Assembly (NCBI RefSeq): GCF_009193255.1
Contig: NZ_WACG01000005.1
Coordinates: 310,001-374,000 of the forward strand
From: Arthrobacter koreensis
Lineage (GTDB): Bacteria; Actinomycetota; Actinomycetes; Actinomycetales; Micrococcaceae
DNA: 64,000 bases
Reading direction: 5' to 3'
How positions within the stretch are numbered: the stretch's first letter is position 1; each line of letters starts with the position of its first letter. A model generated the notes under the pieces. The model saw nothing but the letters and a program-made list of their open reading frames with translations, did no database searches and was not told the DNA's origin. Shown here piece by piece: positions 1 to 64,000 of the stretch. The position numbers and the translations under genes are program-made.

Positions 1-1001
1 TGGCGGACGACGCCGAGACGCGCGGCGATTTCTGGCGCGCCCAGCCGTGGGTGAAGGTGCCTGCAGCGTCCGACGTGCGTCCGCCGTCGTACCCGTCCCT
101 GGCCGTGGGCACCGCCGCCGCGCGCGGAGTCCTGTCCGGAAAGCGCTTCGGCGTGCCGAAGATGTACATCAATGAGGACCCCGACGCCGGAACGGCGGAC
201 TCCCCCGGCATCGGCGGGCCGACCGGCCAGCGGATCGAAACCCGGGACACCGTGATCGAGCTGTGGCGGGCTGCCCGCCGTGATCTGGGAGCTGCCGGTG
301 CCGAGGTGGTGGAGGTGGACTTCCCGGTGGTCTCCAACTACGAGGGTGACCGGCCCGGCACTCCGACCGTCGCCACCCGCGGGCTGGTCAGCCCGGAGTT
401 CCTGCACCGGGAAATCGTGGACCTGTCTGCGTGGGCGTGGGGGGACTTCCTGGCGGCCAACGGGGATCCGAAGCTGATGTCACTGGCCGACGTCGACGCC
501 GCCGCCATCTTCCCGCATCCCGAGGGTGCGCTGCCGGACCGGTACACCGGGTTCGACGACGACATCGCCATGTACCCGCAGCATGTGCGGGAACATCCGG
601 TGGAGTCCTTCACGGACATTCCACATCTGGCGGGCGGCGTGCGCGGGCTGGAGGAAACCCGGCGGATCGACCTGGAAGTGTGGATGGATTCGCTGGGACT
701 GGATGCCGTGGTGTTCCCTGCCGTGGCGGACATTGGCCCAGCTGACGCCGATGTGAACCCGGAGTCTGCTGATCTTGCCTGGCGCAACGGCGTCTGGGTG
801 GCCAACGGCAACCTCGTGCCGAGGCATCTTGGCATCCCAACGGTCACCGTGCCGATGGGCACCCTGCCGGATATCGGTATGCCGGTGGGGCTGACCTTCG
901 CCGGGCGCGGCTGGGATGACAACGCGCTGCTCCGGTTTGGTGCTGCGTTTGAGGCAACCGGTTCCCGACGCACCGAGCCTCCCCGGACGCCTCGGCTGTA
1001 G
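1..1001 (+). CDS. Amidase-signature family hydrolase, C-terminal part (5' end outside window)
   Basis: The frame is open from base 3 with no start codon forced, so the gene enters from the left. The visible 333 residues match the C-terminal two thirds of an amidase-signature enzyme, which hydrolyses carboxamides with a Ser-Ser-Lys triad. The Gly/Ser-rich catalytic stretch would lie upstream and is not visible. Supporting pieces are the start of the post-catalytic half (RFGVPKMYINEDPD, about residue 50) and the classic ending in which a conserved substrate-pocket loop (NLVPRHLGIPTVTVPMG) precedes GMPVGLTFAGRGWDDNALL. The substrate cannot be told. It ends with TAG at 999-1001 and is followed by a long non-coding stretch, so it is the last gene of its unit. 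Confidence 0.82.
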   Translation, partial: ADDAETRGDFWRAQPWVKVPAASDVRPPSYPSLAVGTAAARGVLSGKRFGVPKMYINEDPDAGTADSPGIGGPTGQRIETRDTVIELWRAARRDLGAAGAEVVEVDFPVVSNYEGDRPGTPTVATRGLVSPEFLHREIVDLSAWAWGDFLAANGDPKLMSLADVDAAAIFPHPEGALPDRYTGFDDDIAMYPQHVREHPVESFTDIPHLAGGVRGLEETRRIDLEVWMDSLGLDAVVFPAVADIGPADADVNPESADLAWRNGVWVANGNLVPRHLGIPTVTVPMGTLPDIGMPVGLTFAGRGWDDNALLRFGAAFEATGSRRTEPPRTPRL

Positions 1002-1009
1002 GTGGCGGG

Positions 1010-1620
1010 CGCGGGGCGGAAGGTCCTTTTGGTCCCGTTCGGCCCAGGACCTGGGTGGTCTCCTGAGCGGAGGTGCCCGGTCGGGTAGGCGGGGGGGGGC
1101 GGGTGCCGGGCGGGCTGGGGGTCGAGCAGGCCGGGGCCGGCCGGGCGCGACCGGGATTCCCACCCGCTGTGAAACCTGCTTCCTTCTGGGACCACACCCG
1201 ACTCACCAGCAACGAAGGGTGGGAACGCCTGCACGACCGAGCGGCGGACGGCCCGTTTTGTCCCGTTCGCCCCAGGTCCCGGGTGGACTCTGAACGGAGG
1301 TGCCCGCCCGGCCTGGCAAGCCGGCTACCGAGCAGGACGGGGCCGGCCGGGCGCGACCGGGATTCCCACCCGCCGTGAAACCTGCTCCCTCCTGGGACCA
1401 CACCCGACTCACCAGCAACGAAGGGTGGGAACGCCTGCACGGCCCAGCGGCGGACGGCCCGTTTTGTCCCGTTCGCCCCAGGACCCGGGTGGACTCTGAA
1501 CGGAGGTGCCTGCCCGGCCGAAGCACGCACGGCCGGGGCAGCGCGGAGATTCCCACCCGCCGTGAAACCTGCCTCCTCCTGAGGTCACACCTGCCTCGCC
1601 AGTAACGAAGGACGGGCACG
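1010..1620. repeat. Three diverged tandem repeats, each about 190-230 bp
   Basis: Three copies follow the amidase gene. Shared blocks include GTCCCGTTCG..CCCAGG (1032, 1260 and 1466 onwards) and a block with GTGAAACCTGC and CACCAGCAACGAAGG. Copies 1 and 2 are offset by 206 bases in the second block. Each of these two carries inverted arms TTCCCACCC (1157-1165; 1363-1371) and GGGTGGGAA (1217-1225; 1423-1431) that could form a stem with an inner CTGG/CCAG stem. Copy 3 (1550 onwards) keeps the left arm but has lost the right one. Open frames run through all strands here but shift with the repeat and look like chance. Function is unknown. A structured RNA element or an expanded intergenic repeat are both possible. 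Confidence 0.8.
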
Positions 1621-1663
1621 TCGGGACCCGCAAACCCAAACCGCCACAACCCCGGAGACAGCA

Positions 1664-1692
1664 AAAGCCAGCGAATCGACTTCGCTGGCTTT
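1664..1692. terminator. Perfect 12-bp hairpin, likely bidirectional terminator
   Basis: Arms AAAGCCAGCGAA (1664-1675) and TTCGCTGGCTTT (1681-1692) are exact inverse complements around the five-base loop TCGAC. Each arm ends in a short A or T run, so the hairpin could work for transcripts from either side. It lies between the convergent amidase and XRE-regulator genes. Confidence 0.65.
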
Positions 1693-1898
1693 CACCCGCA
1701 ATCTCCGCTGCACCCCCACAGGCAGCGGATGTTGCCTAACCGTCCGGGCGTAGCTTCACCGGACGCGTCCCAAGAAGGCGGACGGGGTGCGCGGCTTACG
1801 GGACTCAGCCCCAAGCCAGGGCTGCAGGCGTGATCCCCCAATCACATAATGCCTGCGGCTTCACCGTTCGGTGAGCGCATTCCCCGTCCGTCATTCTC

Positions 1899-1942
1899 GG
1901 TTTCACTCATGTTTCACACATGTGTGAGACATGAGTGAAACC
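1899..1942. promoter_or_regulatory. 44-bp near-perfect palindrome built from four copies of an 11-bp motif
   Basis: Centred between 1920 and 1921, all 22 base pairs match except one T-G pair (1913/1928). Each arm is two tandem copies of CATG(A/T)GTGA(G/A)A or its complement, so the site holds four half-sites. This looks more like a multi-dimer operator than a plain terminator. It starts 35 bp beyond the stop codon of the XRE regulator gene. No gene obviously starts from it. Confidence 0.6.
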
Positions 1943-1976
1943 ATAGCAGCGCACCGCAGGACGGTCAAAAACGGCT

Positions 1977-2408
1977 CTAGTCGGTTTCGTCGAGGATCTT
2001 GGCGATGGCACGCAGCGCCTCGGGGTCCACCGGACCCAGGGCCCGGGCCGCGAAGTTGCGGACCTCGGCCCGGCGCAGGCTGCGGATCAGCTCGAGTTCG
2101 GCTTCCACCCGCTCGGGCAGCTTTCCGCCCTCCTGGAGCAGGTACTCGGGATCGACGTCGAACACTGCGGCAATGGCTCGCAGGGCCTCCTCCGGCACCA
2201 CCTGTTCCTTGCCGGATTTCAGCAGCGACCACCGGGTCCGGGACAGGTAATAACCGGCTTTCTGGGCGCCATCGCGGATCGCGGGGTAATCGTAGGGTTT
2301 GCCGGATTCGGACATGATCACGTCCAGGAGCAGGTTGATCTTCCGGGCGAGCGTTTCCGCGCGCCGCAGTCCCGCCGCCCGCTCGGGGGGAAGATCCAGA
2401 TTCTCCAC
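1977..2408 (-). CDS. EspR-like XRE-family transcriptional regulator
   Basis: 143 residues. Residues about 15-75 form a helix-turn-helix of the EspR/XRE kind: a long lead helix, then YDYPAIRDGAQKAGYYLSRTRWSLLKSGK, followed by the typical VPEEALRAIAAVFDVDPEYLL. A C-terminal helical region (about 85-140) resembles the dimerisation part of EspR-like proteins, including the closing ALRAIAKILDE. It probably binds DNA as a dimer and controls the membrane/protease cassette of which it is the last gene. Only five bases separate it from the gene upstream, so it is co-transcribed. The 44-bp palindrome just downstream is a candidate binding site, but that link is inference. Confidence 0.75.
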   Translation of the reverse strand: MENLDLPPERAAGLRRAETLARKINLLLDVIMSESGKPYDYPAIRDGAQKAGYYLSRTRWSLLKSGKEQVVPEEALRAIAAVFDVDPEYLLQEGGKLPERVEAELELIRSLRRAEVRNFAARALGPVDPEALRAIAKILDETD

Positions 2409-2413
2409 TTAGT

Positions 2414-2995
2414 TCAGCTCCATGTCATAGCTATGAGGAAACAGCAGAAAGTGGCCGTTCCCAGTGCGGCGCCCGAAAAAGCCTCCGGCCACGTGTGCTC
2501 ACGAAGAGAGACCCTGCTGAACATCATCAACGGCGATAATATCAACAGCCATGCCCACGCTCCCCCGAATATCGCCATAATCCACAGCGCGCCGAAGGTT
2601 ACAACGGACACATGGGCGGACACGTTGAGCCAGCGGCGGAAGAACACCAGGCCGGCGTTTCCCACGAAGAGCGCCGCCACGGTCAGCGGAACCGGGAATC
2701 CCAGCGGCAGCAGGAAACAGGCGACGGCGCCGGCGAACGTGAACCCGGCCAGGAGCTGGATCCGCAGCCGGTCTGGAAATCCCCGCCGCTGGAAAGGCCG
2801 CTTCGCCAGCTTGTAGAGCAGGCCCGGCACACCGATGATCGCCGCCAGCAGCACGCCGGCGCCGAGCAGGCCCAGCCCGGCCTCGAGCCCGGCCAGGAGC
2901 ACCAGGACAGCCAGCACCAGGGCCGGCGGCAGGACCCGGGAGAGGCTAGCGGCCAGCGCCAGCCGGGCGCTGGAGCGGTGAACCGTTGTGCTCAA
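2414..2995 (-). CDS. PAP2-like integral membrane protein
   Basis: 193 residues with about five hydrophobic segments (near 20-50, 78-95, 100-118, 128-150 and 170-190). Two short pieces recall the PAP2 phosphatase core: WLNVSAHVSV, where classic enzymes have P-S-G-H, and SRVSLREHTWPEA, where classic enzymes have S-R-x5-H-x3-D. The final Asp is Glu here, so catalysis is doubtful. The family assignment rests on this pattern and on the similar protein at 4586-5197. The start overlaps the upstream gene by 50 bp, so a later start is possible. It lies in the same leftward unit as the ImmA/IrrE-type protease and XRE regulator. Confidence 0.55.
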   Translation of the reverse strand: MSTTVHRSSARLALAASLSRVLPPALVLAVLVLLAGLEAGLGLLGAGVLLAAIIGVPGLLYKLAKRPFQRRGFPDRLRIQLLAGFTFAGAVACFLLPLGFPVPLTVAALFVGNAGLVFFRRWLNVSAHVSVVTFGALWIMAIFGGAWAWLLILSPLMMFSRVSLREHTWPEAFSGAALGTATFCCFLIAMTWS

Positions 2996-3938
2996 TGCGT
3001 GTGCCTATCTCGTCAATAATTGTGGTTTCCTGCGGGGAGAGCAGCGTGGGATCCAGGACCCGGACGTCGCCAATGAAGATGAACCACCGGTACAACTGGT
3101 CCTTGGACGGACGGTCTCCCAGGAAAATCTGCGCGGCTCCAATGGAGCTGCGTCCCTGCGGCGTCTGCACCAGCCGGGCAACGATGGGCCGCAGCGCCGC
3201 AATGTCCTGCGCGCGCTGGCCGCGGACCCGGAAGGTTGCCTTGATCCGTTCCGAGGAAGGAAGGATGAAGCCTACGGCGAAGCTCATAATCATCAAAGCC
3301 AGCAGCACCTGGTAGGCCACGGCCTGGGGTCCGCCGGAATCGGTGATGCCGTTCAGTTCCATGCCTATCTGGATCATTTTAAGGACTGCGGCCGCCACGC
3401 CGGTAAAGCAGCCCAGCCCCAGCACATCGAAGCCGATCCGGAACGCCCGGGATTCCCCGCGGCGGTTCCGGCGCATCATCTCAACGGCGGTGTACCCGCA
3501 GATCATGGCGAACCACGCGAAGAACATGGCCTGGTACCAGGCAATGGTGGGGATATTGCCGAAGGTATCCGTGAAACTCGCGGCGGACCCCCGGGTGTCG
3601 GACACCGCGAGCAGCACGATCTGCGCTGCCCCGAGGACAAGCCCGACGGCGAGCAGCACCTTCACCCGCCGGCCCCGCCCGGTGACCTGCAGCAGCAGGC
3701 GGCTCAGGTCCGTCATGCCGGCACCCACCAGCAGGTGGATCACCAGGTTCAGCACGTTCCGGCCACCCAGTGCCTGGTCAACAGCCAGGTACACCGGGTC
3801 GATGTTCAGGGTTCCCGCGACCGCCACAGCGCTTACGGCGGGAAGCACCCCCGCCTTCCACCCGTACCGCAGTCCGAGCAGCCGGATGGCCACCACGGCC
3901 CACAGCACGAGGACGGGCGCAACCTGCAGGTACGTCAT
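2946..3938 (-). CDS. Multi-pass membrane protein, MAB_1171c/DUF6545-like
   Basis: 330 residues. About seven hydrophobic helices occupy residues 1-230, then a cytosolic tail of roughly 100 residues follows. The layout matches membrane proteins that sit next to ImmA/IrrE proteases and XRE regulators in many actinobacteria (MAB_1171c-like). No enzymatic motif is visible. Its start overlaps the stop of the protease gene by four bases (ATGA), so the two are translationally coupled. The protease may act on the XRE regulator in response to a signal sensed by this protein, but that is inference from neighbourhood only. Confidence 0.6.
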   Translation of the reverse strand: MTYLQVAPVLVLWAVVAIRLLGLRYGWKAGVLPAVSAVAVAGTLNIDPVYLAVDQALGGRNVLNLVIHLLVGAGMTDLSRLLLQVTGRGRRVKVLLAVGLVLGAAQIVLLAVSDTRGSAASFTDTFGNIPTIAWYQAMFFAWFAMICGYTAVEMMRRNRRGESRAFRIGFDVLGLGCFTGVAAAVLKMIQIGMELNGITDSGGPQAVAYQVLLALMIMSFAVGFILPSSERIKATFRVRGQRAQDIAALRPIVARLVQTPQGRSSIGAAQIFLGDRPSKDQLYRWFIFIGDVRVLDPTLLSPQETTIIDEIGTRIEHNGSPLQRPAGAGR

Positions 3939-4435
3939 ATAAACGTCCGCTCAAAGTCGCTGGAACTGCCGCGGTCTCCCAGCAGCGAGAGGGATAGCAG
4001 GTAGGCCACGTGCTCCGCAGCGCGTTCGGTCTCGTTCCAGTCCAGGGACCGGGCCAGCATGGTCTTGATGCCCCGGCGGCTGCCGACGTGCGCGAAGACG
4101 GACGGGGTTGCGGTTTCCACTCCCCCGCAGCTCTGGTGCTGCAGCAGGATGTGGCCGAACTCGTGGCACGCTGCATGGGTGCGGTGAAGGCGGTTGTCCC
4201 CGGCGGGCAGCAGGATGATGGACTTCTTTTCCTTTTCGATCCACAGGCCGGTGACAGCGGGAATGATTCCGTGGTCTATATCGTGCAGTTCAATGGGTTT
4301 GCCGTGGGCTGTGGACACGGCGGCCAGCAGGTCCTCGAAGCTGACGTGCTCGGCCAGATTCAGCGCCTCCACTACGGCCCTGGAAGCCGCGCGTTCCCGT
4401 GCACTGCCCGCTGACTTGGTAAAACGCAGTGCCAT
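3935..4435 (-). CDS. ImmA/IrrE-family metallo-endopeptidase
   Basis: 166 residues from the ATG at 4435. I chose this over the GTG at 4459 because AGGACGGGGA lies at the right distance upstream. The zinc-protease motif is clear: HAACHEFGHILLQH holds H-E-F-G-H. Proteins of this family cleave XRE-type repressors, as ImmA does with ImmR. The substrate here may be the EspR-like regulator encoded three genes downstream. Residues before the motif (IELHDIDHGIIPAVTGLWIEKEKKSIILLPAGD) fit the family's lead-in strands. It is coupled by a 4-bp overlap to the following membrane-protein gene. Nothing suggests a phage remnant around it. Confidence 0.8.
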   Translation of the reverse strand: MALRFTKSAGSARERAASRAVVEALNLAEHVSFEDLLAAVSTAHGKPIELHDIDHGIIPAVTGLWIEKEKKSIILLPAGDNRLHRTHAACHEFGHILLQHQSCGGVETATPSVFAHVGSRRGIKTMLARSLDWNETERAAEHVAYLLSLSLLGDRGSSSDFERTFI

Positions 4436-4585
4436 GAATTCCCCGTCCTTGTCCCACACCTGCAGCCGTGCCCCGAATGACCGGCACGGACCCTGCGACT
4501 TTATCCCACATCAGGAGCCCGACGCCGATGCCCCGGTGTCGGCGAAGGTGTCGGAGAAGGTGTCGGGAAAGCGGCGGGGGCAAGG

Positions 4586-5197
4586 TCAGGGCAGCAGCAG
4601 GGCGGCGGCGAAGGCAACACAGCCGGCCAGATGACCGGCGAGCACCTGGGTGGGAGTGTGGTCGCCGAGCTTGATCCGGGACCAGCCGGTTGCCGAGGCC
4701 AGCATCAGTACCAGCGCGGGCCCGAACACCGGGACGGGTGCCAGCAGGGCCAGGCCCACGTAGGCCGCGACGGCGGAATGAACCGAGAGTTTCCACGCCA
4801 GGTTCGCTGCCATGCAGATCATCAGCCCAATGAAGACGCCGCCAATCTCACCGAAGAGGCCGGCCGGGGCCTCCAGCAGGAGCAGGACAAGCGCTCCCAC
4901 GCCCAGGGACACCGCCGACGCCGCCAGGATCGGGGCACGCTGCGAGCGCACCCCCACGTGGTGGTCGGTGACGGATCCGCGGCCCTTGAGCCAGAGAACG
5001 AGGCAGAACGGCAGGCCCACGGTAAAGACAGCCGCCGTGATGACCTGCAGCCAGGTCACGTCCGGGCTGAGCAGCGGCTGCAGCAGCAGGAGGATTCCCA
5101 CCAGCACGGCAGGGGCCGTGGTTTCGGTGACGATGCGCGCCAGCCGGAAGGACAGCTGCGCGGACTGGCCGGCTGAGGCCTGCTGGGTTTCTGCCAT
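4586..5197 (-). CDS. PAP2-superfamily-like membrane protein
   Basis: 203 residues with hydrophobic segments near 28-45, 50-70, 90-112, 118-135, 145-168 and 187-203. PAP2-type motifs are spaced correctly: QRAP after the second helix, KLSVHSAV (classic P-S-G-H), and SRIKLGDHTPTQVLAG (classic S-R-x5-H-x3-D). Both histidines are kept but the last Asp is Gln, as in many actinobacterial members, so activity on lipid phosphates is uncertain. It starts at ATG 5197 and runs in the same direction as the protease cassette. A 150-bp gap before the protease gene leaves room for a separate promoter. Confidence 0.7.
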   Translation of the reverse strand: MAETQQASAGQSAQLSFRLARIVTETTAPAVLVGILLLLQPLLSPDVTWLQVITAAVFTVGLPFCLVLWLKGRGSVTDHHVGVRSQRAPILAASAVSLGVGALVLLLLEAPAGLFGEIGGVFIGLMICMAANLAWKLSVHSAVAAYVGLALLAPVPVFGPALVLMLASATGWSRIKLGDHTPTQVLAGHLAGCVAFAAALLLP

Positions 5198-5242
5198 CCG
5201 TCGATTCTACGGGGGACGCGTTCCGTCCCGGCGGTGGCCGGG

Positions 5243-6220
5243 TTACCGTCCCGCGGGGGCGGCCACGAATCCCAGCTGCTTGTCCACGACGTTCTCCAGC
5301 GGCTCCCCCGCCAGGTACGCCCGCAGGTTCGCTTCGAACTGCGCAGCCATTGCCGGCAGGTGCGAACGGGAGTCCCCGGACAGGTGCGGAGTGATGAGCA
5401 CATTCTCCAGCCCCCACAGCGGGCTGGACTGGGGCAGCGGCTCGGGGCTGGTGACGTCCAGCACAGCCCCGCGGATGCGGCCGTCCCGCAGCATCCCCTC
5501 CAGGGCGCACTGCACCACCAGCTCACCGCGGCCCATGTTCACCAGGACGGCGGAGGATTTCATGGCGGCCAGGACGTCGGCGTTGAGCATGCCGCGGGTG
5601 TCCTCGGTCAGCGGCGCGACGAGCACAACCCAGTCATAGTTCCCGGCCACAGCGGCGAAGTCCGCGCTGGCGTGCACTGCACCAAAGTCCGCATCGCCGT
5701 CGCGCACGGTGCGTCCCAGCCCGTCCGCTTCAATGCCGACGGCGCGCAGCAGGCGGGCGGTCGTCCGTCCAATGCTTCCGGTTCCGGCGACCAGCGCCCG
5801 GGTCCCGGCCAGGTTGGAGGTGCCGAAGTGCTGCCAGCGGCGCTCCGCCTGGTTCAGGCGCGCCTGCGGGAAGTTCTTGGCGAAGTACAGGATCCCGGCC
5901 AGGGCATACTCAGCCATGGCGGCGTCGAAAATGCCGCGGGCGTTCGTGACGGTGACGTTGGAGGCGGCGAGTTCGGGGAACAGGAGCCGGTCCACACCGG
6001 CGGCGGGCAGGTGCACCCAGTTCAGGGCATCGGCGCTCTCCCAGCCCTGCTGGAGCCCGTCCGCAAAGTAGTTCCACAGGTACACAATCTCCGTGCCAGG
6101 CAGTGCGGCGGCCAGCTCATCGGCGTCGGCGGCCAGCCGCACGTCGGCGAGCTCCCGCAGGGTGTCGAGTCCCGTGACTTCGCGGTTGCCGGTGAGGATG
6201 GTCAGCACTGGTTTAGCCAT
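5243..6220 (-). CDS. D-2-hydroxyacid dehydrogenase (NAD(P)-dependent)
   Basis: 325 residues. The Rossmann motif GTGSIG is at 146-151, and the family triad is present as R231 (NMGRGELV), E260 (DVTSPEPLP) and H279 (TPHLSGD). Enzymes of this family reduce 2-oxo acids to D-2-hydroxy acids or do the reverse. The exact substrate cannot be read from sequence. The N-terminal part (1-95) is the less conserved substrate-binding half. The gene is 73 bp downstream of the siderophore ATPase and in the same direction, so it may be read through from that operon, but its function does not obviously fit iron uptake. Confidence 0.88.
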   Translation of the reverse strand: MAKPVLTILTGNREVTGLDTLRELADVRLAADADELAAALPGTEIVYLWNYFADGLQQGWESADALNWVHLPAAGVDRLLFPELAASNVTVTNARGIFDAAMAEYALAGILYFAKNFPQARLNQAERRWQHFGTSNLAGTRALVAGTGSIGRTTARLLRAVGIEADGLGRTVRDGDADFGAVHASADFAAVAGNYDWVVLVAPLTEDTRGMLNADVLAAMKSSAVLVNMGRGELVVQCALEGMLRDGRIRGAVLDVTSPEPLPQSSPLWGLENVLITPHLSGDSRSHLPAMAAQFEANLRAYLAGEPLENVVDKQLGFVAAPAGR

Positions 6221-6293
6221 GCGCTCAGGCTAGGCGATTGGCGCCGTCCGTCCTGCATCCGTTACGGCAGTGCCGCTTCCCGGTGAGACCGGT

Positions 6294-7097
6294 TCAGGCA
6301 AGGACGTGGTGCCGGCCCAGCGGCAGGACCAGCGGCTTTCCGGAGGCCGGGTCGGTGATGACCCGGTTTTCCAGCCCGTAGACCGCGCGCACTGTGTCTT
6401 CGGTGAGCACGTCGGCGGGTGTGCCGGCGGCGAGGATTTTCCCATCCGCCATGGCCACCAGGTGGTCCGCGTAGCGGCCGGCCAGGTTGAGGTCGTGGAG
6501 CACCATGACAATCGTGGTGCCGCGGCTGCGGTTCAGGTCGGTGAGCAGGTCCAGGACTTCCACCTGGTGGCTGACGTCCAGGAATGTGGTGGGTTCATCG
6601 AGCAGCAGCAGGTCCGTCTGCTGGGCCAGGGCCATGGCGATCCAGACGCGCTGGCGCTGTCCGCCGGAGAGCTCGTCCACGGAGCGCTCGGCCAGCCCCG
6701 CCGTTTCGGTGGCGTCCAGCGCGGCGGCGACGGCGGCGTCGTCGTCCGCGTTCCACCGGGCCAGCAGCCGCTGGTGCGGGTGCCGTCCGCGGCCCACCAG
6801 GTCCGCAACCGTGATGCCTTCCGGCGCCACCGGGGACTGCGGCAGCAGGCCCAGGGTGCGGGCCAGCTGCTTGGGCGGCATCCGGTGCACCTCTTTGCCG
6901 TCCAGCAGTACGTGCCCCTTTTTCGGGGCGAGCAGCCGGGACATGGAGCGCAGCAGCGTGGACTTGCCGCAGGCGTTGGCGCCGATGACAGCGGTGACCT
7001 GCCCGGGCGGCACCAGCAGGTCCAGGGACTCGATTACCGTGCGGTCTCCGTAGCCGAGAGTGAGGCCTTCGACGGCGAGGGTGTGGGCAGCGGTCAC
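6294..7097 (-). CDS. Siderophore/iron ABC transporter ATP-binding protein (FecE/FepC type)
   Basis: 267 residues. Walker A is GANACGKST (K45), the signature LSGGQRQRVWIA is near 143, and Walker B LLLDEPTTFLD is near 165, followed by the H-loop in MVLHDLN. The DEPTTFLD sequence and GLLPQSPVAPEGITV Q-loop region are typical of ferric-siderophore and cobalamin importers. It powers the two FecCD-type permeases upstream, whose last gene overlaps it by 4 bp. It is the last gene of the four-gene operon that starts behind an IdeR-type box. Confidence 0.93.
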   Translation of the reverse strand: MTAAHTLAVEGLTLGYGDRTVIESLDLLVPPGQVTAVIGANACGKSTLLRSMSRLLAPKKGHVLLDGKEVHRMPPKQLARTLGLLPQSPVAPEGITVADLVGRGRHPHQRLLARWNADDDAAVAAALDATETAGLAERSVDELSGGQRQRVWIAMALAQQTDLLLLDEPTTFLDVSHQVEVLDLLTDLNRSRGTTIVMVLHDLNLAGRYADHLVAMADGKILAAGTPADVLTEDTVRAVYGLENRVITDPASGKPLVLPLGRHHVLA

Positions 7098-8179
7098 AGT
7101 GAGGCTCCTGCGCGGTTGACGCGGACAATGAGGTAAACGAGGTAGGGGGCGCCGAGCACGCCGGTCACCACTCCCACCGGGAAGCGCGTGCCGAAGGCGT
7201 ACTGGCCGCAGAAGTCGGCCACGAGCACCAGCAGTGCTCCCACCAGGGCGGCGGGGACCAGCAGCGACGGGCCGGGGCCCACCAGCCGGGCGGCGATCGG
7301 CCCGGCGAGGAAGGCGACGAACGCGATGGGTCCGGTGGCCGCCGTCGCGAAGGAGATCAGCAGCACCGCGGCAACAATGATGACCAGCCGGGTGCGGCCC
7401 ACGCGCACGCCCAGGGCGGAGGCTGTGTCATCGCCCAGCCGGGTGGCGCCGAGGTTGCGGGCCTGGCTGAGCAGCACCGGACCGCAGATGAGCAGGGCTG
7501 CAAGGACGGGCAGGGCCTGGTTCCAGGAGGCGCCGTTGAGGCTGCCGGTGAGCCAGCGCATGGCTTCCTGCAGTTCCCAGTCGGGCGCCTGGTTCAGGAT
7601 GTACGCGGTGACGGATTCGAGCATCGCGGCGATGCCGATGCCCACCAGGATCAGCCGGGTATCCGCCACGCCCGCTTTATAGGACAGGGCATACACCACC
7701 AGCGCGACGGCAAGCCCCGCGGTGATCGCGAACAGAGACACCGAGGCGCCGCCCAGGCCCAGCCCCACGATCGCGAAGGCCGCACCCGCCCCGGCGCCGG
7801 AGCTGATGCCAATGATGTCCGGGCTGGCCAGCGGGTTGCGCAGCATGGTCTGGAAGGCGACGCCGGCCAGGCCGAAGCTGGCCCCGGCAAGCACGGCCAG
7901 TGCTGCGCGGGGCAGGCGCAGGCGGCCGACGGCGAAGGAGGCGCCGGGCACGTCCTCACCGAAGACCACGCGCAGTACGTCTCCGAGCGGATAGAAGGTA
8001 CGGCCGGCCATCACGCTGAGCGCGAAGACCGCCAGGATCAGGAGGGCCAGGACCGTGACGACGGTGCGCAGGCGGACGCCGCGGTTACGGCGTCCGCGCA
8101 CGACGGCGGCGATGGTCGTACTGCTGCCTGTTTCCAGATCAGGGGCTGTGTCCGCGGCTGGAGAGGAGGGAACGTTCAC
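7094..8179 (-). CDS. FecCD-family siderophore permease
   Basis: 361 residues with about nine or ten transmembrane helices after a 35-residue cytosolic lead. Family landmarks are RLPRAALAVLAGASFGLAGVAFQTMLRNPLASPD near 95-130 and the cytoplasmic coupling loop region ATRLGDDTASALGV. The translation start is GTG at 8179, overlapping the stop of the other permease as GTGA. It forms a heterodimer channel with the product of 8176-9264, moving iron-siderophore delivered by the lipoprotein at 9261-10283. Confidence 0.92.
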   Translation of the reverse strand: MNVPSSPAADTAPDLETGSSTTIAAVVRGRRNRGVRLRTVVTVLALLILAVFALSVMAGRTFYPLGDVLRVVFGEDVPGASFAVGRLRLPRAALAVLAGASFGLAGVAFQTMLRNPLASPDIIGISSGAGAGAAFAIVGLGLGGASVSLFAITAGLAVALVVYALSYKAGVADTRLILVGIGIAAMLESVTAYILNQAPDWELQEAMRWLTGSLNGASWNQALPVLAALLICGPVLLSQARNLGATRLGDDTASALGVRVGRTRLVIIVAAVLLISFATAATGPIAFVAFLAGPIAARLVGPGPSLLVPAALVGALLVLVADFCGQYAFGTRFPVGVVTGVLGAPYLVYLIVRVNRAGASL

Positions 8180-9264
8180 AGGGCTCGGACTTTCTGCCGG
8201 CGGACAATCCAGATGAAGAAGGGGGCGCCGATGAGCGCGGTGATGATGCCGACGTCGATCTCCGCCGGGCGGGCGACGACCCGGCCCAGCACATCCGCGG
8301 CCGTGACGAGCGCCGCTCCGGCGACGGCGGAGAAGGGCAGCAGCCAGCGGTGGTCCACCCCGGTGAGCAGCCGGCAGGCGTGCGGCACCATGAGGCCAAC
8401 GAAGGCAATCGGTCCGGTGACGGCGGTGGACGCGCCGCAGAGCAGCACGGCTCCCAGGGCGGCGGTGCCGCGGGCCAGCGCCACGCGTTCGCCCAGGCCG
8501 GCGGCCAGTTCGTCACCGAGGGCCAGGGAGTTCAGCGAGCGGGCCGTGACCAGGCAGACCAGGAATCCGACGGCGAGGAAGGGCAGCACCTGCCCGATTG
8601 CGTCGAAGGATCCGCCGCCCACGCCGCCAATCTGCCAGGACCGCACTCCCCCGGCGAGGTCATTCCGCGGGAGCACCACGGCGGAGATGAAGGAGGCCAG
8701 GGCCGCGGAGATCGCGGTGCCCGCCAGCGCGAGTTTCAGCGGGGTGGCGCCGCCGCGGCCCAGCGAGCCCACGGCGTAGACAAACAGCGCGGTGATGCCG
8801 GCGCCGAGGATCGCGGCCCAGACGAAGCTGTTGGCCGCGGTCAGGCCGAAGAACGCCATGCCCACCACCACGGCGAGGGAGGCGCCCATGTTCACGCCCA
8901 GGATGCCCGGGTCCGCCAGCGGGTTGCGGGTGACGCCCTGCATCACCGCTCCGGCCACGCCCAGCGCGGCACCGGCCAGCACGGCCAGCAGCGTGCGCGG
9001 AATCCGCTTGGCCACGGCGGCTTCGCTGAAGCCGTCCGCCGAGCCGCCCAGTGCGGCAAGAATGTCCGCCCACTCGACGTCGCGCGCCCCCACCGTCACG
9101 GAGGCCAGCATCAGCAGCCCCAGGATTACGACGGCGGCGGCGAGCCAGAGGGCGCGCAGCCGCCCCGGGCGCCGCGCCGCAGGCCCGGAGGTGAGGGACT
9201 CCGGGGAATCCTTTCCGGGTGCGGGTGCAGCGGCCGGGGCGGCTGAGCGGGACGGGGGTGTCAC
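8176..9264 (-). CDS. FecCD-family siderophore permease (first permease of the pair)
   Basis: 362 residues. After a Pro/Ala-rich N-terminal tail come about nine or ten membrane helices. The diagnostic run RIPRTLLAVLAGAALGVAGAVMQGVTRNPLADPG is near 100-135, and the coupling loop is SLALGDELAAGLG. It is paired with the similar permease downstream and overlaps both neighbours by 4 bp, giving strict co-translation. Confidence 0.92.
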   Translation of the reverse strand: MTPPSRSAAPAAAPAPGKDSPESLTSGPAARRPGRLRALWLAAAVVILGLLMLASVTVGARDVEWADILAALGGSADGFSEAAVAKRIPRTLLAVLAGAALGVAGAVMQGVTRNPLADPGILGVNMGASLAVVVGMAFFGLTAANSFVWAAILGAGITALFVYAVGSLGRGGATPLKLALAGTAISAALASFISAVVLPRNDLAGGVRSWQIGGVGGGSFDAIGQVLPFLAVGFLVCLVTARSLNSLALGDELAAGLGERVALARGTAALGAVLLCGASTAVTGPIAFVGLMVPHACRLLTGVDHRWLLPFSAVAGAALVTAADVLGRVVARPAEIDVGIITALIGAPFFIWIVRRQKVRAL

Positions 9265-10283
9265 TTGGCGGCGTCTGCTGCTTCTGCGAGCACCGTCAGG
9301 TAATCGTCCAGGACCCAGCTGATGGCCAGCGGGGTGGGGTTGGCTGCGGTGCCCAGCGGGTTGTCGCCGGGCAGGGTGACAATCGCGCCGTTGGCAACGG
9401 CGGGGATCTGGGAGAGCAGCGGATCCGACTCGAGGGCGGTGATCAGTTCTTCGCCGCCGTAGGTGACGATGATGTCCACGTCGCTGAAGGCATCGGCCTG
9501 CTCGGCGCTCTGGGTAAGGGAGAACTTCTCGGTTTCGGCGGAGGCCTTGGCGATGCTGTCTGCCACGCTCATGCCCAGGTCTTCGAAGAAGAGGGTGCGC
9601 GGGTCGTGCGTGGTGTAGAAGCTGACTTCGCTGAGGTCCGTGGTGTCCACGTGGGTCATGAACATGGCGGACTTGCCGGCCAGGGACGGGAACTTGGCGG
9701 CGGCGTCGGTCATTTCCTGTTCCAGGTCAGCGACCAGCTGCTCGCCTTCCTCGGCGAGGCCCAGAGCGGTGGAGTTGTACTCGATCATTTCGCGCCAGGA
9801 GGTGCCCCAGGCGGTTTCCGGGTAGGCGACCACGGGGGCGATTTCGCTCAGGGTGTCGTAGTCCTCCTGGGTCAGGCCGGAGTAGGCGGCCAGGATGACG
9901 TCCGGCTGGGTGTCGGCGACGGCTTCGAAGTCGATGCCGTCGTTCTCGTCGAAGAGCACCGGTGTTTCGCCGCCGAGTTCCTCGAGCTTTTCCTCGACCC
10001 ACGGGAGGATGCCGTCGCCGTCGTCGTCGCCGAAGTTCGCGGCGGCCATGCCCACGGGCACAATGCCCAGGGCCAGCGGTACTTCCTGGTTGGCCCAGTT
10101 GACGGTGGCGACGCGCTCGGGCTTCTCGTCAATGACGGTGGTGCCGAGGGCGTGTTCGATGGTGACGGTTTCCCAGTCGCCTTCGGGTGCGGCCTGGCTT
10201 TCCGCCGGAGTGGAGGCGCAGGCGGCGAGGGATGCGGTGAGCAGGGCGGCGGCTGAGAGCGCAGCGAGTTTGGAGGAGCGCAA
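9261..10283 (-). CDS. Iron-siderophore-binding lipoprotein (FepB/FecB type)
   Basis: 340 residues from a TTG start at 10283 with AAAGGAAA upstream. A lipoprotein signal peptide ends in LAAC, with lipidated Cys22. The body is a class III binding protein. Typical pieces are ERVATVNWANQEVPLALGIVPVGMA, DVILAAYSGLTQEDYDTLSEIAPVVAY and DIIVTYGGEELITALESDPLLSQIPAV. It catches a ferric chelate outside the membrane and hands it to the FecCD pair. As first gene of the operon it lies 80-100 bp downstream of a strong IdeR-type box, so iron repression is expected. The siderophore itself cannot be named. Confidence 0.93.
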   Translation of the reverse strand: MRSSKLAALSAAALLTASLAACASTPAESQAAPEGDWETVTIEHALGTTVIDEKPERVATVNWANQEVPLALGIVPVGMAAANFGDDDGDGILPWVEEKLEELGGETPVLFDENDGIDFEAVADTQPDVILAAYSGLTQEDYDTLSEIAPVVAYPETAWGTSWREMIEYNSTALGLAEEGEQLVADLEQEMTDAAAKFPSLAGKSAMFMTHVDTTDLSEVSFYTTHDPRTLFFEDLGMSVADSIAKASAETEKFSLTQSAEQADAFSDVDIIVTYGGEELITALESDPLLSQIPAVANGAIVTLPGDNPLGTAANPTPLAISWVLDDYLTVLAEAADAAK

Positions 10284-10363
10284 GAGTCGTTTCCTTTGAT
10301 GCAGGTGCGGGCCGGTCCCGGTTGGGCCGGCGGAAGCCTTCCTGCGACGCTCCGGATACGTGC

Positions 10364-10382
10364 TTAGGGCAGGCTAACCAAG
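10364..10382. promoter_or_regulatory. IdeR/DtxR-type iron box upstream of the siderophore operon
   Basis: TTAGGGCAGGCTAACCAAG matches the DtxR/IdeR consensus (TTAGGTTAGSCTAACCTAA) at 15 of 19 positions. A second, overlapping weaker match reads through GGTAACCCTAA to 10392. The site is about 80 bp upstream of the binding-protein start, where a repressor would cover the promoter in iron-rich cells. Confidence 0.8.
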
Positions 10383-10468
10383 GTAACCCTAAGCGACGTT
10401 TGCGGCTGGTGGGAAATTTGGTGACAGAAAGATGTCCTAATTAGCTGCCGGATGGATTTACCCCGCCG

Positions 10469-11452
10469 CTAGGACCAGTGCACCGGCACCGCGAGCCGGC
10501 GCTGTTCCGGGCCTGCCTGCGCGGACACCGGGAGGCCGCGCACTTCCAGGGCACGCAGTTCGAGCCGCCGCAGCAGCAGCTCAACCGCCTGCCGCCCCAC
10601 CTGGGTCCCATCCACGTCCACCGAGGGCACACCGGAGGAACCCAGTGCACGGGCGATCCGGGCGTCCCCGCTCACCACGAGGTCCTGCGGCACCCTGATG
10701 CCGCGCAGCTGCAGGGCATACATGAGTCCCAGGGCGATCGGTGCGGCATAGACCAGGACGGCGGTGGCGCGGGCGGCCAGCACGTCCTCAGCCAGGCGGA
10801 TGCCGCTCTCGGCCAGCGGAGGCAGCGGGCCAAGGAGCGTCAGCTCAGCCTTGCCTGCCAGGGCATCCTGCACCGCCTGGGCGCGCATGCTGTCCAGCCA
10901 GGAACCATCCGGTCCGCCCATGTATGCAATCCGGGTGTGTCCCCGGGCCGCGAACTCCGCGGCGAGTTCGCCGAAAGCAGCCGGGGTGTCCGCCAGCACC
11001 GAGGGGATACCGGAAAGTTCGCGCTCGATCAGTACGGTCGGCGCCAGGGACTCGGCGTGGCGGACCACCTCGGGGCAGGCCTGTGACGCGTTGAGGATCA
11101 GTCCGTCCACCTGGCTGGCCAGGCGTTCCAGGCCGGCGTTGCCCGCTGGCGAGGCCAGGTTGCTGACGGCGATGGTCAGGTGGTTGCCGGATTCCTCAGC
11201 AGCTGCCTGGGCGCCTTCGATGATCGGGGCGAAGAAGGTGTTCTGCAGGCTGGGCACCACCAGCGCCAACAGTCCGGTGCGGCCGCGGGCCAGGGCCCGG
11301 GCAATGCGGCTCGGCTGGAAGCCAAGGGAGTCTGCGGCGGCACGGACCCGCTCAATGGTGTCCCGGGCTACCAGTTCCGGCCGGGCGAGGGCACGGGAAG
11401 CGGTCGCCTTCGACACGCCGGCCAGCACGGCGACGTCGTCCAGTGTTGCCAT
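10469..11452 (-). CDS. LacI-family transcriptional regulator
   Basis: 327 residues. The N-terminal helix-turn-helix (LDDVAVLAGVSKATASRALARPELV, 4-28) and hinge helix (PSRIARALARG) are textbook LacI. A periplasmic-binding-like effector domain follows (GLLALVVPSLQNTFFAPIIEGA onwards). It is divergent from the polyamine-type ABC operor at 11613, so it most likely represses that operon and itself from the shared 160-bp gap, where a dyad is found at 11559-11578. The inducer is unknown and would presumably be the transported compound. Confidence 0.9.
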   Translation of the reverse strand: MATLDDVAVLAGVSKATASRALARPELVARDTIERVRAAADSLGFQPSRIARALARGRTGLLALVVPSLQNTFFAPIIEGAQAAAEESGNHLTIAVSNLASPAGNAGLERLASQVDGLILNASQACPEVVRHAESLAPTVLIERELSGIPSVLADTPAAFGELAAEFAARGHTRIAYMGGPDGSWLDSMRAQAVQDALAGKAELTLLGPLPPLAESGIRLAEDVLAARATAVLVYAAPIALGLMYALQLRGIRVPQDLVVSGDARIARALGSSGVPSVDVDGTQVGRQAVELLLRRLELRALEVRGLPVSAQAGPEQRRLAVPVHWS

Positions 11453-11558
11453 CAGTTCCCCCCTCTTCTAGGCCGCAATCATAGCCGTGACGTGGGAACA
11501 CGACAGCTTGTGAAGTCCGGTAACAATGCTGAAACACGATCCTACTAGGCTAGGGTGC

Positions 11559-11578
11559 AATCGGTTCCACAACCGGTT
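11559..11578. promoter_or_regulatory. Candidate LacI-family operator
   Basis: AATCGGTT (11559-11566) and AACCGGTT (11571-11578) form an inverted repeat with one mismatch around CCAC. It sits 35 bp upstream of the first transporter gene and 107 bp upstream of the divergent regulator gene. The CG-centred arms suit LacI-type proteins. The assignment to this regulator is inference. Confidence 0.45.
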
Positions 11579-11612
11579 TCATCACTCCATTCGAATTCGG
11601 GGATATCGCCTT

Positions 11613-12434
11613 ATGCTGCGCAGACCCAAGCTCCTGCTTGCACCGGGGGCCATAGTTCTGGTGCTGGGATTCGCCATCCCCGCGCTGGTAATGCTCTTCA
11701 GTCCGCCCGGCACCGGCCCGGGTGAAGTTTTCGCCCGTCTCTGGCAGATGCTTGGCGACCCCTATGACCTGGCCATCATTGGACGCACGCTGTTCTTCGG
11801 TCTCACGGTTACGGCGCTCTGCATTGTCCTTGGCTTCCCCATCGCGTTCCTGCTGGCCCGGTCCACCTCCCGCTTCGCCGGGGTCTGGCTGGCCCTGGCC
11901 ATCTTCCCGCTGCTGCTGAGCAACGTGGTGCGCACGTTCGGCTGGCTGGTGATCCTGGGCAGCAACGGTGCCGTTGGCCAGCTGATCGTCTGGCTGGGCC
12001 TCAGCGAGCGCGGACCGCAGCTGCTTTACACGCCGCTGGCGGTCATCCTGGGCATGCTGCAGCTGTTCCTGCCGCTGGCGATCATCACCTGCTATTCGGC
12101 AATCGCGCAGGTGGACAAGAACCTCGACGACGCCGCCCGCGGCCTGGGCGCGTCCCGCACCCGCACGCTGTGGAGCGTGGTGGTGCCGCTGTCCCTGCCC
12201 GGCGTCGTCGTGTCCGCCACGCTGGTCTTTGCCGGCGCGGCCACCGCCTACACCACCCCGTACCTGCTCGGCGGCACCGGACAGCGGGTGCTTTCCACCC
12301 AGCTGTTCACCTATTCCTCCGTGACCGTGAACTGGGAAGCGGCCTCGGCCACGGCCCTGGTCATGACCGTGCTGGTCTTCGCGGTCTCCGGCCTGTCCTC
12401 CGCCCTCGGATCACGTAAGGGGAGGGTCGAATGA
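11613..12434 (+). CDS. ABC transporter permease, PotB type
   Basis: 273 residues from ATG 11613. An upstream in-frame ATG at 11526 lies inside the regulatory gap and would add a non-membrane tail, so it was not used. Six membrane helices are visible. The EAA coupling loop is DDAARGLGASRTRTLWSVVVPLSLPG near 195-220. It belongs to the spermidine/putrescine-thiamine-iron permease branch. It overlaps the second permease gene by 4 bp (ATGA). With the downstream enzyme being an adenosine-deaminase-family protein, the substrate may be a purine-like or aminated compound rather than a polyamine, but that is inference. Confidence 0.88.
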   Translation: MLRRPKLLLAPGAIVLVLGFAIPALVMLFSPPGTGPGEVFARLWQMLGDPYDLAIIGRTLFFGLTVTALCIVLGFPIAFLLARSTSRFAGVWLALAIFPLLLSNVVRTFGWLVILGSNGAVGQLIVWLGLSERGPQLLYTPLAVILGMLQLFLPLAIITCYSAIAQVDKNLDDAARGLGASRTRTLWSVVVPLSLPGVVVSATLVFAGAATAYTTPYLLGGTGQRVLSTQLFTYSSVTVNWEAASATALVMTVLVFAVSGLSSALGSRKGRVE

Positions 12435-13225
12435 GAACCCGTCCAGTCCTGCTCAGCCTTGCGGTGGTCGGCTACCTCGTGATGATCGTGCCGATCCTGT
12501 TCGTAGTCCTGACCTCCTTTACCGCCGGACGCTCCCTGGCCTTTCCGCCGTCGGGCTTCTCCCTGCAGTGGTTCGAAAAGGCGCTCTCCTACGCCCCGTT
12601 CATGGACTCGCTTGTCTCTTCGCTGCTGCTGGCCGTGGTTGCCACCGTGCTGGCCCTGCTGCTCGGCGTGCCGGCGGCCCTGGCCATTGCGCGCAGCCGG
12701 TTCGCGGCGAAGGGCGCGGTCCAGACGTTCTTCGCCTCCCCGCTGATCGTGCCGGAGCTGGTGATCGGGCTGGCGCTGTACCAGCAGCTGGTGATCGCGC
12801 TGCGTGCGGACACCTTCTGGGTCCTGCTGCTGGGCCACGTGGTGATCCTCATGCCGTACACCGTCCGGGTCACCGGTTCCACCCTGGTGCTCAGCGACCT
12901 GAGCATCGAAGACGCGGCCCGCGGGCTGGGTGCGACGCCGCTGCACACCTTCCGCACCGTGACGCTGCCGCTGATGCGTCCGGGCCTGATCTCCGCGGCG
13001 CTGCTGAGCTTCATCACCTCGTTCAACAACGTGCCGCTGTCCCTGCTGCTGCAGAGCCGGGACTTCAGTACCTTCCCCATCACCATGCTGGATTACGTCC
13101 AGCAGTCCTACGACCCCATGATCGCGGCCATGTCCACGCTGATCATGGCCGGAACAGTCGTCATCGCCATTCTTGCCGAGCGGACCGTGGGCTTCGCCAA
13201 AATCTTCGGAGGTATCAACTCGTGA
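12431..13225 (+). CDS. ABC transporter permease, PotC type
   Basis: 264 residues and six membrane helices. The EAA loop is EDAARGLGATPLHTFRTVTLPLMRPG near 159-184. It pairs with the product of 11613-12434. Its stop TGA overlaps the GTG start of the ATPase gene (GTGA), so the three genes are translationally coupled. Confidence 0.9.
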   Translation: MRTRPVLLSLAVVGYLVMIVPILFVVLTSFTAGRSLAFPPSGFSLQWFEKALSYAPFMDSLVSSLLLAVVATVLALLLGVPAALAIARSRFAAKGAVQTFFASPLIVPELVIGLALYQQLVIALRADTFWVLLLGHVVILMPYTVRVTGSTLVLSDLSIEDAARGLGATPLHTFRTVTLPLMRPGLISAALLSFITSFNNVPLSLLLQSRDFSTFPITMLDYVQQSYDPMIAAMSTLIMAGTVVIAILAERTVGFAKIFGGINS

Positions 13226-14247
13226 GCACGCCCGCAGCAGAATTCGTGAACGTGAGCCAGAACTACGGCTCCTCCCTGGCCGTGGACTCCATCAACCTCC
13301 AGATCGAGGAAGGCAAGCTCACCACCCTCCTGGGCCCCAGCGGCTGCGGCAAGACCACCAGCCTGCGGATGCTTGCCGGGTACCTGCAGCCCACCGCGGG
13401 GCAGATCATCATCGGCGGCTCCGATGCCACGCGGCTGCCGCCGGAGAAGCGGAACCTGGGCATGGTTTTCCAGTCCTACGCCCTCTTCCCGCACCTGAGC
13501 ATCGCGGACAACGTGGGCTACGGGCTGAAGCTGCGCAAGGTCCCGGCCGCCGAGCGGAAGGCCCGCATCACCGAGTGCCTGGACATGGTGGGGCTGGGGC
13601 ACCTGGCCAGCCGTAAGCCCAAGGCGCTCTCCGGCGGGCAGCAGCAGCGCGTGGCGCTGGCCCGGGCCATCGCCATCCGCCCGCGGCTGCTGCTGCTCGA
13701 TGAGCCGCTCTCCAACCTCGATGCCCGGCTGCGCGTGCAGATGCGCGCCGAAATCCGCCGCATCCAGGCCGAAACCGGCCTGACCGTGGTGCTGGTGACG
13801 CATGACCAGGACGAAGCGCTGGAAATGTCCGATTCCATGGTGGTGATGCGCGCCGGCAAAATCGAACAGACGGGATCCCCGTCCGAGGTTTTCACCGCGC
13901 CGGCCAGCCGGTTCGTCGCCGACTTCCTGGGCTACGAGAACTTCCTGGAGCTGCCCGGCCGCGGCCTGGTGACCATCCGCCCGGAGCATCTGCACCTCGC
14001 CTCCGCGGACTCGGTGCACGACGCCGGCGGGCTGGATGTTCCTGCTGTGGTCACCTCGGTGGCCTACCGCGGAACGGACGAGATCCTCACGGTGGACGCT
14101 GCCGGAACGGTGCTGAAGGTTTCCGTGCACCGCAACTCGCAGACTGCGGCGCTTCCCGCGCTTCGCCCCGGAGACCCGGTGCGGGTCACCGCCTCCGGCG
14201 GGGACATCGTGGCACTGCCCGCCGACGTCGTTCCTTCCGCCGCCTAG
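13222..14247 (+). CDS. ABC transporter ATP-binding protein, PotA type
   Basis: 341 residues from GTG 13222 with CGGAGGT at 13207-13213. Walker A GPSGCGKTT (K44), signature LSGGQQQRVALARAI near 135 and Walker B LLLDEPLSNLDA near 155 are all intact. A C-terminal TOBE-like region (about 245-335) follows, as in PotA/MalK/FbpC ATPases that can be regulated by substrate. It energises the PotB/PotC-type permeases. Confidence 0.92.
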   Translation: MSTPAAEFVNVSQNYGSSLAVDSINLQIEEGKLTTLLGPSGCGKTTSLRMLAGYLQPTAGQIIIGGSDATRLPPEKRNLGMVFQSYALFPHLSIADNVGYGLKLRKVPAAERKARITECLDMVGLGHLASRKPKALSGGQQQRVALARAIAIRPRLLLLDEPLSNLDARLRVQMRAEIRRIQAETGLTVVLVTHDQDEALEMSDSMVVMRAGKIEQTGSPSEVFTAPASRFVADFLGYENFLELPGRGLVTIRPEHLHLASADSVHDAGGLDVPAVVTSVAYRGTDEILTVDAAGTVLKVSVHRNSQTAALPALRPGDPVRVTASGGDIVALPADVVPSAA

Positions 14248-14366
14248 ACCGGACGGGAGCCGCCGGATTGTCCCCCCCAACCGGCGCCTTCCGTCCTCCC
14301 CCATCCCCGTATTGCCCTGAACCTACGCGGCACAGCTGTGCCGGGTACCACCGAAAGGAAATCCCC

Positions 14367-15437
14367 ATGTCCCTCCCCCGCAACCGTGCAGCGAAATTCT
14401 CCGTTGCCGCCGTCGCCGCCGCACTGCTCCTGTCCGGCTGCGGCTCGGATTCATCCTCCGACGCCGAGTCCAAGACACTGGTGCTCAGCGCGTTCCCGTT
14501 CGGCGCGGAAGCGTTCGAGGAAGCCGTGGTGAAGCCTTTCGAGGAAAAGACCGGCATCACCGTTGAAATCGAGACGGGATCCAACGCGGACCGCCTCTCC
14601 TCGCTGGAACTGGCCGGCGGCGACTCCGGTGTGGACGTCATGCTGATGTCCGACTTCTATGCCGCCATGGGCGAAGAGAAGGACCTGTTCCAGGCCGTGA
14701 ACGCGGAGAAGGTGCCCAATCTGGAGAACATCGCGGACTTTGCCGTCTCGGATGACTTCTCCGGTCCGTCCTACAGCTACCAGCTCAACGGCGTGCTGTA
14801 CCGCACCGGAGACGTCTCCGCTGAGGAAGCCGCCAGCTGGGACCTCTATGGGGACGCCGACTACGCCGGCCGGGTGGCCTTCCCGGACATTTCCACCACC
14901 GGCGGCCAGCTCTCCGTGACCGGTGTGGCGGACACCTACGGGCAGGACCCGTATGACATCGACGCTGCCCTGGAAGCGATCGGCGGCTGGTCCCCGAACA
15001 TCCTGAAGTTCGTCTCCTCCTCCACCGAGATCACCAACCTGCTGGTGCAGGGCGAGATTGTTGCCTCCCCCACGCTGAACGGTTTCGCCACGGACCTGAT
15101 CGAAAACGGCGAGCCGGTGGCCTGGACCGCCACGGATGAAGGCCGCTACATGGCCACCAACCGGGTGCTGATCCCCTCCGGTGCCAAGAACGTGGACGCC
15201 GCTCATGAGTTCATCGACTACCTGCTCTCCGCCGAAGCGCAGACCGCTTCGGCCGAGCTGGTGGGCGATCTGCCGGTGAACCCGGAGGCCACCGTTCCGG
15301 ATTCGCTGACGGCCGTGGTGGGCGACATCGCCGAGGATCCGATCGCCGCAGGTTTCTCCACCCTGGACTTCCCCACCATCGTGGCCAACTACGACACCTG
15401 GGTTGACCGCTTTGCCCGGGAAGCTTCGTCCAAGTAA
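14367..15437 (+). CDS. Extracellular solute-binding lipoprotein, PotD/PotF-like
   Basis: 356 residues from ATG 14367 with GAAAGGAA just upstream. A lipoprotein signal ends LLSGC, with Cys25. The body is a type II periplasmic-binding fold: LVLSAFPFGAEAFEEAVVKPFEEKTGITVEIETGSNADRLS at the start, and the C-terminal IPSGAKNVDAAHEFIDYLLSAEAQ. It supplies the PotABC-like permease. The 119-bp gap before it holds no clear terminator, so it is probably in the same transcript. A strong terminator follows at 15445. Confidence 0.88.
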   Translation: MSLPRNRAAKFSVAAVAAALLLSGCGSDSSSDAESKTLVLSAFPFGAEAFEEAVVKPFEEKTGITVEIETGSNADRLSSLELAGGDSGVDVMLMSDFYAAMGEEKDLFQAVNAEKVPNLENIADFAVSDDFSGPSYSYQLNGVLYRTGDVSAEEAASWDLYGDADYAGRVAFPDISTTGGQLSVTGVADTYGQDPYDIDAALEAIGGWSPNILKFVSSSTEITNLLVQGEIVASPTLNGFATDLIENGEPVAWTATDEGRYMATNRVLIPSGAKNVDAAHEFIDYLLSAEAQTASAELVGDLPVNPEATVPDSLTAVVGDIAEDPIAAGFSTLDFPTIVANYDTWVDRFAREASSK

Positions 15438-15444
15438 TTTCCGC

Positions 15445-15493
15445 GGGTTCCGGTCCCGGCTTTCCGCGCCGGAACCGGAACCCGTTCGTTTTT
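15445..15493 (+). terminator. Intrinsic terminator after the ABC operon
   Basis: Arms GGGTTCCGGT (15445-15454) and ACCGGAACCC (15474-15483) are exact inverse complements, with an inner CGG/CCG pair. A T-run follows at 15489-15493. It partly separates the transporter operon from the deaminase-family gene. Confidence 0.8.
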
Positions 15494-15552
15494 CCCGCAT
15501 TGCCGCCTTTTCCTATTTCCCGCATTCTCCGCAGCACTGAAAGCCAGGACGC

Positions 15553-16701
15553 ATGACCACCGAGACCTCTTCCGAGACAACAGCAGCCACCGAGTCCACA
15601 GCCCTGCACGAGTTCGCTGCCCGCATTCCGAAAACGGACCTGCACTGCCACCTCATCGGCACCGTGCGTGCTTCCACGTTCGCCGATCTGGCTGCCAAGG
15701 CCGGATTGGTGCTGCCGGAGGATCCGGAGATGATCTTCGCGAACATCTCCTCGGTGATGCGGGACTTCACGCCGTATGAGAATGCCCGGATTCCGATCGT
15801 GGAGGACTACTCGCTGGACCCCTCGGGGGACCGGTATTCGCTCTTCCAGGCCTCGGAGTGGGTCATGCAGGCCCTGACCGAGGCGGAAGACCTGACCCGC
15901 ATCACCTACGAAGCGTTCGAAGCGGCGCACCGCACCAGCAACACCCGGCACCTGGAACTGTTCATCGATGACGTTCCCCCCGCCCTGAAGGAACTGGGAT
16001 ACGCCGGTTGCATCGAGGCCTACGCGGAGGGCATCCGGCAGGCCGAACGGGACTTCGGCATGAGCGGCCGGCTGATTGTCGGCATCGACCGCAGCAAGGA
16101 CGGCGCCTACGCCGTGCGCCGGGTCCAGCAGATCCTGAACGCCCCGCATGAGTACGTGGTGGGCATCGGGCTCGACAACCTTGAAACGGCCGGGCCGCCG
16201 GAGCGGTTCGAAGCCGCCTACCAGCTCGCCGGCCGGGGCGGGCTGAAGCGCACCGCGCATTCCTCCGAGCACGCCCCGGTGGCTGTCAACACCATCACCT
16301 GCCTGGACGTGCTGGGCTGCGACCGGATTGATCACGGCTACTTTGTGATGGAGGACGACGCCGTCATCGCCCGGATGCGCGAGGACCAGGTCCCGTTCAC
16401 GGGCATCTTCACCACCTCCCGGCGGTCCTGGCGGCCGTGGCGCCGCGCCTCGATCAAGGCCATGGTGGACGCCGGCCTGAACGTCATCCTTGCGTCCGAT
16501 GATCCGGGGATGTTCCCCACCACCCTGGCCAACGAATACCGGATCGCCGTGGACGACCTGGGCCTGGACCGGGCCTGGCTGCGGAAGTCAGCGCTGGCCG
16601 GCGTGGATGCCTGCTGGCTCCCGGAGCCGGAGAAGGCCGCACTGAAGGCCTCCATGACGGCAGAGATTGATGCGCTGGAGCAGGAGCTGTTCGGCGCTTA
16701 A
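15553..16701 (+). CDS. Divergent adenosine-deaminase-family amidohydrolase
   Basis: 382 residues. Metal ligands and catalytic residues of the family are present: H31-x-H33 (DLHCHLIGT), H236 (TAHSSEH, where the usual form is T-A-H-A-G-E), E239, the H261 region (DRIDHGY) and D316-D317 (SDDPGMF). The family deaminates adenosine, adenine or related 6-aminopurines. The segment after DHGY normally reads C-P-x-S-N, but here it is FTTSRRSWRPWRRASI, unlike the common adenosine or adenine deaminases, so the substrate may differ. It follows the LacI-controlled ABC importer in the same direction, 115 bp on and past a terminator, suggesting it acts on the imported compound. Confidence 0.82.
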   Translation: MTTETSSETTAATESTALHEFAARIPKTDLHCHLIGTVRASTFADLAAKAGLVLPEDPEMIFANISSVMRDFTPYENARIPIVEDYSLDPSGDRYSLFQASEWVMQALTEAEDLTRITYEAFEAAHRTSNTRHLELFIDDVPPALKELGYAGCIEAYAEGIRQAERDFGMSGRLIVGIDRSKDGAYAVRRVQQILNAPHEYVVGIGLDNLETAGPPERFEAAYQLAGRGGLKRTAHSSEHAPVAVNTITCLDVLGCDRIDHGYFVMEDDAVIARMREDQVPFTGIFTTSRRSWRPWRRASIKAMVDAGLNVILASDDPGMFPTTLANEYRIAVDDLGLDRAWLRKSALAGVDACWLPEPEKAALKASMTAEIDALEQELFGA

Positions 16702-16725
16702 CCAGCCCCCCGCGGTTGGTTAACT

Positions 16726-16757
16726 TAGGGGCACTGGTCTTGCGCCCAGTGCCCCTA
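16726..16757. terminator. Bidirectional hairpin terminator between convergent genes
   Basis: Arms TAGGGGCACTGG (16726-16737) and CCAGTGCCCCTA (16746-16757) are perfect inverse complements around an eight-base loop. It sits between the stop codons of the deaminase-family gene and the leftward gene at 16768. Confidence 0.75.
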
Positions 16758-16767
16758 TTGATGGTTC

Positions 16768-17751
16768 CTACTGCGAGATCCAGCGCATTCGACCATCCGC
16801 TGCTGGAGCACAGATCATCGGCTTGCCTGTTTTCGTGACACCGACTCCTCCACTGCAGAAAGCACCGGGGTGGACAACATTCGGGCCTACCGGTGCAGGC
16901 ACCGGTTCAGGCGCTGGCGCAGGTACGGGCGCGGGCGCTGGAGCTGGCGGAACATACTGCTGTCTCACCTGTTCTTCGGCCAGACGCTGTGCCTCGGCGG
17001 CGGCCGCCTGCTCTTGGACTAGCCGCTGAGATTCTGCCGCCGCTTTCGCCGCTTCATCTGCCAACCGCTGCTGCTCAGCCTCTTCTGCCGCAACACGTGC
17101 AGATTCCGCCTGCTCGGCAGCAGCTATGCGATCAGCTTTCAGCTTGTCCGCGACGTCTTTTTCCATCCAGACAAACTCTTGGTGTTCGTTTTCAGCGCAC
17201 ACGAAGGTGACAACACCGGCACCTGCCTTCGTGGACGGTGACGCTGAAGGAGAAGCCGCAGCTCTTGAACCTGATGCCGATGGCGACGCCGTACCGACGG
17301 ACTCTCTTGTTTGGGTCATCCCGACTTTGGGGCATGACCCGCCCACGATGATTCGGGCAGTTGCCGACGGAGTAGGAGTGGGTGTCGGACTCAGGGACGC
17401 GGAAGGGCTGGTGCTGGAACTTGCGACAGGTTCAGCTACGGCAAGGTCTGGACCAGTCAGCCCCACTCCGACGAACCCAATCAGCAGGGCGGCGGCGCCG
17501 GATGCTAAGCCAATCTTCGCTCCCTTCGAAGAGCTGAAGGCCACCCAAGATCGGCGGCGGAAGATCAGGCTATATGCGGAAGTGATGAGTAAGAGCAGCC
17601 CGATCAGCAAGACCCATGCGCTGAAGCCTCCCATTTCGGGCAGCAGGGCAACCAGAAACAGTCCAGCCCCCCTCCAACTATCCAGGTGGACCTGAGCGGT
17701 TTCCATTTTTGGGCAGCATTGTGCGGCTTTGACGACATTGATTTCCCCCAT
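16768..17751 (-). CDS. Membrane-anchored protein with Cys-pair modules and Ala/Glu coiled coil
   Basis: About 327 residues. The start is uncertain: ATG 17751 is used, but GTG 17760 and ATG 17706 are possible and none has a good ribosome site. Two hydrophobic helices (about 30-65 and 78-100) are followed by a Ser/Thr/Pro-rich stretch. Then comes a first module with GGSCPKVGMTQT and VVTFVCAENEHQEFVW, a charged Ala/Glu/Gln coiled coil (about 200-265), a Pro-Ala linker, and a second module GAFCSGGVGVTKTGKPMICAPAADGRMRW. The second module is a frequent actinobacterial surface motif with two cysteines. Function is unknown. The C-terminal part is probably outside the membrane. Confidence 0.7.
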   Translation of the reverse strand: MGEINVVKAAQCCPKMETAQVHLDSWRGAGLFLVALLPEMGGFSAWVLLIGLLLLITSAYSLIFRRRSWVAFSSSKGAKIGLASGAAALLIGFVGVGLTGPDLAVAEPVASSSTSPSASLSPTPTPTPSATARIIVGGSCPKVGMTQTRESVGTASPSASGSRAAASPSASPSTKAGAGVVTFVCAENEHQEFVWMEKDVADKLKADRIAAAEQAESARVAAEEAEQQRLADEAAKAAAESQRLVQEQAAAAEAQRLAEEQVRQQYVPPAPAPAPVPAPAPEPVPAPVGPNVVHPGAFCSGGVGVTKTGKPMICAPAADGRMRWISQ

Positions 17752-17760
17752 AACACACAA

Positions 17761-18082
17761 GCGATCATGGATGCATAAGCATCGGGTGAGAACGTATCAG
17801 CTCGCTCATCCCATCAGGCGGAGACACGCAGAATTAATCAAGCGTTATCCAACGCGGGTTCGCCCAAGCCGGAAGCTGCTGCCCACCCGCACTCAATACC
17901 GTCGTCGCCCCGACGCAGCGCCGCGGGCGATCTGTCTCAGGTGGAACTGGCCGGCACCATTGGGGCGGCAGTGTCCGAGTCCGGAGTTGCCGGGTACGCG
18001 GCGTTCTCCGCGCAGGTGGGAGTGTCCTTCGGAGTATCTGACTGGGGTGCATGCCAGGGCCACGCCGGGGTTTGGAGAGGGG
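17761..18082. other. Gap with no recognisable gene
   Basis: 322 bp between two leftward genes. A plus-strand frame from 17941 reads smoothly for about 35 residues (ELAGTIGAAVSESGVAGYAAF) and could be a gene remnant, but it runs into the antisense of the DinB-like gene. No hairpin or promoter stands out. Confidence 0.4.
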
Positions 18083-18589
18083 TTAGTCCGGCTGACTGGT
18101 TCGGGCAGCCAGGAGCAGCTCCCTCAGGATGTCGGCGTGACCGCAGTGCTGCGCAAGCTCTCGGAGCATGTGCTGCTGAACCCAGCGCAGGGGCAGCGGT
18201 CCTCTGCGGTTTCCGGGCAGCAGATCGTCCCCATTCAGCCCGTCGACCGCGCTCTTGGAAAGTTCCACCGCCTGCGTATATCCGGCGAGAACGGACTCAA
18301 TGGTGTCTGTTTCCGCCAGCTCGAACGATTCGTCCGGAGTTTCCGGGATCCCCAGTTCTGCGCGGGACGCACCCGTCACCGCCTCGCCGAACCAGACGCG
18401 CTCCACAAAAGTGGCGTGCTTCACCAGGCCGAGGAGCGTGGTCTTGGAGGGAACCATCCGGCGGCTGGCTTCATCCTCGGTGAGGCCATCGAGGCAGTGC
18501 ACGAGCATGCTGCGGTGCTGGTCGATGAACCTGCCTAGCTGCGCATCGACGGGTGCAAGGTAGGTGTCCTTGTGGTCAGGCTCGTGCAA
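18083..18589 (-). CDS. DinB/DUF664-like four-helix protein
   Basis: 168 residues. The pattern fits the DinB/DUF664 (mycothiol- or bacillithiol-S-transferase-like) fold: an opening ATG region with FIDQHRSMLVHCLDGLTEDEASRRMVPSKTTLLGLVKHATFVERVWFGEAV and a closing LPLRWVQQHMLRELAQHCGHADILREL. Histidines at about 58, 142 and 147 are placed like the family's metal ligands (LVKHA, HMLRELAQHCGH). Specific substrate is unknown. It lies 54 bp after the arginine deiminase gene in the same direction. Confidence 0.85.
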   Translation of the reverse strand: MHEPDHKDTYLAPVDAQLGRFIDQHRSMLVHCLDGLTEDEASRRMVPSKTTLLGLVKHATFVERVWFGEAVTGASRAELGIPETPDESFELAETDTIESVLAGYTQAVELSKSAVDGLNGDDLLPGNRRGPLPLRWVQQHMLRELAQHCGHADILRELLLAARTSQPD

Positions 18590-18643
18590 CTGGTCCCCTG
18601 CTCTGTCGACGGATCATGCAGCCTCTTCCTTGCACTGAAAACG

Positions 18644-19906
18644 TCACTCCAGCCCGTCCCGGACGATCGGGCAGGTCATGCAGTGCCCGCCGCCGCGGCC
18701 GCGGCCCAGCTCGGCTCCCACAATGGGAATCACCTCAACGCCGGCGTTCCGCAGCGCCGCGTTGGTCTGGGTGTTGCGGTCATAGGTGAACACCACGCCG
18801 GGCTCGAGTGCGACGGCGTTGTTTGCGCTGTCCCACTGCTGGCGTTCGGTGGCGTGGTAGTCCCCGGCGGTCTCCACGAGCCGCAGCTTCTTGTAACCCA
18901 TCGCCTCCGCCACCACGTCCACGAAGCGGCGGTCCCGCTCGTCCCGAACTTCGAGGCCGGGGGCTTTGTCCGACGGGTGGATGGTGAACGGGTGGATACC
19001 GTCCACGATCGCCGGATGGATGGTAGCCAAGTCCCGGTCCGCGAAGGTGAACACGGTGTCCAGATGCATCGCGGCACGCAGCTTCGGCATCCCCGCCACC
19101 ACGATCCGCTCCGCGGCCCCGTCCGCGAACAGCGCCTGCGCCAGCTGGGTGATGGCCTGCCGGGAGGTCCGCTCCCCCATGCCAAGCAGCACGGTGCCGT
19201 TGCCTACGGGCATCACGTCGCCGCCTTCCAGGGTGGCTTGGCTCCAGTCCTGTTCGGCGTCGCCCCACCAGATCTTCGATCCGGCGTAGTCCCGGTGGAA
19301 CCGGTAGATGGACTGCATCAGCAGGGTTTCGTCGTGCCGGGCCGGCCAGTACAGCGGGTTCAGGGTCAGTCCCGAGCCGATCCAGCAGGTGGTGTCCCGG
19401 GTGTAGAGGGTGTTGGGTAGCGGAGGCAGCAGGTACTCGGGCCGCCCCTGGGACTCCCGGATCAGCCCGACGTAACCGCTGCGGTAATCCACCGGAAGGT
19501 CCGACGTCGTCAGGCCGCCAATGAGGTAGCGCGCGAGTTCCGCTCCGGAGAGCGAATCCAGGAAGGCGCGGACGCCGGCAACCAGCCCCAGGCCCACGCG
19601 GTTGGGGATGATCTTGCGGTCCAGCAGCCAGGCCCTCGCATCGGGCAGATCCATGGTCTGGCCCAGCAGGTCATGCAGTTCCACCACCTCGACGCCGCGG
19701 CTGGTCATCTTGACCACAAAGTCAGCGTGGTCGCGCTTCGCGTTGTCCACCCACAGCACGTCATCGAACAGCAGGTCTTCCCGGTTGGTGGGAGTCAGGC
19801 GTTCGTGCGCCAGGCCCGGCGCGCAGACCAGGACCTTGCGCAGCTTGCCCACCTCGGAGTGGACGCCGTAGGACGCGGCCGCGCCTGCGGCGGTTGCGGA
19901 GGGCAT
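18644..19906 (-). CDS. arcA: Arginine deiminase
   Basis: 420 residues, the usual length. It converts arginine to citrulline and ammonia. Landmarks are the opening [17 protein letters not shown], the guanidino-binding [14 protein letters not shown] region, [35 protein letters not shown] and the catalytic Cys409 in [10 protein letters not shown]. The start ATG 19906 follows AAGGAGATT. No arcB, arcC or arginine/ornithine antiporter gene is adjacent, so it is not a full arginine-fermentation operon here. A dyad at 19928-19941 upstream may be the control site. Confidence 0.95.
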
Positions 19907-19927
19907 GCTGAATCTCCTTGGTGCTTA

Positions 19928-19941
19928 GTAAGTAGACTTAC
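19928..19941. promoter_or_regulatory. Dyad upstream of arcA
   Basis: GTAAGT-AG-ACTTAC is a perfect inverted repeat lying 22-35 bp upstream of the arcA start codon, within the likely promoter. It does not match the ArgR box pattern. The binding protein is unknown. Confidence 0.45.
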
Positions 19942-19986
19942 GAACATCCTCGCAGAAGGAACCGCGGTCTCCGAATCGGAGGGTGC

Positions 19987-21237
19987 CTACCGGGCGGCGG
20001 CACCCCGCATGGCCGCGTTGGGAACGCCGGCAAGGTTCCGCAGATGCTCCGGCCCCAGCTCGGCCACACTCGTAGCGCCGATCAGCTGCATCACCAGGGT
20101 CATCTCCGTCCGCAGGATTTCCAGCGCCCGGTCCACACCCTGCCTTCCGCCGGCCATCAGCCCGTACAGGTAGGCGCGGCCGATCAGGGTGAAGTCGGCA
20201 CCGGCGGCCAGCGCCGCCACGATGTCCCCGCCGGACATGATCCCGGAGTCCAGGATCAGCTGCGCTTCGGGCCCGACGGCGGCACGGATCTCCGGCAGCA
20301 CCTTCAGCGGAACCGGGGCACGGTCCAGCTGCCGGCCGCCGTGGTTGGAAACCACGAGGGCGTCCGCACCGCGGGCCAGGACGTCGACGGCGTCGGACGC
20401 GGACTGGATGCCCTTCACGATCAGTTTCCCGGACCAGTTCTCCCGCAGCCAGGCCAGGTCCTCCAGGTTCAGCGATGGATCGAACATGGTGTTGACCTGC
20501 TCAGCCACCGACGTCCGCTCCCCCTCGAAGTTCGCGAAGCCCAGCGGCTTGGTGGTCAGGAAGTTGAACCACTACTCCGGCCGGTAGGACGCATCGAGGA
20601 TGGTCTTCGCGGTGAGGGTGGGCGGCAGCGTCATGCCGTTGCGGGTGTCGCGGTACCGCGCGCCGGAAACCGGGGTGTCCACGGTGACGACCAGCGCCCC
20701 GAACCCGGCAGCTTCCGCCCGGCGGATCAGTTCCAGGGACCGGGGACGGTCCTTCCAGAGGTAGAGCTGGAACCAGCGGTCGGCGTCGGGCGCTTCCGCG
20801 GCGACCTCCTCGATGGACACCGTGCCCATGGTGGAGAGGGAGAACGGAATCCCGAACGACGCCGCTGCCTGCGCTCCGGCCACCTCACCTTCGGCGTGCA
20901 TCAGCCGTGTCAGGCCGGTGGGCGCGATGCCCACCGGCAGGGCGGCGTGCGCTCCGGCGATCGTGGTGCGCAGGTCCACGGCTGCGACGTCGCGCAGCAC
21001 GTGCGGGTTGAATTCGACGGCGTCGAACGCGTCCCGGTTCCGGCGCAGCGAGTGCTCGGCGAAGGAACCGCCGTCCACATACTCGAACGCCGCCGTCGGG
21101 ACCCGCCGCCGGGCGGTGTTCCGCAGGTCCGCGATGGTGTTGGCCTTGGCGAGGCGGGCTCGCCGCCGGTCGGGGTCGAAGGCCTTGAACTGGACGAGTT
21201 CGCGGAGTTCGGAGTACTGGGGAATTCGGCGCTTCAT
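19987..21237 (-). pseudogene. FMN-dependent alpha-hydroxyacid oxidase/dehydrogenase (LldD/lactate 2-monooxygenase-like) broken by an in-frame TAG
   Basis: From ATG 21237 the frame encodes residues 1-221, meets TAG at 20574-20572, then continues in the same frame for 195 more residues to 19987. The two halves make one intact-looking family member. The first half has FEYVDGGSFAEHSLRRN, GIAPTGLTRLMH, STMGTVSIEE, FQLYLWKDR and VVTVDTPVSGARYRDTRNG. The second half has LIVKGIQSASDAVDVLARGADALVVSNHGGRQLD, with catalytic His in SNHGGR, then LILDSGIMSGGD and LIGRAYLYGL. The codon before TGG-TTC-AAC-TTC is TAG where an aromatic residue, probably Trp (TGG), is expected, so a single base change explains it. 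No frameshift is seen. It is probably inactive unless the stop is read through or is a sequencing error. Confidence 0.85.
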
Positions 21238-21259
21238 GGCTGCTTTCGAAAGGGTGGGA

Positions 21260-22252
21260 TTAGTCAATGACGGTGTCGGCGGCGTCGAGCATGTCCTGCG
21301 GAAGGGTGATGCCCATGCGTGCCGCAGCGGACTTGTTGAGCACCAGCAGGGATTCGGTCTGCTTTTCCACGGGCATGCCGGCCGGGTCTTCGCCTTCAAG
21401 GATCTTGATGGCCATCAGCGCGGTCTGGTAGCCGAGCTGTTCGTAGTCCAGGCCGTAGGTGGCGACGCCGCCGGCCTCCACGGACGCGGCATCGCCGACG
21501 ACGAGGGGAATCTGCTTCGTTTCCGCGGCTTCCACCACGCTGTCGATGGCGGCAACCACGTGCGAGTCGGTCGGGACGTAGAGTGCGTCCACGTCCAGGG
21601 ACTGGGCGGCCTGCTGCACCTCGGAGGTCGCGGAGATGGCGGCCTCCTTCAGTTCCATGCCGAGTTCTTCGGCGGCTTCCCGGGCCAGGTCCACCTGCAC
21701 GCGGGAGTTCACTTCGCCGGAGGAGTAGACGACGCCGATGGTCTTGGCGTCCGGGGCAAGTTCCTTGATCAGCGCCATCTGGTCTTCCACCGGGCCGAGG
21801 TTGCTGGTTCCGGTGATGTTGGCCCCGGGGGCGTCCCACGATTCGACGATCCCGGCTTCCACCGGCTCGGTGACGGCGGAGAAGACCACGGGGATGTTGC
21901 CGACGGCCTGCGCCACGCTCTGGGCTGCGGGGGTGGCGATGGCGAAGACCAGGTCAAGGTCCGACGACGCGAAGCCGGCGGCGATCTGGGTGGCGGTGGC
22001 CTGGTCGCCCTGGGCGTTCTGGTAGTCGTACTCCACGCCCTCGCCCTCGGGGTAGCCGTTTTCGCTCATGCCCTTGATGAAGCCTTCGCGGGTGTCGTCG
22101 AGGGCTTCGATGTCCATGAGCTGGGAGATGCCGATCTTCACCGGTCCGTCTCCCCCGCCGTCGCCGGTTCCGGCGTCCGAGCCGCAGGAGGTGAGGAAGA
22201 TTCCGGTGGTGAGCAGGGTGGCGGTACCGAGGGTGCTGAGTGAACGCTTCAT
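21260..22252 (-). CDS. ABC-type substrate-binding lipoprotein, PF04392/TrpX-like
   Basis: 330 residues. A lipoprotein signal ends FLTSC, with Cys23. The body matches the ABC_sub_bind family: KIGISQLMDIEALDDTREGFIKGMSENGY, then ATPAAQSVAQAVGNIPVVFSAVTEPVEAG, TGTSNLGPVEDQMALIKELAPDAKTIGVVYSSGE and ALYVPTDSHVVAAIDSVV. Such proteins normally have a permease and an ATPase next door, as in TrpXYZ, but none is present here. It lies between the GntR-type regulator (61 bp upstream) and the broken hydroxyacid oxidase (22 bp downstream) in one leftward unit. Confidence 0.85.
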   Translation of the reverse strand: MKRSLSTLGTATLLTTGIFLTSCGSDAGTGDGGGDGPVKIGISQLMDIEALDDTREGFIKGMSENGYPEGEGVEYDYQNAQGDQATATQIAAGFASSDLDLVFAIATPAAQSVAQAVGNIPVVFSAVTEPVEAGIVESWDAPGANITGTSNLGPVEDQMALIKELAPDAKTIGVVYSSGEVNSRVQVDLAREAAEELGMELKEAAISATSEVQQAAQSLDVDALYVPTDSHVVAAIDSVVEAAETKQIPLVVGDAASVEAGGVATYGLDYEQLGYQTALMAIKILEGEDPAGMPVEKQTESLLVLNKSAAARMGITLPQDMLDAADTVID

Positions 22253-22313
22253 TGCGCTGCCTTTCGGGTGGGCGGGGTGCTGGCTGAGTTAGGGGGTTTC
22301 GGGTGGTTCAGGG

Positions 22314-23027
22314 CTAGAGCGGTCCGGCGTTGTAGAAGGTGCGGATCATGGCGGCATTGGCTTCAAGCAGATGGTCATGCATGAGCTGCTGCGCTGCTTC
22401 GGCGTTGCCGGTGGCGACGGCGTCGAAGATCGCTTCGTGGGCGGTGCGTTCCTCCGTGGAGGAGAAGTGGTCGTGTGCCATGGGCATCAGGTGGTAGAAG
22501 CGCATGACCTCGTCGGTGAGGCTGCGGTCCATGGCTGCGGCGCGGGTGTTGCGGGAAGCATGGGCGCAGGTGACGTGGAAGTCGCGGGCAGCGGAGAGCC
22601 GCTCTTCCAGGGTGTTTCCATCGCGGAACTGGTCCTCGATGCGGGCGCGGAGTTCGGTGACGAGTTCGGCGGTGACGTTGCGGGCCGCTGCTGCGACCAG
22701 CGGGGGTTCGAGAATGAGGCGCAGGTCCATGACTTCGCGGACGTCGTGGAAGCTGAGGCTGCGCACCATGTAGCCCTTGCGCGGCAGCACGCTGACCAGG
22801 CCTTCGACGGTGAGCATCTGCAGTGCTTCGCGGACTGGCGTCTTGGAGACGCCGTATTCGCGGGCGAGGTCCGGTTCCGTGAAGATCTGTCCCGGGCGCA
22901 GTTCGGCGCGGATGATCTGCCGGCGGATCATGCTGCGGATCCGTTCGGGCTGGGACTGGGGTGCTGCTTCTTTCGCGGCGGGCGCGCTGCCCGTACGCAG
23001 CGGGTGGACGTTGTCCGCGGACGTCAT
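22314..23027 (-). CDS. GntR-family regulator, FadR/FCD subfamily
   Basis: 237 residues. The N-terminal winged helix is clear: RRQIIRAELRPGQIFTEPDLAREYGVSKTPVREALQMLTVEGLVSVLPRKGYMV, about 33-86. The all-helical FCD effector domain follows, with metal-type histidines in HVTCAHASRN and HEAIFDAVATGNAEAAQQLMHDHL. FCD regulators usually respond to organic acids, fitting the downstream hydroxyacid oxidase and binding protein. It is divergent from the first gene of the defence island, and a dyad at 23061-23073 in the shared gap could be its operator. Confidence 0.9.
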   Translation of the reverse strand: MTSADNVHPLRTGSAPAAKEAAPQSQPERIRSMIRRQIIRAELRPGQIFTEPDLAREYGVSKTPVREALQMLTVEGLVSVLPRKGYMVRSLSFHDVREVMDLRLILEPPLVAAAARNVTAELVTELRARIEDQFRDGNTLEERLSAARDFHVTCAHASRNTRAAAMDRSLTDEVMRFYHLMPMAHDHFSSTEERTAHEAIFDAVATGNAEAAQQLMHDHLLEANAAMIRTFYNAGPL

Positions 23028-23060
23028 GATGTGACCTGCATAACAGAGATGCTACAGATA

Positions 23061-23073
23061 TATCTCAGAGATA
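23061..23073. promoter_or_regulatory. Candidate GntR operator in the divergent gap
   Basis: TATCTCAGAGATA is a perfect dyad around one central base, 34 bp upstream of the GntR gene and 79 bp upstream of the cytosine methyltransferase gene. An autoregulatory role is inferred from its position. Confidence 0.45.
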
Positions 23074-23151
23074 CAAGAGATCCGGGGACCGTGACGTGCC
23101 CGTCACGTCCTGCCGGATGTCTTCAGAAAAGCGGATAACCTTACTCTCAAG

Positions 23152-24258
23152 ATGAAGACCCAGACCCAGCTCCGCGCGCCGTTCGAACGTACAGTTTCCC
23201 CGGAGTCCATCCGAGTATTGGACCTCTTTTCGGGTGCCGGCGGTCTCACTCACGGGTTCTATGCCGCTTCCACTCGGTTCGTCACCGAAAGAGCAGTTGA
23301 GTTCGATCCAGCCGCGGCTGCGACATACGCTGCAACCTTCGGGCGGAAGGTCTATGCCGGACCGATCCAGGAGTGGCTCCACAAAGAAGACGTGCCGGAA
23401 GTGGACGTGGTCATAGGCGGCCCGCCTTGCCAGGGTTTTTCGCTGCTGGGCAAGAGAAACGCTCTAGATGAGCGCAACTCCTTGTGGGAGCACTATGCGT
23501 CTTCTCTGATTCGCGCAAAACCAAAATATTTTATCGTTGAGAACGTCGGCGCCTTTGGTAAGTCCCAGCAGCTTGTGGATTTCAAGGATGCAACGAAGCC
23601 CGACGGGTTCCTCCGCGACTACAGCTTTGAATGGCATGTTCTGAATGCCGCCGACTATGGCGCCCCTCAGGCACGAAAGCGAGCCATACTGATCGGTCAC
23701 CACCGAGACTTGCCGTTCCCCGGTTTTCCTCCGCCTACCCACGTAGGACGTCACCTTTCCGTTCGACAGGCATTATCAGGCGTGCCGATAGACGTGGACG
23801 GGACCGAGTTGCCGGACCGACGCACGGCAGTTGGCGACAAGTCCATGCCTGGGGCATTCAGGACCACGGAGTTGCATCTGGGCCGCGACTACGCGCAGCT
23901 TTCCCTGGATCGCTTCGCAGCCATCCCGCCTGGCGGCAACCGCATGGATCTGCCCGACCACCTGCTAGCTCCTTGCTGGGTCAACCATAAGAGTGGATCC
24001 GGCGACGTCATGGGCCGTCTCCGCTGGGACACCCCGGCGGTCACCATCCGGACAGAGTTCTTCAAACCCGAAAAGGGACGCTACATACATCCGAGCGCCA
24101 ACCGAGCCATCACGCACCTCGAGGCTGCCCGATTGCAGGGATTTCCGGACGAGCACCTCTGGGTTGGTTCAAAGACTGCCATAGCCAAGCAGATCGGCAA
24201 CGCCGTGCCGCTTCATCTGGGCAGGGCAATAGCGTCTCAGCTTCTCCTGCAGCTTTAG
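23152..24258 (+). CDS. drmMII: C5-cytosine DNA methyltransferase (DISARM DrmMII-like)
   Basis: 368 residues. All main motifs are visible: I (DLFSGAGGLTHGF, 24-36), IV (GGPPCQGFS, catalytic C93), VI (ENV, 130-132), VIII (PQARKRAILIG) and IX/X (RLQGFPDEHLW then IAKQIGNAVP). The target-recognition region lies at roughly 190-310. It methylates cytosine in a sequence not readable from here. It is the first gene of arm A. The next gene follows after 130 bp. No Shine-Dalgarno precedes ATG 23152, and TAACCT (23135-23140) sits where a minus-10 element of a leaderless message would be. The symbol is by role in DISARM class 2 and is tentative. Confidence 0.85.
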   Translation: MKTQTQLRAPFERTVSPESIRVLDLFSGAGGLTHGFYAASTRFVTERAVEFDPAAAATYAATFGRKVYAGPIQEWLHKEDVPEVDVVIGGPPCQGFSLLGKRNALDERNSLWEHYASSLIRAKPKYFIVENVGAFGKSQQLVDFKDATKPDGFLRDYSFEWHVLNAADYGAPQARKRAILIGHHRDLPFPGFPPPTHVGRHLSVRQALSGVPIDVDGTELPDRRTAVGDKSMPGAFRTTELHLGRDYAQLSLDRFAAIPPGGNRMDLPDHLLAPCWVNHKSGSGDVMGRLRWDTPAVTIRTEFFKPEKGRYIHPSANRAITHLEAARLQGFPDEHLWVGSKTAIAKQIGNAVPLHLGRAIASQLLLQL

Positions 24259-24387
24259 TTCGGAAAATGCTGGTTCCTGCGGTCCGTCGCTGAAGCTATG
24301 TCAGTGCCAGCAGGTATAACTGATGAACCAGCTATTTGAACGACCCTGACGCAAGGCGTTGGGCTTCCGGGGGGAAGTTAACAAAAT

Positions 24388-27300
24388 ATGGATGGCATCA
24401 GCACAAGCCAGTGGCAGAGCGTCGAAAGCGAACTGGCTAAGTTCGTCTTGAATGATTCCAGGAAGGCGCTGGAATCATTTCGTGTCCGCCCCGAGCTCGT
24501 TAGAGAACAAGGCAACATTGAGCAGGCGACGGTTCAGGGTGGCTATGGCCGCAAACAGCTCAACGAGCTGATCCAGAACGCCGCAGACGCTATGGACGGC
24601 TTGGAAGGCCGAATCCGTGTTGTGCTCACGGCCGATGCTCTGTACTGCGCGAATGAAGGCATGCCGTTCCAGCGTTCAGGCTACGCTGCTTTGCTGCTCT
24701 CGCACTCATCGTCGAAACGAGACGATCAAATCGGCCGATTTGGCCTCGGGTTCAAGTCCGTACTGCAGATTACGGATACCCCACACATCTTTAGCCGGAC
24801 GGCTTCGGTCCGGTGGGACAAGGCACAAAGCGAATCCGTCCTCGCTGAGATTGCGCCAGGGCTCAGCGATTATCCCGTCCTACGCCTGGCAACACCCGTC
24901 GATCCCTTCGAAGCCGCTGCAAAAGACGCCCTGCTGGCAGATCTCATGACCTGGGCATCCACTGTTGTCAAACTTCCTTTGAAACCCAACATCACATGGC
25001 TGTCCGAAGAACTAAAAGACTTCCCGCCCGAATTCCTTCTGTTCTCTGACCAGATCGGAAGGCTTGAGTTCGACGACGAGCGCGAGGCCACCAGTACCCA
25101 CTGGACGGCCACACGGGCAGGCTCACGCGTCACTTTGAGCGACGGCAGCGACTCCAGCGAATGGCGCGTTTTCACGGCAAAACACGTGTTTAGTGAAACA
25201 GCGAAGTCCGACGCGGGCAGCATCGTGGCCCGAGATGATGCCAAGGTTGTCTGGGCAGTGCCGATGGCCGGCAAAGCGCGTCAGAACCTGGGCAGCTTCT
25301 GGAATTATTTTCCAACAACCTCGCAGACCACTCTGCGCGGAATCGTCAACGCTCCGTTCAAGATGAACGAAGACCGGCACAACATGCTTCGGAGCGAATA
25401 CAATCGCGAGATTCTGACTAGAACCCTGCCACGCATGGTCGCGGGGGCACTTCCGGAGCTCTCGCCCGCTGACGATCCAGCCAGTTTCCTGGACTTGTTC
25501 CCTGCCCGTGGGCGAGAAGCCCGTTCCTGGGCGGACGAAGTGATCAATCTGCCCGTTATGCAGGCAGTCGCCGCGGTCCCTTCGCTCCCTGACCGGATGG
25601 GGCGGCTTCAATCCGCCGCCACGCTTCATGTCCCGCCTGCCCTGGAAGAAGCAACCAGGCTGGAAGAAAAGTGGAATGCCGCCGTCGGCCGGGATCGGCC
25701 GTGGGTACATGAGTCAGCGCTGAATAGCCGGACCCGCTCTGCCCAGGTTAATCGCATCCTCGAACTCAATCGCACAAAGCGGACATCTGTCACCGTGTGG
25801 CTTGAAGAGGTAGTCGCTGACGGGAGCTTGGACAGCATCGAGAAGGCACTGGAAATCGCGGTCGAAATTGACAAGCGGCACCCAGGGCTGCAGGAAGAGA
25901 TGCGCCGGAGCAGGGTTGTTCTGGCAGCAGACGGAGAAATGCGTCCGCTGATCACTCGGGATCTCTTCCTGCCCCTGTCCGCCCATGAGACAGAGCCGAA
26001 GTTCGTTGCAAATGCCCTCTACGAGCATGGTCACGTAGCTGACTATCTTCGGATTCTCGGATTCCAGGCATTGAATGCGCAGGGAAGAATTGTCCGAATC
26101 GCCCGGGAAGTATCCGAGGACTACGACTCCGCAGAAACTGCTGAGTCTCTCTGGCGGATGTCCCGATCCCTCCAAGTGCCAGAAACGCTGCAGATACTCC
26201 GTGAGAACACAGACACCGAGCGTCTCCTGGTCAAGTGTAAGAACGGCATGTGGAAGCCGCTACGCCTCGTCTGGCTCCCAGGGGCACTTATCCCGGCGGG
26301 TTCACCCGGTGACGAGCATCTGTTGGTGGATGAGCTGTTTCACCGCCCGGATCTCCGCCTTTTGCAGAATCTTGGGGCCCGCACAAACATCGGTGCACCG
26401 TCCATGCAACATGCGGGGGTACTTTATGAAACCTGGAAATCGCAGCTGAGTCGCCAGATCTCCCAGGCATCCGCGTCCGGCCCTGAACCGGTTTCTCCCG
26501 CCAGCCTAAAGTTCCCTCCGGCTCTTTGCACCGAAGGTCTGGAACTGCTTGCCGACGCTTCCTTTGCTACTCGAGCGAAGGTCACCGAGAGGCTGCTGTC
26601 GAATGAGCAGTATCCGGTTTCCGTCCAGTACGGCAGCATCGTCCGTACTTCGGAATCCGTGGATGGTCCTGATCTCTGGTGGATCCGCAACTTTGGCGTT
26701 CTCAAAACTCCGTTAGGGCTGGTGGACGTCAAATACTGTGTCGGCCAGCTCCCTGGTTTCCCAGAGATGTTCCTCCCCTATCCGGGAGACATTGCTCAAA
26801 CCCTCAACCTGCCTACCGATCCCCGAGCGGCCCAGTGGACTTTCGTCCTTCCTGCGGCTGAAAGCAAACTGACCCTGTCCCAAGTCCACCAGCTGTACGG
26901 ATGCATGGCACGTGCGGGGCTGAAAGCTCCCAAGGAGTTGCTGGTCCCGTTCAAAAACGGAACAACCCGCCATCTCACCTCACACGTCATCCTGGCCGCG
27001 GATGAAGCCAGTTTCACATTTCTGCGCTCCCGCCCCAACGTCGCCTGCGTCTACACAGGCAATGATGAACTTGACGCATCGCTCTCACAGATGTGGGGTC
27101 TGAATAGGGTTTCTGTATCTTCAAGGACTTCGCTTGAGCATCTTCCTGATGCTGACAAAGAGCCAATCTCGCTGGGCAAGCTCTTCCCACAGATCCACCG
27201 TGTCGTCAGTGGTGCCAGGTCCGGCATGCTAGCTGTACCGTGCTCGGAACTTCGAACCGTGGTCAGCAATGACTTCGACGAGACGCGCATAATCACGGAC

Positions 27301-29052
27301 CACAAGTCTCGGATCGAAGACGGCGTATTTTATTACTCGTCGTCACTGCAGCCCCGCAACGTTCTCGCAGCGTTGTTGGAAAGTCTGGGATCGAGACTTT
27401 CGGCCCACGAGGTTGCCAGCCGTCTCAAGAAACTGGAAGAAGAACGCAAGCGCCTTGAACGCGAACAGAAAGTCCGTGCGAAGGACACGGAAGCAGGTCG
27501 TTTCGTAGCACTGGTGGGTCGGCAGAAGCTCATGAATTTGCTCCCCGCGGAGCTGATTCAGTTGGCGGAGAACCGAGGGCTGATTCTTACCGATGATCTG
27601 TTGTTCGCAATAATGCAGACCCTTCACGGCAGCAATCTCCTGAAGGTGACCAAGTCGCTGGTGGATGACGAAGTGGTTGACCCTGAACAGTTCCGAGGCA
27701 GCCGTGATGAAAAGGAATTCCTCGAAGATCTTCTAGGGTTTTCGTTTGATCAGTCGGATTCGGTTAAGCGCAGGAAACCCGAACGGGAAGAGGTTACCGG
27801 GCCAGTACGTCTGTCGCCTCTTCATGATTACCAGTCAAGTGTCCTCGACAAAGTTCTCCGATTGCTGGACGGCCGCTCCGGCAAAAAGAGAGGCATCCTG
27901 CAGCTTCCAACGGGTGCGGGAAAGACCCGTGTCGCCGTCGAATCCGCAATCCGCGACGTAGAGAAGTCCGACGGCAAGCGCGTGATTGTTTGGATCGCTC
28001 AGACTGAGGAACTTTGCGAGCAGGCCGTTGAAACGTGGATGTATGTATGGCAGGCCGCTGGCCCCGCCGGGAAGCGGATGGCGGTTAGCCGCCTCTGGGG
28101 CGGCAACAAGGCGGCTCCAGAGGAAACCAAGCTCCATCTGGTCGTGGCGACGATCCAAACCCTCGCCAGTATCCAGGAAAACCGACGCCTGACCTACGAC
28201 TGGATGTCCCGGCCTGACCTCGTCATCATTGATGAGGCCCATGCTGCGACAACCCCGTCCTATACGCGGGTGCTCAGTTGGTTCGGGCGGTCCTACACCG
28301 ACAACAGCAACCTGCTCCTCGGCTTGTCTGCGACACCCTACCGCGGCGCCAACGAGGCGGAGACGAAACGGTTGGTTAACCGGTTCGGTGGGAATCTCAT
28401 CGTTCCTGAGCAGTTCGACTCGGATGACGCCCACAACTACCTTCAGCACATGGGCGTTCTCGCGAGCGTCAAACATGTCGAGCTGGAAGGTATCAAGATC
28501 CAGCTGAAAGATATGGCAAGCGTTCATAACAGCGACGAGCAGTCGTCGATGCTGGAAGCCAGGCTTGATCTCAATCAGGTCGCGCAGAGCCAGACCCGAA
28601 ACAACGTGATCCTCGACCACATCAAGAGCCGAGGAAAAGACGGCACCACCTTGGTCTTTGCCGCGTCCGTAGCACACGCTGAGGCCCTGGCCGCGGTACT
28701 GTCGTTGGAGGGTCTCCCGGCGGCAGCCATCTCGTCAAAGACGGATGCAGCGCACCGCCGGCGCCTCATTGAGGACTTCCGTAAGGGCCGCATCAAGGTG
28801 CTCACGAATTTTGACGTTCTGTCGCAGGGATTTGACGCGCCGAAGGTGGATGCCGTGTACGTTTGTCGTCCGACGTTTTCCCCTAACAAGTACATTCAGA
28901 TGGTCGGACGTGGACTCCGCGGACCCAAGAACGGTGGAAGCGAGAAAGTCCTGATCGTGAACGTCAGGGACAACCTCGAACAGTACGGCGAGAAACTGGC
29001 CTTCACGGAATTCGACTATCTATGGAACGCAGGAACCGTTAGTGCTCACTGA
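24388..29052 (+). CDS. GHKL-ATPase / DEAD-DEAH helicase fusion protein
   Basis: 1554 residues. The N-terminal 250 residues are a GHKL (Hsp90/sacsin-like) ATPase: N-box E60-x3-N64-x2-D67 in NELIQNAADA, a degenerate G1 (CANEGMPF), and GRFGLGFKSV (116-125). Middle residues 400-1000 have no recognised domain and end in a charged coiled coil (about 1008-1035). The C-terminus is an SF2 helicase: Walker A LPTGAGKT (K1179), DEAH 1282-1285, SATPYRG and motif VI QMVGRGLRG (1504-1512). A GHKL module on a translocase suggests a nucleotide-gated clamp. It is the second gene of arm A, with GGGGGGA upstream, and its end overlaps the next gene by 11 bp. It has no counterpart in classic DISARM. Confidence 0.85.
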   Translation: MDGISTSQWQSVESELAKFVLNDSRKALESFRVRPELVREQGNIEQATVQGGYGRKQLNELIQNAADAMDGLEGRIRVVLTADALYCANEGMPFQRSGYAALLLSHSSSKRDDQIGRFGLGFKSVLQITDTPHIFSRTASVRWDKAQSESVLAEIAPGLSDYPVLRLATPVDPFEAAAKDALLADLMTWASTVVKLPLKPNITWLSEELKDFPPEFLLFSDQIGRLEFDDEREATSTHWTATRAGSRVTLSDGSDSSEWRVFTAKHVFSETAKSDAGSIVARDDAKVVWAVPMAGKARQNLGSFWNYFPTTSQTTLRGIVNAPFKMNEDRHNMLRSEYNREILTRTLPRMVAGALPELSPADDPASFLDLFPARGREARSWADEVINLPVMQAVAAVPSLPDRMGRLQSAATLHVPPALEEATRLEEKWNAAVGRDRPWVHESALNSRTRSAQVNRILELNRTKRTSVTVWLEEVVADGSLDSIEKALEIAVEIDKRHPGLQEEMRRSRVVLAADGEMRPLITRDLFLPLSAHETEPKFVANALYEHGHVADYLRILGFQALNAQGRIVRIAREVSEDYDSAETAESLWRMSRSLQVPETLQILRENTDTERLLVKCKNGMWKPLRLVWLPGALIPAGSPGDEHLLVDELFHRPDLRLLQNLGARTNIGAPSMQHAGVLYETWKSQLSRQISQASASGPEPVSPASLKFPPALCTEGLELLADASFATRAKVTERLLSNEQYPVSVQYGSIVRTSESVDGPDLWWIRNFGVLKTPLGLVDVKYCVGQLPGFPEMFLPYPGDIAQTLNLPTDPRAAQWTFVLPAAESKLTLSQVHQLYGCMARAGLKAPKELLVPFKNGTTRHLTSHVILAADEASFTFLRSRPNVACVYTGNDELDASLSQMWGLNRVSVSSRTSLEHLPDADKEPISLGKLFPQIHRVVSGARSGMLAVPCSELRTVVSNDFDETRIITDHKSRIEDGVFYYSSSLQPRNVLAALLESLGSRLSAHEVASRLKKLEEERKRLEREQKVRAKDTEAGRFVALVGRQKLMNLLPAELIQLAENRGLILTDDLLFAIMQTLHGSNLLKVTKSLVDDEVVDPEQFRGSRDEKEFLEDLLGFSFDQSDSVKRRKPEREEVTGPVRLSPLHDYQSSVLDKVLRLLDGRSGKKRGILQLPTGAGKTRVAVESAIRDVEKSDGKRVIVWIAQTEELCEQAVETWMYVWQAAGPAGKRMAVSRLWGGNKAAPEETKLHLVVATIQTLASIQENRRLTYDWMSRPDLVIIDEAHAATTPSYTRVLSWFGRSYTDNSNLLLGLSATPYRGANEAETKRLVNRFGGNLIVPEQFDSDDAHNYLQHMGVLASVKHVELEGIKIQLKDMASVHNSDEQSSMLEARLDLNQVAQSQTRNNVILDHIKSRGKDGTTLVFAASVAHAEALAAVLSLEGLPAAAISSKTDAAHRRRLIEDFRKGRIKVLTNFDVLSQGFDAPKVDAVYVCRPTFSPNKYIQMVGRGLRGPKNGGSEKVLIVNVRDNLEQYGEKLAFTEFDYLWNAGTVSAH

Positions 29053-30844
29053 TATCAGCCTCGATTCCAGCCAAGAGGCAGTCGCGTCCGCCCCGGCGGA
29101 GGAGCGGCAGTTCGTACAAGCAGCAGCGGGACAGGGAAAAACTGAAGTTCTTATTTCTCGGATTTTGTATCTCATGGAGGAAGGTCTCAACCCTGCTGAC
29201 GAGATCCTTGTCCTGAGCTTCTCTCGGGCAGCCGTAGAAGCGGTCCGCAAACGCGCAAGGAACGCGGATCTGGAAAGCGTGCAGATCAGAACCTTCGACT
29301 CTTTCGCCGCGCAGATCCTCCTCGACGAGTCTGAAGCGGACGAGGCCCTCAGCGGATTCTTCGACTCGCGCATTCGCCAGGCTACGCAGCTTCTTAAAGG
29401 TGAGAATGTTCCTGACCGTGCTCTCCCCCTGAAACACATCCTTATCGATGAAGCGCAGGATCTTGTTGGCGACCGTGCAGAAATGGTCAAGGCACTTCTT
29501 GACGTCTGTGACGAAGACCTCGGATTCACCGTGTTGGGAGACCCGCTTCAGGGTATCTACGATTTCCAGCTTGACGAGTCCGAGTCTCAGCTGAGTTCGG
29601 CTGAGTTTGTAGCGGATCTTCAGGAGCGCTACGGAGCCGAATTCAGAAGCCTCGAAAAACACTATAGGGCCCGCTCTGATCAGGCGCGGGAACTCATTGA
29701 GATTGGCGACCGCATCAGGGGTATGGATCCCGCCGAGGCCGTGAGGTTGGGGCACCGCCTCCTCGACGAGTTCCGCGTCTCCGAAGGAAACAGCTCATCT
29801 CTCCTGGACGAGACCGCGTGCCTGGAACCGGTGGTGGGAACTACCGCGTTGCTGTGTTCTACCAACTACGAAGTGCTTATCAGCAGCGAGGTCCTATGGG
29901 AGGCCGGGTACCCTCACGTCGTACGCCGGCGTGCCCAGGATATGAGCGTTGCGCCCTGGGTGTATCGCGTTTTCCGAGACATCCAGGCCCGTCCACAACC
30001 ACGAGCAACCGTCCTGCAGCTCCTGGAGAACGAAAGATTGGACGAGGACAAGTGGCTGGACCTGAAAACAGCTGAAGGCGACTTCCGATCCTACGATTCA
30101 CTGGACATCGGTCGCCTGGCCCAGCGTTTGCGCGGACGCTCAGTACCGCTGTCTCTCACGGTTTCGGATCAGGCGCCGCTCACACTCTCGACAGTGCACA
30201 GGGCTAAAGGGCTGGAGTTCGACAATGTCTTGTACGTTCCCCCGATGCCGGATTGGCCAGGGTCCGAGAAAGACGAATCAGGACTCAAACAAAAGTACGT
30301 GGCATTATCCCGAGCGCGGGAGATGGTTATCACGACTCGGATACCCAAGAACGCTCTGGCCCCGGCGCGCACCGTTGACAGTCCCAGCCGATGGAGTGAG
30401 TTCGGTTTCGGAAAGGGAAAGCGCATCTATACCAAACGTCTGGAGTTTCTGAACGATGACGTCGAGTCGGTCTTTCCGGTCGGTGCCGTTGTGGCAGAGA
30501 AGTCAGAGGTGCTCCCAACGGAACGAATGACCGAAGACCTCCTCGGACAGCGGGTGACCGGAGAACTATATTCAGACGATTTCGATTCGGTTCCACGCTA
30601 TCTGCTGCGCCTCGGCAGCGGAGAGATCATCGGCCGCACAAGTGACAGGTTTGGGTATGCACTGAAACGTGCATTCAGTATCCGCCCCGGAAGCAACTGG
30701 CCACAGGCCTTCTCAGGCTGCCGGGTAGCTTCCATCGAGTGCGCGTCCGGAAGCCCCGAAGATACTCACTACGCCGGCCTGGGTGACTCGGGCATGTGGT
30801 TGCTCCCGCGATTGACCGGTCTCATAACACTTGAATGGAAGTAG
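29042..30844 (+). CDS. UvrD/Rep-like SF1 helicase
   Basis: 600 residues from GTG 29042. Walker A is AAAGQGKT (K33), motif II IDEAQD (136-140), motif III GDPLQGIYDF, motif V TVHRAKGLEFDNVLY and motif VI VALSRAREMVI (about 420). The length is short for UvrD, so the 1B/2B subdomains are reduced. A separate C-terminal region (about 490-600) is not recognised. It probably unwinds or translocates on single-stranded DNA as part of the DISARM-like set. The start overlaps the GHKL-helicase gene by 11 bp, and the end overlaps the ATG 30835 that lies in front of the drmA-like start. Confidence 0.88.
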   Translation: MLTDISLDSSQEAVASAPAEERQFVQAAAGQGKTEVLISRILYLMEEGLNPADEILVLSFSRAAVEAVRKRARNADLESVQIRTFDSFAAQILLDESEADEALSGFFDSRIRQATQLLKGENVPDRALPLKHILIDEAQDLVGDRAEMVKALLDVCDEDLGFTVLGDPLQGIYDFQLDESESQLSSAEFVADLQERYGAEFRSLEKHYRARSDQARELIEIGDRIRGMDPAEAVRLGHRLLDEFRVSEGNSSSLLDETACLEPVVGTTALLCSTNYEVLISSEVLWEAGYPHVVRRRAQDMSVAPWVYRVFRDIQARPQPRATVLQLLENERLDEDKWLDLKTAEGDFRSYDSLDIGRLAQRLRGRSVPLSLTVSDQAPLTLSTVHRAKGLEFDNVLYVPPMPDWPGSEKDESGLKQKYVALSRAREMVITTRIPKNALAPARTVDSPSRWSEFGFGKGKRIYTKRLEFLNDDVESVFPVGAVVAEKSEVLPTERMTEDLLGQRVTGELYSDDFDSVPRYLLRLGSGEIIGRTSDRFGYALKRAFSIRPGSNWPQAFSGCRVASIECASGSPEDTHYAGLGDSGMWLLPRLTGLITLEWK

Positions 30845-30852
30845 GCAAATAC

Positions 30853-33800
30853 ATGTCTAATCTCAACGCGAAGTACGCCTTCCGGGCAGAGATGGTCGAC
30901 CGGCTCGTGGAAGACCTTTACGGCCCTTCTTCACCGGATGAGGTTCTGGCTGAACGTCCCCTCGAACGGTACGTGACCGGAGTTCTCTGGCCAGCCGCGG
31001 ATGACACGCTCGAAGATGCCCCCGACGAACCGGAGTCAGCCGCCGTCGAGGCAGGCGATTCTGCCGACGACAGCCCAGTCGCCAATGCCAGGCTCACGTA
31101 TCCGACCAGCCTTGGGCTTACGGTCTCGGTTGACCTGGGCAAGGCCACCTCCATCCGGGTGATACCGCAGGCAGCGCAGTACATACCGACGCTCGCGGCC
31201 GTCCAGGATCCCCGCCGGCGTTCAGACTCCTATGAGTGGCGACGTGCTCCAGTTGAGGACCACCACGTAACTATCGATTTGCTGAAGAGCGGCCGGCAGA
31301 TCACCAATATTGAGAGTGGCGGCCTAGAGCTTTATGCTCTGGTTCGTCCCTCCGAGAATAACGTTGTGACCGTTACGCTCGCTTTGAGAAACCGGCGGCC
31401 GAAGCAGGATGGCGAGGACCGTGACCAGGCTTCCTGGTTCCAGGTCGGACTCACCGTGGAAGCGGATGCACCCGCACTCGCCGACCGGTCCAAGCTACGC
31501 ACTGATGTCTCCCCCGATGAAGATCTTGCCTCATCTGAGTTGCTGTACAGGAATCAGATGGTATTTGGAGCCGGTCACGGATGCGCCGTGACCTGGGACC
31601 CAGATGACGTCCACGAAGACCGCTGCAGCAAAGTGTCGACCACCTTCATTCCTCGCCAAGAGGTCTCAAGGTCCATGGCAGGCGATACCCACGCAGACCT
31701 CCGTCTCGGTCTCCTGAGCTCCGGGAGCCGCGATGAAGTACTCGAACAGCTCGAAGCACTGGTCAGTGACTACTCAGAGTGGATTTCTGCCACCCGTTCA
31801 TCGTCAGAAAACGGAGGAGGCCCTTCGGCAGTCCCAGCTCACCTGCACCCGACCGCGGAAAAGCACCTGGATTCAGCAGAGGAGTCCAGGGACCGCATTG
31901 CTGCAGGCATTGAGCTTCTCCGTACCAGTGATGAGGCCTTCAACGCCTTTCAGCTTGCCAACCGTGCGATGCACTTCCAGCGCTCCCGCCAGGACTGGGT
32001 ACGGGCCGGGCGGCCGGGCGAGTTCAGCCTGGGAGACCACCAAAGCTGGCGGCCATTCCAGATTGCTTTCATCCTTCTGAATCTGTCCTCGGTCACTGAT
32101 GAGGACCATCCTGAACGAGACTTCGCAGACCTCCTATGGTTTCCAACCGGTGGAGGAAAGACTGAGGCTTATCTGGGGCTCATCGCATACTGTCTCCTCC
32201 TCCGGCGCCTTCGCGACCCGATGGTCAGCGGAGTAGCAGTGATCATGCGATACACCCTGCGTCTCCTGACCATCCAGCAGTTCGAACGCGCCGCGATGCT
32301 CATCTGCTCGCTTGAGCACGTCCGCAAGACTGCTGCGGAAAACCTTGGGGACGCGTCATTTGGCATTGGTCTCTGGGTCGGTGCGGCTGCCACGCCAAAC
32401 GACACTAAGGAGGCACGGAGAAATCTCGGCAAGCTGCGCAACGGCGAGGACGTAGTCGAAGGCAACCCCTGCCAGATCGAAGCGTGCCCGTGGTGCGGCA
32501 GCCGGCTCACCGTAGACAACTACGTCATCGAAAAGCAGCCGTACGAACGGATGAAAGTCAGCTGCCCGAACCGGGACTGTGACTACAGCTCCGGACTGCC
32601 GGTGCACATCGTTGACACGGACGTCTATCGGGAGCGCCCCGAGCTCGTTATCGGCACAGTGGATAAGTTCGCCCGCATGGCCTGGAAAGGCGACGTTGCC
32701 AATATCTTCGGCCGCGTCCATGCGGGTGAGCCAGGCCCTGATCTCATCATCCAGGATGAGCTGCACTTGATCTCGGGCCCGTTGGGATCCACCGTAGGTT
32801 TGTTTGAGACAGCAGTGGATCTTGCTTCCAGCAGCATTGGGCGTGCAGGGGGCGTTGAAGGCGCAGTCCGCCGCCCGAAGGTCATCGCGTCAACCGCAAC
32901 CATTCGCCGCGCCGACGCGCAGATTCGAGCGGTCTTCAACCGCACCTCGCGTCTTTTCCCGCAGCCCGGGACCGATCCCAACGACTCGTTTTTCGCCGAA
33001 CAGGCACCCCGTGCAGAGTACGGAACCCGCGAGTATGTAGGGGTCATGGCAGCCGGGACCAGCCATGCAACATTGATGGTGCGTACGTACGCCTCACTGC
33101 TCCATTCCGCCGCCGTTCTTGACGGTGACGATGCCACGCGGGACCCCTACTGGACTCTGATGGGCTACTTCAACAGCCTTCGCGTGTTGGGCTCGGCATA
33201 CCTCCAGGTATACGACGACGTCCGTGCCCGGCTAAAGCTGTTGGCGTCGCGGGAGGGAATTTCCGAGGCTCGTGAAGTCGAACTGTCCGAGCTGACAAGC
33301 CGTGTCTCCAGCAACTTGATCCCTGGTGCTCTGAAGTCGCTGGAGACTGGACTCGGGGATGCCCGAACGCCCGACGACGTCGTCCTGGCAACAAACATGA
33401 TCTCCGTGGGACTCGACGTCGACCGTCTGGGTCTGATGGCTGTCATGGGACAGCCACAGTCCAACGCTGAGTACATTCAGGCAACCAGCCGGGTGGGCCG
33501 TAAACACCCTGGGCTGGTAGTGACGATCTTCAATTCGGCGAAGTCCCGGGACCGGTCTCACTATGAGGGATTCATTCCCTACCATCAGGCGCTCTACCGT
33601 GCCGTTGAGGCCACCAGCGCCACGCCGTTTGCCGCGCGTTCCAGAGACCGTGCGCTCCATGCCGTCATGGTCTCTGCGCTCCGGATGACGGACCAGCGTC
33701 TCCGGGACGATGACCGGCCGGGCAACATCTCGAAGGCCGGCACATCGGTGCAGCAGGTCTTTGAGTTCATTCGTGCTCGAGTCACGGCAATCCAACCCGT

Positions 33801-34062
33801 GGACGCGGACGCGACGATCTTGGAACTTGAGAATCTTCTCGCGACATGGCGCAAGGAAGCTGCCATCAATCCGAAGCTCCGTTATTGGCTGATGCGTGAT
33901 CCAGACAATTCTTTGCTTGTCGACTTTGCGAAGGCACTCGAAGACCCGAAGTACCGTCCAACCACAACCAGAACGCCCTGGCCCACACCGTCGAGCATGC
34001 GCGATGTAGACGCCGAAACGACACTGCGACCCATTGGGGCCCGGAAGGATGCGAATGCCTAG
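30853..34062 (+). CDS. drmA: DISARM DrmA-like helicase
   Basis: 1069 residues from ATG 30853, preferred over ATG 30835 because GGAAGTAGG stands in front and DrmA proteins begin near this point. An N-terminal 400-residue region precedes Walker A FPTGGGKTEAYLGL (K436). The region between carries Cys pairs (C545/C548 and a C-P-N-R-D-C pair near 572-577) that look zinc-binding. Motif II is the unusual QDELHLISG (D635), motif III ASTATIRRA, and motif VI QATSRVGRKHPGL (876 onwards). These are DrmA traits. In DISARM, DrmA with DrmB forms the DNA-entry-blocking complex. The stop overlaps the next start by 8 bp. Confidence 0.88.
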   Translation: MSNLNAKYAFRAEMVDRLVEDLYGPSSPDEVLAERPLERYVTGVLWPAADDTLEDAPDEPESAAVEAGDSADDSPVANARLTYPTSLGLTVSVDLGKATSIRVIPQAAQYIPTLAAVQDPRRRSDSYEWRRAPVEDHHVTIDLLKSGRQITNIESGGLELYALVRPSENNVVTVTLALRNRRPKQDGEDRDQASWFQVGLTVEADAPALADRSKLRTDVSPDEDLASSELLYRNQMVFGAGHGCAVTWDPDDVHEDRCSKVSTTFIPRQEVSRSMAGDTHADLRLGLLSSGSRDEVLEQLEALVSDYSEWISATRSSSENGGGPSAVPAHLHPTAEKHLDSAEESRDRIAAGIELLRTSDEAFNAFQLANRAMHFQRSRQDWVRAGRPGEFSLGDHQSWRPFQIAFILLNLSSVTDEDHPERDFADLLWFPTGGGKTEAYLGLIAYCLLLRRLRDPMVSGVAVIMRYTLRLLTIQQFERAAMLICSLEHVRKTAAENLGDASFGIGLWVGAAATPNDTKEARRNLGKLRNGEDVVEGNPCQIEACPWCGSRLTVDNYVIEKQPYERMKVSCPNRDCDYSSGLPVHIVDTDVYRERPELVIGTVDKFARMAWKGDVANIFGRVHAGEPGPDLIIQDELHLISGPLGSTVGLFETAVDLASSSIGRAGGVEGAVRRPKVIASTATIRRADAQIRAVFNRTSRLFPQPGTDPNDSFFAEQAPRAEYGTREYVGVMAAGTSHATLMVRTYASLLHSAAVLDGDDATRDPYWTLMGYFNSLRVLGSAYLQVYDDVRARLKLLASREGISEAREVELSELTSRVSSNLIPGALKSLETGLGDARTPDDVVLATNMISVGLDVDRLGLMAVMGQPQSNAEYIQATSRVGRKHPGLVVTIFNSAKSRDRSHYEGFIPYHQALYRAVEATSATPFAARSRDRALHAVMVSALRMTDQRLRDDDRPGNISKAGTSVQQVFEFIRARVTAIQPVDADATILELENLLATWRKEAAINPKLRYWLMRDPDNSLLVDFAKALEDPKYRPTTTRTPWPTPSSMRDVDAETTLRPIGARKDANA

Positions 34063-36124
34063 CAATACTTTCAAAGCACGACGGAGCCAGCTGGTCTCCA
34101 CCTTCGGCGTCGGCAGCCTCTTCCCCGTAGAAAACAACAGCTTTATGGTCACCAGCATCGACCAGTGGGACGCCGATTACCTCACCCCAGCACCCGAACC
34201 CCGGCTGGCAAGCAGCCTCGGTGTGGGGAGGCTGCTTCTGCCTCCGACCGGAAAGCGCGCAAAGGTACCGGTCATCCGTTTTCCGTACGTGCTCACTTGT
34301 CCAAAGTGTGGTCGTTTGGGATCGATAAAAGAGCTGCATTCCGACCACCAGGATGCCCTTTGCGGCTTGTGTAAATCCAAGGTTCCGCTCACACCCTCCC
34401 GCTTTGTCGTCGCTTGCGAAAACGGGCACTTGGACGATTTTCCCTACGGGTATTGGGTCCACGGCCCAGGCTTTCGGACGGGACCGGATCACGAATTGAG
34501 CCTCACCTCCGAGGGGCGGACCTCCTCGCTCGCTGACATGGTGGTGGTCTGTTCCTGCGGCAAACGCAGGACCATGGCAGACGCATTCTCACCCGTGGCG
34601 TTGAAGGAGATGAAGTGCTCCGGACGCCGGCTCTGGCTCGGCACAAACTATACCGAGAAAGAGTGTGGGAAGCCTCCCCGCACGGTGCAGCGAGGTGCCT
34701 CAAACGTATGGTTCCCTGCTGTCCGTTCAGCGATTTCGATTCCTCCTTATTCTGAGTTCCTCGCAAAACTAGTCAGCATGCGTGCAGACACCTTCAGTCA
34801 CCCAGATGCACTCACGGACAGAGGGACCCTATCTATCGAGGGGCTGGTGAAAGAGTTTAACGGCCGTTTCACCGTGGATGAGGTGCGCAGCGAAATAAGA
34901 CGCCAGTTCCACAACGCTGACAGCCAGGAAGAAACCGACGACGACCGTCTGCGCGAGCAGGAATTCCAGGCTCTGATTGCTGGACGCGCTGATCAGCCTG
35001 ACACGGATTTCGTGGCCGAAACCATGCCTGTTCCCTCCAGCTACCACAACTGGATCCACGCGGTTCGGAAGGTAACCAGGCTCCGGGAAGTCCGGGCACT
35101 GTACGGGTTCAGCCGTCTGATGCCGAGTAACCAGGAATCCCCGGACATCAAACTGGCAGCCCTCTTCCCGGAAGACAACAAACAGAGCTGGCTCCCAGCT
35201 GTGGAAACGCTGGGTGAAGGTATCTTCATCGCGTTGAACCGGGAGCAGCTGGACAAGTGGGCGGCCACAGACTTCGCCGCTGCCCGGAAACACCAGCTGC
35301 AGCACAACATCAACGTCGCAGCGAAACAGCGAAAACAAGACGCGCCCAAGGTCGACATTGTGCAGGTTCTGCTCCATACGCTTGCCCATGTGATGATCGA
35401 CCAGCTCGCACTGGACGCTGGCTACCCGGCGTCGTCAATTCGGGAAAGGCTGTACTCCGGCGAGGGTGCGGCCGGCATTTTGCTGTACACAGCCTCATCC
35501 GACTCCGCCGGCAGCCTCGGCGGCGTAGCGGCCTTGGCACATCCTGAGAGACTCGCACAGGCGTTGGATGAGGGACTGCGCCGGCTGGAATGGTGTTCTG
35601 CAGATCCTGTCTGTATCGAATCAACCGGTGCCGGAACGGACGGACGTAACCTGGCTGCCTGCCACTGCTGCGTTTTGATTCCTGAGACCAGCTGTGAACA
35701 GTTCAACTCCTACCTTGATCGCGGGCTCCTCTACGGAACGCCGTACACCCCGAAAGGTGGATTCCTGTATTGGCAGACAACGTCCCCTATGGAACAGCCG
35801 ACAACCGAAGGCACGGACCCGGTTCCGGAAGCAGTCCGTCAAAGTCTCTGGGAAAACATCTACGAAGATGCGAAGGAGCTGCGGGAGCTGATCATCGAAC
35901 TCGTGGAACTCAAAGTCGCGCCGGATCAGTGGGGACCCGATGTAGGACCGGCCAACGAGTGGATGGTTGATCTTGCCTGGCCGGAACACAGAATAGCCGT
36001 AGTAACGGAGACAGACGAAGACCGCGATACCTGGCTCGCAGACCAGGGCTGGAACGTGCTGGAGTTGCCTGACTACGCTCCCGACGACCTGGCTAACGTC
36101 ATAGTCGGCGAGCTGGAACTCTAG
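34055..36124 (+). CDS. drmB: DISARM DrmB-like DUF1998 protein
   Basis: 689 residues from ATG 34055, which has GGAAGG six bases upstream. The alternative ATG 34049 is too close to that site. The opening QLVSTFGVGSLFPVENNSFMV and the Cys4 site C82/C85/C103/C106, followed by CENGHLDDFPY, are DrmB hallmarks. A DUF1998 domain (about 435-565) shows HTLAHVMIDQLALDAGY, the run from SADPVC to CHCC and ETSCEQFNSYLDRGLL. The last 50 residues (636-689) form a small extra module (VDLAWPEHRIAVVTETDEDRD..GWNVLEL) resembling a degenerate DUF559/Vsr-type nuclease core and the tail of the 2120-residue helicase of arm B. It is the last gene of arm A. Confidence 0.88.
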   Translation: MPSNTFKARRSQLVSTFGVGSLFPVENNSFMVTSIDQWDADYLTPAPEPRLASSLGVGRLLLPPTGKRAKVPVIRFPYVLTCPKCGRLGSIKELHSDHQDALCGLCKSKVPLTPSRFVVACENGHLDDFPYGYWVHGPGFRTGPDHELSLTSEGRTSSLADMVVVCSCGKRRTMADAFSPVALKEMKCSGRRLWLGTNYTEKECGKPPRTVQRGASNVWFPAVRSAISIPPYSEFLAKLVSMRADTFSHPDALTDRGTLSIEGLVKEFNGRFTVDEVRSEIRRQFHNADSQEETDDDRLREQEFQALIAGRADQPDTDFVAETMPVPSSYHNWIHAVRKVTRLREVRALYGFSRLMPSNQESPDIKLAALFPEDNKQSWLPAVETLGEGIFIALNREQLDKWAATDFAAARKHQLQHNINVAAKQRKQDAPKVDIVQVLLHTLAHVMIDQLALDAGYPASSIRERLYSGEGAAGILLYTASSDSAGSLGGVAALAHPERLAQALDEGLRRLEWCSADPVCIESTGAGTDGRNLAACHCCVLIPETSCEQFNSYLDRGLLYGTPYTPKGGFLYWQTTSPMEQPTTEGTDPVPEAVRQSLWENIYEDAKELRELIIELVELKVAPDQWGPDVGPANEWMVDLAWPEHRIAVVTETDEDRDTWLADQGWNVLELPDYAPDDLANVIVGELEL

Positions 36125-36125
36125 T

Positions 36126-36160
36126 AGTTGTGGGGCCGGGAGCCGCCCGGCCCCACAACT
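36126..36160. terminator. Bidirectional terminator between the two convergent defence operons
   Basis: A perfect 15-bp stem (AGTTGTGGGGCCGGG at 36126-36140, complement at 36146-36160) with a five-base loop begins one base after the drmB stop codon and ends two bases before the other operon's stop codon. Both operons therefore end on the same hairpin. Confidence 0.9.
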
Positions 36161-36162
36161 GT

Positions 36163-37158
36163 TCAATCCAGGAAATACTCGTAGCTCAGTGGCTTTAGGT
36201 TCTCCGGCGAGGGCCGCCAGTCGGGATGAACGTCCATATGGCCGTCCTGAGTAACTATGGAACCGTCCAGCAGCCGTTCCCAGGGGATCTCCGCAACCAC
36301 CACCAGGTCCGTACGGCTGTATTCATTGGCGTGCGTGACTTCGTTTCGTGTCAGAAGGATCTTTTCCACATAGCCCTGCGACCCTTTGACCTCAACATGC
36401 CGGACCTCATCTCCTCGGACAGCATGCAGATCGTATGACCGGTAGGCGCCGACATCCTCCACCGTGTATCCGTTGGACTCATAATGACTGATGGCCTGGC
36501 GCACGGCCTGCATCTCGATGGCCTTCTTCAACACGGGGTCCGCGCAGAACCCTGCATATCTCTGCTGCACTCCGTTTTGACCAGGAACAGGCGGGGCAGC
36601 CAGCGGCCGGTCGAACCCACCCCAGTCACTGTCCGGCAGCAAATCCGGCATGGCCTCCACGAGCTGCGCCGGGAGCTTGAAGAGATAACCCTGATTCGGT
36701 TTCAGCCCGCTGGTCGGATGCCTCTGGAATGGAAAGTACATCGTGAAGCCACCCCGGCCGCCGAATTCTCTGTCCAGCTGCTCTTTGATGCCCAGTATCT
36801 GGTCCTCATAAGCGCTCCTCAGATCGGTCAACAGGTACGGGTCTTTCAACGCCCGGTAGCGAGTCAGCGGAATGGTATTGGCCGGCTGGCCTATCCAGTC
36901 GCCGGCGCGGTGACGTAGCTCCCCGGCAACGACCGAAGCCCCATACAAGCCCGATTTGTAGCCCTTGGGGTTGTTCTTCCCCACCCAGTGGAGGACGACA
37001 TCCCCCACTCTGACGTCTTTCATCAAGTCATACCGTGGAGTGTCGGGAGCAATGAGCTCGCTTCCCCAGGACTCCACGTTGATGAGCTCCATCCAGTAAC
37101 GCTGGTTCGGGTCTCCGTCCCACCAACGTGTAGGTGTGCTCCCCGCGCTTACTGACAT
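36163..37158 (-). CDS. EVE-like / DUF3883 putative modification-dependent nuclease
   Basis: 331 residues from ATG 37158 with GGGGGAAAC in front. The N-terminal 190 residues look like an EVE/PUA-type domain: RYWMELINVESW, VGDVVLHWV, YGASVVAGE, and YFPFQ. EVE domains bind modified bases in DNA or RNA. The C-terminal part is DUF3883: YESNGYTVEDVGAYRSYDLHAVRGDEVRHVEVKGSQG, with D243, E256 and K258 in the PD-(D/E)XK nuclease arrangement. A reader of modified bases joined to a nuclease suggests type IV-like restriction. It is the last gene of arm B, 33 bp after the UvrD-like gene. Confidence 0.78.
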   Translation of the reverse strand: MSVSAGSTPTRWWDGDPNQRYWMELINVESWGSELIAPDTPRYDLMKDVRVGDVVLHWVGKNNPKGYKSGLYGASVVAGELRHRAGDWIGQPANTIPLTRYRALKDPYLLTDLRSAYEDQILGIKEQLDREFGGRGGFTMYFPFQRHPTSGLKPNQGYLFKLPAQLVEAMPDLLPDSDWGGFDRPLAAPPVPGQNGVQQRYAGFCADPVLKKAIEMQAVRQAISHYESNGYTVEDVGAYRSYDLHAVRGDEVRHVEVKGSQGYVEKILLTRNEVTHANEYSRTDLVVVAEIPWERLLDGSIVTQDGHMDVHPDWRPSPENLKPLSYEYFLD

Positions 37159-37191
37159 GTTTCCCCCATTTGTTTGTAGCCAGTCTTGGTC

Positions 37192-39417
37192 CTAATGAGC
37201 TCCGAGCAGCTCCAGTGGCTTCCCGCTCCAGGACACAACCAGACCGTCACGAGCGCGGGTAGCGGCAACGTACAGCAACGAACGTTCCCGGAGCAGCGCG
37301 TCCTGCTGCTCAGCAGGGGCAAGCATCTTGTAGGACGCAGGCAGCGAGTCGGCGGACAGACCGTAGAGAACAACCCGAGTGAATTCCATTCCCTTGGACC
37401 GGTGCATGGTCATCACCATCGGAGCATCGGCAGGAGTGGCAGCATCAACGTCCCTCGCCGAAACGCCCCGCTCAGCCAGGCCACTGATCACCTTGGCCGC
37501 CTGGCTGTTGTAGCGGACCAAGATCCCAACGGTCCCCAGGTCGACGCCGTCGTTCTTCCAGGAGGTGAGGGTAGCGGCCAGGTTGTCCAGCTCCGCGACC
37601 GAGCTCGGTGCCGCCTGTTCCAGAGGCAGGGGGCCCACGCGCGAGGACGTATACCCGGTAACTGTTTCCTGCTCCCCTTCAATGTCCGTCACCGGCGCCC
37701 CCTTGAGAAGGCCGACGGCGTAGGCAAGGTTTTGCTGCGTCGTCCGGTAATTGAGCGTGAGGCGCCGAGACCGGCCAACAATGCCTATTCCAAAGCGGGA
37801 GAGCGGAACCTTCTGCCCGTAGATCCGCTGGTGGGAATCCTCCGCGATGAACATGTCGTCGGGCCCTTTCCGTACCAGTTCCCGCAGGAAGAGCCAGTGC
37901 CCGGCGTGGAGGTCCTGTGCCTCGTCGATCAGCACATGGTGGGCAACCCGCTGAGCGTCTCCCCGCTCGCGAAGAACCCGGGCCGCCAAATGTGCCATCT
38001 CAACATAAGTGGCGTGCATTTCGATCCGGTTGTGGTAGCGGTATTCCTCGATAAGTTTCCACACGGCCAGACGCTTGGCGCGGTTCAGTGCGGTGCCCCT
38101 GCCTGCACGGGGAACCTTCAAATAGTCGTCCTTGGCGGTGATGAAATTGGGCAGCACGACTGTCTCGTATTCCTGCTGCAGGAACGTCGAGTTCGCCAGC
38201 TCAGGCTCCAGCCCGTGATCCACCGCCGCGAGGGCATAGTCCCACTGCTTGGAACTGGCCTCGGTGCCGATCAGGTTCCCGGGTGCAGGAAGATCCAGCC
38301 CGAAAACACCCTTCATGGCTTTCCGCTTTTCGCCATCACTTGCGGCGCGGAGAACCCGGGACACCAGCGCGTCGATGCCTACCACCAGGACACCGCTGTC
38401 CCCCGGTTTTTCAGCCCGGTGAAGATCATTGTCCAGGCGCTGCAACCCGTTGTTCAGGGACTCGGCAAGAGTCGTTGTGAAGGTGGTCAGTACAACACGA
38501 GAACTGGGTTCTGCTTTCGAAAGTGTTCGGGCACGGTGCAGCAGGACAACCGTTTTTCCGGTTCCAGCTCCACCCGACAGGCGGAAAGACCCGTTGTAGT
38601 GGCGCTCCGCGTAGATTCGCTGCTCGGGGTGCAGGAACGTGCGCCAGGCGTCGAAATCGCCGCCTTCAATGACTCTCCGCAGTTCCTCGGAGTCCTCCCC
38701 AATGAAGGTGAACTGCATCTTAGTGGCGGGATGATCCAGCGCCTTTTTGATCTTTTCTTCTTCACTGGCATCAGGATCAACCGAGCCCTGGTCCAGGGCC
38801 AGCTTTTCCTCCACCTCGGAAACAGACAGGCCGGCCGCCAGCTCCAGCAAAGCGGTTGCCTGCCAATCGGGGGCCTCTCCGATGAGGTCGATCAGATGGT
38901 CCTCGGATCCGGCGCCGTAAGCTGCACGGACCAGGTCTTCATCCAGTCCAAGCCGGGATACCAGGTCCGCCGGATCCACTCCGGACTCCTGCAGAGGGTT
39001 AATCCAGTCCTGAACGGGCTGCGGCTCTTCCGGATGTGGAATCGAAGGGATCTCGTCCTTTTCGACGGGGGCTTCAGGCTCAACCGGGGCAGACTTCCGC
39101 AAGACCTCCAGAACACCATTAACGGGGTTGACGGCGAGAACGCTGGAACGGGCAATCTCGATGGCCTGATCATGGGGCCAGGAACCGTAGTAGAAGTAAT
39201 GCGGCATTGACTCCAGAGAGACTTTGAACAGCACCGCCCGGTAATTGAGATCAATCCGGCCGGTACGCACCCGCGGATCCGCGGGATTATGCATGGGTTC
39301 AATGTGCAGGCCGGGAGCGGTGTCATCTTTCTGCAGCTTCTCGAAGAACGCGTAAACCTTGGCCCGCATGGACCCATCTATCTTGTCCTTCTGCCTTATC
39401 CACGTCACCAACGCCAT
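37192..39417 (-). CDS. UvrD-like SF1 helicase with RelE-like N-terminal domain
   Basis: 741 residues. Residues 1-95 resemble a RelE/ParE-type fold in the form often fused to such helicases: DPRVRTGRIDLNYRAVLFKV then YYGSWPHDQAIEIA. A linker rich in Pro/Glu (about 110-135) and a helical region follow. The helicase has Walker A SGGAGTGKT (about 281-289), IDEAQD (about 497), EDSHQRIYG, TMHRSKGMEFTRVVLYG and YVAATRARDGLVV near the end. One base separates its start from the stop of the giant helicase gene. The N-terminal domain may touch RNA or ribosomes, as RelE does, or serve as a protein contact. That is not decided by sequence. Confidence 0.82.
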   Translation of the reverse strand: MALVTWIRQKDKIDGSMRAKVYAFFEKLQKDDTAPGLHIEPMHNPADPRVRTGRIDLNYRAVLFKVSLESMPHYFYYGSWPHDQAIEIARSSVLAVNPVNGVLEVLRKSAPVEPEAPVEKDEIPSIPHPEEPQPVQDWINPLQESGVDPADLVSRLGLDEDLVRAAYGAGSEDHLIDLIGEAPDWQATALLELAAGLSVSEVEEKLALDQGSVDPDASEEEKIKKALDHPATKMQFTFIGEDSEELRRVIEGGDFDAWRTFLHPEQRIYAERHYNGSFRLSGGAGTGKTVVLLHRARTLSKAEPSSRVVLTTFTTTLAESLNNGLQRLDNDLHRAEKPGDSGVLVVGIDALVSRVLRAASDGEKRKAMKGVFGLDLPAPGNLIGTEASSKQWDYALAAVDHGLEPELANSTFLQQEYETVVLPNFITAKDDYLKVPRAGRGTALNRAKRLAVWKLIEEYRYHNRIEMHATYVEMAHLAARVLRERGDAQRVAHHVLIDEAQDLHAGHWLFLRELVRKGPDDMFIAEDSHQRIYGQKVPLSRFGIGIVGRSRRLTLNYRTTQQNLAYAVGLLKGAPVTDIEGEQETVTGYTSSRVGPLPLEQAAPSSVAELDNLAATLTSWKNDGVDLGTVGILVRYNSQAAKVISGLAERGVSARDVDAATPADAPMVMTMHRSKGMEFTRVVLYGLSADSLPASYKMLAPAEQQDALLRERSLLYVAATRARDGLVVSWSGKPLELLGAH

Positions 39418-39418
39418 A

Positions 39419-42400
39419 TCAATCCCCCACTGCCTCTAGAAGTTCCTGGATTTCATCGATATCGGTAGCTGTTTTCCAGCCGGCGGAGGCGAACTTGGCC
39501 CGCGATTCGTCGTCGTAGGCCAACGCAACCTGGACCTCCGGCCAGGCAAGATCTGCCACCCAGCCGTCGAGCTCGTAGCCCAGCTCCGGCAGCCGTTGCA
39601 GACCAGCCGCTTCAAGACGAAGCAGGACAACCTTTTCCGCTTGAGTGGCATCGGCGAGCAGCTCCTGCCAGTCGCTGCCCACAGCTTGGGCGGCTTCACG
39701 CTGGGCCGCTTCAGCGTTCAGGTCGCCGGCATTCACGCTGGACAGGACAGATCCGATCGTCATCCCGAGTGGTTTGAAAGCCAAGAGATTGGATAGCTGG
39801 AGCCAACTCCGCCACGATTCTTCATGTCCCGGAGAGGACAGGGACTCATCCCGATCATCCAGGCAGAGCCCCACCGTCACAGCAGGAAGGTTCGACGGTG
39901 AGCCGGCTGCCGTGAACCCAAGACTTCCCGACTGGTAGCTCCACCCAGTGCTGTCACCAGGCGTTAGCGGCACCTGGACTCCCTGCGCCAAATCTCGTGC
40001 GTGCGCATACACGGCGTCCCGATCAGCAGGTTGCGGTTTCTGCTGCATCAGCATCAACGGCACCAGCTCGGAAAACTTTTGCCAGGCCTCGGGGTCGGGG
40101 CGGTTGACCCATTCCCACAGCATGGAGACCGCATCGCGACCGAGCTGGTTCATGATGCCGACGTCCACGGGATACTTCGTCATCAGCTGGGCGTTCAACT
40201 TCTCATTGACCCAGCCAGGCATGTTAACGGGCGCATCAGGTCCCGCTTCGAACGCCTTTACGTCGTCCCAGGTGATCGCCCAGGGAATGACGGCGGCAGA
40301 AAGCTCGGTGGTGTGCCGCAGCCGGTTCCGTTTCTCGGCGTCGTCAGCGATCCGGTTGTGTTCCTGGCTGGCGTGGAACTTGTGTCCGTCGGTGTAAACC
40401 GCCAGGACAGGGAAGTTAGGATCCGCCGGACCACGCAGGAGGAAGTCCGGACGAGTTCCCGCTACGTCTGCCTGCGGTATCAGCTGCCATTGGAAGGACT
40501 GCCCGGGGATTCGGAACGTGATGGTGTCAGCCAACGCACCCGGCGTCACCTTGATGTGCGCGCCCACATCCTTGAGCCGGTCCGTCCAAGCCTTACGGAA
40601 AAGCTTCTCCAGGAAAGACTCCGTGCTCTCGTCCAGGACCGGTACTTCCTCGGTCACTTTCCAAGCATCGAACGACGGCGCTGCATCGGTTTCGTCCTTC
40701 CCCACCAGAAGCAGCTGGCGAAGGATCCTTTCGGCCGTAGCCCGGGCAACTTTATCGACCTGCCATGGCTCCGCATGCGGCAAAAGACACTGGTGGCAGG
40801 CCAGCCGTTCCTCGTTCCGGCAAGGACAGTCCCTCACCGTTGTCCACGCCGCGTTCAGGAGCTGCCAGACCCGTTCGGGGTCCCCGAACTCGGCAAGGTA
40901 CCCGGTGCCGCCGGGAACCTTGTCATGCAGCAGCAGAGCCGGCCGGTTGTCCTGGTAGACGGGGTCGCTGATGCGCAGCACACCGAGGTGATCCGGGGCG
41001 CCGCCCAGAACTTCCTGCAGGCCAAGAAGGACTGCCGCCTGGAGGCTGGGAATTGCGAAGTCATCACCGAACGTCACCTCAGGAGGAAGGTGCAGCACCA
41101 CGCCCTGGGTGCTGAGCTCCCGGGCCAGAACCACATCACGGATGCTCTCCTGGTCCTGCTTCCGGTATTTGCACCAGAACCGGTGCTCGGTTGGCTTGTT
41201 TTCCTTGGCCGCCTGGTCCAGCTGGCCGCAGTAGGAACACAGCCGAAACATCGGTGCCTTGACCTCGTCGCCGGCAATCAGCCGGACGCCTCCATTGGAG
41301 GCGGTGCGTCCGGTATTGAGCCAGCGGATGTCGATGCGGTTCAGGTACTCGGCACCGAAATCCAGGCCATCAATAAACCAGCGCTTCTGCAGATGCTGTT
41401 CATCAATATCCGCTGCGGCCGCGATGGTGAAGCGCTCCCGGACGCGGTTATCCCGGCGATCATTGATCGCAGCTTCATCCCGGCGAATCTCCGCGGAGAC
41501 CTTCTTCATCAGGACGACGTTAAAAACCTGACCCATGTCCGCAATGGCGCTGGTCTTGCAGCGCAGGCATGTGTCCACTGGTTTGCTGGACGCCACCTCT
41601 TTGTTGATCCACCCGCAGTTGGGGCAGACCTGCCACTGCATCACGTTGCTCTGCTGCGGACCGAGGTCAACGGCGTCGATCTGGATCTCCATGCCCTGGG
41701 CATAGAACGTGGCCCCGGGAGCAAACTCGCTCAGCGCGACGGAGGCACCCCGGTTGTAGGTGACCGTATCCGTTTCGAATTCCTGGGTGTCCGCATCTTT
41801 CCAGGAAAGACCCACGTCCAGGCTGACTGAATCGTCCAACAGCGTGTAGTTCGGGAACACCCCGTAGGCCTCGAGGACGGATATCCAGTAGTCCCCGCGC
41901 AGCTCCATGAGCTGCCCGCCGATCATCCGCAGTGTTGCCTTGGCGGTCCGAAGTGCCTGAGGAGCTTCGGATGACGAATCACCCAAACGTTCCGCATCAT
42001 CAGCGGCCTTCTGCAGTTCGGGCATGACGGCGTCGATCGTCTTGCGTCGAGCCTCCAGTTCCTCGATGTCAGCCTTCCACTGCCCTGAGGCACGGACGAG
42101 GTGACGGGCCAGATCGCTCGGCTCGCCGCCGTCGTGCTCCGTAGCCCAGGCAACCAGACGACTCCGGCTGGACTCGGACAAACTATCGCCGAACTGGCCC
42201 AGGAAGTCCTGCAGATACGCATCGGCGTTGGCGGTGGCATCCTGGATCAGGTCACCCAGGTATGACCCCGGCTCAACACTGCCCAGGGCATGGATAGCCT
42301 CGCGGGGGTGGCGGCGGCCCGAGTCGCGGGCGAACCGGTCGGCAATATGAGCAACGTACTGGCGGGCCAGGATTTCCTCGGCGTCCAGATACGTGGCCGG

Positions 42401-45400
42401 GGGCTGAACGACGCCGTTGATGACGGAGAGTGGTTCGTTCAACTTGGGCAGATGTTCGCCGCGGCCCTGGACGAACGCCAGAACCAGGGAGTTTCCGGTC
42501 AGGCGGCCAGCGCGGCCCACCCGCTGCACGTAGGACGCCACGGAGGTGGGCAGCGAAGCGAGCATGACGCAGGAGAGATCTCCAATGTCGATGCCCATCT
42601 CCAGGGTGGGCGTCGCAACCAGGACGTTGGGTGCCTGCGGGTTTTCGGACCCGGATTTGAACTGGGTCTCGTAGGTGATGCGTGTGGCGTCATCCAGCAG
42701 GGACGTGTGTTCCTTCGCTACCACACGTTTGCTCTCCTGCGAGGAGTAGAGCTTGCGGTAGAAGTTTTCCGGATGGCCTTCGGCTCGTTCCAGCTTCCCC
42801 GGACAGCGCACCAGTGTGCAGGGGGCTCCCTCAAGCTGGTCGCAGACCGTACGGCTTCCCGGGGTTACCGCGTGGCATACGGTGCAGGCCAGGACGTGGT
42901 GTTTGTTTTTCAGGTCGTCGGAGTCGGGAGGTGTGACCAGGATCCTGTCGGCGTCCAGCCAGTAGATTTCCGCACCGGACTCTGTACGGGATGTTCCCAG
43001 CACCTCGTCCTCGGCCAACGCGAGGATGAGCGCTTTGGCCAGGTAGGCGCTGTCTGCCGTCGGGACGCCCAGGCAGCGCGAAGTCCAGCGGGCGTACCAG
43101 GACGCGGTGGACGTGACCGAGTCGAAGTTCTCCGCCGTCGCATCGGCCTTCCCAATCCGGGGGAAAGTGGGAGCGGACCGCCCGGCCGGGAACGCGGGCA
43201 TGCCCTGCCCCTTGGGACGGCCGCCCCAGATCTGCCAGCGCCTGCCGTCCTTAGCGATGTAGTTTTTGAGCCAGTCATGGTAAATGCCGCCTTGCAGGCG
43301 CACGCGCTCAACGGTTCCCCGGACCCACTGCAGCAGCTGTTCGGGGGTGGGGGCAGCTTCGCCGAGCATGGTCTGGTGCTGCGCGGTCTCCCAGGCTTTG
43401 CCCGCGACGGTGAGCATTCGCGTGGGGCTTCCGGCATCGGTTTCGACGGCGACTGCTCCGGTGAGCTCCAGGGTCCGGCCGGTGCGGGACTGGAGTCCCA
43501 GCTCAAGAATGGCATCGAACTGCAGACGGCGGCGGACATACTTGCGCGCGGTGGTGCGGGCCGACGGCGGAGAACCAGGACGCCAGAAGGGAACGAATTC
43601 CTTGCGGTCCGCGTACTCCGGAGCTATCAGCTGGTACCGGTCGGCGGGCGTTGAGGCGCCGGAGATGGCACCCTCAACAACCTCGGTCAACGTCCTGACA
43701 TCATCCCCCAGCGCCCGCCGCAGGGCCGTGCGGAGGGTCATGGTGTGCGACCGGGCCTGAACATAGCCGGCCTTGTGCGCTGCGTCCTGAACACTGTCGG
43801 TGAAAACCAGGGCCTTCTTCTCCGCCTCGTGGAGACCCTGTGCGCCGAAGAGGTTGGAGATGGTCACAGACAGCAGGGTGGAGATGGCGCTGCCCATAAA
43901 GGCAATGCCTTCCTTGGCCAGGCAGGCCGGGCAGACGTCCTGTTTGGACTGGTCGTCCGCGTCCTGTCCGGCGAGCATCAGGACGGGAATGATGCGGCCC
44001 TGCAGCAGGTCGACACTGTCGTCCACGGGCGGGGTCTTGGACAGGCTCCGGTTGGCCGTGTGGAGCCAGTAGAGTCCTTGGATTCTCTCCGCACCGTCCC
44101 TGTTGAACTCGACGGCGTCGGCTTCGTCCGCGGCTGAAATGAGCGTCCGGAACCGGGGATTGTTCACCAGCCGGGATTCGCGGACCTTGGAGTCGTCCAG
44201 TTCCAGATCCATCCCGGTGGGAGCCAGGAGGGCTCCCCAGCCGTGCCGTCCGCAGTGCCGGCAGTAGAGCGCGGGAAGGAACATGGTTTCGGACTGGTCG
44301 ACGCCGTCGTCGGCCCAGCGGAACTTCGGGACGGTGTCCACGGCACTGTCCACCCGGGACATTTCCCGGATCCAGAAGTGCGTCTCCACGGTCAGCGCCT
44401 TCATGCCGTACCGGGCGCGGACATGGCTCAGCAGCGCGATGACGTGGGAAAGGAACTCTTCGACTGCGCCGGTGGGCAGGGCGCGATTCGCAACCTGGGC
44501 GGGGAATATCGCCTCAGCCAGGGTGGAGAGTGCGACGGCGTCGGTGGCGTTCGCGAGGAGGGCGCCTGTCAGGGGATGAGTTCGGACGGCATCCAGCAGA
44601 TCGTCGGGAGGCGTTTCGATCAGGGCAGCGAGTACCGGTTCGATGACAGCCTCGACATCCTTACCCTCCTCCCGGAGCGCGGCGACCTCAGCGTTGGTTT
44701 CGGCGATAGCCAGGCTGATGGCTTGCAGGCTTTTGTTCTGTGCCGCGCCGGAGCCATGAGCAGCCCAGCCTTCCGCGCTTAGCCGGGATTCAGTGATGAC
44801 CGCTTCCGGCGGGAATGACTCGCCGAAAACTGTTTCGGCAAAGTCGAGCATTGTCTGCGGGTCACCCCCGCTGCCGAGCGTTGCGGAGGTGGCGACGGGT
44901 GTGGCGCGGCCCAGCGGGCGGGCGCGGTCCTGCTCGGTGAGACCGTGCGGCGCGTCTGTGAGGTCGTCCGGCCAGTAGCTCTTCAGCGTGAGGCCAAGCC
45001 TGCGGAGCAGCATGGCGACGTCGGTGCCCTGCGCGCCGTCGTAGGTGTGGAATTCGTCCAGGACAACGTACTGGAGGCTGAGAGCAGACTTTGCCCAGAG
45101 CGGTGCGTCGTCATGGCGCAGCAGGAGCATGTCCAGCATTTTGTAGTTCGTCAGCAGGACGTCCGGCGGGTCTTCGTGGAAGACGCCCCGGTCATTGATC
45201 AGTCCATCCGGTGAGACCTTGGTCCGCGGGGTGTCTTTCTGCCCCGTGTAGAGTCCGGCGGTGACTCCGCTCAGCTCCGGATAGGTAGTCAGCATGTCAG
45301 CGAGACGCTTCGCCTGGTCGTTGGCGAGGGCGTTCATCGGGTAAAGGATGAGCGCCTTGATGCCCATGATCCCGTCCTTCTTGGCCCGCAGGACGTGGTC

Positions 45401-45781
45401 GAGGATCGGGTAAAGGAACCCCTCGGTTTTGCCTGAACCGGTGCCGGTGGTGATCAGGGTCGGTTCTGGCCGGCGGTATCTGCTCCTGGCTGCAGGCGTG
45501 AGCGCTTTGCTGCTGAGCCGTTGGAAGGCCCGTGCCTGGTGGCCGTAGGGCTCGAAGCCCTGATACCAGTCGAGGCAGTCCCGCCAGCCCGGTGCTGCGC
45601 TCTCGAAGGGGAGACGAAGCCGAATATACGGGCCTTTGAACAGGCCCTTCTCGGGGTCGGAGAGGAAGTCCTGGATCGCCGACTGCGCCCCGGTATCGGT
45701 GAGCGCGAAGGTGGTCGCCAGGAAGTCGGACAGTCCCCTGCGAAGGTCCTGGCTCTGGCTTGTAGGAAGGAGTTCCGACAT
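39419..45781 (-). CDS. Giant DEAD/DEAH helicase with DUF1998 (DruE/YprA/Hrq1-like)
   Basis: 2120 residues. The helicase core is at the N-terminus: PYGHQARAFQRL, Walker A TGTGSGKT (K118), DEFH 242-245 in LDEFHTYDGAQGTD, and motif VI QRVGRAGR near 1085. This is the YprA (MrfA)/Hrq1 branch, as in DruE of Druantia. Five Cys-pair sites are seen near 506, 965, 1382, 1514 and 1660, the last in a DUF1998-like region. A DUF559/Vsr-like stretch with TDGHKFH and DDAEKRNRL is near 1794, and a short tail with ADLAWPE near 2076. It follows the methyltransferase gene directly (TAAATG). It probably tracks along DNA chosen by partner proteins. Confidence 0.85.
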   Translation of the reverse strand: MSELLPTSQSQDLRRGLSDFLATTFALTDTGAQSAIQDFLSDPEKGLFKGPYIRLRLPFESAAPGWRDCLDWYQGFEPYGHQARAFQRLSSKALTPAARSRYRRPEPTLITTGTGSGKTEGFLYPILDHVLRAKKDGIMGIKALILYPMNALANDQAKRLADMLTTYPELSGVTAGLYTGQKDTPRTKVSPDGLINDRGVFHEDPPDVLLTNYKMLDMLLLRHDDAPLWAKSALSLQYVVLDEFHTYDGAQGTDVAMLLRRLGLTLKSYWPDDLTDAPHGLTEQDRARPLGRATPVATSATLGSGGDPQTMLDFAETVFGESFPPEAVITESRLSAEGWAAHGSGAAQNKSLQAISLAIAETNAEVAALREEGKDVEAVIEPVLAALIETPPDDLLDAVRTHPLTGALLANATDAVALSTLAEAIFPAQVANRALPTGAVEEFLSHVIALLSHVRARYGMKALTVETHFWIREMSRVDSAVDTVPKFRWADDGVDQSETMFLPALYCRHCGRHGWGALLAPTGMDLELDDSKVRESRLVNNPRFRTLISAADEADAVEFNRDGAERIQGLYWLHTANRSLSKTPPVDDSVDLLQGRIIPVLMLAGQDADDQSKQDVCPACLAKEGIAFMGSAISTLLSVTISNLFGAQGLHEAEKKALVFTDSVQDAAHKAGYVQARSHTMTLRTALRRALGDDVRTLTEVVEGAISGASTPADRYQLIAPEYADRKEFVPFWRPGSPPSARTTARKYVRRRLQFDAILELGLQSRTGRTLELTGAVAVETDAGSPTRMLTVAGKAWETAQHQTMLGEAAPTPEQLLQWVRGTVERVRLQGGIYHDWLKNYIAKDGRRWQIWGGRPKGQGMPAFPAGRSAPTFPRIGKADATAENFDSVTSTASWYARWTSRCLGVPTADSAYLAKALILALAEDEVLGTSRTESGAEIYWLDADRILVTPPDSDDLKNKHHVLACTVCHAVTPGSRTVCDQLEGAPCTLVRCPGKLERAEGHPENFYRKLYSSQESKRVVAKEHTSLLDDATRITYETQFKSGSENPQAPNVLVATPTLEMGIDIGDLSCVMLASLPTSVASYVQRVGRAGRLTGNSLVLAFVQGRGEHLPKLNEPLSVINGVVQPPATYLDAEEILARQYVAHIADRFARDSGRRHPREAIHALGSVEPGSYLGDLIQDATANADAYLQDFLGQFGDSLSESSRSRLVAWATEHDGGEPSDLARHLVRASGQWKADIEELEARRKTIDAVMPELQKAADDAERLGDSSSEAPQALRTAKATLRMIGGQLMELRGDYWISVLEAYGVFPNYTLLDDSVSLDVGLSWKDADTQEFETDTVTYNRGASVALSEFAPGATFYAQGMEIQIDAVDLGPQQSNVMQWQVCPNCGWINKEVASSKPVDTCLRCKTSAIADMGQVFNVVLMKKVSAEIRRDEAAINDRRDNRVRERFTIAAAADIDEQHLQKRWFIDGLDFGAEYLNRIDIRWLNTGRTASNGGVRLIAGDEVKAPMFRLCSYCGQLDQAAKENKPTEHRFWCKYRKQDQESIRDVVLARELSTQGVVLHLPPEVTFGDDFAIPSLQAAVLLGLQEVLGGAPDHLGVLRISDPVYQDNRPALLLHDKVPGGTGYLAEFGDPERVWQLLNAAWTTVRDCPCRNEERLACHQCLLPHAEPWQVDKVARATAERILRQLLLVGKDETDAAPSFDAWKVTEEVPVLDESTESFLEKLFRKAWTDRLKDVGAHIKVTPGALADTITFRIPGQSFQWQLIPQADVAGTRPDFLLRGPADPNFPVLAVYTDGHKFHASQEHNRIADDAEKRNRLRHTTELSAAVIPWAITWDDVKAFEAGPDAPVNMPGWVNEKLNAQLMTKYPVDVGIMNQLGRDAVSMLWEWVNRPDPEAWQKFSELVPLMLMQQKPQPADRDAVYAHARDLAQGVQVPLTPGDSTGWSYQSGSLGFTAAGSPSNLPAVTVGLCLDDRDESLSSPGHEESWRSWLQLSNLLAFKPLGMTIGSVLSSVNAGDLNAEAAQREAAQAVGSDWQELLADATQAEKVVLLRLEAAGLQRLPELGYELDGWVADLAWPEVQVALAYDDESRAKFASAGWKTATDIDEIQELLEAVGD

Positions 45782-48700
45782 TTAACTCTTGTCCCCCAGC
45801 AGGTTTTCGAAGTGTGCGTAAGCCTTACGCATATCCTCTTCCCGGTCAAAACTCCGGAACGGGAAGTCGAACACGTACTCGACGCCGCTCTGCGGATGGG
45901 TCCATGTGCGCTCTTCAAGGGTCAGCTTTTCACCGACCTTCCGGTAGAGCCGGTTTATGTCTCCTGGAACCTTGCGGCCGTTGGCGTCGTAAAGATCGTT
46001 CTGCTCGTAGCCGCGGAGAACTGGGAACTGGGTGCGGTAGATGGTGCAAAGCTCGTCTGCCGAGAGGCCCGTGTCTAGTGCAACCATCGCGTCAAGCTCC
46101 ACTTCCGCCTGTCGGCGTTCGGATGCTTTCCTCAGCACGAACTCAGGTTTCCACGCAGAGCCGAGTGCACTCTCCCAAGCTTCCGCATAGATGCCCGTAG
46201 TGCAAACGAGTTTTGCCGCCCGATCGACCAAATGTGGAGCCAGCGGGCTGCTTGGGTCAAACTTCGCCAGCTGCCCGACCAGCATGAATTGAATCTCGCT
46301 AGAACCGGACGACTTGATAAGGAAGTCCATTGGAAGGGACGCGAAATAAGCGAGTTGTCCCAACAACACGGTTGGAGAGTCAAACGGACCTACCGAATAA
46401 ACCGGATGGACGTGCGCGGCGCCCGGCGGAATAGGTGCCGCATGGAGAGTTCGCTTCCCAGTGGTGGCAGCCATGCGACGCCATCCGAGCCGAAGCTGGT
46501 TACGCACCGAAGTTGGATTGCCGTCGGTTCCAAGCCAGGTGCCATAATCCCTCCTGTAACGATCGGGATCGCCGACAGGCTGGTAACTGGTCCTTGGAAT
46601 GAAATTGTCGGGGAGGGCCTCTAGATCGATCTCGGTCCAGTCCAGGTTGTTCTTCATCGTGGGATTTGGCTGTTTGGCGAAGGGATTGGCGACGGTGAAG
46701 TGCGGTCCCTGGAGAATGACGTCATCCCATGAATGCGGAACAGCCGAGCCGACCTCAAAGTAGCCCTTCTTGCGGTCGGTAGTTTCATTCCATCCCGATG
46801 AATACTGCAGTCCCAGGTCGCGTACGCGGGGAGCTTTGCTTAGTTTCTCGAGGACACGGGAACTGGCACGGTTAACTGGATACACCATTCGTGCATGGAG
46901 GGGCGGGGTACCGGGCTCGTCCAAGATGTCTGCCCACACCCTGAGAATCTTCTCGTCCACCCGGATAATTCGTTCTGCATGTGGACGTGTGTCCCAGTTA
47001 CCGTCCACATCCTTCAGCCCTGGGACTTCTCCAGATCCGTCGTGAACCTCTGAGCGCGCGACAGTGTCCGGGTGGTAAAGCGATGTAGCCATTCGGAATT
47101 CAGGGGACTCTTTTGGCGCTCCGTAAACGTGCACTCCGTAAGTGACCAGATGGTGAATCTCGAAGAGCGACAATTCGTTGATGAACTGCCAATGCCTGCG
47201 GAGACGCCGATACGTCTCAGCTCGCAGGTGGGCAGCCTTCTTTTCAGTAAAGTGCGATTCGGGGTGAAGGAGCGCGACAACTCCTTGCCGCGAACTCGAC
47301 CTCCACGTCCGTTCCATGAAGGATCGATAGAGGTCGGGGCGAAGTCCTGCCACAACGGGATACGTCGCGGGTGAAGATAGGAAGGCACGCACCGCTTCAA
47401 CACTGGCTGCCTGATCAGTCATGAAGTTTCGCTGGCCGTCGTCCGCCTTGGCCTGCTCTTTCTTGGATTCCTTGGTAGCCTGCGTCTGTTTGTCGTTGAG
47501 CTGCCACCACGGGTCGAACTCCGCATAGATCGCATTCTCGTCCCAGTCAGGTCGCACCCACGGTGGGTTTCCCACCTGAAGATCAAAGCCGCCACGGCCA
47601 AAGACTGCAGCGAAGTCGAGTTCCCAGTGGAAGAATCCCTGCTCCTTCGCCACGTTTTCGCAGACCCGCAGCCATGGGTGCTGTTCCAGTACTGAGTCGA
47701 TTTTCCGCACCTGGGCAGTGCTGTGGTCGAATGATTCGATGCCCTCAAGCTCGCCCCACGATGCCATAGACAGGACAGAAGTCTGACCCGAAACCCTGTA
47801 TTTCGACGGCAAATTCTCTTTGGACGTCTTCCCCAAGATGCCCTCCAACACCGAAATCCACTCTTCCAATGTGGGCGGTTGTGAACCCTCCGTGGCGGTC
47901 TCAGTCAACGGCCAGAACCAGAATGCGGTCCAAGCATCCATGACGCGGCGCAGCCGCTGGTACGAGCCGTCGGGGTCGTTCAGCGAGGCCTCGATCTGCT
48001 CCCGCGTCACAGCCTCACGCGGTTGCCGTGTGGCTCCGTCGACGCGGTCCGGGGTTTCAGCCTTCCCGAAGTACTCGATGTCCCGTCGGGCTTCCGTCCC
48101 GGCGACCTGGAGCCGGCGAAGGGCCAGCTTCCACAGAGACTCCACTCGTCCGCTGAGTCCCACCAGACGGTCGATCTGTGTCTTTGTCGGTTTGGCCTTG
48201 ATGCGGGAACGCCAGGCCTTGAGCTCCTTCTGGGCTTCGCCCGCCAGGTCTTTCACTTCCTTGGCTTCTGCAGCTGCTCCCCATCCCTCGGCCGGCAGTA
48301 GGAAGTGATGGATGCGTGAAACCACCTGAGGGTCGTCCGAGTCGTTGGCCATCGCCTCTACGAGACCCGTGAGTGGCGCATCCGAGGGTTCTGATTTCAG
48401 CCACGACTTATCTGCAATAGAGGCACGTGAGTAGGTGGCACGCCGCGAGCCGATCAACGAGTTGCCCCGACGAAGGCGCAGCCCGAACCAAGGAGCCTGG
48501 AGGCCCTGGACCATCGTGTCCAGCCATAGGGACACTTCGGCCAGTTCCACTGCGGTCGAGTTCAGGTCCACACCGTGCACTTGGTGCAGCGCAATTTGCG
48601 CCTTCACCCGCTGCAGCTGCTGCTGGTACTCTTCGGCAGGGATCTGAACATCGAGTTCGGCCTGCTTGCGCTTGAGGTACTCGTCGGCAAGTTGTCGTAC

Positions 48701-50422
48701 GGCCTCGATGGCGAACGCTCCGGATCCCAGGGCTGGCTCGCAGACGGTGAGGTGGAGGATGTCATCGGCCAGGGTTGTCTCGCCGTTCTGGTCCAGCAGT
48801 TCCTCCAGGGCCTGGGACACGACGAACTTGGTCAGGACCTCGGGCGTGTAGAAGGACGCCGACTGCTGGCGCTCCCGGCCAGCCAGCCGGAAAACAAACG
48901 AGCCCTTCTCATGCCGGACAGGTTTCTTCTCCCCGGTGAGCTCGTCTTCTGCTTTAACGAAGTGCTTCGGATCGATTGAGTCGGCCCGGTCCACCGGGAC
49001 AACCCAGGAGCCCTTTTCAGGGTTACCGTCCTTCGCCACTTCGTACAGCGGTTCTGCGGCGATGAAGCCGGTGTAGGACATGAGCCCTTCGTACACGGCG
49101 CCGAGCTGGTTGATGCCCAGCTCCGCATAGGAAATGAAGCCACGGTCCTTGCCGCGGGATTCCTTGCTCAGCAGCAGGTTGCGCAGCACCCGCTGAAGTT
49201 CCGAATTGCTGAGCCCCACCTCGTTGATGAGCGAGGTTGCTTCGGGCTGGAACAGGTCTGCCTTCAGCGGCTGGAAGACCAGGCCTTCGTTGTCCCCGCT
49301 CGCCTGTTCCATCTCATCGGGAGACATCCCCCGAGCCGGAGCGTGGCCGCCGTCGACAAGCCGGAAGAGCAGTTCCAGCGAATCATAGATGTGGGTGCCC
49401 CGCTGGGTTTCCCGGGACTGCATGTTGACCAGTGTCAGTTCACGGAGCCGGTCCAGACCGTATCCCTCGCTGTATTCGCCGGCTCCGACGGGAAGCACTC
49501 CCATTTCCGGGGAAGCCTCCGCGTAGAGCAGGAACAGGATCCGGTAGAGGAAGCGCAGGGACTGTTTGGCCAGAACCTGGCCATCGACGTCGTCCTCGGG
49601 AAGACCGCGGGCGGCGCGCCGCTGCAGGACGTCGTTCGCGATGATTTCGATGGAGCGGCGGATTCCTTCCCGCAGGTCCTGCGAGACGCCGACGGTGTGT
49701 TTGACGGAGGACTCCAGGACGGTGTCCCACCACATGGATCCGTCCGGGGCGGGCATCAGGGAATCCCTGCCGAAGATGCTTAGGAACCGGTCGGTCTCGC
49801 CGTACTTCTTGGTGTCGTTCCGGTCCGCGACGAGCAGTGCGTCCGCGGCGAGGTAGCGGCCTTCAGCCCAGCGTTCGGGCTCGGTGAGCACCATCCAGCG
49901 CCCGGCCATGATCACTACAAAGCGTGGAGCCTGCTCAGCTAGGTAAATCTCTGACACAAGCTTCGCAGCGGTGAGGTCGGTTTCCTTGCCGTCAACAAGC
50001 ACCCTGCCCAACGGCTGAACGGATGAAAGAACATCTTCAGGGGAATCAGCGGGCTTCGCTTCGAGGAACAGCACCTCGGACTGGCCTGTTGACCACACGC
50101 CGGCGACCGTAGTTTCGGTGCCGCTGCGGTTGAAGGTGGCGGCCGCCGTCGTTCCCTGGAATCCCAAAGCGCGGCGCAGCACGGAATAGGCTTCAGCGGC
50201 TCCTGACGGGTCTTCGGCCAATCCGGTCAGAAGCGCCTGCAACCGTCCGCGGACCTCGGCGAAACGGGTCAGCGTTGTCGGGTCTCCGTCTTTGGCCTGT
50301 TCGTCCCACGACTTGCGGAGTTTGATGACCTCGGCCTGGTAGGACTCCTTGGTGGAATCCGTGGTGAAGAAGTGCTCACTGATCCAGTCCTCACCGACAA
50401 CAATCGAATCAAAAGACGGCAT
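45782..50422 (-). CDS. drmMI: N6-adenine DNA methyltransferase, DrmMI/PglX-like
   Basis: 1546 residues. Motif I CEPALGSGAF lies near 562 and motif IV GNPPWVRPDWD near 951, an unusually wide spacing seen in large PglX/DrmMI and type IIG enzymes. Helical region PAEEYQQQLQRVKAQIALHQVHGVDLN and TAVELAEVSLWLDTM follow motif I. The C-terminal 500 residues probably recognise the target. The N-terminal 130 residues contain SEVLFLEAK (E121, K123), which resembles the second half of a PD-(D/E)XK nuclease site, but the partner Asp is not clear. The start overlaps the SNF2 gene's stop by one base (TAATG). It likely marks host DNA for arm B. The DISARM class 1 symbol is tentative. Confidence 0.85.
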   Translation of the reverse strand: MPSFDSIVVGEDWISEHFFTTDSTKESYQAEVIKLRKSWDEQAKDGDPTTLTRFAEVRGRLQALLTGLAEDPSGAAEAYSVLRRALGFQGTTAAATFNRSGTETTVAGVWSTGQSEVLFLEAKPADSPEDVLSSVQPLGRVLVDGKETDLTAAKLVSEIYLAEQAPRFVVIMAGRWMVLTEPERWAEGRYLAADALLVADRNDTKKYGETDRFLSIFGRDSLMPAPDGSMWWDTVLESSVKHTVGVSQDLREGIRRSIEIIANDVLQRRAARGLPEDDVDGQVLAKQSLRFLYRILFLLYAEASPEMGVLPVGAGEYSEGYGLDRLRELTLVNMQSRETQRGTHIYDSLELLFRLVDGGHAPARGMSPDEMEQASGDNEGLVFQPLKADLFQPEATSLINEVGLSNSELQRVLRNLLLSKESRGKDRGFISYAELGINQLGAVYEGLMSYTGFIAAEPLYEVAKDGNPEKGSWVVPVDRADSIDPKHFVKAEDELTGEKKPVRHEKGSFVFRLAGRERQQSASFYTPEVLTKFVVSQALEELLDQNGETTLADDILHLTVCEPALGSGAFAIEAVRQLADEYLKRKQAELDVQIPAEEYQQQLQRVKAQIALHQVHGVDLNSTAVELAEVSLWLDTMVQGLQAPWFGLRLRRGNSLIGSRRATYSRASIADKSWLKSEPSDAPLTGLVEAMANDSDDPQVVSRIHHFLLPAEGWGAAAEAKEVKDLAGEAQKELKAWRSRIKAKPTKTQIDRLVGLSGRVESLWKLALRRLQVAGTEARRDIEYFGKAETPDRVDGATRQPREAVTREQIEASLNDPDGSYQRLRRVMDAWTAFWFWPLTETATEGSQPPTLEEWISVLEGILGKTSKENLPSKYRVSGQTSVLSMASWGELEGIESFDHSTAQVRKIDSVLEQHPWLRVCENVAKEQGFFHWELDFAAVFGRGGFDLQVGNPPWVRPDWDENAIYAEFDPWWQLNDKQTQATKESKKEQAKADDGQRNFMTDQAASVEAVRAFLSSPATYPVVAGLRPDLYRSFMERTWRSSSRQGVVALLHPESHFTEKKAAHLRAETYRRLRRHWQFINELSLFEIHHLVTYGVHVYGAPKESPEFRMATSLYHPDTVARSEVHDGSGEVPGLKDVDGNWDTRPHAERIIRVDEKILRVWADILDEPGTPPLHARMVYPVNRASSRVLEKLSKAPRVRDLGLQYSSGWNETTDRKKGYFEVGSAVPHSWDDVILQGPHFTVANPFAKQPNPTMKNNLDWTEIDLEALPDNFIPRTSYQPVGDPDRYRRDYGTWLGTDGNPTSVRNQLRLGWRRMAATTGKRTLHAAPIPPGAAHVHPVYSVGPFDSPTVLLGQLAYFASLPMDFLIKSSGSSEIQFMLVGQLAKFDPSSPLAPHLVDRAAKLVCTTGIYAEAWESALGSAWKPEFVLRKASERRQAEVELDAMVALDTGLSADELCTIYRTQFPVLRGYEQNDLYDANGRKVPGDINRLYRKVGEKLTLEERTWTHPQSGVEYVFDFPFRSFDREEDMRKAYAHFENLLGDKS

Positions 50423-53310
50423 TACTGGTTAGCACCTTCCAAAGGAGCGGCAGGGGTATTGCGCGGGACAACCACAAGCAACGGGCGGACCAGCCTCTGA
50501 GCTGGGGCCAGTGACTGGGCAACACGTTGCTCCTCGGTCACGCGTTCCCGCTGCTTCCGGACTTCGCCGCGCTGAGCCAGCTCGAAGGATTCCTGCGTCC
50601 AGCCGTGCGCGCGGCTGGTCCAGGCATCGAGCCGGTCGCTGGCCTGTTTCGCAGCTTCAGCGAAGGTGAGTTCGAGGTTGTTGGCGGCTTGTTCGACGGC
50701 GTGCGGCAATAGGTCCTGCAGACCTGTGAGCTGCACCGGTCCGGGGTTGGTTGCCTTGGCATGGACACCAATCTCTGCCAGGTGCCTGCCGATATCCGGA
50801 ATGGGCTCGGCGATGCAGAAGTCCGGGCTCTGCGGGTTGGGGAATTCCACACCGATGAAGGCTTTGGACACCACCTGCCCGCGCTGGTTCATCAAGGTTC
50901 CCATCAGCAGGACCTGTGGAACGTCGACGTCGCCGCGGACCGCCAGCACCTCGCTACGGGACATTGAGGCGAGGGCCCGGTCGCTGGCCCAGTCCAGGAC
51001 GGGGTGCAGTGGCCCGAGGTAATGGGCTTCGGGCCAGCTCATGGTGTCCGACTCACGGGCGCGGTCCAGTTCCCGGGTGCCGGCCTGCACGTTCGTGGCA
51101 AGTTTGAGCTTTTCGGTAACTTTCCGTTCGGACAGGTAGTCCTGGGGCAGGTAGCCGAGGCGGTGCTGCAGGTCAGCGGGCGGCTCCAACTCCGCGATGC
51201 CGTGGCCGGTGTGGACGGTCCAGCCCAGTTTCTTCTGCGGGTCGCCGAAGGCTTCGTTGAGTGCTTCGTCGAGGAAATCCAGGTCCGTTGGATAGAGGCC
51301 CAGCGGCTTTTCCAACGGGACGTCCGGGATCGTTTCTGCGGCGTGGTCCTTTTGCGTCTCCGGGTTCAGGACAGCGTCGAGGAAGTCCCAGTCGTCGTCG
51401 TCCATTGCCTCAGGATCCGGGACCGTGTCCTCGAAGTCCTTTTTGCCCATCAGGACGTCGCGGATGGCGTCCTCTTCCTTCTTTTCGCTGTACTCCCCCA
51501 TCAACGAGGCGACGTCGTTGAGCACGGTGTGGGCTTCGTGTTCGCGTTCCATCAACCGGGTCAGGACCTTGATGTCGCCCGAGAACCGGGTGTTCGCCGG
51601 GTTCAGCAGGAGGGTGGTGATCTGCGGTTTGTGGCGCTGGCCAAAGCGATCGATGCGCCCGTTGCGCTGTTCGATACGGATGAGGCTCCACGGGATGTCG
51701 AAATGGATCAGGTGGTGACATTCAGCGTGCAGGTTCACACCCTCGGACGCGACGTCGCCGGTCACCAGGACGCGCAGCGGGCTGTTGCCGCGCTTGAACT
51801 GGTCCACGATGCGCTGCTGTTCAATGTCGCTAAGTCCGCCGTGCAGCAGACCGATGTTCTCCGGCTTGAGCCCCAGGGCCTTGGGGAGTTTGTTCTGCAG
51901 CCATTTAAGCGTGGCGACTCGTTCGGCGAAGACGACGGCACGGGTGTTGGAGCCCTTAGCGACGCCGATGCGTTTGAGGTAGCTGACCAGTTCGTTGTAT
52001 TTCGCGGATTCTCCGGTGTTGGCTGTTTTCGCCAGGTTCTGCAGGCGCGTGAGTGCTTCCGCTTCTTTGGCCTCCACCGGGGAATCGGCGTCGAGCTTTT
52101 TGAGACGTTCGGTGACGGTTTCCAGTAGCGCGGCTGGGCTGGAGAGGAAGGCTTTTGCCAGGGTCCAGGAGAACAGGGATCCGTTTTGCCCGGAGTGGGG
52201 TGCTGGCTTGCCGTCCGGGTAGAGCCAGACGTCAGAGAGTTCGTCGGCGATGGCGTTTTCAGCGGGCGATGCCGATACGAGGCGGTTGTCCGGTTCTTCG
52301 CGTTCGGCCCAATCTGCTCCAACTTCCTGGGCCACTTCCGGGCTGTGGCGGTGCCGGCGGATGATCAGGTTCTCGACCTGCTTGGCGTCGAAGCTGCCGT
52401 CGGGGCGGACGACGGTGGGGTCCAGGAGGCGGAGCAGCTCGGCGAAGGATTCGTTGCGGCCGTTGTGCGGGGTGGCGGAGGCCAGGATCAGTGCCTCGGC
52501 GTTGGGAGCCAGGATGCGGGCCAGCTCGTTGTTCAGCGTGCCGGTGTTGGTGAGGTTGTGGGACTCATCGATGACGACGGCGTCCCACTGCAGTTTGCCC
52601 AGCTGGGCGCGGTAGCGGGCGCTCTTGAGGGTATCGATGGAGATAATGGCGCGCTTGTAGTACGTGAAAGGGTTGCGGGTGGCCGGCAGTTTCTGGCGGA
52701 CCTTCTGGATGCCGGCGGAGTCTAGCCGTACGAACGGCAGGGCGAACCGGCACCAGAGTTCGTGCTGCATCTGTTCCAGGACGTGGCGGGGCGTGACGAT
52801 GAGGATGCGGTCTCCGCGGCCGCGCTTGACCAGTTCGCTGAGGATCATGCCGATCTCGAGCGTCTTGCCGAGGCCCACGGCGTCGGCGATCAGGATGCGG
52901 GGGCGAATGTTCTTCGTATCGAGCGCTTTTGCGACGGCGATCTGCTGGTACTTCAAGTTGCGGGAGAGCATGCGGGTGGAGACGGTGAGCTCTTTGGCGG
53001 ACTGCGGCGTCGGCGTTTTCCGGAGCGTTGTTTCCAGGAAAAGGCGGGCCTTGCGGTAGTTCGGCGTGTCGTCGGCGACGATCTTGGACTTCGCAGGGTC
53101 GACGACCTCGATGTCGTCGAGGCCGGAGTAGAACGCTGCCGTGGTGTCACGGACCAGTTCTGTCAGGCCCTGGACCCTCACCAGGGTGCCGTCGATGGAC
53201 GGCTCTGCCGCTGTGACCAGCCATTCCTCGTCCCGAATCCTCACCACCGAGCCCGGTGCGACGTTGAGCTGAGTTCTTAGCGGTGTAGTGGTCAAGCTGG
53301 TCTCCTGCAT
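50422..53310 (-). CDS. drmD: SNF2-family helicase, DrmD-like
   Basis: 962 residues from ATG 53310, chosen over ATG 53334 because AGGGGGA lies nine bases in front. The SNF2 core is clear (numbers counted from ATG 53334): DAVGLGKT 151-158, IDESHN 255-260, ASATPHNGRN, and the C-terminal lobe GDVASEGVNLHAECHHLIHFDIPWSLIRIEQRNGRIDRFGQ. The N-terminal 100 residues (VRIRDEEWLVTA..GLTELVRDTTAAFYSGLDDIEVVDP) are the leader typical of DrmD-like and RapA-like SNF2 proteins. The C-terminal 300 residues are specific to defence relatives. DISARM class 1 pairs DrmD with the DrmMI methyltransferase, as found here. Confidence 0.87.
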   Translation of the reverse strand: MQETSLTTTPLRTQLNVAPGSVVRIRDEEWLVTAAEPSIDGTLVRVQGLTELVRDTTAAFYSGLDDIEVVDPAKSKIVADDTPNYRKARLFLETTLRKTPTPQSAKELTVSTRMLSRNLKYQQIAVAKALDTKNIRPRILIADAVGLGKTLEIGMILSELVKRGRGDRILIVTPRHVLEQMQHELWCRFALPFVRLDSAGIQKVRQKLPATRNPFTYYKRAIISIDTLKSARYRAQLGKLQWDAVVIDESHNLTNTGTLNNELARILAPNAEALILASATPHNGRNESFAELLRLLDPTVVRPDGSFDAKQVENLIIRRHRHSPEVAQEVGADWAEREEPDNRLVSASPAENAIADELSDVWLYPDGKPAPHSGQNGSLFSWTLAKAFLSSPAALLETVTERLKKLDADSPVEAKEAEALTRLQNLAKTANTGESAKYNELVSYLKRIGVAKGSNTRAVVFAERVATLKWLQNKLPKALGLKPENIGLLHGGLSDIEQQRIVDQFKRGNSPLRVLVTGDVASEGVNLHAECHHLIHFDIPWSLIRIEQRNGRIDRFGQRHKPQITTLLLNPANTRFSGDIKVLTRLMEREHEAHTVLNDVASLMGEYSEKKEEDAIRDVLMGKKDFEDTVPDPEAMDDDDWDFLDAVLNPETQKDHAAETIPDVPLEKPLGLYPTDLDFLDEALNEAFGDPQKKLGWTVHTGHGIAELEPPADLQHRLGYLPQDYLSERKVTEKLKLATNVQAGTRELDRARESDTMSWPEAHYLGPLHPVLDWASDRALASMSRSEVLAVRGDVDVPQVLLMGTLMNQRGQVVSKAFIGVEFPNPQSPDFCIAEPIPDIGRHLAEIGVHAKATNPGPVQLTGLQDLLPHAVEQAANNLELTFAEAAKQASDRLDAWTSRAHGWTQESFELAQRGEVRKQRERVTEEQRVAQSLAPAQRLVRPLLVVVPRNTPAAPLEGANQ

Positions 53311-53362
53311 AAGTGTGTATCCCCCTGAGTCCATTGTCTCGTACGAGAGCGGACATGGGTTC

Positions 53363-55234
53363 CTAAGAGGTCAGAGCTCCCGGATGAGTCCATGCAGCGC
53401 AAATGGCCTCCGTTAGCTGGACTGAACGTGCTCGAATATCGGTTTCTGTCCACACAGCGGGATGGTCGTCAACTATGCCCTTGTTGATCGCGAGGATGCT
53501 GAAATCACTCAGCATGCTCCTTTTACCTCTGCCTGCGTCCTTTCCCGTTGGCGCCACTTCCATCGCCTCAGCATCCGTCCACGGGCGATTAGATAGGGCC
53601 GCGTTCAGACGCTGGGTGGTGAGGGTCAGATTACCCAACGTGTGAATCAACGAATCCCGCTTTTTCTCTGCATCGGGTTCCGTAGGAAGGTTGTTGAACC
53701 AGTGGGAGCGCCAGCCGCGGGGCATTACGTGTTCCACCTCCAGACCGTCTGGCAGTGTCACGTTTTCCTGTCTGGAGTGCCTCAACTGTTTCTCGACTTC
53801 TGCGAGAACAACACGCAGGCGTGATTGCCGCAAATTCCCGTATAGCCTTATGCCGGGAAGCTCCTCAATCATCTGCTCATCGCTGGGCCACTCACGGGAG
53901 TCTGCAGATTGGGCCACGAGAAACTGAACCACCGACGTCCCGCAGTTTTCCATAGGTACACCGTTCAGTTCCTTCAGCAGGCTCACCATCAGCCTACTTA
54001 TGTCCTTACTGGTACGGCGAAGTAGTGTTCGGCGGACCGCCCAGCTCTCCAAAGCGCCCAGCCCCAGTTCTATCTGCTCCTGGGGCACCTGATGGTTAGG
54101 CGACAGCATCCAAAGCAACAACGGCGTCGTTGCACCGAGCTCCAGAGCTTCGATCACCCGACGGTAAAATCGGCCCTGCGGAGATTCGTCGCCAATCTCA
54201 GCGAATGATCGGAAGATATCGGCATCCCGACGGAGGGCACGAATGAATTGAGTTCCTGATTCACCGTCCTGCATGTGTGTAGTTGCGTATTCCTTGAACC
54301 GCCGGAAGACCGTATCGCTGGGAATGTCGTCCTGAATCCGCATTATGAGCCAATACTGCAGAAAGATATCAATTCGCGAACGGAGAAGCCGGCCTTGGTT
54401 TATTTCCTGCCGCCACCACTCCTCGTCAAACGGAAGCCAATACTTCTCAGCCCATGTGTCTACATCTGCTTGGGCCCTTTCACCTTGCTGAAAAACCCAG
54501 TTCTTAATAAGGTCAGCAGCTAGCAGCGGTGTTCCTCGGTCGTTCAGCGTCTCAAAAATAAGCTGGTCGTCATCAGTCACACTTAGATTGATCGCCACTA
54601 GGTGCAGTTGATCACTCAGGACTTTAGCTAGGGCGGAAAGGCGATCGTAAACCTGAAACGTTTGCTCTTCATCGACGGACAGGGCCCAATCAGAGATCGC
54701 ATCCTGGAAGAAGGTATGGGCCTGAACAATTCTGTGATCCTGAAGTTGCAGGTCATCCTCAATCGTCCGGTCCATCGCCGCTTCAAACGCATCCCGGTCA
54801 GCCCTTGACGGCCACAGCTTGAAGCGGTTGCTCGTGCCTTTGAACCTGCGCGAGTCGTTTACGACCAGTTCTTGCAACGCTTCAGCATCGTCTTCGTGTC
54901 CATGGGCTTCTACGACTAGCTGAGCCGCATCTATGAGAATCTGCAGTGTGGTCATCCTTTGCTGCCCATCGATGACCTGCGACCTCGCAAGGTCACCAGC
55001 GGTGGCTGACACTTCCTTGATGACGACTGCACCCAGGAAGTGAGGGGACATGCCTCGAAGTTGACCGTCATTGGATGCTGCGTCAAGGACAGACTCGGCC
55101 ACACGGCAGACGTCGTTCCACAACGGCGCCCATTGGTCCTCTTCGCTCCATACATACGGCCTCTGAAACGCCGGAATTTCATACTGAACTTTGGAATCAA
55201 AAAGGTCTCTGGGCGTTACTGCTTCGGCCTTCAA
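53363..55234 (-). CDS. GmrSD-like DUF262/DUF1524 type IV restriction protein
   Basis: 623 residues from a TTG start at 55234 behind GAGGATAG. The N-terminal DUF262 (ParB-like) domain has IPAFQRPYVWSE (20-31), HFLGAVVI and IDGQQRMTTLQ (88-98). The C-terminal DUF1524 HNH-type nuclease has LEVEHVMPRGW near 497 and the closing TLGNLTLTTQRLNAALSNRPW. Fused GmrS-GmrD proteins cut DNA with glucosylated hydroxymethylcytosine or similar bases, powered by nucleotide hydrolysis. It is 52 bp upstream of the SNF2 gene on the same strand, so it probably heads arm B. Base composition looks more AT-rich than the genes on either side, suggesting separate arrival. Confidence 0.85.
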   Translation of the reverse strand: MKAEAVTPRDLFDSKVQYEIPAFQRPYVWSEEDQWAPLWNDVCRVAESVLDAASNDGQLRGMSPHFLGAVVIKEVSATAGDLARSQVIDGQQRMTTLQILIDAAQLVVEAHGHEDDAEALQELVVNDSRRFKGTSNRFKLWPSRADRDAFEAAMDRTIEDDLQLQDHRIVQAHTFFQDAISDWALSVDEEQTFQVYDRLSALAKVLSDQLHLVAINLSVTDDDQLIFETLNDRGTPLLAADLIKNWVFQQGERAQADVDTWAEKYWLPFDEEWWRQEINQGRLLRSRIDIFLQYWLIMRIQDDIPSDTVFRRFKEYATTHMQDGESGTQFIRALRRDADIFRSFAEIGDESPQGRFYRRVIEALELGATTPLLLWMLSPNHQVPQEQIELGLGALESWAVRRTLLRRTSKDISRLMVSLLKELNGVPMENCGTSVVQFLVAQSADSREWPSDEQMIEELPGIRLYGNLRQSRLRVVLAEVEKQLRHSRQENVTLPDGLEVEHVMPRGWRSHWFNNLPTEPDAEKKRDSLIHTLGNLTLTTQRLNAALSNRPWTDAEAMEVAPTGKDAGRGKRSMLSDFSILAINKGIVDDHPAVWTETDIRARSVQLTEAICAAWTHPGALTS

Positions 55235-55325
55235 CTATCTATCCTCATCTTATTGTTATTTCCGCTTGCAACCGCCCATCTTTCCCGCGCACGCACCCTA
55301 CGACAAGGATGAGCGGGGGCGGGGT

Positions 55326-56444
55326 TCAACCGATCCGAGGTCCACCTGCCTCCGCGAGCTCGTCAAGGACACTGATGGATACATCAGTGTCGCCATCGAC
55401 ATTCTCAGTTAGATCGGGGAAGACCGTGGTTCCAGGCACGAGATCCGGATACTTTTCCATCAGGAAACGTCTGCGATAGGCCAGGTCAGCTGCATCAACT
55501 ATTGACTCCAGAGTTGCCCAGTTTAGGCCACTGCCAATGACGATCCCTGCCGCTGGGACGATCTTTCCAAGCGACTGTTTAGTGAAACGAGTGGCGTATG
55601 CCTTGGCAAACTGCTTGGACACTTTCGTGACTATGGATTTGTCGAGAACAGTCCATGCCTTCCCACGAACAAGTGCCTGCGTTAATCGTGAAACGTCCGC
55701 CATTGCCGTATGCTTTGCAGTCGCCGACGCTGCTGTACCAGCGTTGACCACAGACATAACGAAGAGCTTTTCGCTAGGATCCTCCGGATCATAGCCATAG
55801 AGCAATGCGACGTGCCCAACGGAACGAGACGCCAGCCCCAAAACGATTGCGGCATCACCGGAAATAGCTCCAGCAACTGCCGCGGCAGAAGGGGCCGTCG
55901 CGGCACCAGCCGAAGCAACAACCACCAGCGATCCGCCTGAAACGACTAGACCCGCACCAGCCCCCGACACGGCTGCTGCGATCGGATAATAGAGATTTAG
56001 CCCCCGTCCCCGAACGGCATCAACTTCCTCCAAGTCAAGACGACGCAGGTCTGAGAGCACTGATACTTCGTGTCCACGTTTCTGGTGCCTCTCCACCACA
56101 CGGCGGGGAGACAGCCCGACGCGAGAGGCTCGTGCGAGCATTCGAGTCACGGACTGAACGACTGCACCGCTCCAGTCAGTGACTCCCTCTGGTACGACTT
56201 CCTTCGCATTTCTAATACCCGTTTGAAACGCGCGAGTACCCTTATCGACCGCGTCTTGCCCTCTGTCTACCAGCGACTGTGCCCGAGGACGACTCTCAAA
56301 ATACTGTGCTGCCCTCTTTCCGACGCCAGCGGAACTCTGGGCAGCCTTGAGACCTGCCCTTTTCACAGCTTTTGAAACGGGGCGAAGTTTGGGCTCCTGG
56401 AGCCGACGCCATGCGTCAACCTCGTAGGGCGAGGGATTCATCAT
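55326..56444 (-). CDS. EcsC-family protein
   Basis: 372 residues. The EcsC domain spans about 95-350: DWSGAVVQSVTRMLARASRVG, GAGAGLVVSGGSLVVVASAGAATAPSAAAVAGAISGDAAIVLGLASRSVGHVALLYGYDPEDPSEKLFVMSVV, and the ending VGKIVPAAG-type run (KIVPAAGIVIGSGLNWATLESIVDAADLAYRRRFLMEKYP). The family is named for a Bacillus protein of the EcsABC locus, but the molecular function is not established. Two long hydrophobic stretches near 155-205 could insert in membrane. It lies 91 bp upstream of the GmrSD-like gene on the same strand. Whether it belongs to the defence set is unclear. Confidence 0.8.
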   Translation of the reverse strand: MMNPSPYEVDAWRRLQEPKLRPVSKAVKRAGLKAAQSSAGVGKRAAQYFESRPRAQSLVDRGQDAVDKGTRAFQTGIRNAKEVVPEGVTDWSGAVVQSVTRMLARASRVGLSPRRVVERHQKRGHEVSVLSDLRRLDLEEVDAVRGRGLNLYYPIAAAVSGAGAGLVVSGGSLVVVASAGAATAPSAAAVAGAISGDAAIVLGLASRSVGHVALLYGYDPEDPSEKLFVMSVVNAGTAASATAKHTAMADVSRLTQALVRGKAWTVLDKSIVTKVSKQFAKAYATRFTKQSLGKIVPAAGIVIGSGLNWATLESIVDAADLAYRRRFLMEKYPDLVPGTTVFPDLTENVDGDTDVSISVLDELAEAGGPRIG

Positions 56445-56520
56445 GTCGGTAACTATATGTGGCGTGACTGGCCCCTACCCGTATGCCGTCCAGTGAGTCC
56501 GGTGTTCGGCGCTGCGTTAG

Positions 56521-56550
56521 TTGACATGGAGCGCAGCCGGCATTTATTAC
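56521..56550 (+). promoter_or_regulatory. Sigma-70-type promoter candidate
   Basis: TTGACA (56521-56526) and TATTAC (56545-56550) are separated by 18 bases, a good match to the housekeeping consensus. The site lies 68 bp upstream of the interrupted small gene at 56618 and points toward it. Confidence 0.5.
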
Positions 56551-56617
56551 ACGTCAGCGTTCGCTATCGGCGTGGCCTTAGCAAACACAAGATCTCGAAC
56601 AATCTAGACTCGCGCCC

Positions 56618-57124
56618 ATGGATATCCTTGCGACACTCCCGTCGACTTTCATCGGTGCGTTCTAAGGAACTTTTGCAGCGTTCCTTTCGGAACGCCTACT
56701 GCGGATCCGCGATGCCAAGGCCGTACAGACGGCCGCACTAAACAACCTAACTACAGATCTCCATCTGCGTAGGGCATTGACGGTTATCACTCCAAGGAGG
56801 ATTCCAACCGGGCCAAGCGACGATAGGAAATTTGCGACAGACGCAATCCTGCAGATTCGGAACGGGATCCGAGAAACGAGGCTTGCTCTCCGACCTCGCT
56901 CGTCACACGAATTCAATGTGCTTGTCGGTATGTCGTCCGCGTGTAACCGATACCTGGAGAATGTTCAGTACGAACCAGAAGACTACCAATATGAACTCGA
57001 GCGCCTCCGCTCCACGTTTTCCGAGGCTATACACGATCTGGGCAAAACGAAAGGAGTTGTCATTCGAGAGCCCGGGGCAGGTGCCCTCTTGCAGCCAACC
57101 CAACATCTCGCCGACCGTAGCTAA
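56618..57124 (+). pseudogene. Small N-terminally anchored membrane protein gene interrupted by TAA
   Basis: ATG 56618 opens a frame of 15 codons (MDILATLPSTFIGAF), meets TAA at 56663-56665, then continues in the same frame for 152 codons to 57124. Joined across the stop, the N-terminus makes a good membrane helix (STFIGAF-x-GTFAAFLSERLLR), and one base change (TTA to TAA, Leu) would explain the break. The rest is soluble and helical (FATDAILQIRNGIRETRLALRPRSS, YEPEDYQYELERLRSTFSEAIHDL). I do not recognise the family. A restart at TTG 56777 could give a 115-residue fragment. Confidence 0.6.
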
Positions 57125-57163
57125 CGCAGGCGCCTCTGTCTCAAGCGCATCGAACCCAGCGTA

Positions 57164-58381
57164 CTAACGAACTCGGCGTTTCGTATGACCGCACTCAAGG
57201 GTCGCCAGCACGAGGCTCGGATGGGCTCTTTGAGACCGTAGCCTCGCCTGAACCCTCACCCGCCGCCGCTCCTCAGCATCCACCTGGTTCTCCTCCAGAT
57301 GCACCTTCTTCGGCCAGCCCACTGAATCCGGAGCACCGGGAATCACCTCGCCGCGCAGCGTCGCCTGCGCGGTCTCCCGCATACACAGAATGCTCACCAG
57401 ACCGATCACACCGGCAATCGCCATGTACCAACCCGGCACCAGCTGGTTGCCGGTCGTCTCGATCAGTTGGTTCGCGATGGTGTGCGACGTACCGGCAAAG
57501 AACGCCGTAGAGAAGTTATAGGCGAGCGCAAATCTCGTATAGCGGACCGCCGTCGGGAACAGCGCCGGCAGCGTGGAGGACGCCGACGACACCAGGATCA
57601 CCAGCAGGAAGCACAGCACAGCCAAGCCCAGGAACTGCAGGATCAGACTCTCCACACCCAGCAGCATGATCGCCGGAACAGACAGCACAATGTAGCCAAC
57701 AGCCGCGGTCAGCAGCAGCGGCTTGCGGCCTATCCGGTGAGAGAGCGCACCGACCCGCGGAATCGCCAGCAGCATCAGCGCCATCACGGCCACCAGCATC
57801 CAGTTGCCCTGTGCCGTGCTGTGTCCCAGCTGGCCGCTCATGTGGGTGGGCATGTATCCGAGGATCAGGTAGAACGCCACGTTCAGCAGCACCACAAACC
57901 CGGCCAGGACCAGCAGCTGCCGCCAGTTCTGCGCCAGCACCTGCCGCAGCGGGGACTTCAGGGTCTCCCGGTGCGCCGAGGCCTCCGCGAACACCGGAGC
58001 CTCCACCAGCCGGGTCCGGATCCACAGCGCTGTCAGACCCAGCGGGATAGTCAGCAGGAACGGCAGCCGCCACCAGCCCTCCAGCATCCCCTCGTCGCCG
58101 ACGAGTGTGATGGTGGTGGTGCAGACAATCGCTGCAAGGATAAAGCCCACCGTGGTGCCGAACTCCAAGAACGACCCGAAGAAACCACGGCGCATATCCG
58201 GAGCCGACTCCGCTATGTACACCGCAGCACAAAACCCATGCTGCACAGCGATAGGGATTGAACCGGCGCCGTCGTCGATTATTTGCACAGAGCTTATGTG
58301 CGTAGAGTTCCGGCTCTGGCCGTCCTGCAGACGTGCGTGCAGCTGGTACTCCTCGTCGGAGCCAGGCGTTGAATTCCCCAT
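57164..58381 (-). pseudogene. MFS transporter (ProP-like) lacking its first three helices
   Basis: The frame encodes 405 residues. From about residue 48 it reads as a metabolite:H+ symporter of the ProP/ShiA kind: VYIAESAPDMRRGFFGSFLEFGTTVGF, then later SHRIGRKPLLLTAAVGY and FPTAVRYTRFALAYNFSTAFFAG. A normal member has about 100 more residues with helices 1-3 and the first GRxGR loop before this point. Here they are replaced by a 45-residue hydrophilic stretch with no transporter character (GSDEEYQLHARLQDGQSRNSTHISS). The C-terminal 60 residues are also atypical. It is most likely a 5'-truncated remnant, with the break near 58240-58260. Confidence 0.7.
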
Positions 58382-58429
58382 GCCGGTGAACCTACTCGAC
58401 CCTGCGTTTAGCCTATCCCCAGGAGGCCC

Positions 58430-59002
58430 TCACACCTGGGAACGGTCGAACAGCGCGGACAGCGGAACCTCCACCACCTCGCCGTTCAGCACCCGCGCAT
58501 ACCGCTGGCCGGTGAGCTCCGAGAGGGTAAGCCTGATCAGGGTGCCGTGCGCCACGGCGATGATCCGTTGGCCCGGATACTGCGCGGCCAAACTGCGCAG
58601 AGCGGTGAGCCCGCGATCCGCCACTTGCTGCTCCGGTTCACCGATACCAAGTGCGGCCGTGATCTGCGGTTCGGTCAGCCCGTTCAGGTGCAGCCCTTCG
58701 GCCGGCCCGTAGTCCCGCTCCACCAGCTCCGGAACGGTACCGGCGAGCTGCAGTCCAGCCGCGTCAGCAATACGACGCGCGGTCTGCACGGCACGCAGCA
58801 GCGGCGAGGAAACCACCACATCCCACGGCTCAGCGGCCAGCAGCCGCCCGGCCTTGCGCGCCTGGGCGCGGCCCACACCGTTCAGCGGGTTGTCGGTTCG
58901 GCCCTGCAGCCGGCGCTCCTGGTTCCAGTCCGTTTCCCCGTGCCGCACCAGGACCAGCCGTGCCGGCAGCGTCTCAGCACCATTCATACGCGCATCACTC
59001 AC
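58430..59002 (-). CDS. Histidine-phosphatase (phosphoglycerate-mutase-like) family protein
   Basis: 190 residues from GTG 59002, which has GGGGAGGGG at ideal spacing. ATG 58987 is the alternative. The catalytic motif LVLVRHGETDWN (His21) and the second histidine motif IAVAHGTLIRL are intact, with LQGRTDNPLNGVGRAQA and SSPLLRAVQTARRIA as in cobalamin-phosphatase/PhoE-type members. It dephosphorylates small phosphate esters, substrate unknown. It follows the ATPase gene by 20 bp as the last gene of the leftward transport operon, which also starts with a phosphoesterase. Confidence 0.85.
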   Translation of the reverse strand: MSDARMNGAETLPARLVLVRHGETDWNQERRLQGRTDNPLNGVGRAQARKAGRLLAAEPWDVVVSSPLLRAVQTARRIADAAGLQLAGTVPELVERDYGPAEGLHLNGLTEPQITAALGIGEPEQQVADRGLTALRSLAAQYPGQRIIAVAHGTLIRLTLSELTGQRYARVLNGEVVEVPLSALFDRSQV

Positions 59003-59022
59003 GGCACCCCTCCCCGGAGCAC

Positions 59023-60234
59023 TCACGCCGTCACCAGCGTCCGGCGGCCAGCGGCCGCGTCCCCCGGCGCGGCCCCCGCAGAACCCGCATCCCCCGCGGA
59101 ATCCCCCGCATCCCCCGCGGCTCCCGACGCAGAACCAGCCGCCTCCCCCGCGAACACATGGGCCCGGAGCACCTCCGGCAGGACCCGGTCCCCCGGCTTG
59201 GGCACCCAACCCGTGACATGCGCCCGCAGCGTCCGGCCCTGCCAGTCCACGGAGACATCGAACCCATGCGGGCCGTAAAGCGCGGAGGTCACCACACCGG
59301 TCCGTGCCCAGCCGGTGTCGCCGGCGAGGTTCGGGTGCACCGGGTGCAGCAAGAGGTCCAGCGGAGACACCGCGGCGGTAACCGCCAGTGCCCTGTGCCC
59401 CAGACCGCCTTCACCCATGCTCGGCCCGGCTTCGAGCCGTTCGCCGGGGATGCTGATGCCCTCGGCGACCGCAAGCCGGCCCTCCGCCCAGGTCCCGTCC
59501 AGCAGCACGGCATCGTTTACGAAGGACGCCACAAACGCCGACGCCGGATTCCGCACCAGCTCCTCCGGTGTGCCGACCTGCTCAATCCGCCCGGCCCGCA
59601 GCACCGCCACCCGGTCTGCCAGGGCCAGGGCCTCCGCGCGGTCGTGCGTGACGTGCACCGATGTCAGTCCCTGCTCGCTCGTCAGCGCCTTCAGGTCCAG
59701 CCGGAGCCGAGCCCGCAGCGGTTCGTCCAGGGAGGACAACGCTTCGTCCAGGAGCAGTGCCTGCGGAGCGCCGACGATCGCCCGCGCCAGGGCCACGCGC
59801 TGGCGCTGCCCGCCGGAAAGCGCAGCCGGTGCCCGCTCCCCCAAGCCGTCCAGCCCGACCAGCCCCAGCACGCTGCGCACCCGGGCCTCCGCGGCTTTGC
59901 GGGGCACGCCCGCCAGGCGGAGCGGATACCCCACGTTCCGGGCCACGGACCAGTGCGGCCAGATCGCGTGGTCCTGGAACACCATGCCCAGGTTCCGTTT
60001 CTCCGGCGGCACCCAGGCGCCCGGCCCCGCCACCGGCTTGCCGCCGAGGCACAGGGTGCCGCCCTCCGGCTGAACAAACCCGGCGATGCTGCGCAGCAGC
60101 GTGGTCTTGCCGGAACCCGACGGACCGAGCAACGCCAGGAACTCGCCGTCGTGCACGTCCAGGTCCACGTCCGAGAGGCCAACATGGCCGTTGGCGTAGA
60201 CGTGGCGCAGGCCTTGAAGGCTGATCGAAGACAT
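59023..60234 (-). CDS. ABC transporter ATP-binding protein, FbpC/PotA type
   Basis: 403 residues. Walker A GPSGSGKTT (K46), Q-loop MVFQDHAIWPH, signature LSGGQRQRVALARAI near 137 and Walker B LLLDEALSSLDE (Ala for the usual Pro) are present. The C-terminal 150 residues hold a TOBE-like part (RTLRAHVTGWVPKPGDRVLPEV) followed by an Ala/Gly/Asp-rich tail (about 360-403) with imperfect GDAG-type repeats, probably unstructured. The start directly abuts the permease stop (TAAATG). Confidence 0.9.
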   Translation of the reverse strand: MSSISLQGLRHVYANGHVGLSDVDLDVHDGEFLALLGPSGSGKTTLLRSIAGFVQPEGGTLCLGGKPVAGPGAWVPPEKRNLGMVFQDHAIWPHWSVARNVGYPLRLAGVPRKAAEARVRSVLGLVGLDGLGERAPAALSGGQRQRVALARAIVGAPQALLLDEALSSLDEPLRARLRLDLKALTSEQGLTSVHVTHDRAEALALADRVAVLRAGRIEQVGTPEELVRNPASAFVASFVNDAVLLDGTWAEGRLAVAEGISIPGERLEAGPSMGEGGLGHRALAVTAAVSPLDLLLHPVHPNLAGDTGWARTGVVTSALYGPHGFDVSVDWQGRTLRAHVTGWVPKPGDRVLPEVLRAHVFAGEAAGSASGAAGDAGDSAGDAGSAGAAPGDAAAGRRTLVTA

Positions 60235-61971
60235 TTACTTCCCCTTCCGGAAACGGGTGCGCGCCGTGCGGCGGGCGCCCAGGGCGGCGGTCGCGGAGAG
60301 CCCCGCGACGCCGACGATCGTGACCAGCAGCGCCAGGGCGGAAGCCGAGTTGTAGTCCCCGGCCTGCTGGAGATTGAAGATGACCACACCCAGCGTCTGG
60401 GAGCCGGGCGCCACCAAAAGGATGGAAATGGTCAGTTCGCGCACCGCGGTCAAGGCGACGACGACGGCGCCGCTCACCGCCGCAGGCACGCTCAGCCGCA
60501 GCGCGACGTCGCCCAGTGCCCGCAGCGGACCGGCACCGGAGATCCGTGCGGCCTCGTCCAGGGACACCGGCACGGATTCCAGCGGTGCCCTCACGGATTG
60601 GACCACCAGGGCCAGGAACGCCATCACGTAGGCGCCGAGGATCACCCACGGCGTGTTGAAGATGCCCAGCGCCGGGGCAATCAGGAGCCAGGCGACAGCC
60701 AGGACCAGGCCCGGCAGTGCCTGCGGCAGCATGGCAGTGACGTCCAGCGCGGCGTTGGAGCGGTGTTTGGTCCGGGTCAGGAGCGCACCGACACCGAGCC
60801 CCAGCACGCCGCAGGCCACCGCTGCACCGAGGGCGAGCAGCACCGAGTTGGCGATGCCGGTGAGCGCTCCGCCGCTGGTGACGGCGCGGGCGATGTTCGC
60901 CAGGGTCAGGTTCTCCCAAGTCAGCGGCACGCCCGGAGCGGGCAGCAGTGCCTGCTCGGTCAGTGCCAGCAACGGCAGCACGCAGACGACGGCGGCGGTA
61001 AGCCACAGCAGGCCCGCCACCACCCAGCGGGCGGACCCCAGCTGCAGCGGCAGCGCAGCCGCTCCGGAACCGCCCAGTTCGCTGCCCCCGGGCAGCCGGC
61101 GCTGCAGCAGCACGGCAGCCAGGCCCAGGATCAGCAGCACCACCCCGATCGCGGCCACGGCGGGCAGCGGATTGGTCACGGTGCCGGAGGCGAGGTAGCG
61201 GTACACCAGGGTGGTGAGCGTGGTGTACCGCTCGGGCAGGCCGATCAGCGCGGGAATGCCGAAGTCGGAGAGGTTGGCGACGAGCGTGAGCACAAACGCG
61301 GCCACCACGGCTGGGCGCACCAGCGGCAGCGTCACCTGGCAGAAGGTGCGCAGCCCGCCGGCACCGCTGATCCGGGCGGCTTCCTCCAGGCTGCCCGGAA
61401 CCCGGCGCAGCGCAGCACTGATCACCAGGTAGGCCAGCGGATAGGAGTGCACAGCGAGCAGGAACACCACTCCGCCGCCGCCGTAGATGTCCAGCACCGG
61501 GCGCGCGGATCCGGTCAGCGCCATCAGCGCCTGGTTCACGGTGCCGGCCGGGGAGAGCAGCGCCATCCAGGACATCGCCCCAATGAACGGCGGAATGAGG
61601 AACGGCAGCAGGAAGATCCAGCGCAGCACGGTCCGGCCCGGCAGATCGGTCCGGTCCAGGACGACGGCGAGCAGCGCACCGAACGCGGTGGCCAGCGCCG
61701 CTGATCCGGCGGCGGAGGAAACGGAGTTCCACGCCGCAGCCAGGACGTCGGGGTCCGTGAGCACATCGGCGTTGGACGGCTGGGCCCCGCGGAACACAAT
61801 GACGCCGAGCGGCAGGAGCACCAGCAGGGCCAGGACGGTCCAGACCGCCAGCCGGAGCCAGTGCAGTCCGTCGCCCCAAGGCCCGTTGCCCCGGACCCGG
61901 CCTGCAGCTCCCCGGGCGGCGGGGCTGAGCTGACCCGCCGCCAAGGAAACGGAATTACTTGAGGAGGTCAT
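60235..61971 (-). CDS. Fused iron/phosphonate-type ABC permease (FbpB type)
   Basis: 578 residues from ATG 61971, overlapping the binding-protein gene by 17 bp. It consists of two permease halves with about twelve membrane helices. The EAA loops are EEAARISGAGGLRTFCQVTLPLVRPA near 215-240 and DEAARISGAGPLRALGDVALRLSVPA near 505-530. Such fused permeases serve ferric-ion or 2-aminoethylphosphonate importers. A Ser/Asn/Gly-rich N-terminal tail of 45 residues precedes the first helix. Confidence 0.9.
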   Translation of the reverse strand: MTSSSNSVSLAAGQLSPAARGAAGRVRGNGPWGDGLHWLRLAVWTVLALLVLLPLGVIVFRGAQPSNADVLTDPDVLAAAWNSVSSAAGSAALATAFGALLAVVLDRTDLPGRTVLRWIFLLPFLIPPFIGAMSWMALLSPAGTVNQALMALTGSARPVLDIYGGGGVVFLLAVHSYPLAYLVISAALRRVPGSLEEAARISGAGGLRTFCQVTLPLVRPAVVAAFVLTLVANLSDFGIPALIGLPERYTTLTTLVYRYLASGTVTNPLPAVAAIGVVLLILGLAAVLLQRRLPGGSELGGSGAAALPLQLGSARWVVAGLLWLTAAVVCVLPLLALTEQALLPAPGVPLTWENLTLANIARAVTSGGALTGIANSVLLALGAAVACGVLGLGVGALLTRTKHRSNAALDVTAMLPQALPGLVLAVAWLLIAPALGIFNTPWVILGAYVMAFLALVVQSVRAPLESVPVSLDEAARISGAGPLRALGDVALRLSVPAAVSGAVVVALTAVRELTISILLVAPGSQTLGVVIFNLQQAGDYNSASALALLVTIVGVAGLSATAALGARRTARTRFRKGK

Positions 61972-63004
61972 TGAACTTCGCGACGGCGCTTGCCTGCTTC
62001 TCGGCAATCACCGCGAGGTCCGGGTTCAGCAGCTCAAGGTCGGCGAGGGAGGGCGCGCCCTCGGGGACACCGGCGTCGTCGCGCACCGGAAGGTAGGACT
62101 GCGCCACGGCCAGTTCCTGGCCTTCCTTCGAGACCAGGAACTCCACGAACTCGTTGGCGGCGTCCGGGTTCTTCGAGTCAGTGAAGACGCCCGCCGGCTG
62201 GGAGACGTACGGAACGCCGTCGGTCGGGTAGGACAGGCTGATGGGCGAGCCCTTCGCTGCCAGTTCGCGGGCCACATAGTCCACCACGATCCCGATCCCC
62301 GAGGTACCGGCGGCCACGGCCTGGCCCACCGGGCCGTTGCTTTCCAGCACGGTCGGTTCGTTGCTGATCAGGTTCTTCAGCCAGTTCTCGCCCAGGGCCG
62401 GGGTCTCGAGCCAGACGGTGGTGTTGAAGGCGGCGGCACCGGAGACGTCCGGGTTCGGCATGGCGATCATGCCCTTGTATTCGTCCTTGGTCAGTTCGGC
62501 CCAGGACTCGGGGGCGTTGTCCACCAGCGTGGTGTTGTAGGCGATGACGGTGGGGATGATGCGGGTGCCCACGTAGTAGCCCTCGGCGTCGACAACGTCC
62601 TGATTCAGTTCACCGGCGTTGTCGATGTCCAGGACCTGCAGGTCCCCCTCGGCGGCGTATGCCTCGAACGTGGGGACGTCGGCGGCGAGGATCACGTCGG
62701 CCTGGATGCCGCCGGTTTCCTTCTCCGTGGCGATCCGGGTCTTCAGCTCACCGGTGCCGGCGCGGAAGACCTCAACGCTGACCTCCGGGTTGACCTCGCT
62801 GTAGGCGGCAATCAGTTCATCGATCTTTGCCTGCGGCTCGGAGGTGTACACCGTGAGGGTGCCGGTGGCCCCGGCCGAGGTGCTGGACGCTGAGGCTTCC
62901 GGAGAGTTTTCGGCGCCGTCGGCGCTGCCGCTGCAGGCGGTCAGGAGAGCAAGCGACGCCAGGGAAACGACGGCGAGGGCGGGGTACTTAGAGCGGTGCA
63001 GCAA
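61955..63004 (-). CDS. Fe3+/phosphonate-type solute-binding lipoprotein
   Basis: 349 residues from a TTG start at 63004, supported by AAGGAGAA four bases upstream. No ATG is available before the signal peptide in this frame. A lipoprotein signal ends LLTAC, with Cys24. The body is an FbpA/PhnS-like fold: LTVYTSEPQAKIDELIAAYSEVNPEVSVEVFRAGTGELKTRIATEKETGGIQADVI and the ending QPAGVFTDSKNPDAANEFVEFLVSKEGQELAVAQSYLPVRDD. The pair of tyrosines that bind Fe3+ in FbpA is not clearly present, so a phosphorylated ligand is possible. Confidence 0.88.
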   Translation of the reverse strand: MLHRSKYPALAVVSLASLALLTACSGSADGAENSPEASASSTSAGATGTLTVYTSEPQAKIDELIAAYSEVNPEVSVEVFRAGTGELKTRIATEKETGGIQADVILAADVPTFEAYAAEGDLQVLDIDNAGELNQDVVDAEGYYVGTRIIPTVIAYNTTLVDNAPESWAELTKDEYKGMIAMPNPDVSGAAAFNTTVWLETPALGENWLKNLISNEPTVLESNGPVGQAVAAGTSGIGIVVDYVARELAAKGSPISLSYPTDGVPYVSQPAGVFTDSKNPDAANEFVEFLVSKEGQELAVAQSYLPVRDDAGVPEGAPSLADLELLNPDLAVIAEKQASAVAKFNDLLK

Positions 63005-63998
63005 GGGGTTCTCCTTGGGAAACCGGCAGCAACGGCTGCTGCCGGGAAGGGTGGCCCGGTGCCCGTGCGGGCTCCGGGAAGGGATAGGTGGAACGGGTAG
63101 TGCCGGCAGCGGGGACGGCGCCGGGTGGCGGTGTGGAATGGGGGTGCGGTGTGGAACTGGGGTGAGCTGGGGCCTTGAGGCGCACGGCGGGCTTGGTGAA
63201 CACCACTGCGCCAGTCGGCTGCAGCGGGACCGGCACGGCGCTGACCCCGGTTTCGTCCAGCCGGATGACAGAGAGCCAGCTGCTGTCCAGGCCCTGCACC
63301 CTCTCCGGCGGCGCGAACAGGTCCTGGCCGTAGGACACCGCCGGGCCGGCCCAGACCGGCACAGCACCCAGCCGGCCGGACACCGCATGGTGGTAGTGCC
63401 CGCACAGGACGGCGCGCACGTCCGTGCCGGCCAGCACGCCGGCGAGTTCCGCAGGCCGGGCCAGGCCGCGGCCGGCCAGCTGCGGCAGCAGCGAATCGAC
63501 GGGCGGATGGTGCAGGGCCAGCACAGTGCCGTCGGGGGCAGGCTCGGCCAGGACAGTATCCAGCCAGTGCAGCTGCTCTCCGGTGAGCCGGCCCGCGGGC
63601 TGCCCGGGGTTGTCCGAATCCAGCGTGATGAGGCGCAGTCCCCCGACGAAATGCACGTTGTCCCCGGGACCGGGGCCTGTGTCGGTGCGCGAACCCGTGA
63701 ACGCTTCGGCCGTCCACGCCCGGGTGCCGGGAAGGTCATGGTTACCGGGCAGCACGATGACCGGGCAGCCCAGCTCCCGGCCGGCGCGGGCGAAAAGTTC
63801 GGCGGCGGCAGAGTAGATATCGCCGCCGGAATCGGCGATGTCACCGGTAACCACAACGGCGTCGGGCCGGTAGCGGACCGCTGCGCGCAGGGCCTCGGCG
63901 GTGCGTGCCCACGTGTCCAGGACACCGAACAACGGCTCGTCCGGCTGATGCAGATGTGTGTCCGTGAGGTGGATCAGGGTGTAACCCGGCGCGTTCAT
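62988..63998 (-). CDS. Metallophosphoesterase, Icc/CpdA-like
   Basis: 336 residues from ATG 63998, complete just inside the window end. Metal ligands are D13-x-H15 (LTDTHLH), D53 (GDIADS), N86-H87 (GNHD), H163 (LALHHPP) and H201/H203 (GHYHH), the calcineurin-like set. The length of the catalytic part matches cyclic-nucleotide or glycerophosphodiester phosphodiesterases of the Icc/GpdQ group. The last 70 residues are Pro/His-rich and probably disordered. It overlaps the binding-protein gene by 17 bp, so it is the first visible gene of the transport operon. Its promoter lies outside the window. Confidence 0.88.
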   Translation of the reverse strand: MNAPGYTLIHLTDTHLHQPDEPLFGVLDTWARTAEALRAAVRYRPDAVVVTGDIADSGGDIYSAAAELFARAGRELGCPVIVLPGNHDLPGTRAWTAEAFTGSRTDTGPGPGDNVHFVGGLRLITLDSDNPGQPAGRLTGEQLHWLDTVLAEPAPDGTVLALHHPPVDSLLPQLAGRGLARPAELAGVLAGTDVRAVLCGHYHHAVSGRLGAVPVWAGPAVSYGQDLFAPPERVQGLDSSWLSVIRLDETGVSAVPVPLQPTGAVVFTKPAVRLKAPAHPSSTPHPHSTPPPGAVPAAGTTRSTYPFPEPARAPGHPSRQQPLLPVSQGEPLAAPL

Positions 63999-64000
63999 GC

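Follow-up and report, generated by a model that had tools for sequence, protein, structure and literature searches.

The question raised by this locus is whether two convergent operons of helicase and methyltransferase genes form one composite defence system or two neighbouring systems. The operons lie in a stretch of 64,000 nucleotides from Arthrobacter koreensis (the window). The first-pass annotation had left the choice open, and this doubt proves to be justified. The reading favoured here, with a probability of about 0.64, is that the locus carries two anti-phage systems, each complete and evolving separately, which have repeatedly been united and retained side by side. The probable reason is that both target the same invading DNA, in successive forms.

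Layout of the Locus

Arm A (23152-36124, plus strand) encodes a C5 methyltransferase, a fusion of a GHKL/sacsin-like ATPase to an SF2 helicase, a UvrD-like helicase, DrmA, and DrmB. Arm B (36163-53334, minus strand) is read in the order ArmA, ArmB, ArmC, ArmD, and a NOV_C protein. The open reading frames lie where the annotation had placed them, and the operons do converge at one hairpin, an inverted repeat at 36127-36159 (assigned to no strand) whose two 14-bp halves match perfectly and enclose a loop of 5 nt. It lies 2 bp past the stop codon of DrmB and 3 bp from that of the NOV_C gene. This repeat is probably a two-way terminator of both arms; it is absent from the output of a simple terminator scan and no T-run follows it. 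A promoter scan returned no more sites than were found in shuffled sequences. Within the arms, adjacent reading frames overlap by 1-29 bp or are separated by 0-33 bp, with the exception of the 129 bp between the methyltransferase and GHKL genes.

The parallel make-up that the annotation described is borne out. Each arm features one methyltransferase (a PF00145 C5 enzyme in A, an Eco57I/PglX-type N6 enzyme in B), one UvrD-like helicase, and two SF2 types, which are the GHKL-helicase and DrmA in A and the SNF2 and 2120-aa helicases in B. The Walker A and B boxes are intact in all six helicases, and homology places predicted defence genes in both arms, as had been claimed. Both arms (GC content 0.587 for A and 0.620 for B) are poorer in GC than the flanks (0.674 at 1-22000 and 0.707 at 58500-64000). 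The site adjoins a GntR gene, where three congeners carry unrelated restriction systems, and within the genus it is a restriction hot spot.

Arm A as a Predicted DISARM Variant

The first gene of arm A (23152..24258, plus strand) encodes a C5-cytosine DNA methyltransferase of 368 aa with PCQ and ENV motifs (PF00145, E 8e-56). Its best PADLOC model is DruM2, and DrmMII scores weaker. A similar gene is present at 16 of 80 arm-A loci, and the methyltransferase is thus an optional neighbour of arm A. The following gene (24388..29052, plus strand) encodes the 1554-aa fusion of a GHKL/sacsin-like ATPase and a ResIII-type SF2 helicase (NF047352, PF04851, PF00271). Its N-terminus scores 74.5 with the sacsin model NF047352 against a cut-off of 50, residues 13-347 match the PADLOC TmtA model (E 3e-49), and the N-terminal ATPase matches a solved sacsin domain (E 1e-4). 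TmtA belongs to the Tiamat system. The likeness to TmtA and to sacsin-like GHKL proteins is limited to this ATPase, whereas in arm A it is fused to a helicase and stands within a DrmAB operon. The ATPase and helicase motifs are kept across a 33-row alignment. The centre of the protein, residues 350-1150, is modelled by AF2 with a pLDDT of 86. Searches of this model against PDB and viral entries gave no match at E 0.001, a result that speaks weakly against a nuclease in this region; judged from the model, these ~800 aa appear to have no known relative. A plasmid search with the GHKL-helicase gave 228 records, none spanning 80% of the protein. The best match is an Arthrobacter plasmid with a C5 methyltransferase and residues 9-1016 of the GHKL-helicase, and no DrmA or DrmB match occurs in the 40 kb of it examined.

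The third gene (29042..30844, plus strand) encodes a UvrD/GajB-like SF1 helicase of 600 aa with Walker boxes (PF00580, E 7e-24) that is conserved across 90 rows. DrmA (30835..34062, plus strand) is a short form of 1075 aa that reaches 1010.6 bits with NF038325 DISARM_DrmAS, above the cut-off of 950, and its profile A1 matches the DrmA structure 7S9V in two stretches with an E of 2.5e-264. DrmB (34034..36124, plus strand) is an MZB/DUF1998 protein (PF09369) of 696 aa as the longest ORF, and its real start may lie downstream; it scores 480.7 with NF038324 against a cut-off of 240.

The GHKL-helicase, UvrD, DrmA, and DrmB genes form a core that keeps the same order at 75 of 80 related loci, and the first two are missing from all 13 more distant DrmA loci. 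The core evolves as a block, since over 14 rows the DrmA distances correlate with those of UvrD (r 0.93), DrmB (0.94), and GHKL (0.69). The DrmA tree was built with the duplicates L125, L132, L158, the G300 row, and the G309 row dropped, and it has long branches for G164 and G284.

DrmE is a mark of DISARM class 2. The locus has no DrmE gene, and the DrmE model, NF038316, matches in 0 of 25 arm-A genomes. Profile searches of the ORFs of both arms gave no PLD match and hence no DrmC at the locus, and the DrmC model NF038319 exceeds its cut-off in 1 of the 25 arm-A genomes, where the match and the arm are ~1.5 Mb apart. Another 19 of these genomes have PLD-like matches of lower score, which were not counted as DrmC. 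The literature reports DrmC as dispensable and frequently absent. By profile evidence arm A is classed as a DISARM variant with true DrmA and DrmB, without DrmC or DrmE, and with no recognisable nuclease of its own. The earlier assignment to DISARM class 2, in the usual sense of that class, does not hold. Arm A shares with class 2 the short-form DrmA, DrmB, and a nearby C5 methyltransferase. However, it carries the ordered GHKL-helicase and UvrD-like helicase instead of DrmC and DrmE, its methyltransferase is optional and closest to DruM2, and at seven loci its DrmB bears an ArmC-type terminal domain. A literature search that reached few subscription papers, and not the original DISARM paper, found no description of a DISARM variant with a GHKL/sacsin helicase and UvrD and no named DISARM subtype matching arm A.

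Arm B as ARMADA Type II

Arm B had been read as DISARM class 1 helpers (DrmD, DrmMI) with a DruE-like helicase. Such a DISARM/Druantia hybrid is rejected; by its gene set and gene order arm B is identified as ARMADA type II. ArmA (50422..53334, minus strand) is an SNF2/BrxHII-like helicase of 970 aa (PF00176, PF00271) that scores 344.8 with the DrmD model NF038317, under the cut-off of 610. ArmB (45782..50422, minus strand) is a PglX/Eco57I-type N6-adenine methyltransferase of 1546 aa (PF07669) with NPPW at position 952, and it is nearer to the PADLOC IIG-type model (1653 bits) than to DrmMI (179 bits). ArmC (39419..45781, minus strand) is a YprA-like giant helicase of 2120 aa with an MZB domain (PF00270, PF00271, PF09369). 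Its best PADLOC model is DruE3 (E 4e-81); however, its partners are ArmA, ArmB, and ArmD, and PADLOC finds no DruH in either arm. The ARMADA preprint treats the YprA proteins of ARMADA and Druantia as separate clades (PMC12458937). The C-terminus of ArmC features a conserved Vsr-like motif, PDF..DG..H..N..D..KR, and is matched weakly by PF18741 (7 of 19 rows, best 5e-5); a solved-structure search of the PDB with this domain gave no useful match. ArmD (37192..39417, minus strand) is a UvrD-like helicase of 741 aa (PF13361, PF00580) with an N-terminal extension of ~260 aa conserved in 18 rows. A RelE fold in this extension was undetected by sequence, and a solved-structure search likewise gave nothing useful.

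ArmA-D have already been described as ARMADA type II in a preprint (Bell et al. 2025, PMC12458937), so arm B is not new. The published traits are the strict ArmA-ArmB-ArmC-ArmD order, a YprA-like helicase with DUF1998, a Vsr-type nuclease at the ArmC C-terminus, and a GajB-like ArmD with an N-terminal RelE-like domain, and the four genes alone protect against phage (PMC12458937). Arm B has the same order and protein classes together with the Walker boxes, NPPW, MZB, Vsr-like motif, and long N-terminal extension. The order is also kept on an E. coli plasmid copy (L121), and ARMADA evolves as a block in which the ArmA distances correlate with those of ArmB, ArmC, and ArmD at 0.94-0.98. The window differs in having a NOV_C gene after ArmD and a GmrSD gene before ArmA. 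It also differs in the partner, which is a DISARM variant here and was Druantia III in the preprint, where arrays of ARMADA with Zorya II are described as well (PMC12458937). The words GHKL and sacsin are absent from the main text of the preprint.

The NOV_C (NO VEIN C-terminal) domain protein (36163..37158, minus strand; 331 aa; PF13020 31.0 > 22.1) is encoded by the gene that closes arm B, with ArmD on one side and the hairpin on the other. D243 and E256-V-K258 are invariant in four rows, of which the other three are 74-77% identical to the window copy, and judged by eye this D...EVK motif is possibly that of a PD-(D/E)xK nuclease. The structure model is uninformative (pLDDT 33). A by-eye impression of an EVE/PUA-like N-terminus found no support.

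A Terminal Domain Common to DrmB and ArmC

The annotation had noted a similar C-terminal tail on the two DUF1998 modules, and this observation is confirmed. Residues 603-678 of DrmB (35840..36067, plus strand) are homologous to the last domain of ArmC, with a domain E of 4e-14 against the ArmC-tail profile and a profile-profile probability of 99% (E 6e-20). The domain is present on seven distinct DrmBs, window copy included. A tree of the domain places the DrmB tail of Isoptericola with the ArmC found at the same locus, and the tails from Micrococcaceae with the ArmC proteins of Mycolicibacterium, Tsukamurella, and a Frankiales MAG. A single clade of all DrmB tails is rejected (p-AU 0.015) in this tree of 106 columns with long branches and 5 of 20 inner branches starred. 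The DrmB tails thus have at least two origins, and one system seems to have acquired the domain from its partner on two or more occasions. Of the seven tailed DrmBs, L122, L123, L128, and L148 come from genomes with no ArmA match, so in these four the tail is kept without ARMADA.

Pairing and Separability of the Arms

The arms are co-located in 15 distinct loci, window included, across several families and in mixed pairings. Arm A followed by co-directional ARMADA accounts for 11 of these; two are convergent, one has ARMADA followed by arm A, and one is divergent. ArmA lies downstream of DrmB at 25-26 bp in L127/L130 and at 35 bp, as annotated, in Tsukamurella, and at 0.1-5 kb in the other co-directional loci except G118 (~11 kb). 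L127/G301 features eight genes in a single direction, and the Tsukamurella run is similar. Among 295 class genomes other than the window's, ArmA occurs in 6 of the 12 that carry arm A and in 24 of the remaining 283 (Fisher p 4e-4, kinship ignored). The DrmA and ArmA distances correlate at 0.76 over all 13 pairs, so that the pairing is partly plain descent; in the thinned set of nine pairs the correlation is 0.29, and 522 of 5000 permutations are equally high.

Most arm-A loci are without ARMADA, and the largest DrmA clade, of 61 rows, has no case of it; past the 10-kb flanks, this covers the 50 of 80 named genomes that were searched. No DrmA or DrmB match lies within the 20-60 kb examined at 18 of 20 further ArmA loci. 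The class sample holds 31 ArmA genomes, and the ArmA neighbourhood was read in 24, all but G122, G152, G242, G260, G268, G276, and G284. The ArmA tree omits G281 and Tsukamurella (length filter) as well as G300, G301, and G309, which duplicate L126, L127, and L135. The arms are separable, each being often alone and each evolving as a block. Arms occurring mostly alone, with no additive or cooperative protection, had been named beforehand as the finding against a single composite system. Half of this is borne out: each is indeed often alone, which makes one obligate system unlikely, yet they are repeatedly joined and share a domain.

Interpretation and Rival Explanations

Selection most likely keeps bringing two cooperating systems together. 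We infer that the window copies are enzymatically active, act against phage, and cooperate. In arm A, DrmAB would load on single-stranded ends or forks of unmarked DNA, unwind it, and block it, with the SF1 helicase and the GHKL-gated SF2 helicase standing in for DrmC and DrmE and the C5 methyltransferase, where present, marking self. In arm B, ArmB would mark self by N6-methyladenine, and unmarked DNA would be remodelled and unwound by ArmA and ArmC and cut by the Vsr-like domain of the latter. Most simply, the ArmC-type domain of DrmB may be a docking surface common to both systems, through which arm A can engage the ARMADA machinery or its substrate. The preprint reports synergy of ARMADA II with Druantia III, which is also a YprA-type system (PMC12458937), and this counts in favour of cooperation between the arms. 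A stronger form of this reading, an Actinomycetota super-system in which arm A, with no recognisable nuclease of its own, recruits the ARMADA nuclease machinery through the DrmB domain, acquired at least twice, as adaptor, is possible but doubtful.

The arms could also be independent systems that are adjacent only because both accumulate at one type of hot spot. The general clustering of defence genes and the restriction systems beside the GntR gene count against a functional link, and lone arms, the barely correlated thinned distances, and the tailed DrmBs in genomes without ArmA fit this view. However, the pairing recurs in several families and four orientations, three loci have DrmB-ArmA gaps of 25-35 bp, and the DrmB domain has at least two origins and is once nearest to ArmC of the same locus. 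Repeated joining and a shared domain make a mere chance neighbourhood unlikely, and joining combined with at least two apparent takeovers suggests that the arms work together. The opposite extreme, a single obligate machine with both arms required for any defence, would suit the eight-gene run of L127/G301, its Tsukamurella counterpart, and the common domain; it is rejected as very improbable since lone copies of each arm are common and the four ARMADA II genes protect by themselves (PMC12458937).

A further possibility, compatible with any other reading, is that arm A represents ordinary class 2 DISARM after the loss of drmC and drmE, with the GHKL-helicase and UvrD as passenger defence genes. 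DrmA and DrmB do exceed the curated cut-offs, DrmC is reported as dispensable, and GHKL is less fixed than UvrD, being displaced in L132-L134, while a RelA/SpoT-domain gene occupies its position in Tsukamurella. Passenger status is nevertheless improbable given the constant order and coevolution of the four genes and the absence of the pair from the more distant DrmA loci. Under the favoured reading of two cooperating systems, a DISARM variant with two extra helicases, with no DrmC above cut-off near it in 25 genomes, and repeatedly located beside an ARMADA with a putative nuclease, offers a testable answer in at least one lineage to the DISARM nuclease question, which arises with DrmC reportedly often missing. 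The domain common to DrmB and ArmC names a candidate contact between the systems, and cooperation, if true, would add a second kind of YprA partner to the synergy reported for ARMADA and Druantia.

A Companion Gene of ARMADA

A GmrSD-type modification-dependent restriction enzyme (PF03235, PF07510) is encoded 28 bp upstream of ArmA (53363..55234, minus strand). None occurs in the G281 stretch examined, and GmrSD genes are also found near ARMADA in G317, G198, G261b, and Tsukamurella. GmrSD is a variable companion and no constant part of arm B.

Gene content and genomic setting

The ORF table places the five genes of arm A on the plus strand (23152-36124) and the five genes of arm B on the minus strand (36163-53334), with a perfect 14-bp inverted repeat at the junction of the two arms (36127-36159). 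Family scans identified the products of arm A as a C5 methyltransferase, a 1554-aa GHKL-helicase, a UvrD/GajB-like helicase, DrmA, and DrmB. The 1554-aa protein carries its sacsin-like GHKL ATPase and its ResIII/SF2 helicase at opposite ends, and the motifs of both ATPase ends are kept in a 33-row alignment. The products of arm B are a NOV_C protein, a UvrD-like helicase, a 2120-aa MZB-containing helicase, an N6 methyltransferase, and an SNF2 helicase, after which a GmrSD gene and then an EcsC-family gene follow on the same strand (53363-56444).

The island (window positions 23080-57260) is flanked by a GntR gene and an MFS gene. Across the genus, 5 of 29 genomes have the GntR gene, counting that of the window. 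The gene is accompanied by a type II RM system in G357, a type I RM system and a type IV enzyme in G356, and a type I RM system in G350, which makes the site a hot spot for defence genes in this genus. The annotation covered these three; the fourth other genome, G346, was matched on the GntR side only. No tRNA was found in a search of the window and no integrase among its scanned ORFs.

Arm B corresponds to ARMADA type II

Judged by its sequence, arm B is an already known system, ARMADA type II. The available text of a 2025 preprint (PMC12458937) describes this system as a strictly ordered set of ArmA (BrxHII-like), ArmB (PglX-like), ArmC (YprA-like), and ArmD (GajB-like), and reports a protection of E. 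coli that depends on all four genes. The published order is found in arm B and likewise in a copy on an E. coli plasmid, whose ArmC is 28% identical to that of the window. The window ArmB features NPPW at residue 952. A PDF..DG..H..N..D..KR motif near the C-terminus of ArmC is conserved, and PF18741 matches weakly, in 7 of 19 rows. A sequence-based search gave no confirmation of the RelE-like part of ArmD.

Arm A as a DISARM variant

Arm A is a variant of DISARM, and no description of it was found in the literature searched. The window DrmA and DrmB score above the curated NCBIfam cut-offs, and DrmA matches the solved DrmA structure 7S9V. Relatives were taken as the best 80 of 579 confirmed DrmA relatives from 84,980 species genomes, read with 10-kb flanks, which is a nearest set and not a census. 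The GHKL-helicase, UvrD, DrmA, and DrmB genes lie on one strand in this order in 75 of these 80 loci; the five exceptions are two short contigs (L138, L172) and three loci with the GHKL gene out of place (L132-L134), the gene being found further along in L133 and, for L132, in its genome G118. The 13 DrmA hits of the class sample that rank next all lack a match to the GHKL-helicase or UvrD in the 16-20 kb read for each. The DrmC family model scored above its cut-off once in 25 arm-A genomes, ~1.5 Mb from arm A, PLD-like matches weaker than that cut-off were found in 19 more, and DrmE gave zero matches. A C5 methyltransferase like that of the window is near only 16 of the best 80 loci, where the flanks reach ~3.5 kb before the GHKL gene, and this enzyme therefore looks optional.

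Several other genes were observed at the end of Micrococcaceae arm A loci: genes for a response receiver and a HEF_HK kinase immediately upstream of ArmD (L128, 18973-23090), a second NOV_C protein (L123, 17836-18684), and NERD-helicase and PD-(D/E)XK genes (L122, 16810-21732).

Association of arm A with ARMADA

Among 296 class genomes, the window's own included, DrmA-like matches were found in 45 (E 1e-30) and ArmA in 31 (E 1e-100). With the window excluded, 6 of 12 genomes with verified arm A genes also have ArmA, versus 24 of 283 others (Fisher p 4e-4, not corrected for descent), and so do 6 of 32 genomes with other DrmAs (p 0.04). The two systems are at most ~11 kb apart in four of the six ArmA-positive arm-A genomes. 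An ArmA match anywhere in the genome was found for 19 of the top 50 arm-A genomes; for the remaining 30 of the 80 loci ArmA was judged from the 10-kb flanks only. Another 20 ArmA loci from the class sample were read over 20-60 kb, and 18 of them gave no match to DrmA or DrmB. The other two, G095 and G164, feature a different DrmAB (DrmA 29% identical) immediately before ArmA, so that ARMADA is joined here to another kind of DrmAB.

When the class sample and the named loci are combined, ARMADA adjoins arm A in 15 distinct loci, window included (the window, G281 (= L125), G290, G118 (= L132), G104, Tsukamurella L031, L126, L127, L129, L130, L135, L136, L139, L143 (= G317), and L149 (= G323)). 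The sequence read takes in the whole four-gene ARMADA set in 12 of these and stops earlier in L129, L130, and L136. Arm A is followed by ARMADA on one strand in 11 loci, the order is reversed in L149, the arms are divergent in L143, and they are convergent in the window and G281. The gap between DrmB and the start of ArmA is 25-26 bp in L127 and L130, ~95 bp in G104, and 0.1-5 kb in the remaining loci measured, and arm A and ARMADA are ~11 kb apart in G118 and 9 kb apart in L149. In L031 the gap is 35 bp as annotated, and a mechanically called start would overlap DrmB; ArmC is annotated as two ORFs and the GHKL-helicase is absent from this locus.

Evolution of the two arms

In the DrmA tree, 12 of the paired loci belong to a clade of 21 rows and 3 to one of 10 rows, with none in a 61-row clade. 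In the ArmA tree all 13 pairs included sit in one 24-row clade (support 91), with none in a 14-row clade. The pairings differ between the trees: the DrmA of G118 is in the Mycobacteriales clade, yet its ArmA is near those of G104, G317, and G323, and the ArmAs of L127 and L130 are next to that of G038, a lone ARMADA. Distances correlate at 0.94-0.98 between ArmA and ArmB, ArmC, or ArmD, and for DrmA at 0.93 with UvrD, 0.94 with DrmB, and 0.69 with GHKL. The correlation between DrmA and ArmA is 0.76 for 13 pairs (1 of 5000 permutations as high) and falls to 0.29 for nine pairs without near copies (522 of 5000). Arm A and ARMADA are thus each one evolving unit, and their pairing reflects descent among close relatives and partner exchange at greater depth.

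A domain common to DrmB and ArmC

The first-pass annotation had proposed a similar C-terminal tail in the two arms, and this likeness is real: profile-profile comparison of the DrmB and ArmC tails gives a probability of 99% (E 6e-20), and the control, the ArmD extension, gives 0.2%. Among the compared loci, the window DrmB tail matches DrmBs, many in the pre-tail cysteine region only, and ArmC C-termini. An ArmC-tail profile matched 8 of 97 DrmB rows at E 1.4e-12 or better, all other listed rows being above 1, and the tailed DrmBs represent seven distinct loci (the window, L122, L123, L125 (= G281), L128, L143, and L148). In the 296 genomes, with at most 16 candidates scored per genome, the profile gave 29 matches at E 1e-9 or better, of which 23 are in ArmC-sized ORFs (2120-2389 aa); the remaining six are the DrmBs of the window and G281, a 338-aa ORF in G088, a 1057-aa ORF in G260, and two matches in G282, whose ARMADA is fragmented. 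Matches below this threshold are for the most part in ORFs of ~300-460 aa.

The domain tree nests the DrmB tails of Micrococcaceae (window, L122, L123, L125, L128) with the ArmCs of G313, Tsukamurella, and G301 (100/96), the window's placement in Micrococcaceae being taken from its kinship to G281, a Pseudarthrobacter. For the Isoptericola DrmB tail the partner in the tree is the ArmC encoded at the same locus (92/83), and a topology with all DrmB tails in one clade is rejected (p-AU 0.015). The simplest reading of these sequences is that DrmB captured the tail from ArmC at least twice.

Proposed mechanism

The arms are probably (roughly 0.64) two separately evolving systems that have been repeatedly brought and kept together and that act on successive forms of invading DNA. 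We infer every functional step of this mechanism. Arm A, among whose genes no recognisable nuclease was found, would unwind or stall invading DNA, and ARMADA, with a predicted nuclease in ArmC, would then cut it, while self would be spared by the separate methyl mark of each arm. This scheme is drawn by analogy. The available text of PMC9142583 reports that DrmAB prefers 5'-overhang DNA and that its ATPase rate is lower on m5C DNA, and in that of PMC12458937, ARMADA II is reported to act synergistically with Druantia III, likewise a YprA-type system, against a subset of phages.

The DrmB tail is a possible contact between the arms. A more tentative reading, to which about half that weight is given, is a cooperating super-system in which arm A recruits the ARMADA nuclease and the tail, acquired at least twice, serves as the adaptor. 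ARMADA or an ArmD-like gene is beside 5 of 6 tailed versus 16 of 74 untailed loci of the 80 (Fisher p 0.004, indicative only, as the rows are related). ArmA gave no match in the genomes of L122, L123, L128, and L148, four of the seven tailed DrmBs, which counts against a strict link between tail and ARMADA.

Other genes near the two systems

In 9 of the 80 loci (L123, L128, L131, L133, L134, L141, L148, L162, L182) an ArmD-like UvrD helicase adjoins DrmAB and the 10-kb flanks lack ArmA-C; such a helicase is also beside DrmAB in G275 and in 4 of 13 more distant DrmA loci (L235, L238, L243, L245). ArmD may by itself be a partner of DISARM. In G095 (L082, 120-6756) and G164 the divergent DrmA and DrmB lie directly before ArmABCD with a C5 methyltransferase on the opposite strand, and in G095 a sigma-70 gene with weak kinship to MzaA lies ahead of them. 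The Tsukamurella L031 record (NZ_LR134452.1), labelled 'plasmid 10', contains smc, rnc, and mutM and looks like a chromosome; a RelA/SpoT-domain gene (35063-36457) occupies the expected position of the GHKL-helicase. A GmrSD-type gene recurs near ARMADA in the window, G317, where it lies between ArmB and ArmC, G198, G261b, and L031, and in G101 GmrSD and EcsC-family genes occur together ~13 kb from an arm A that lacks ARMADA.
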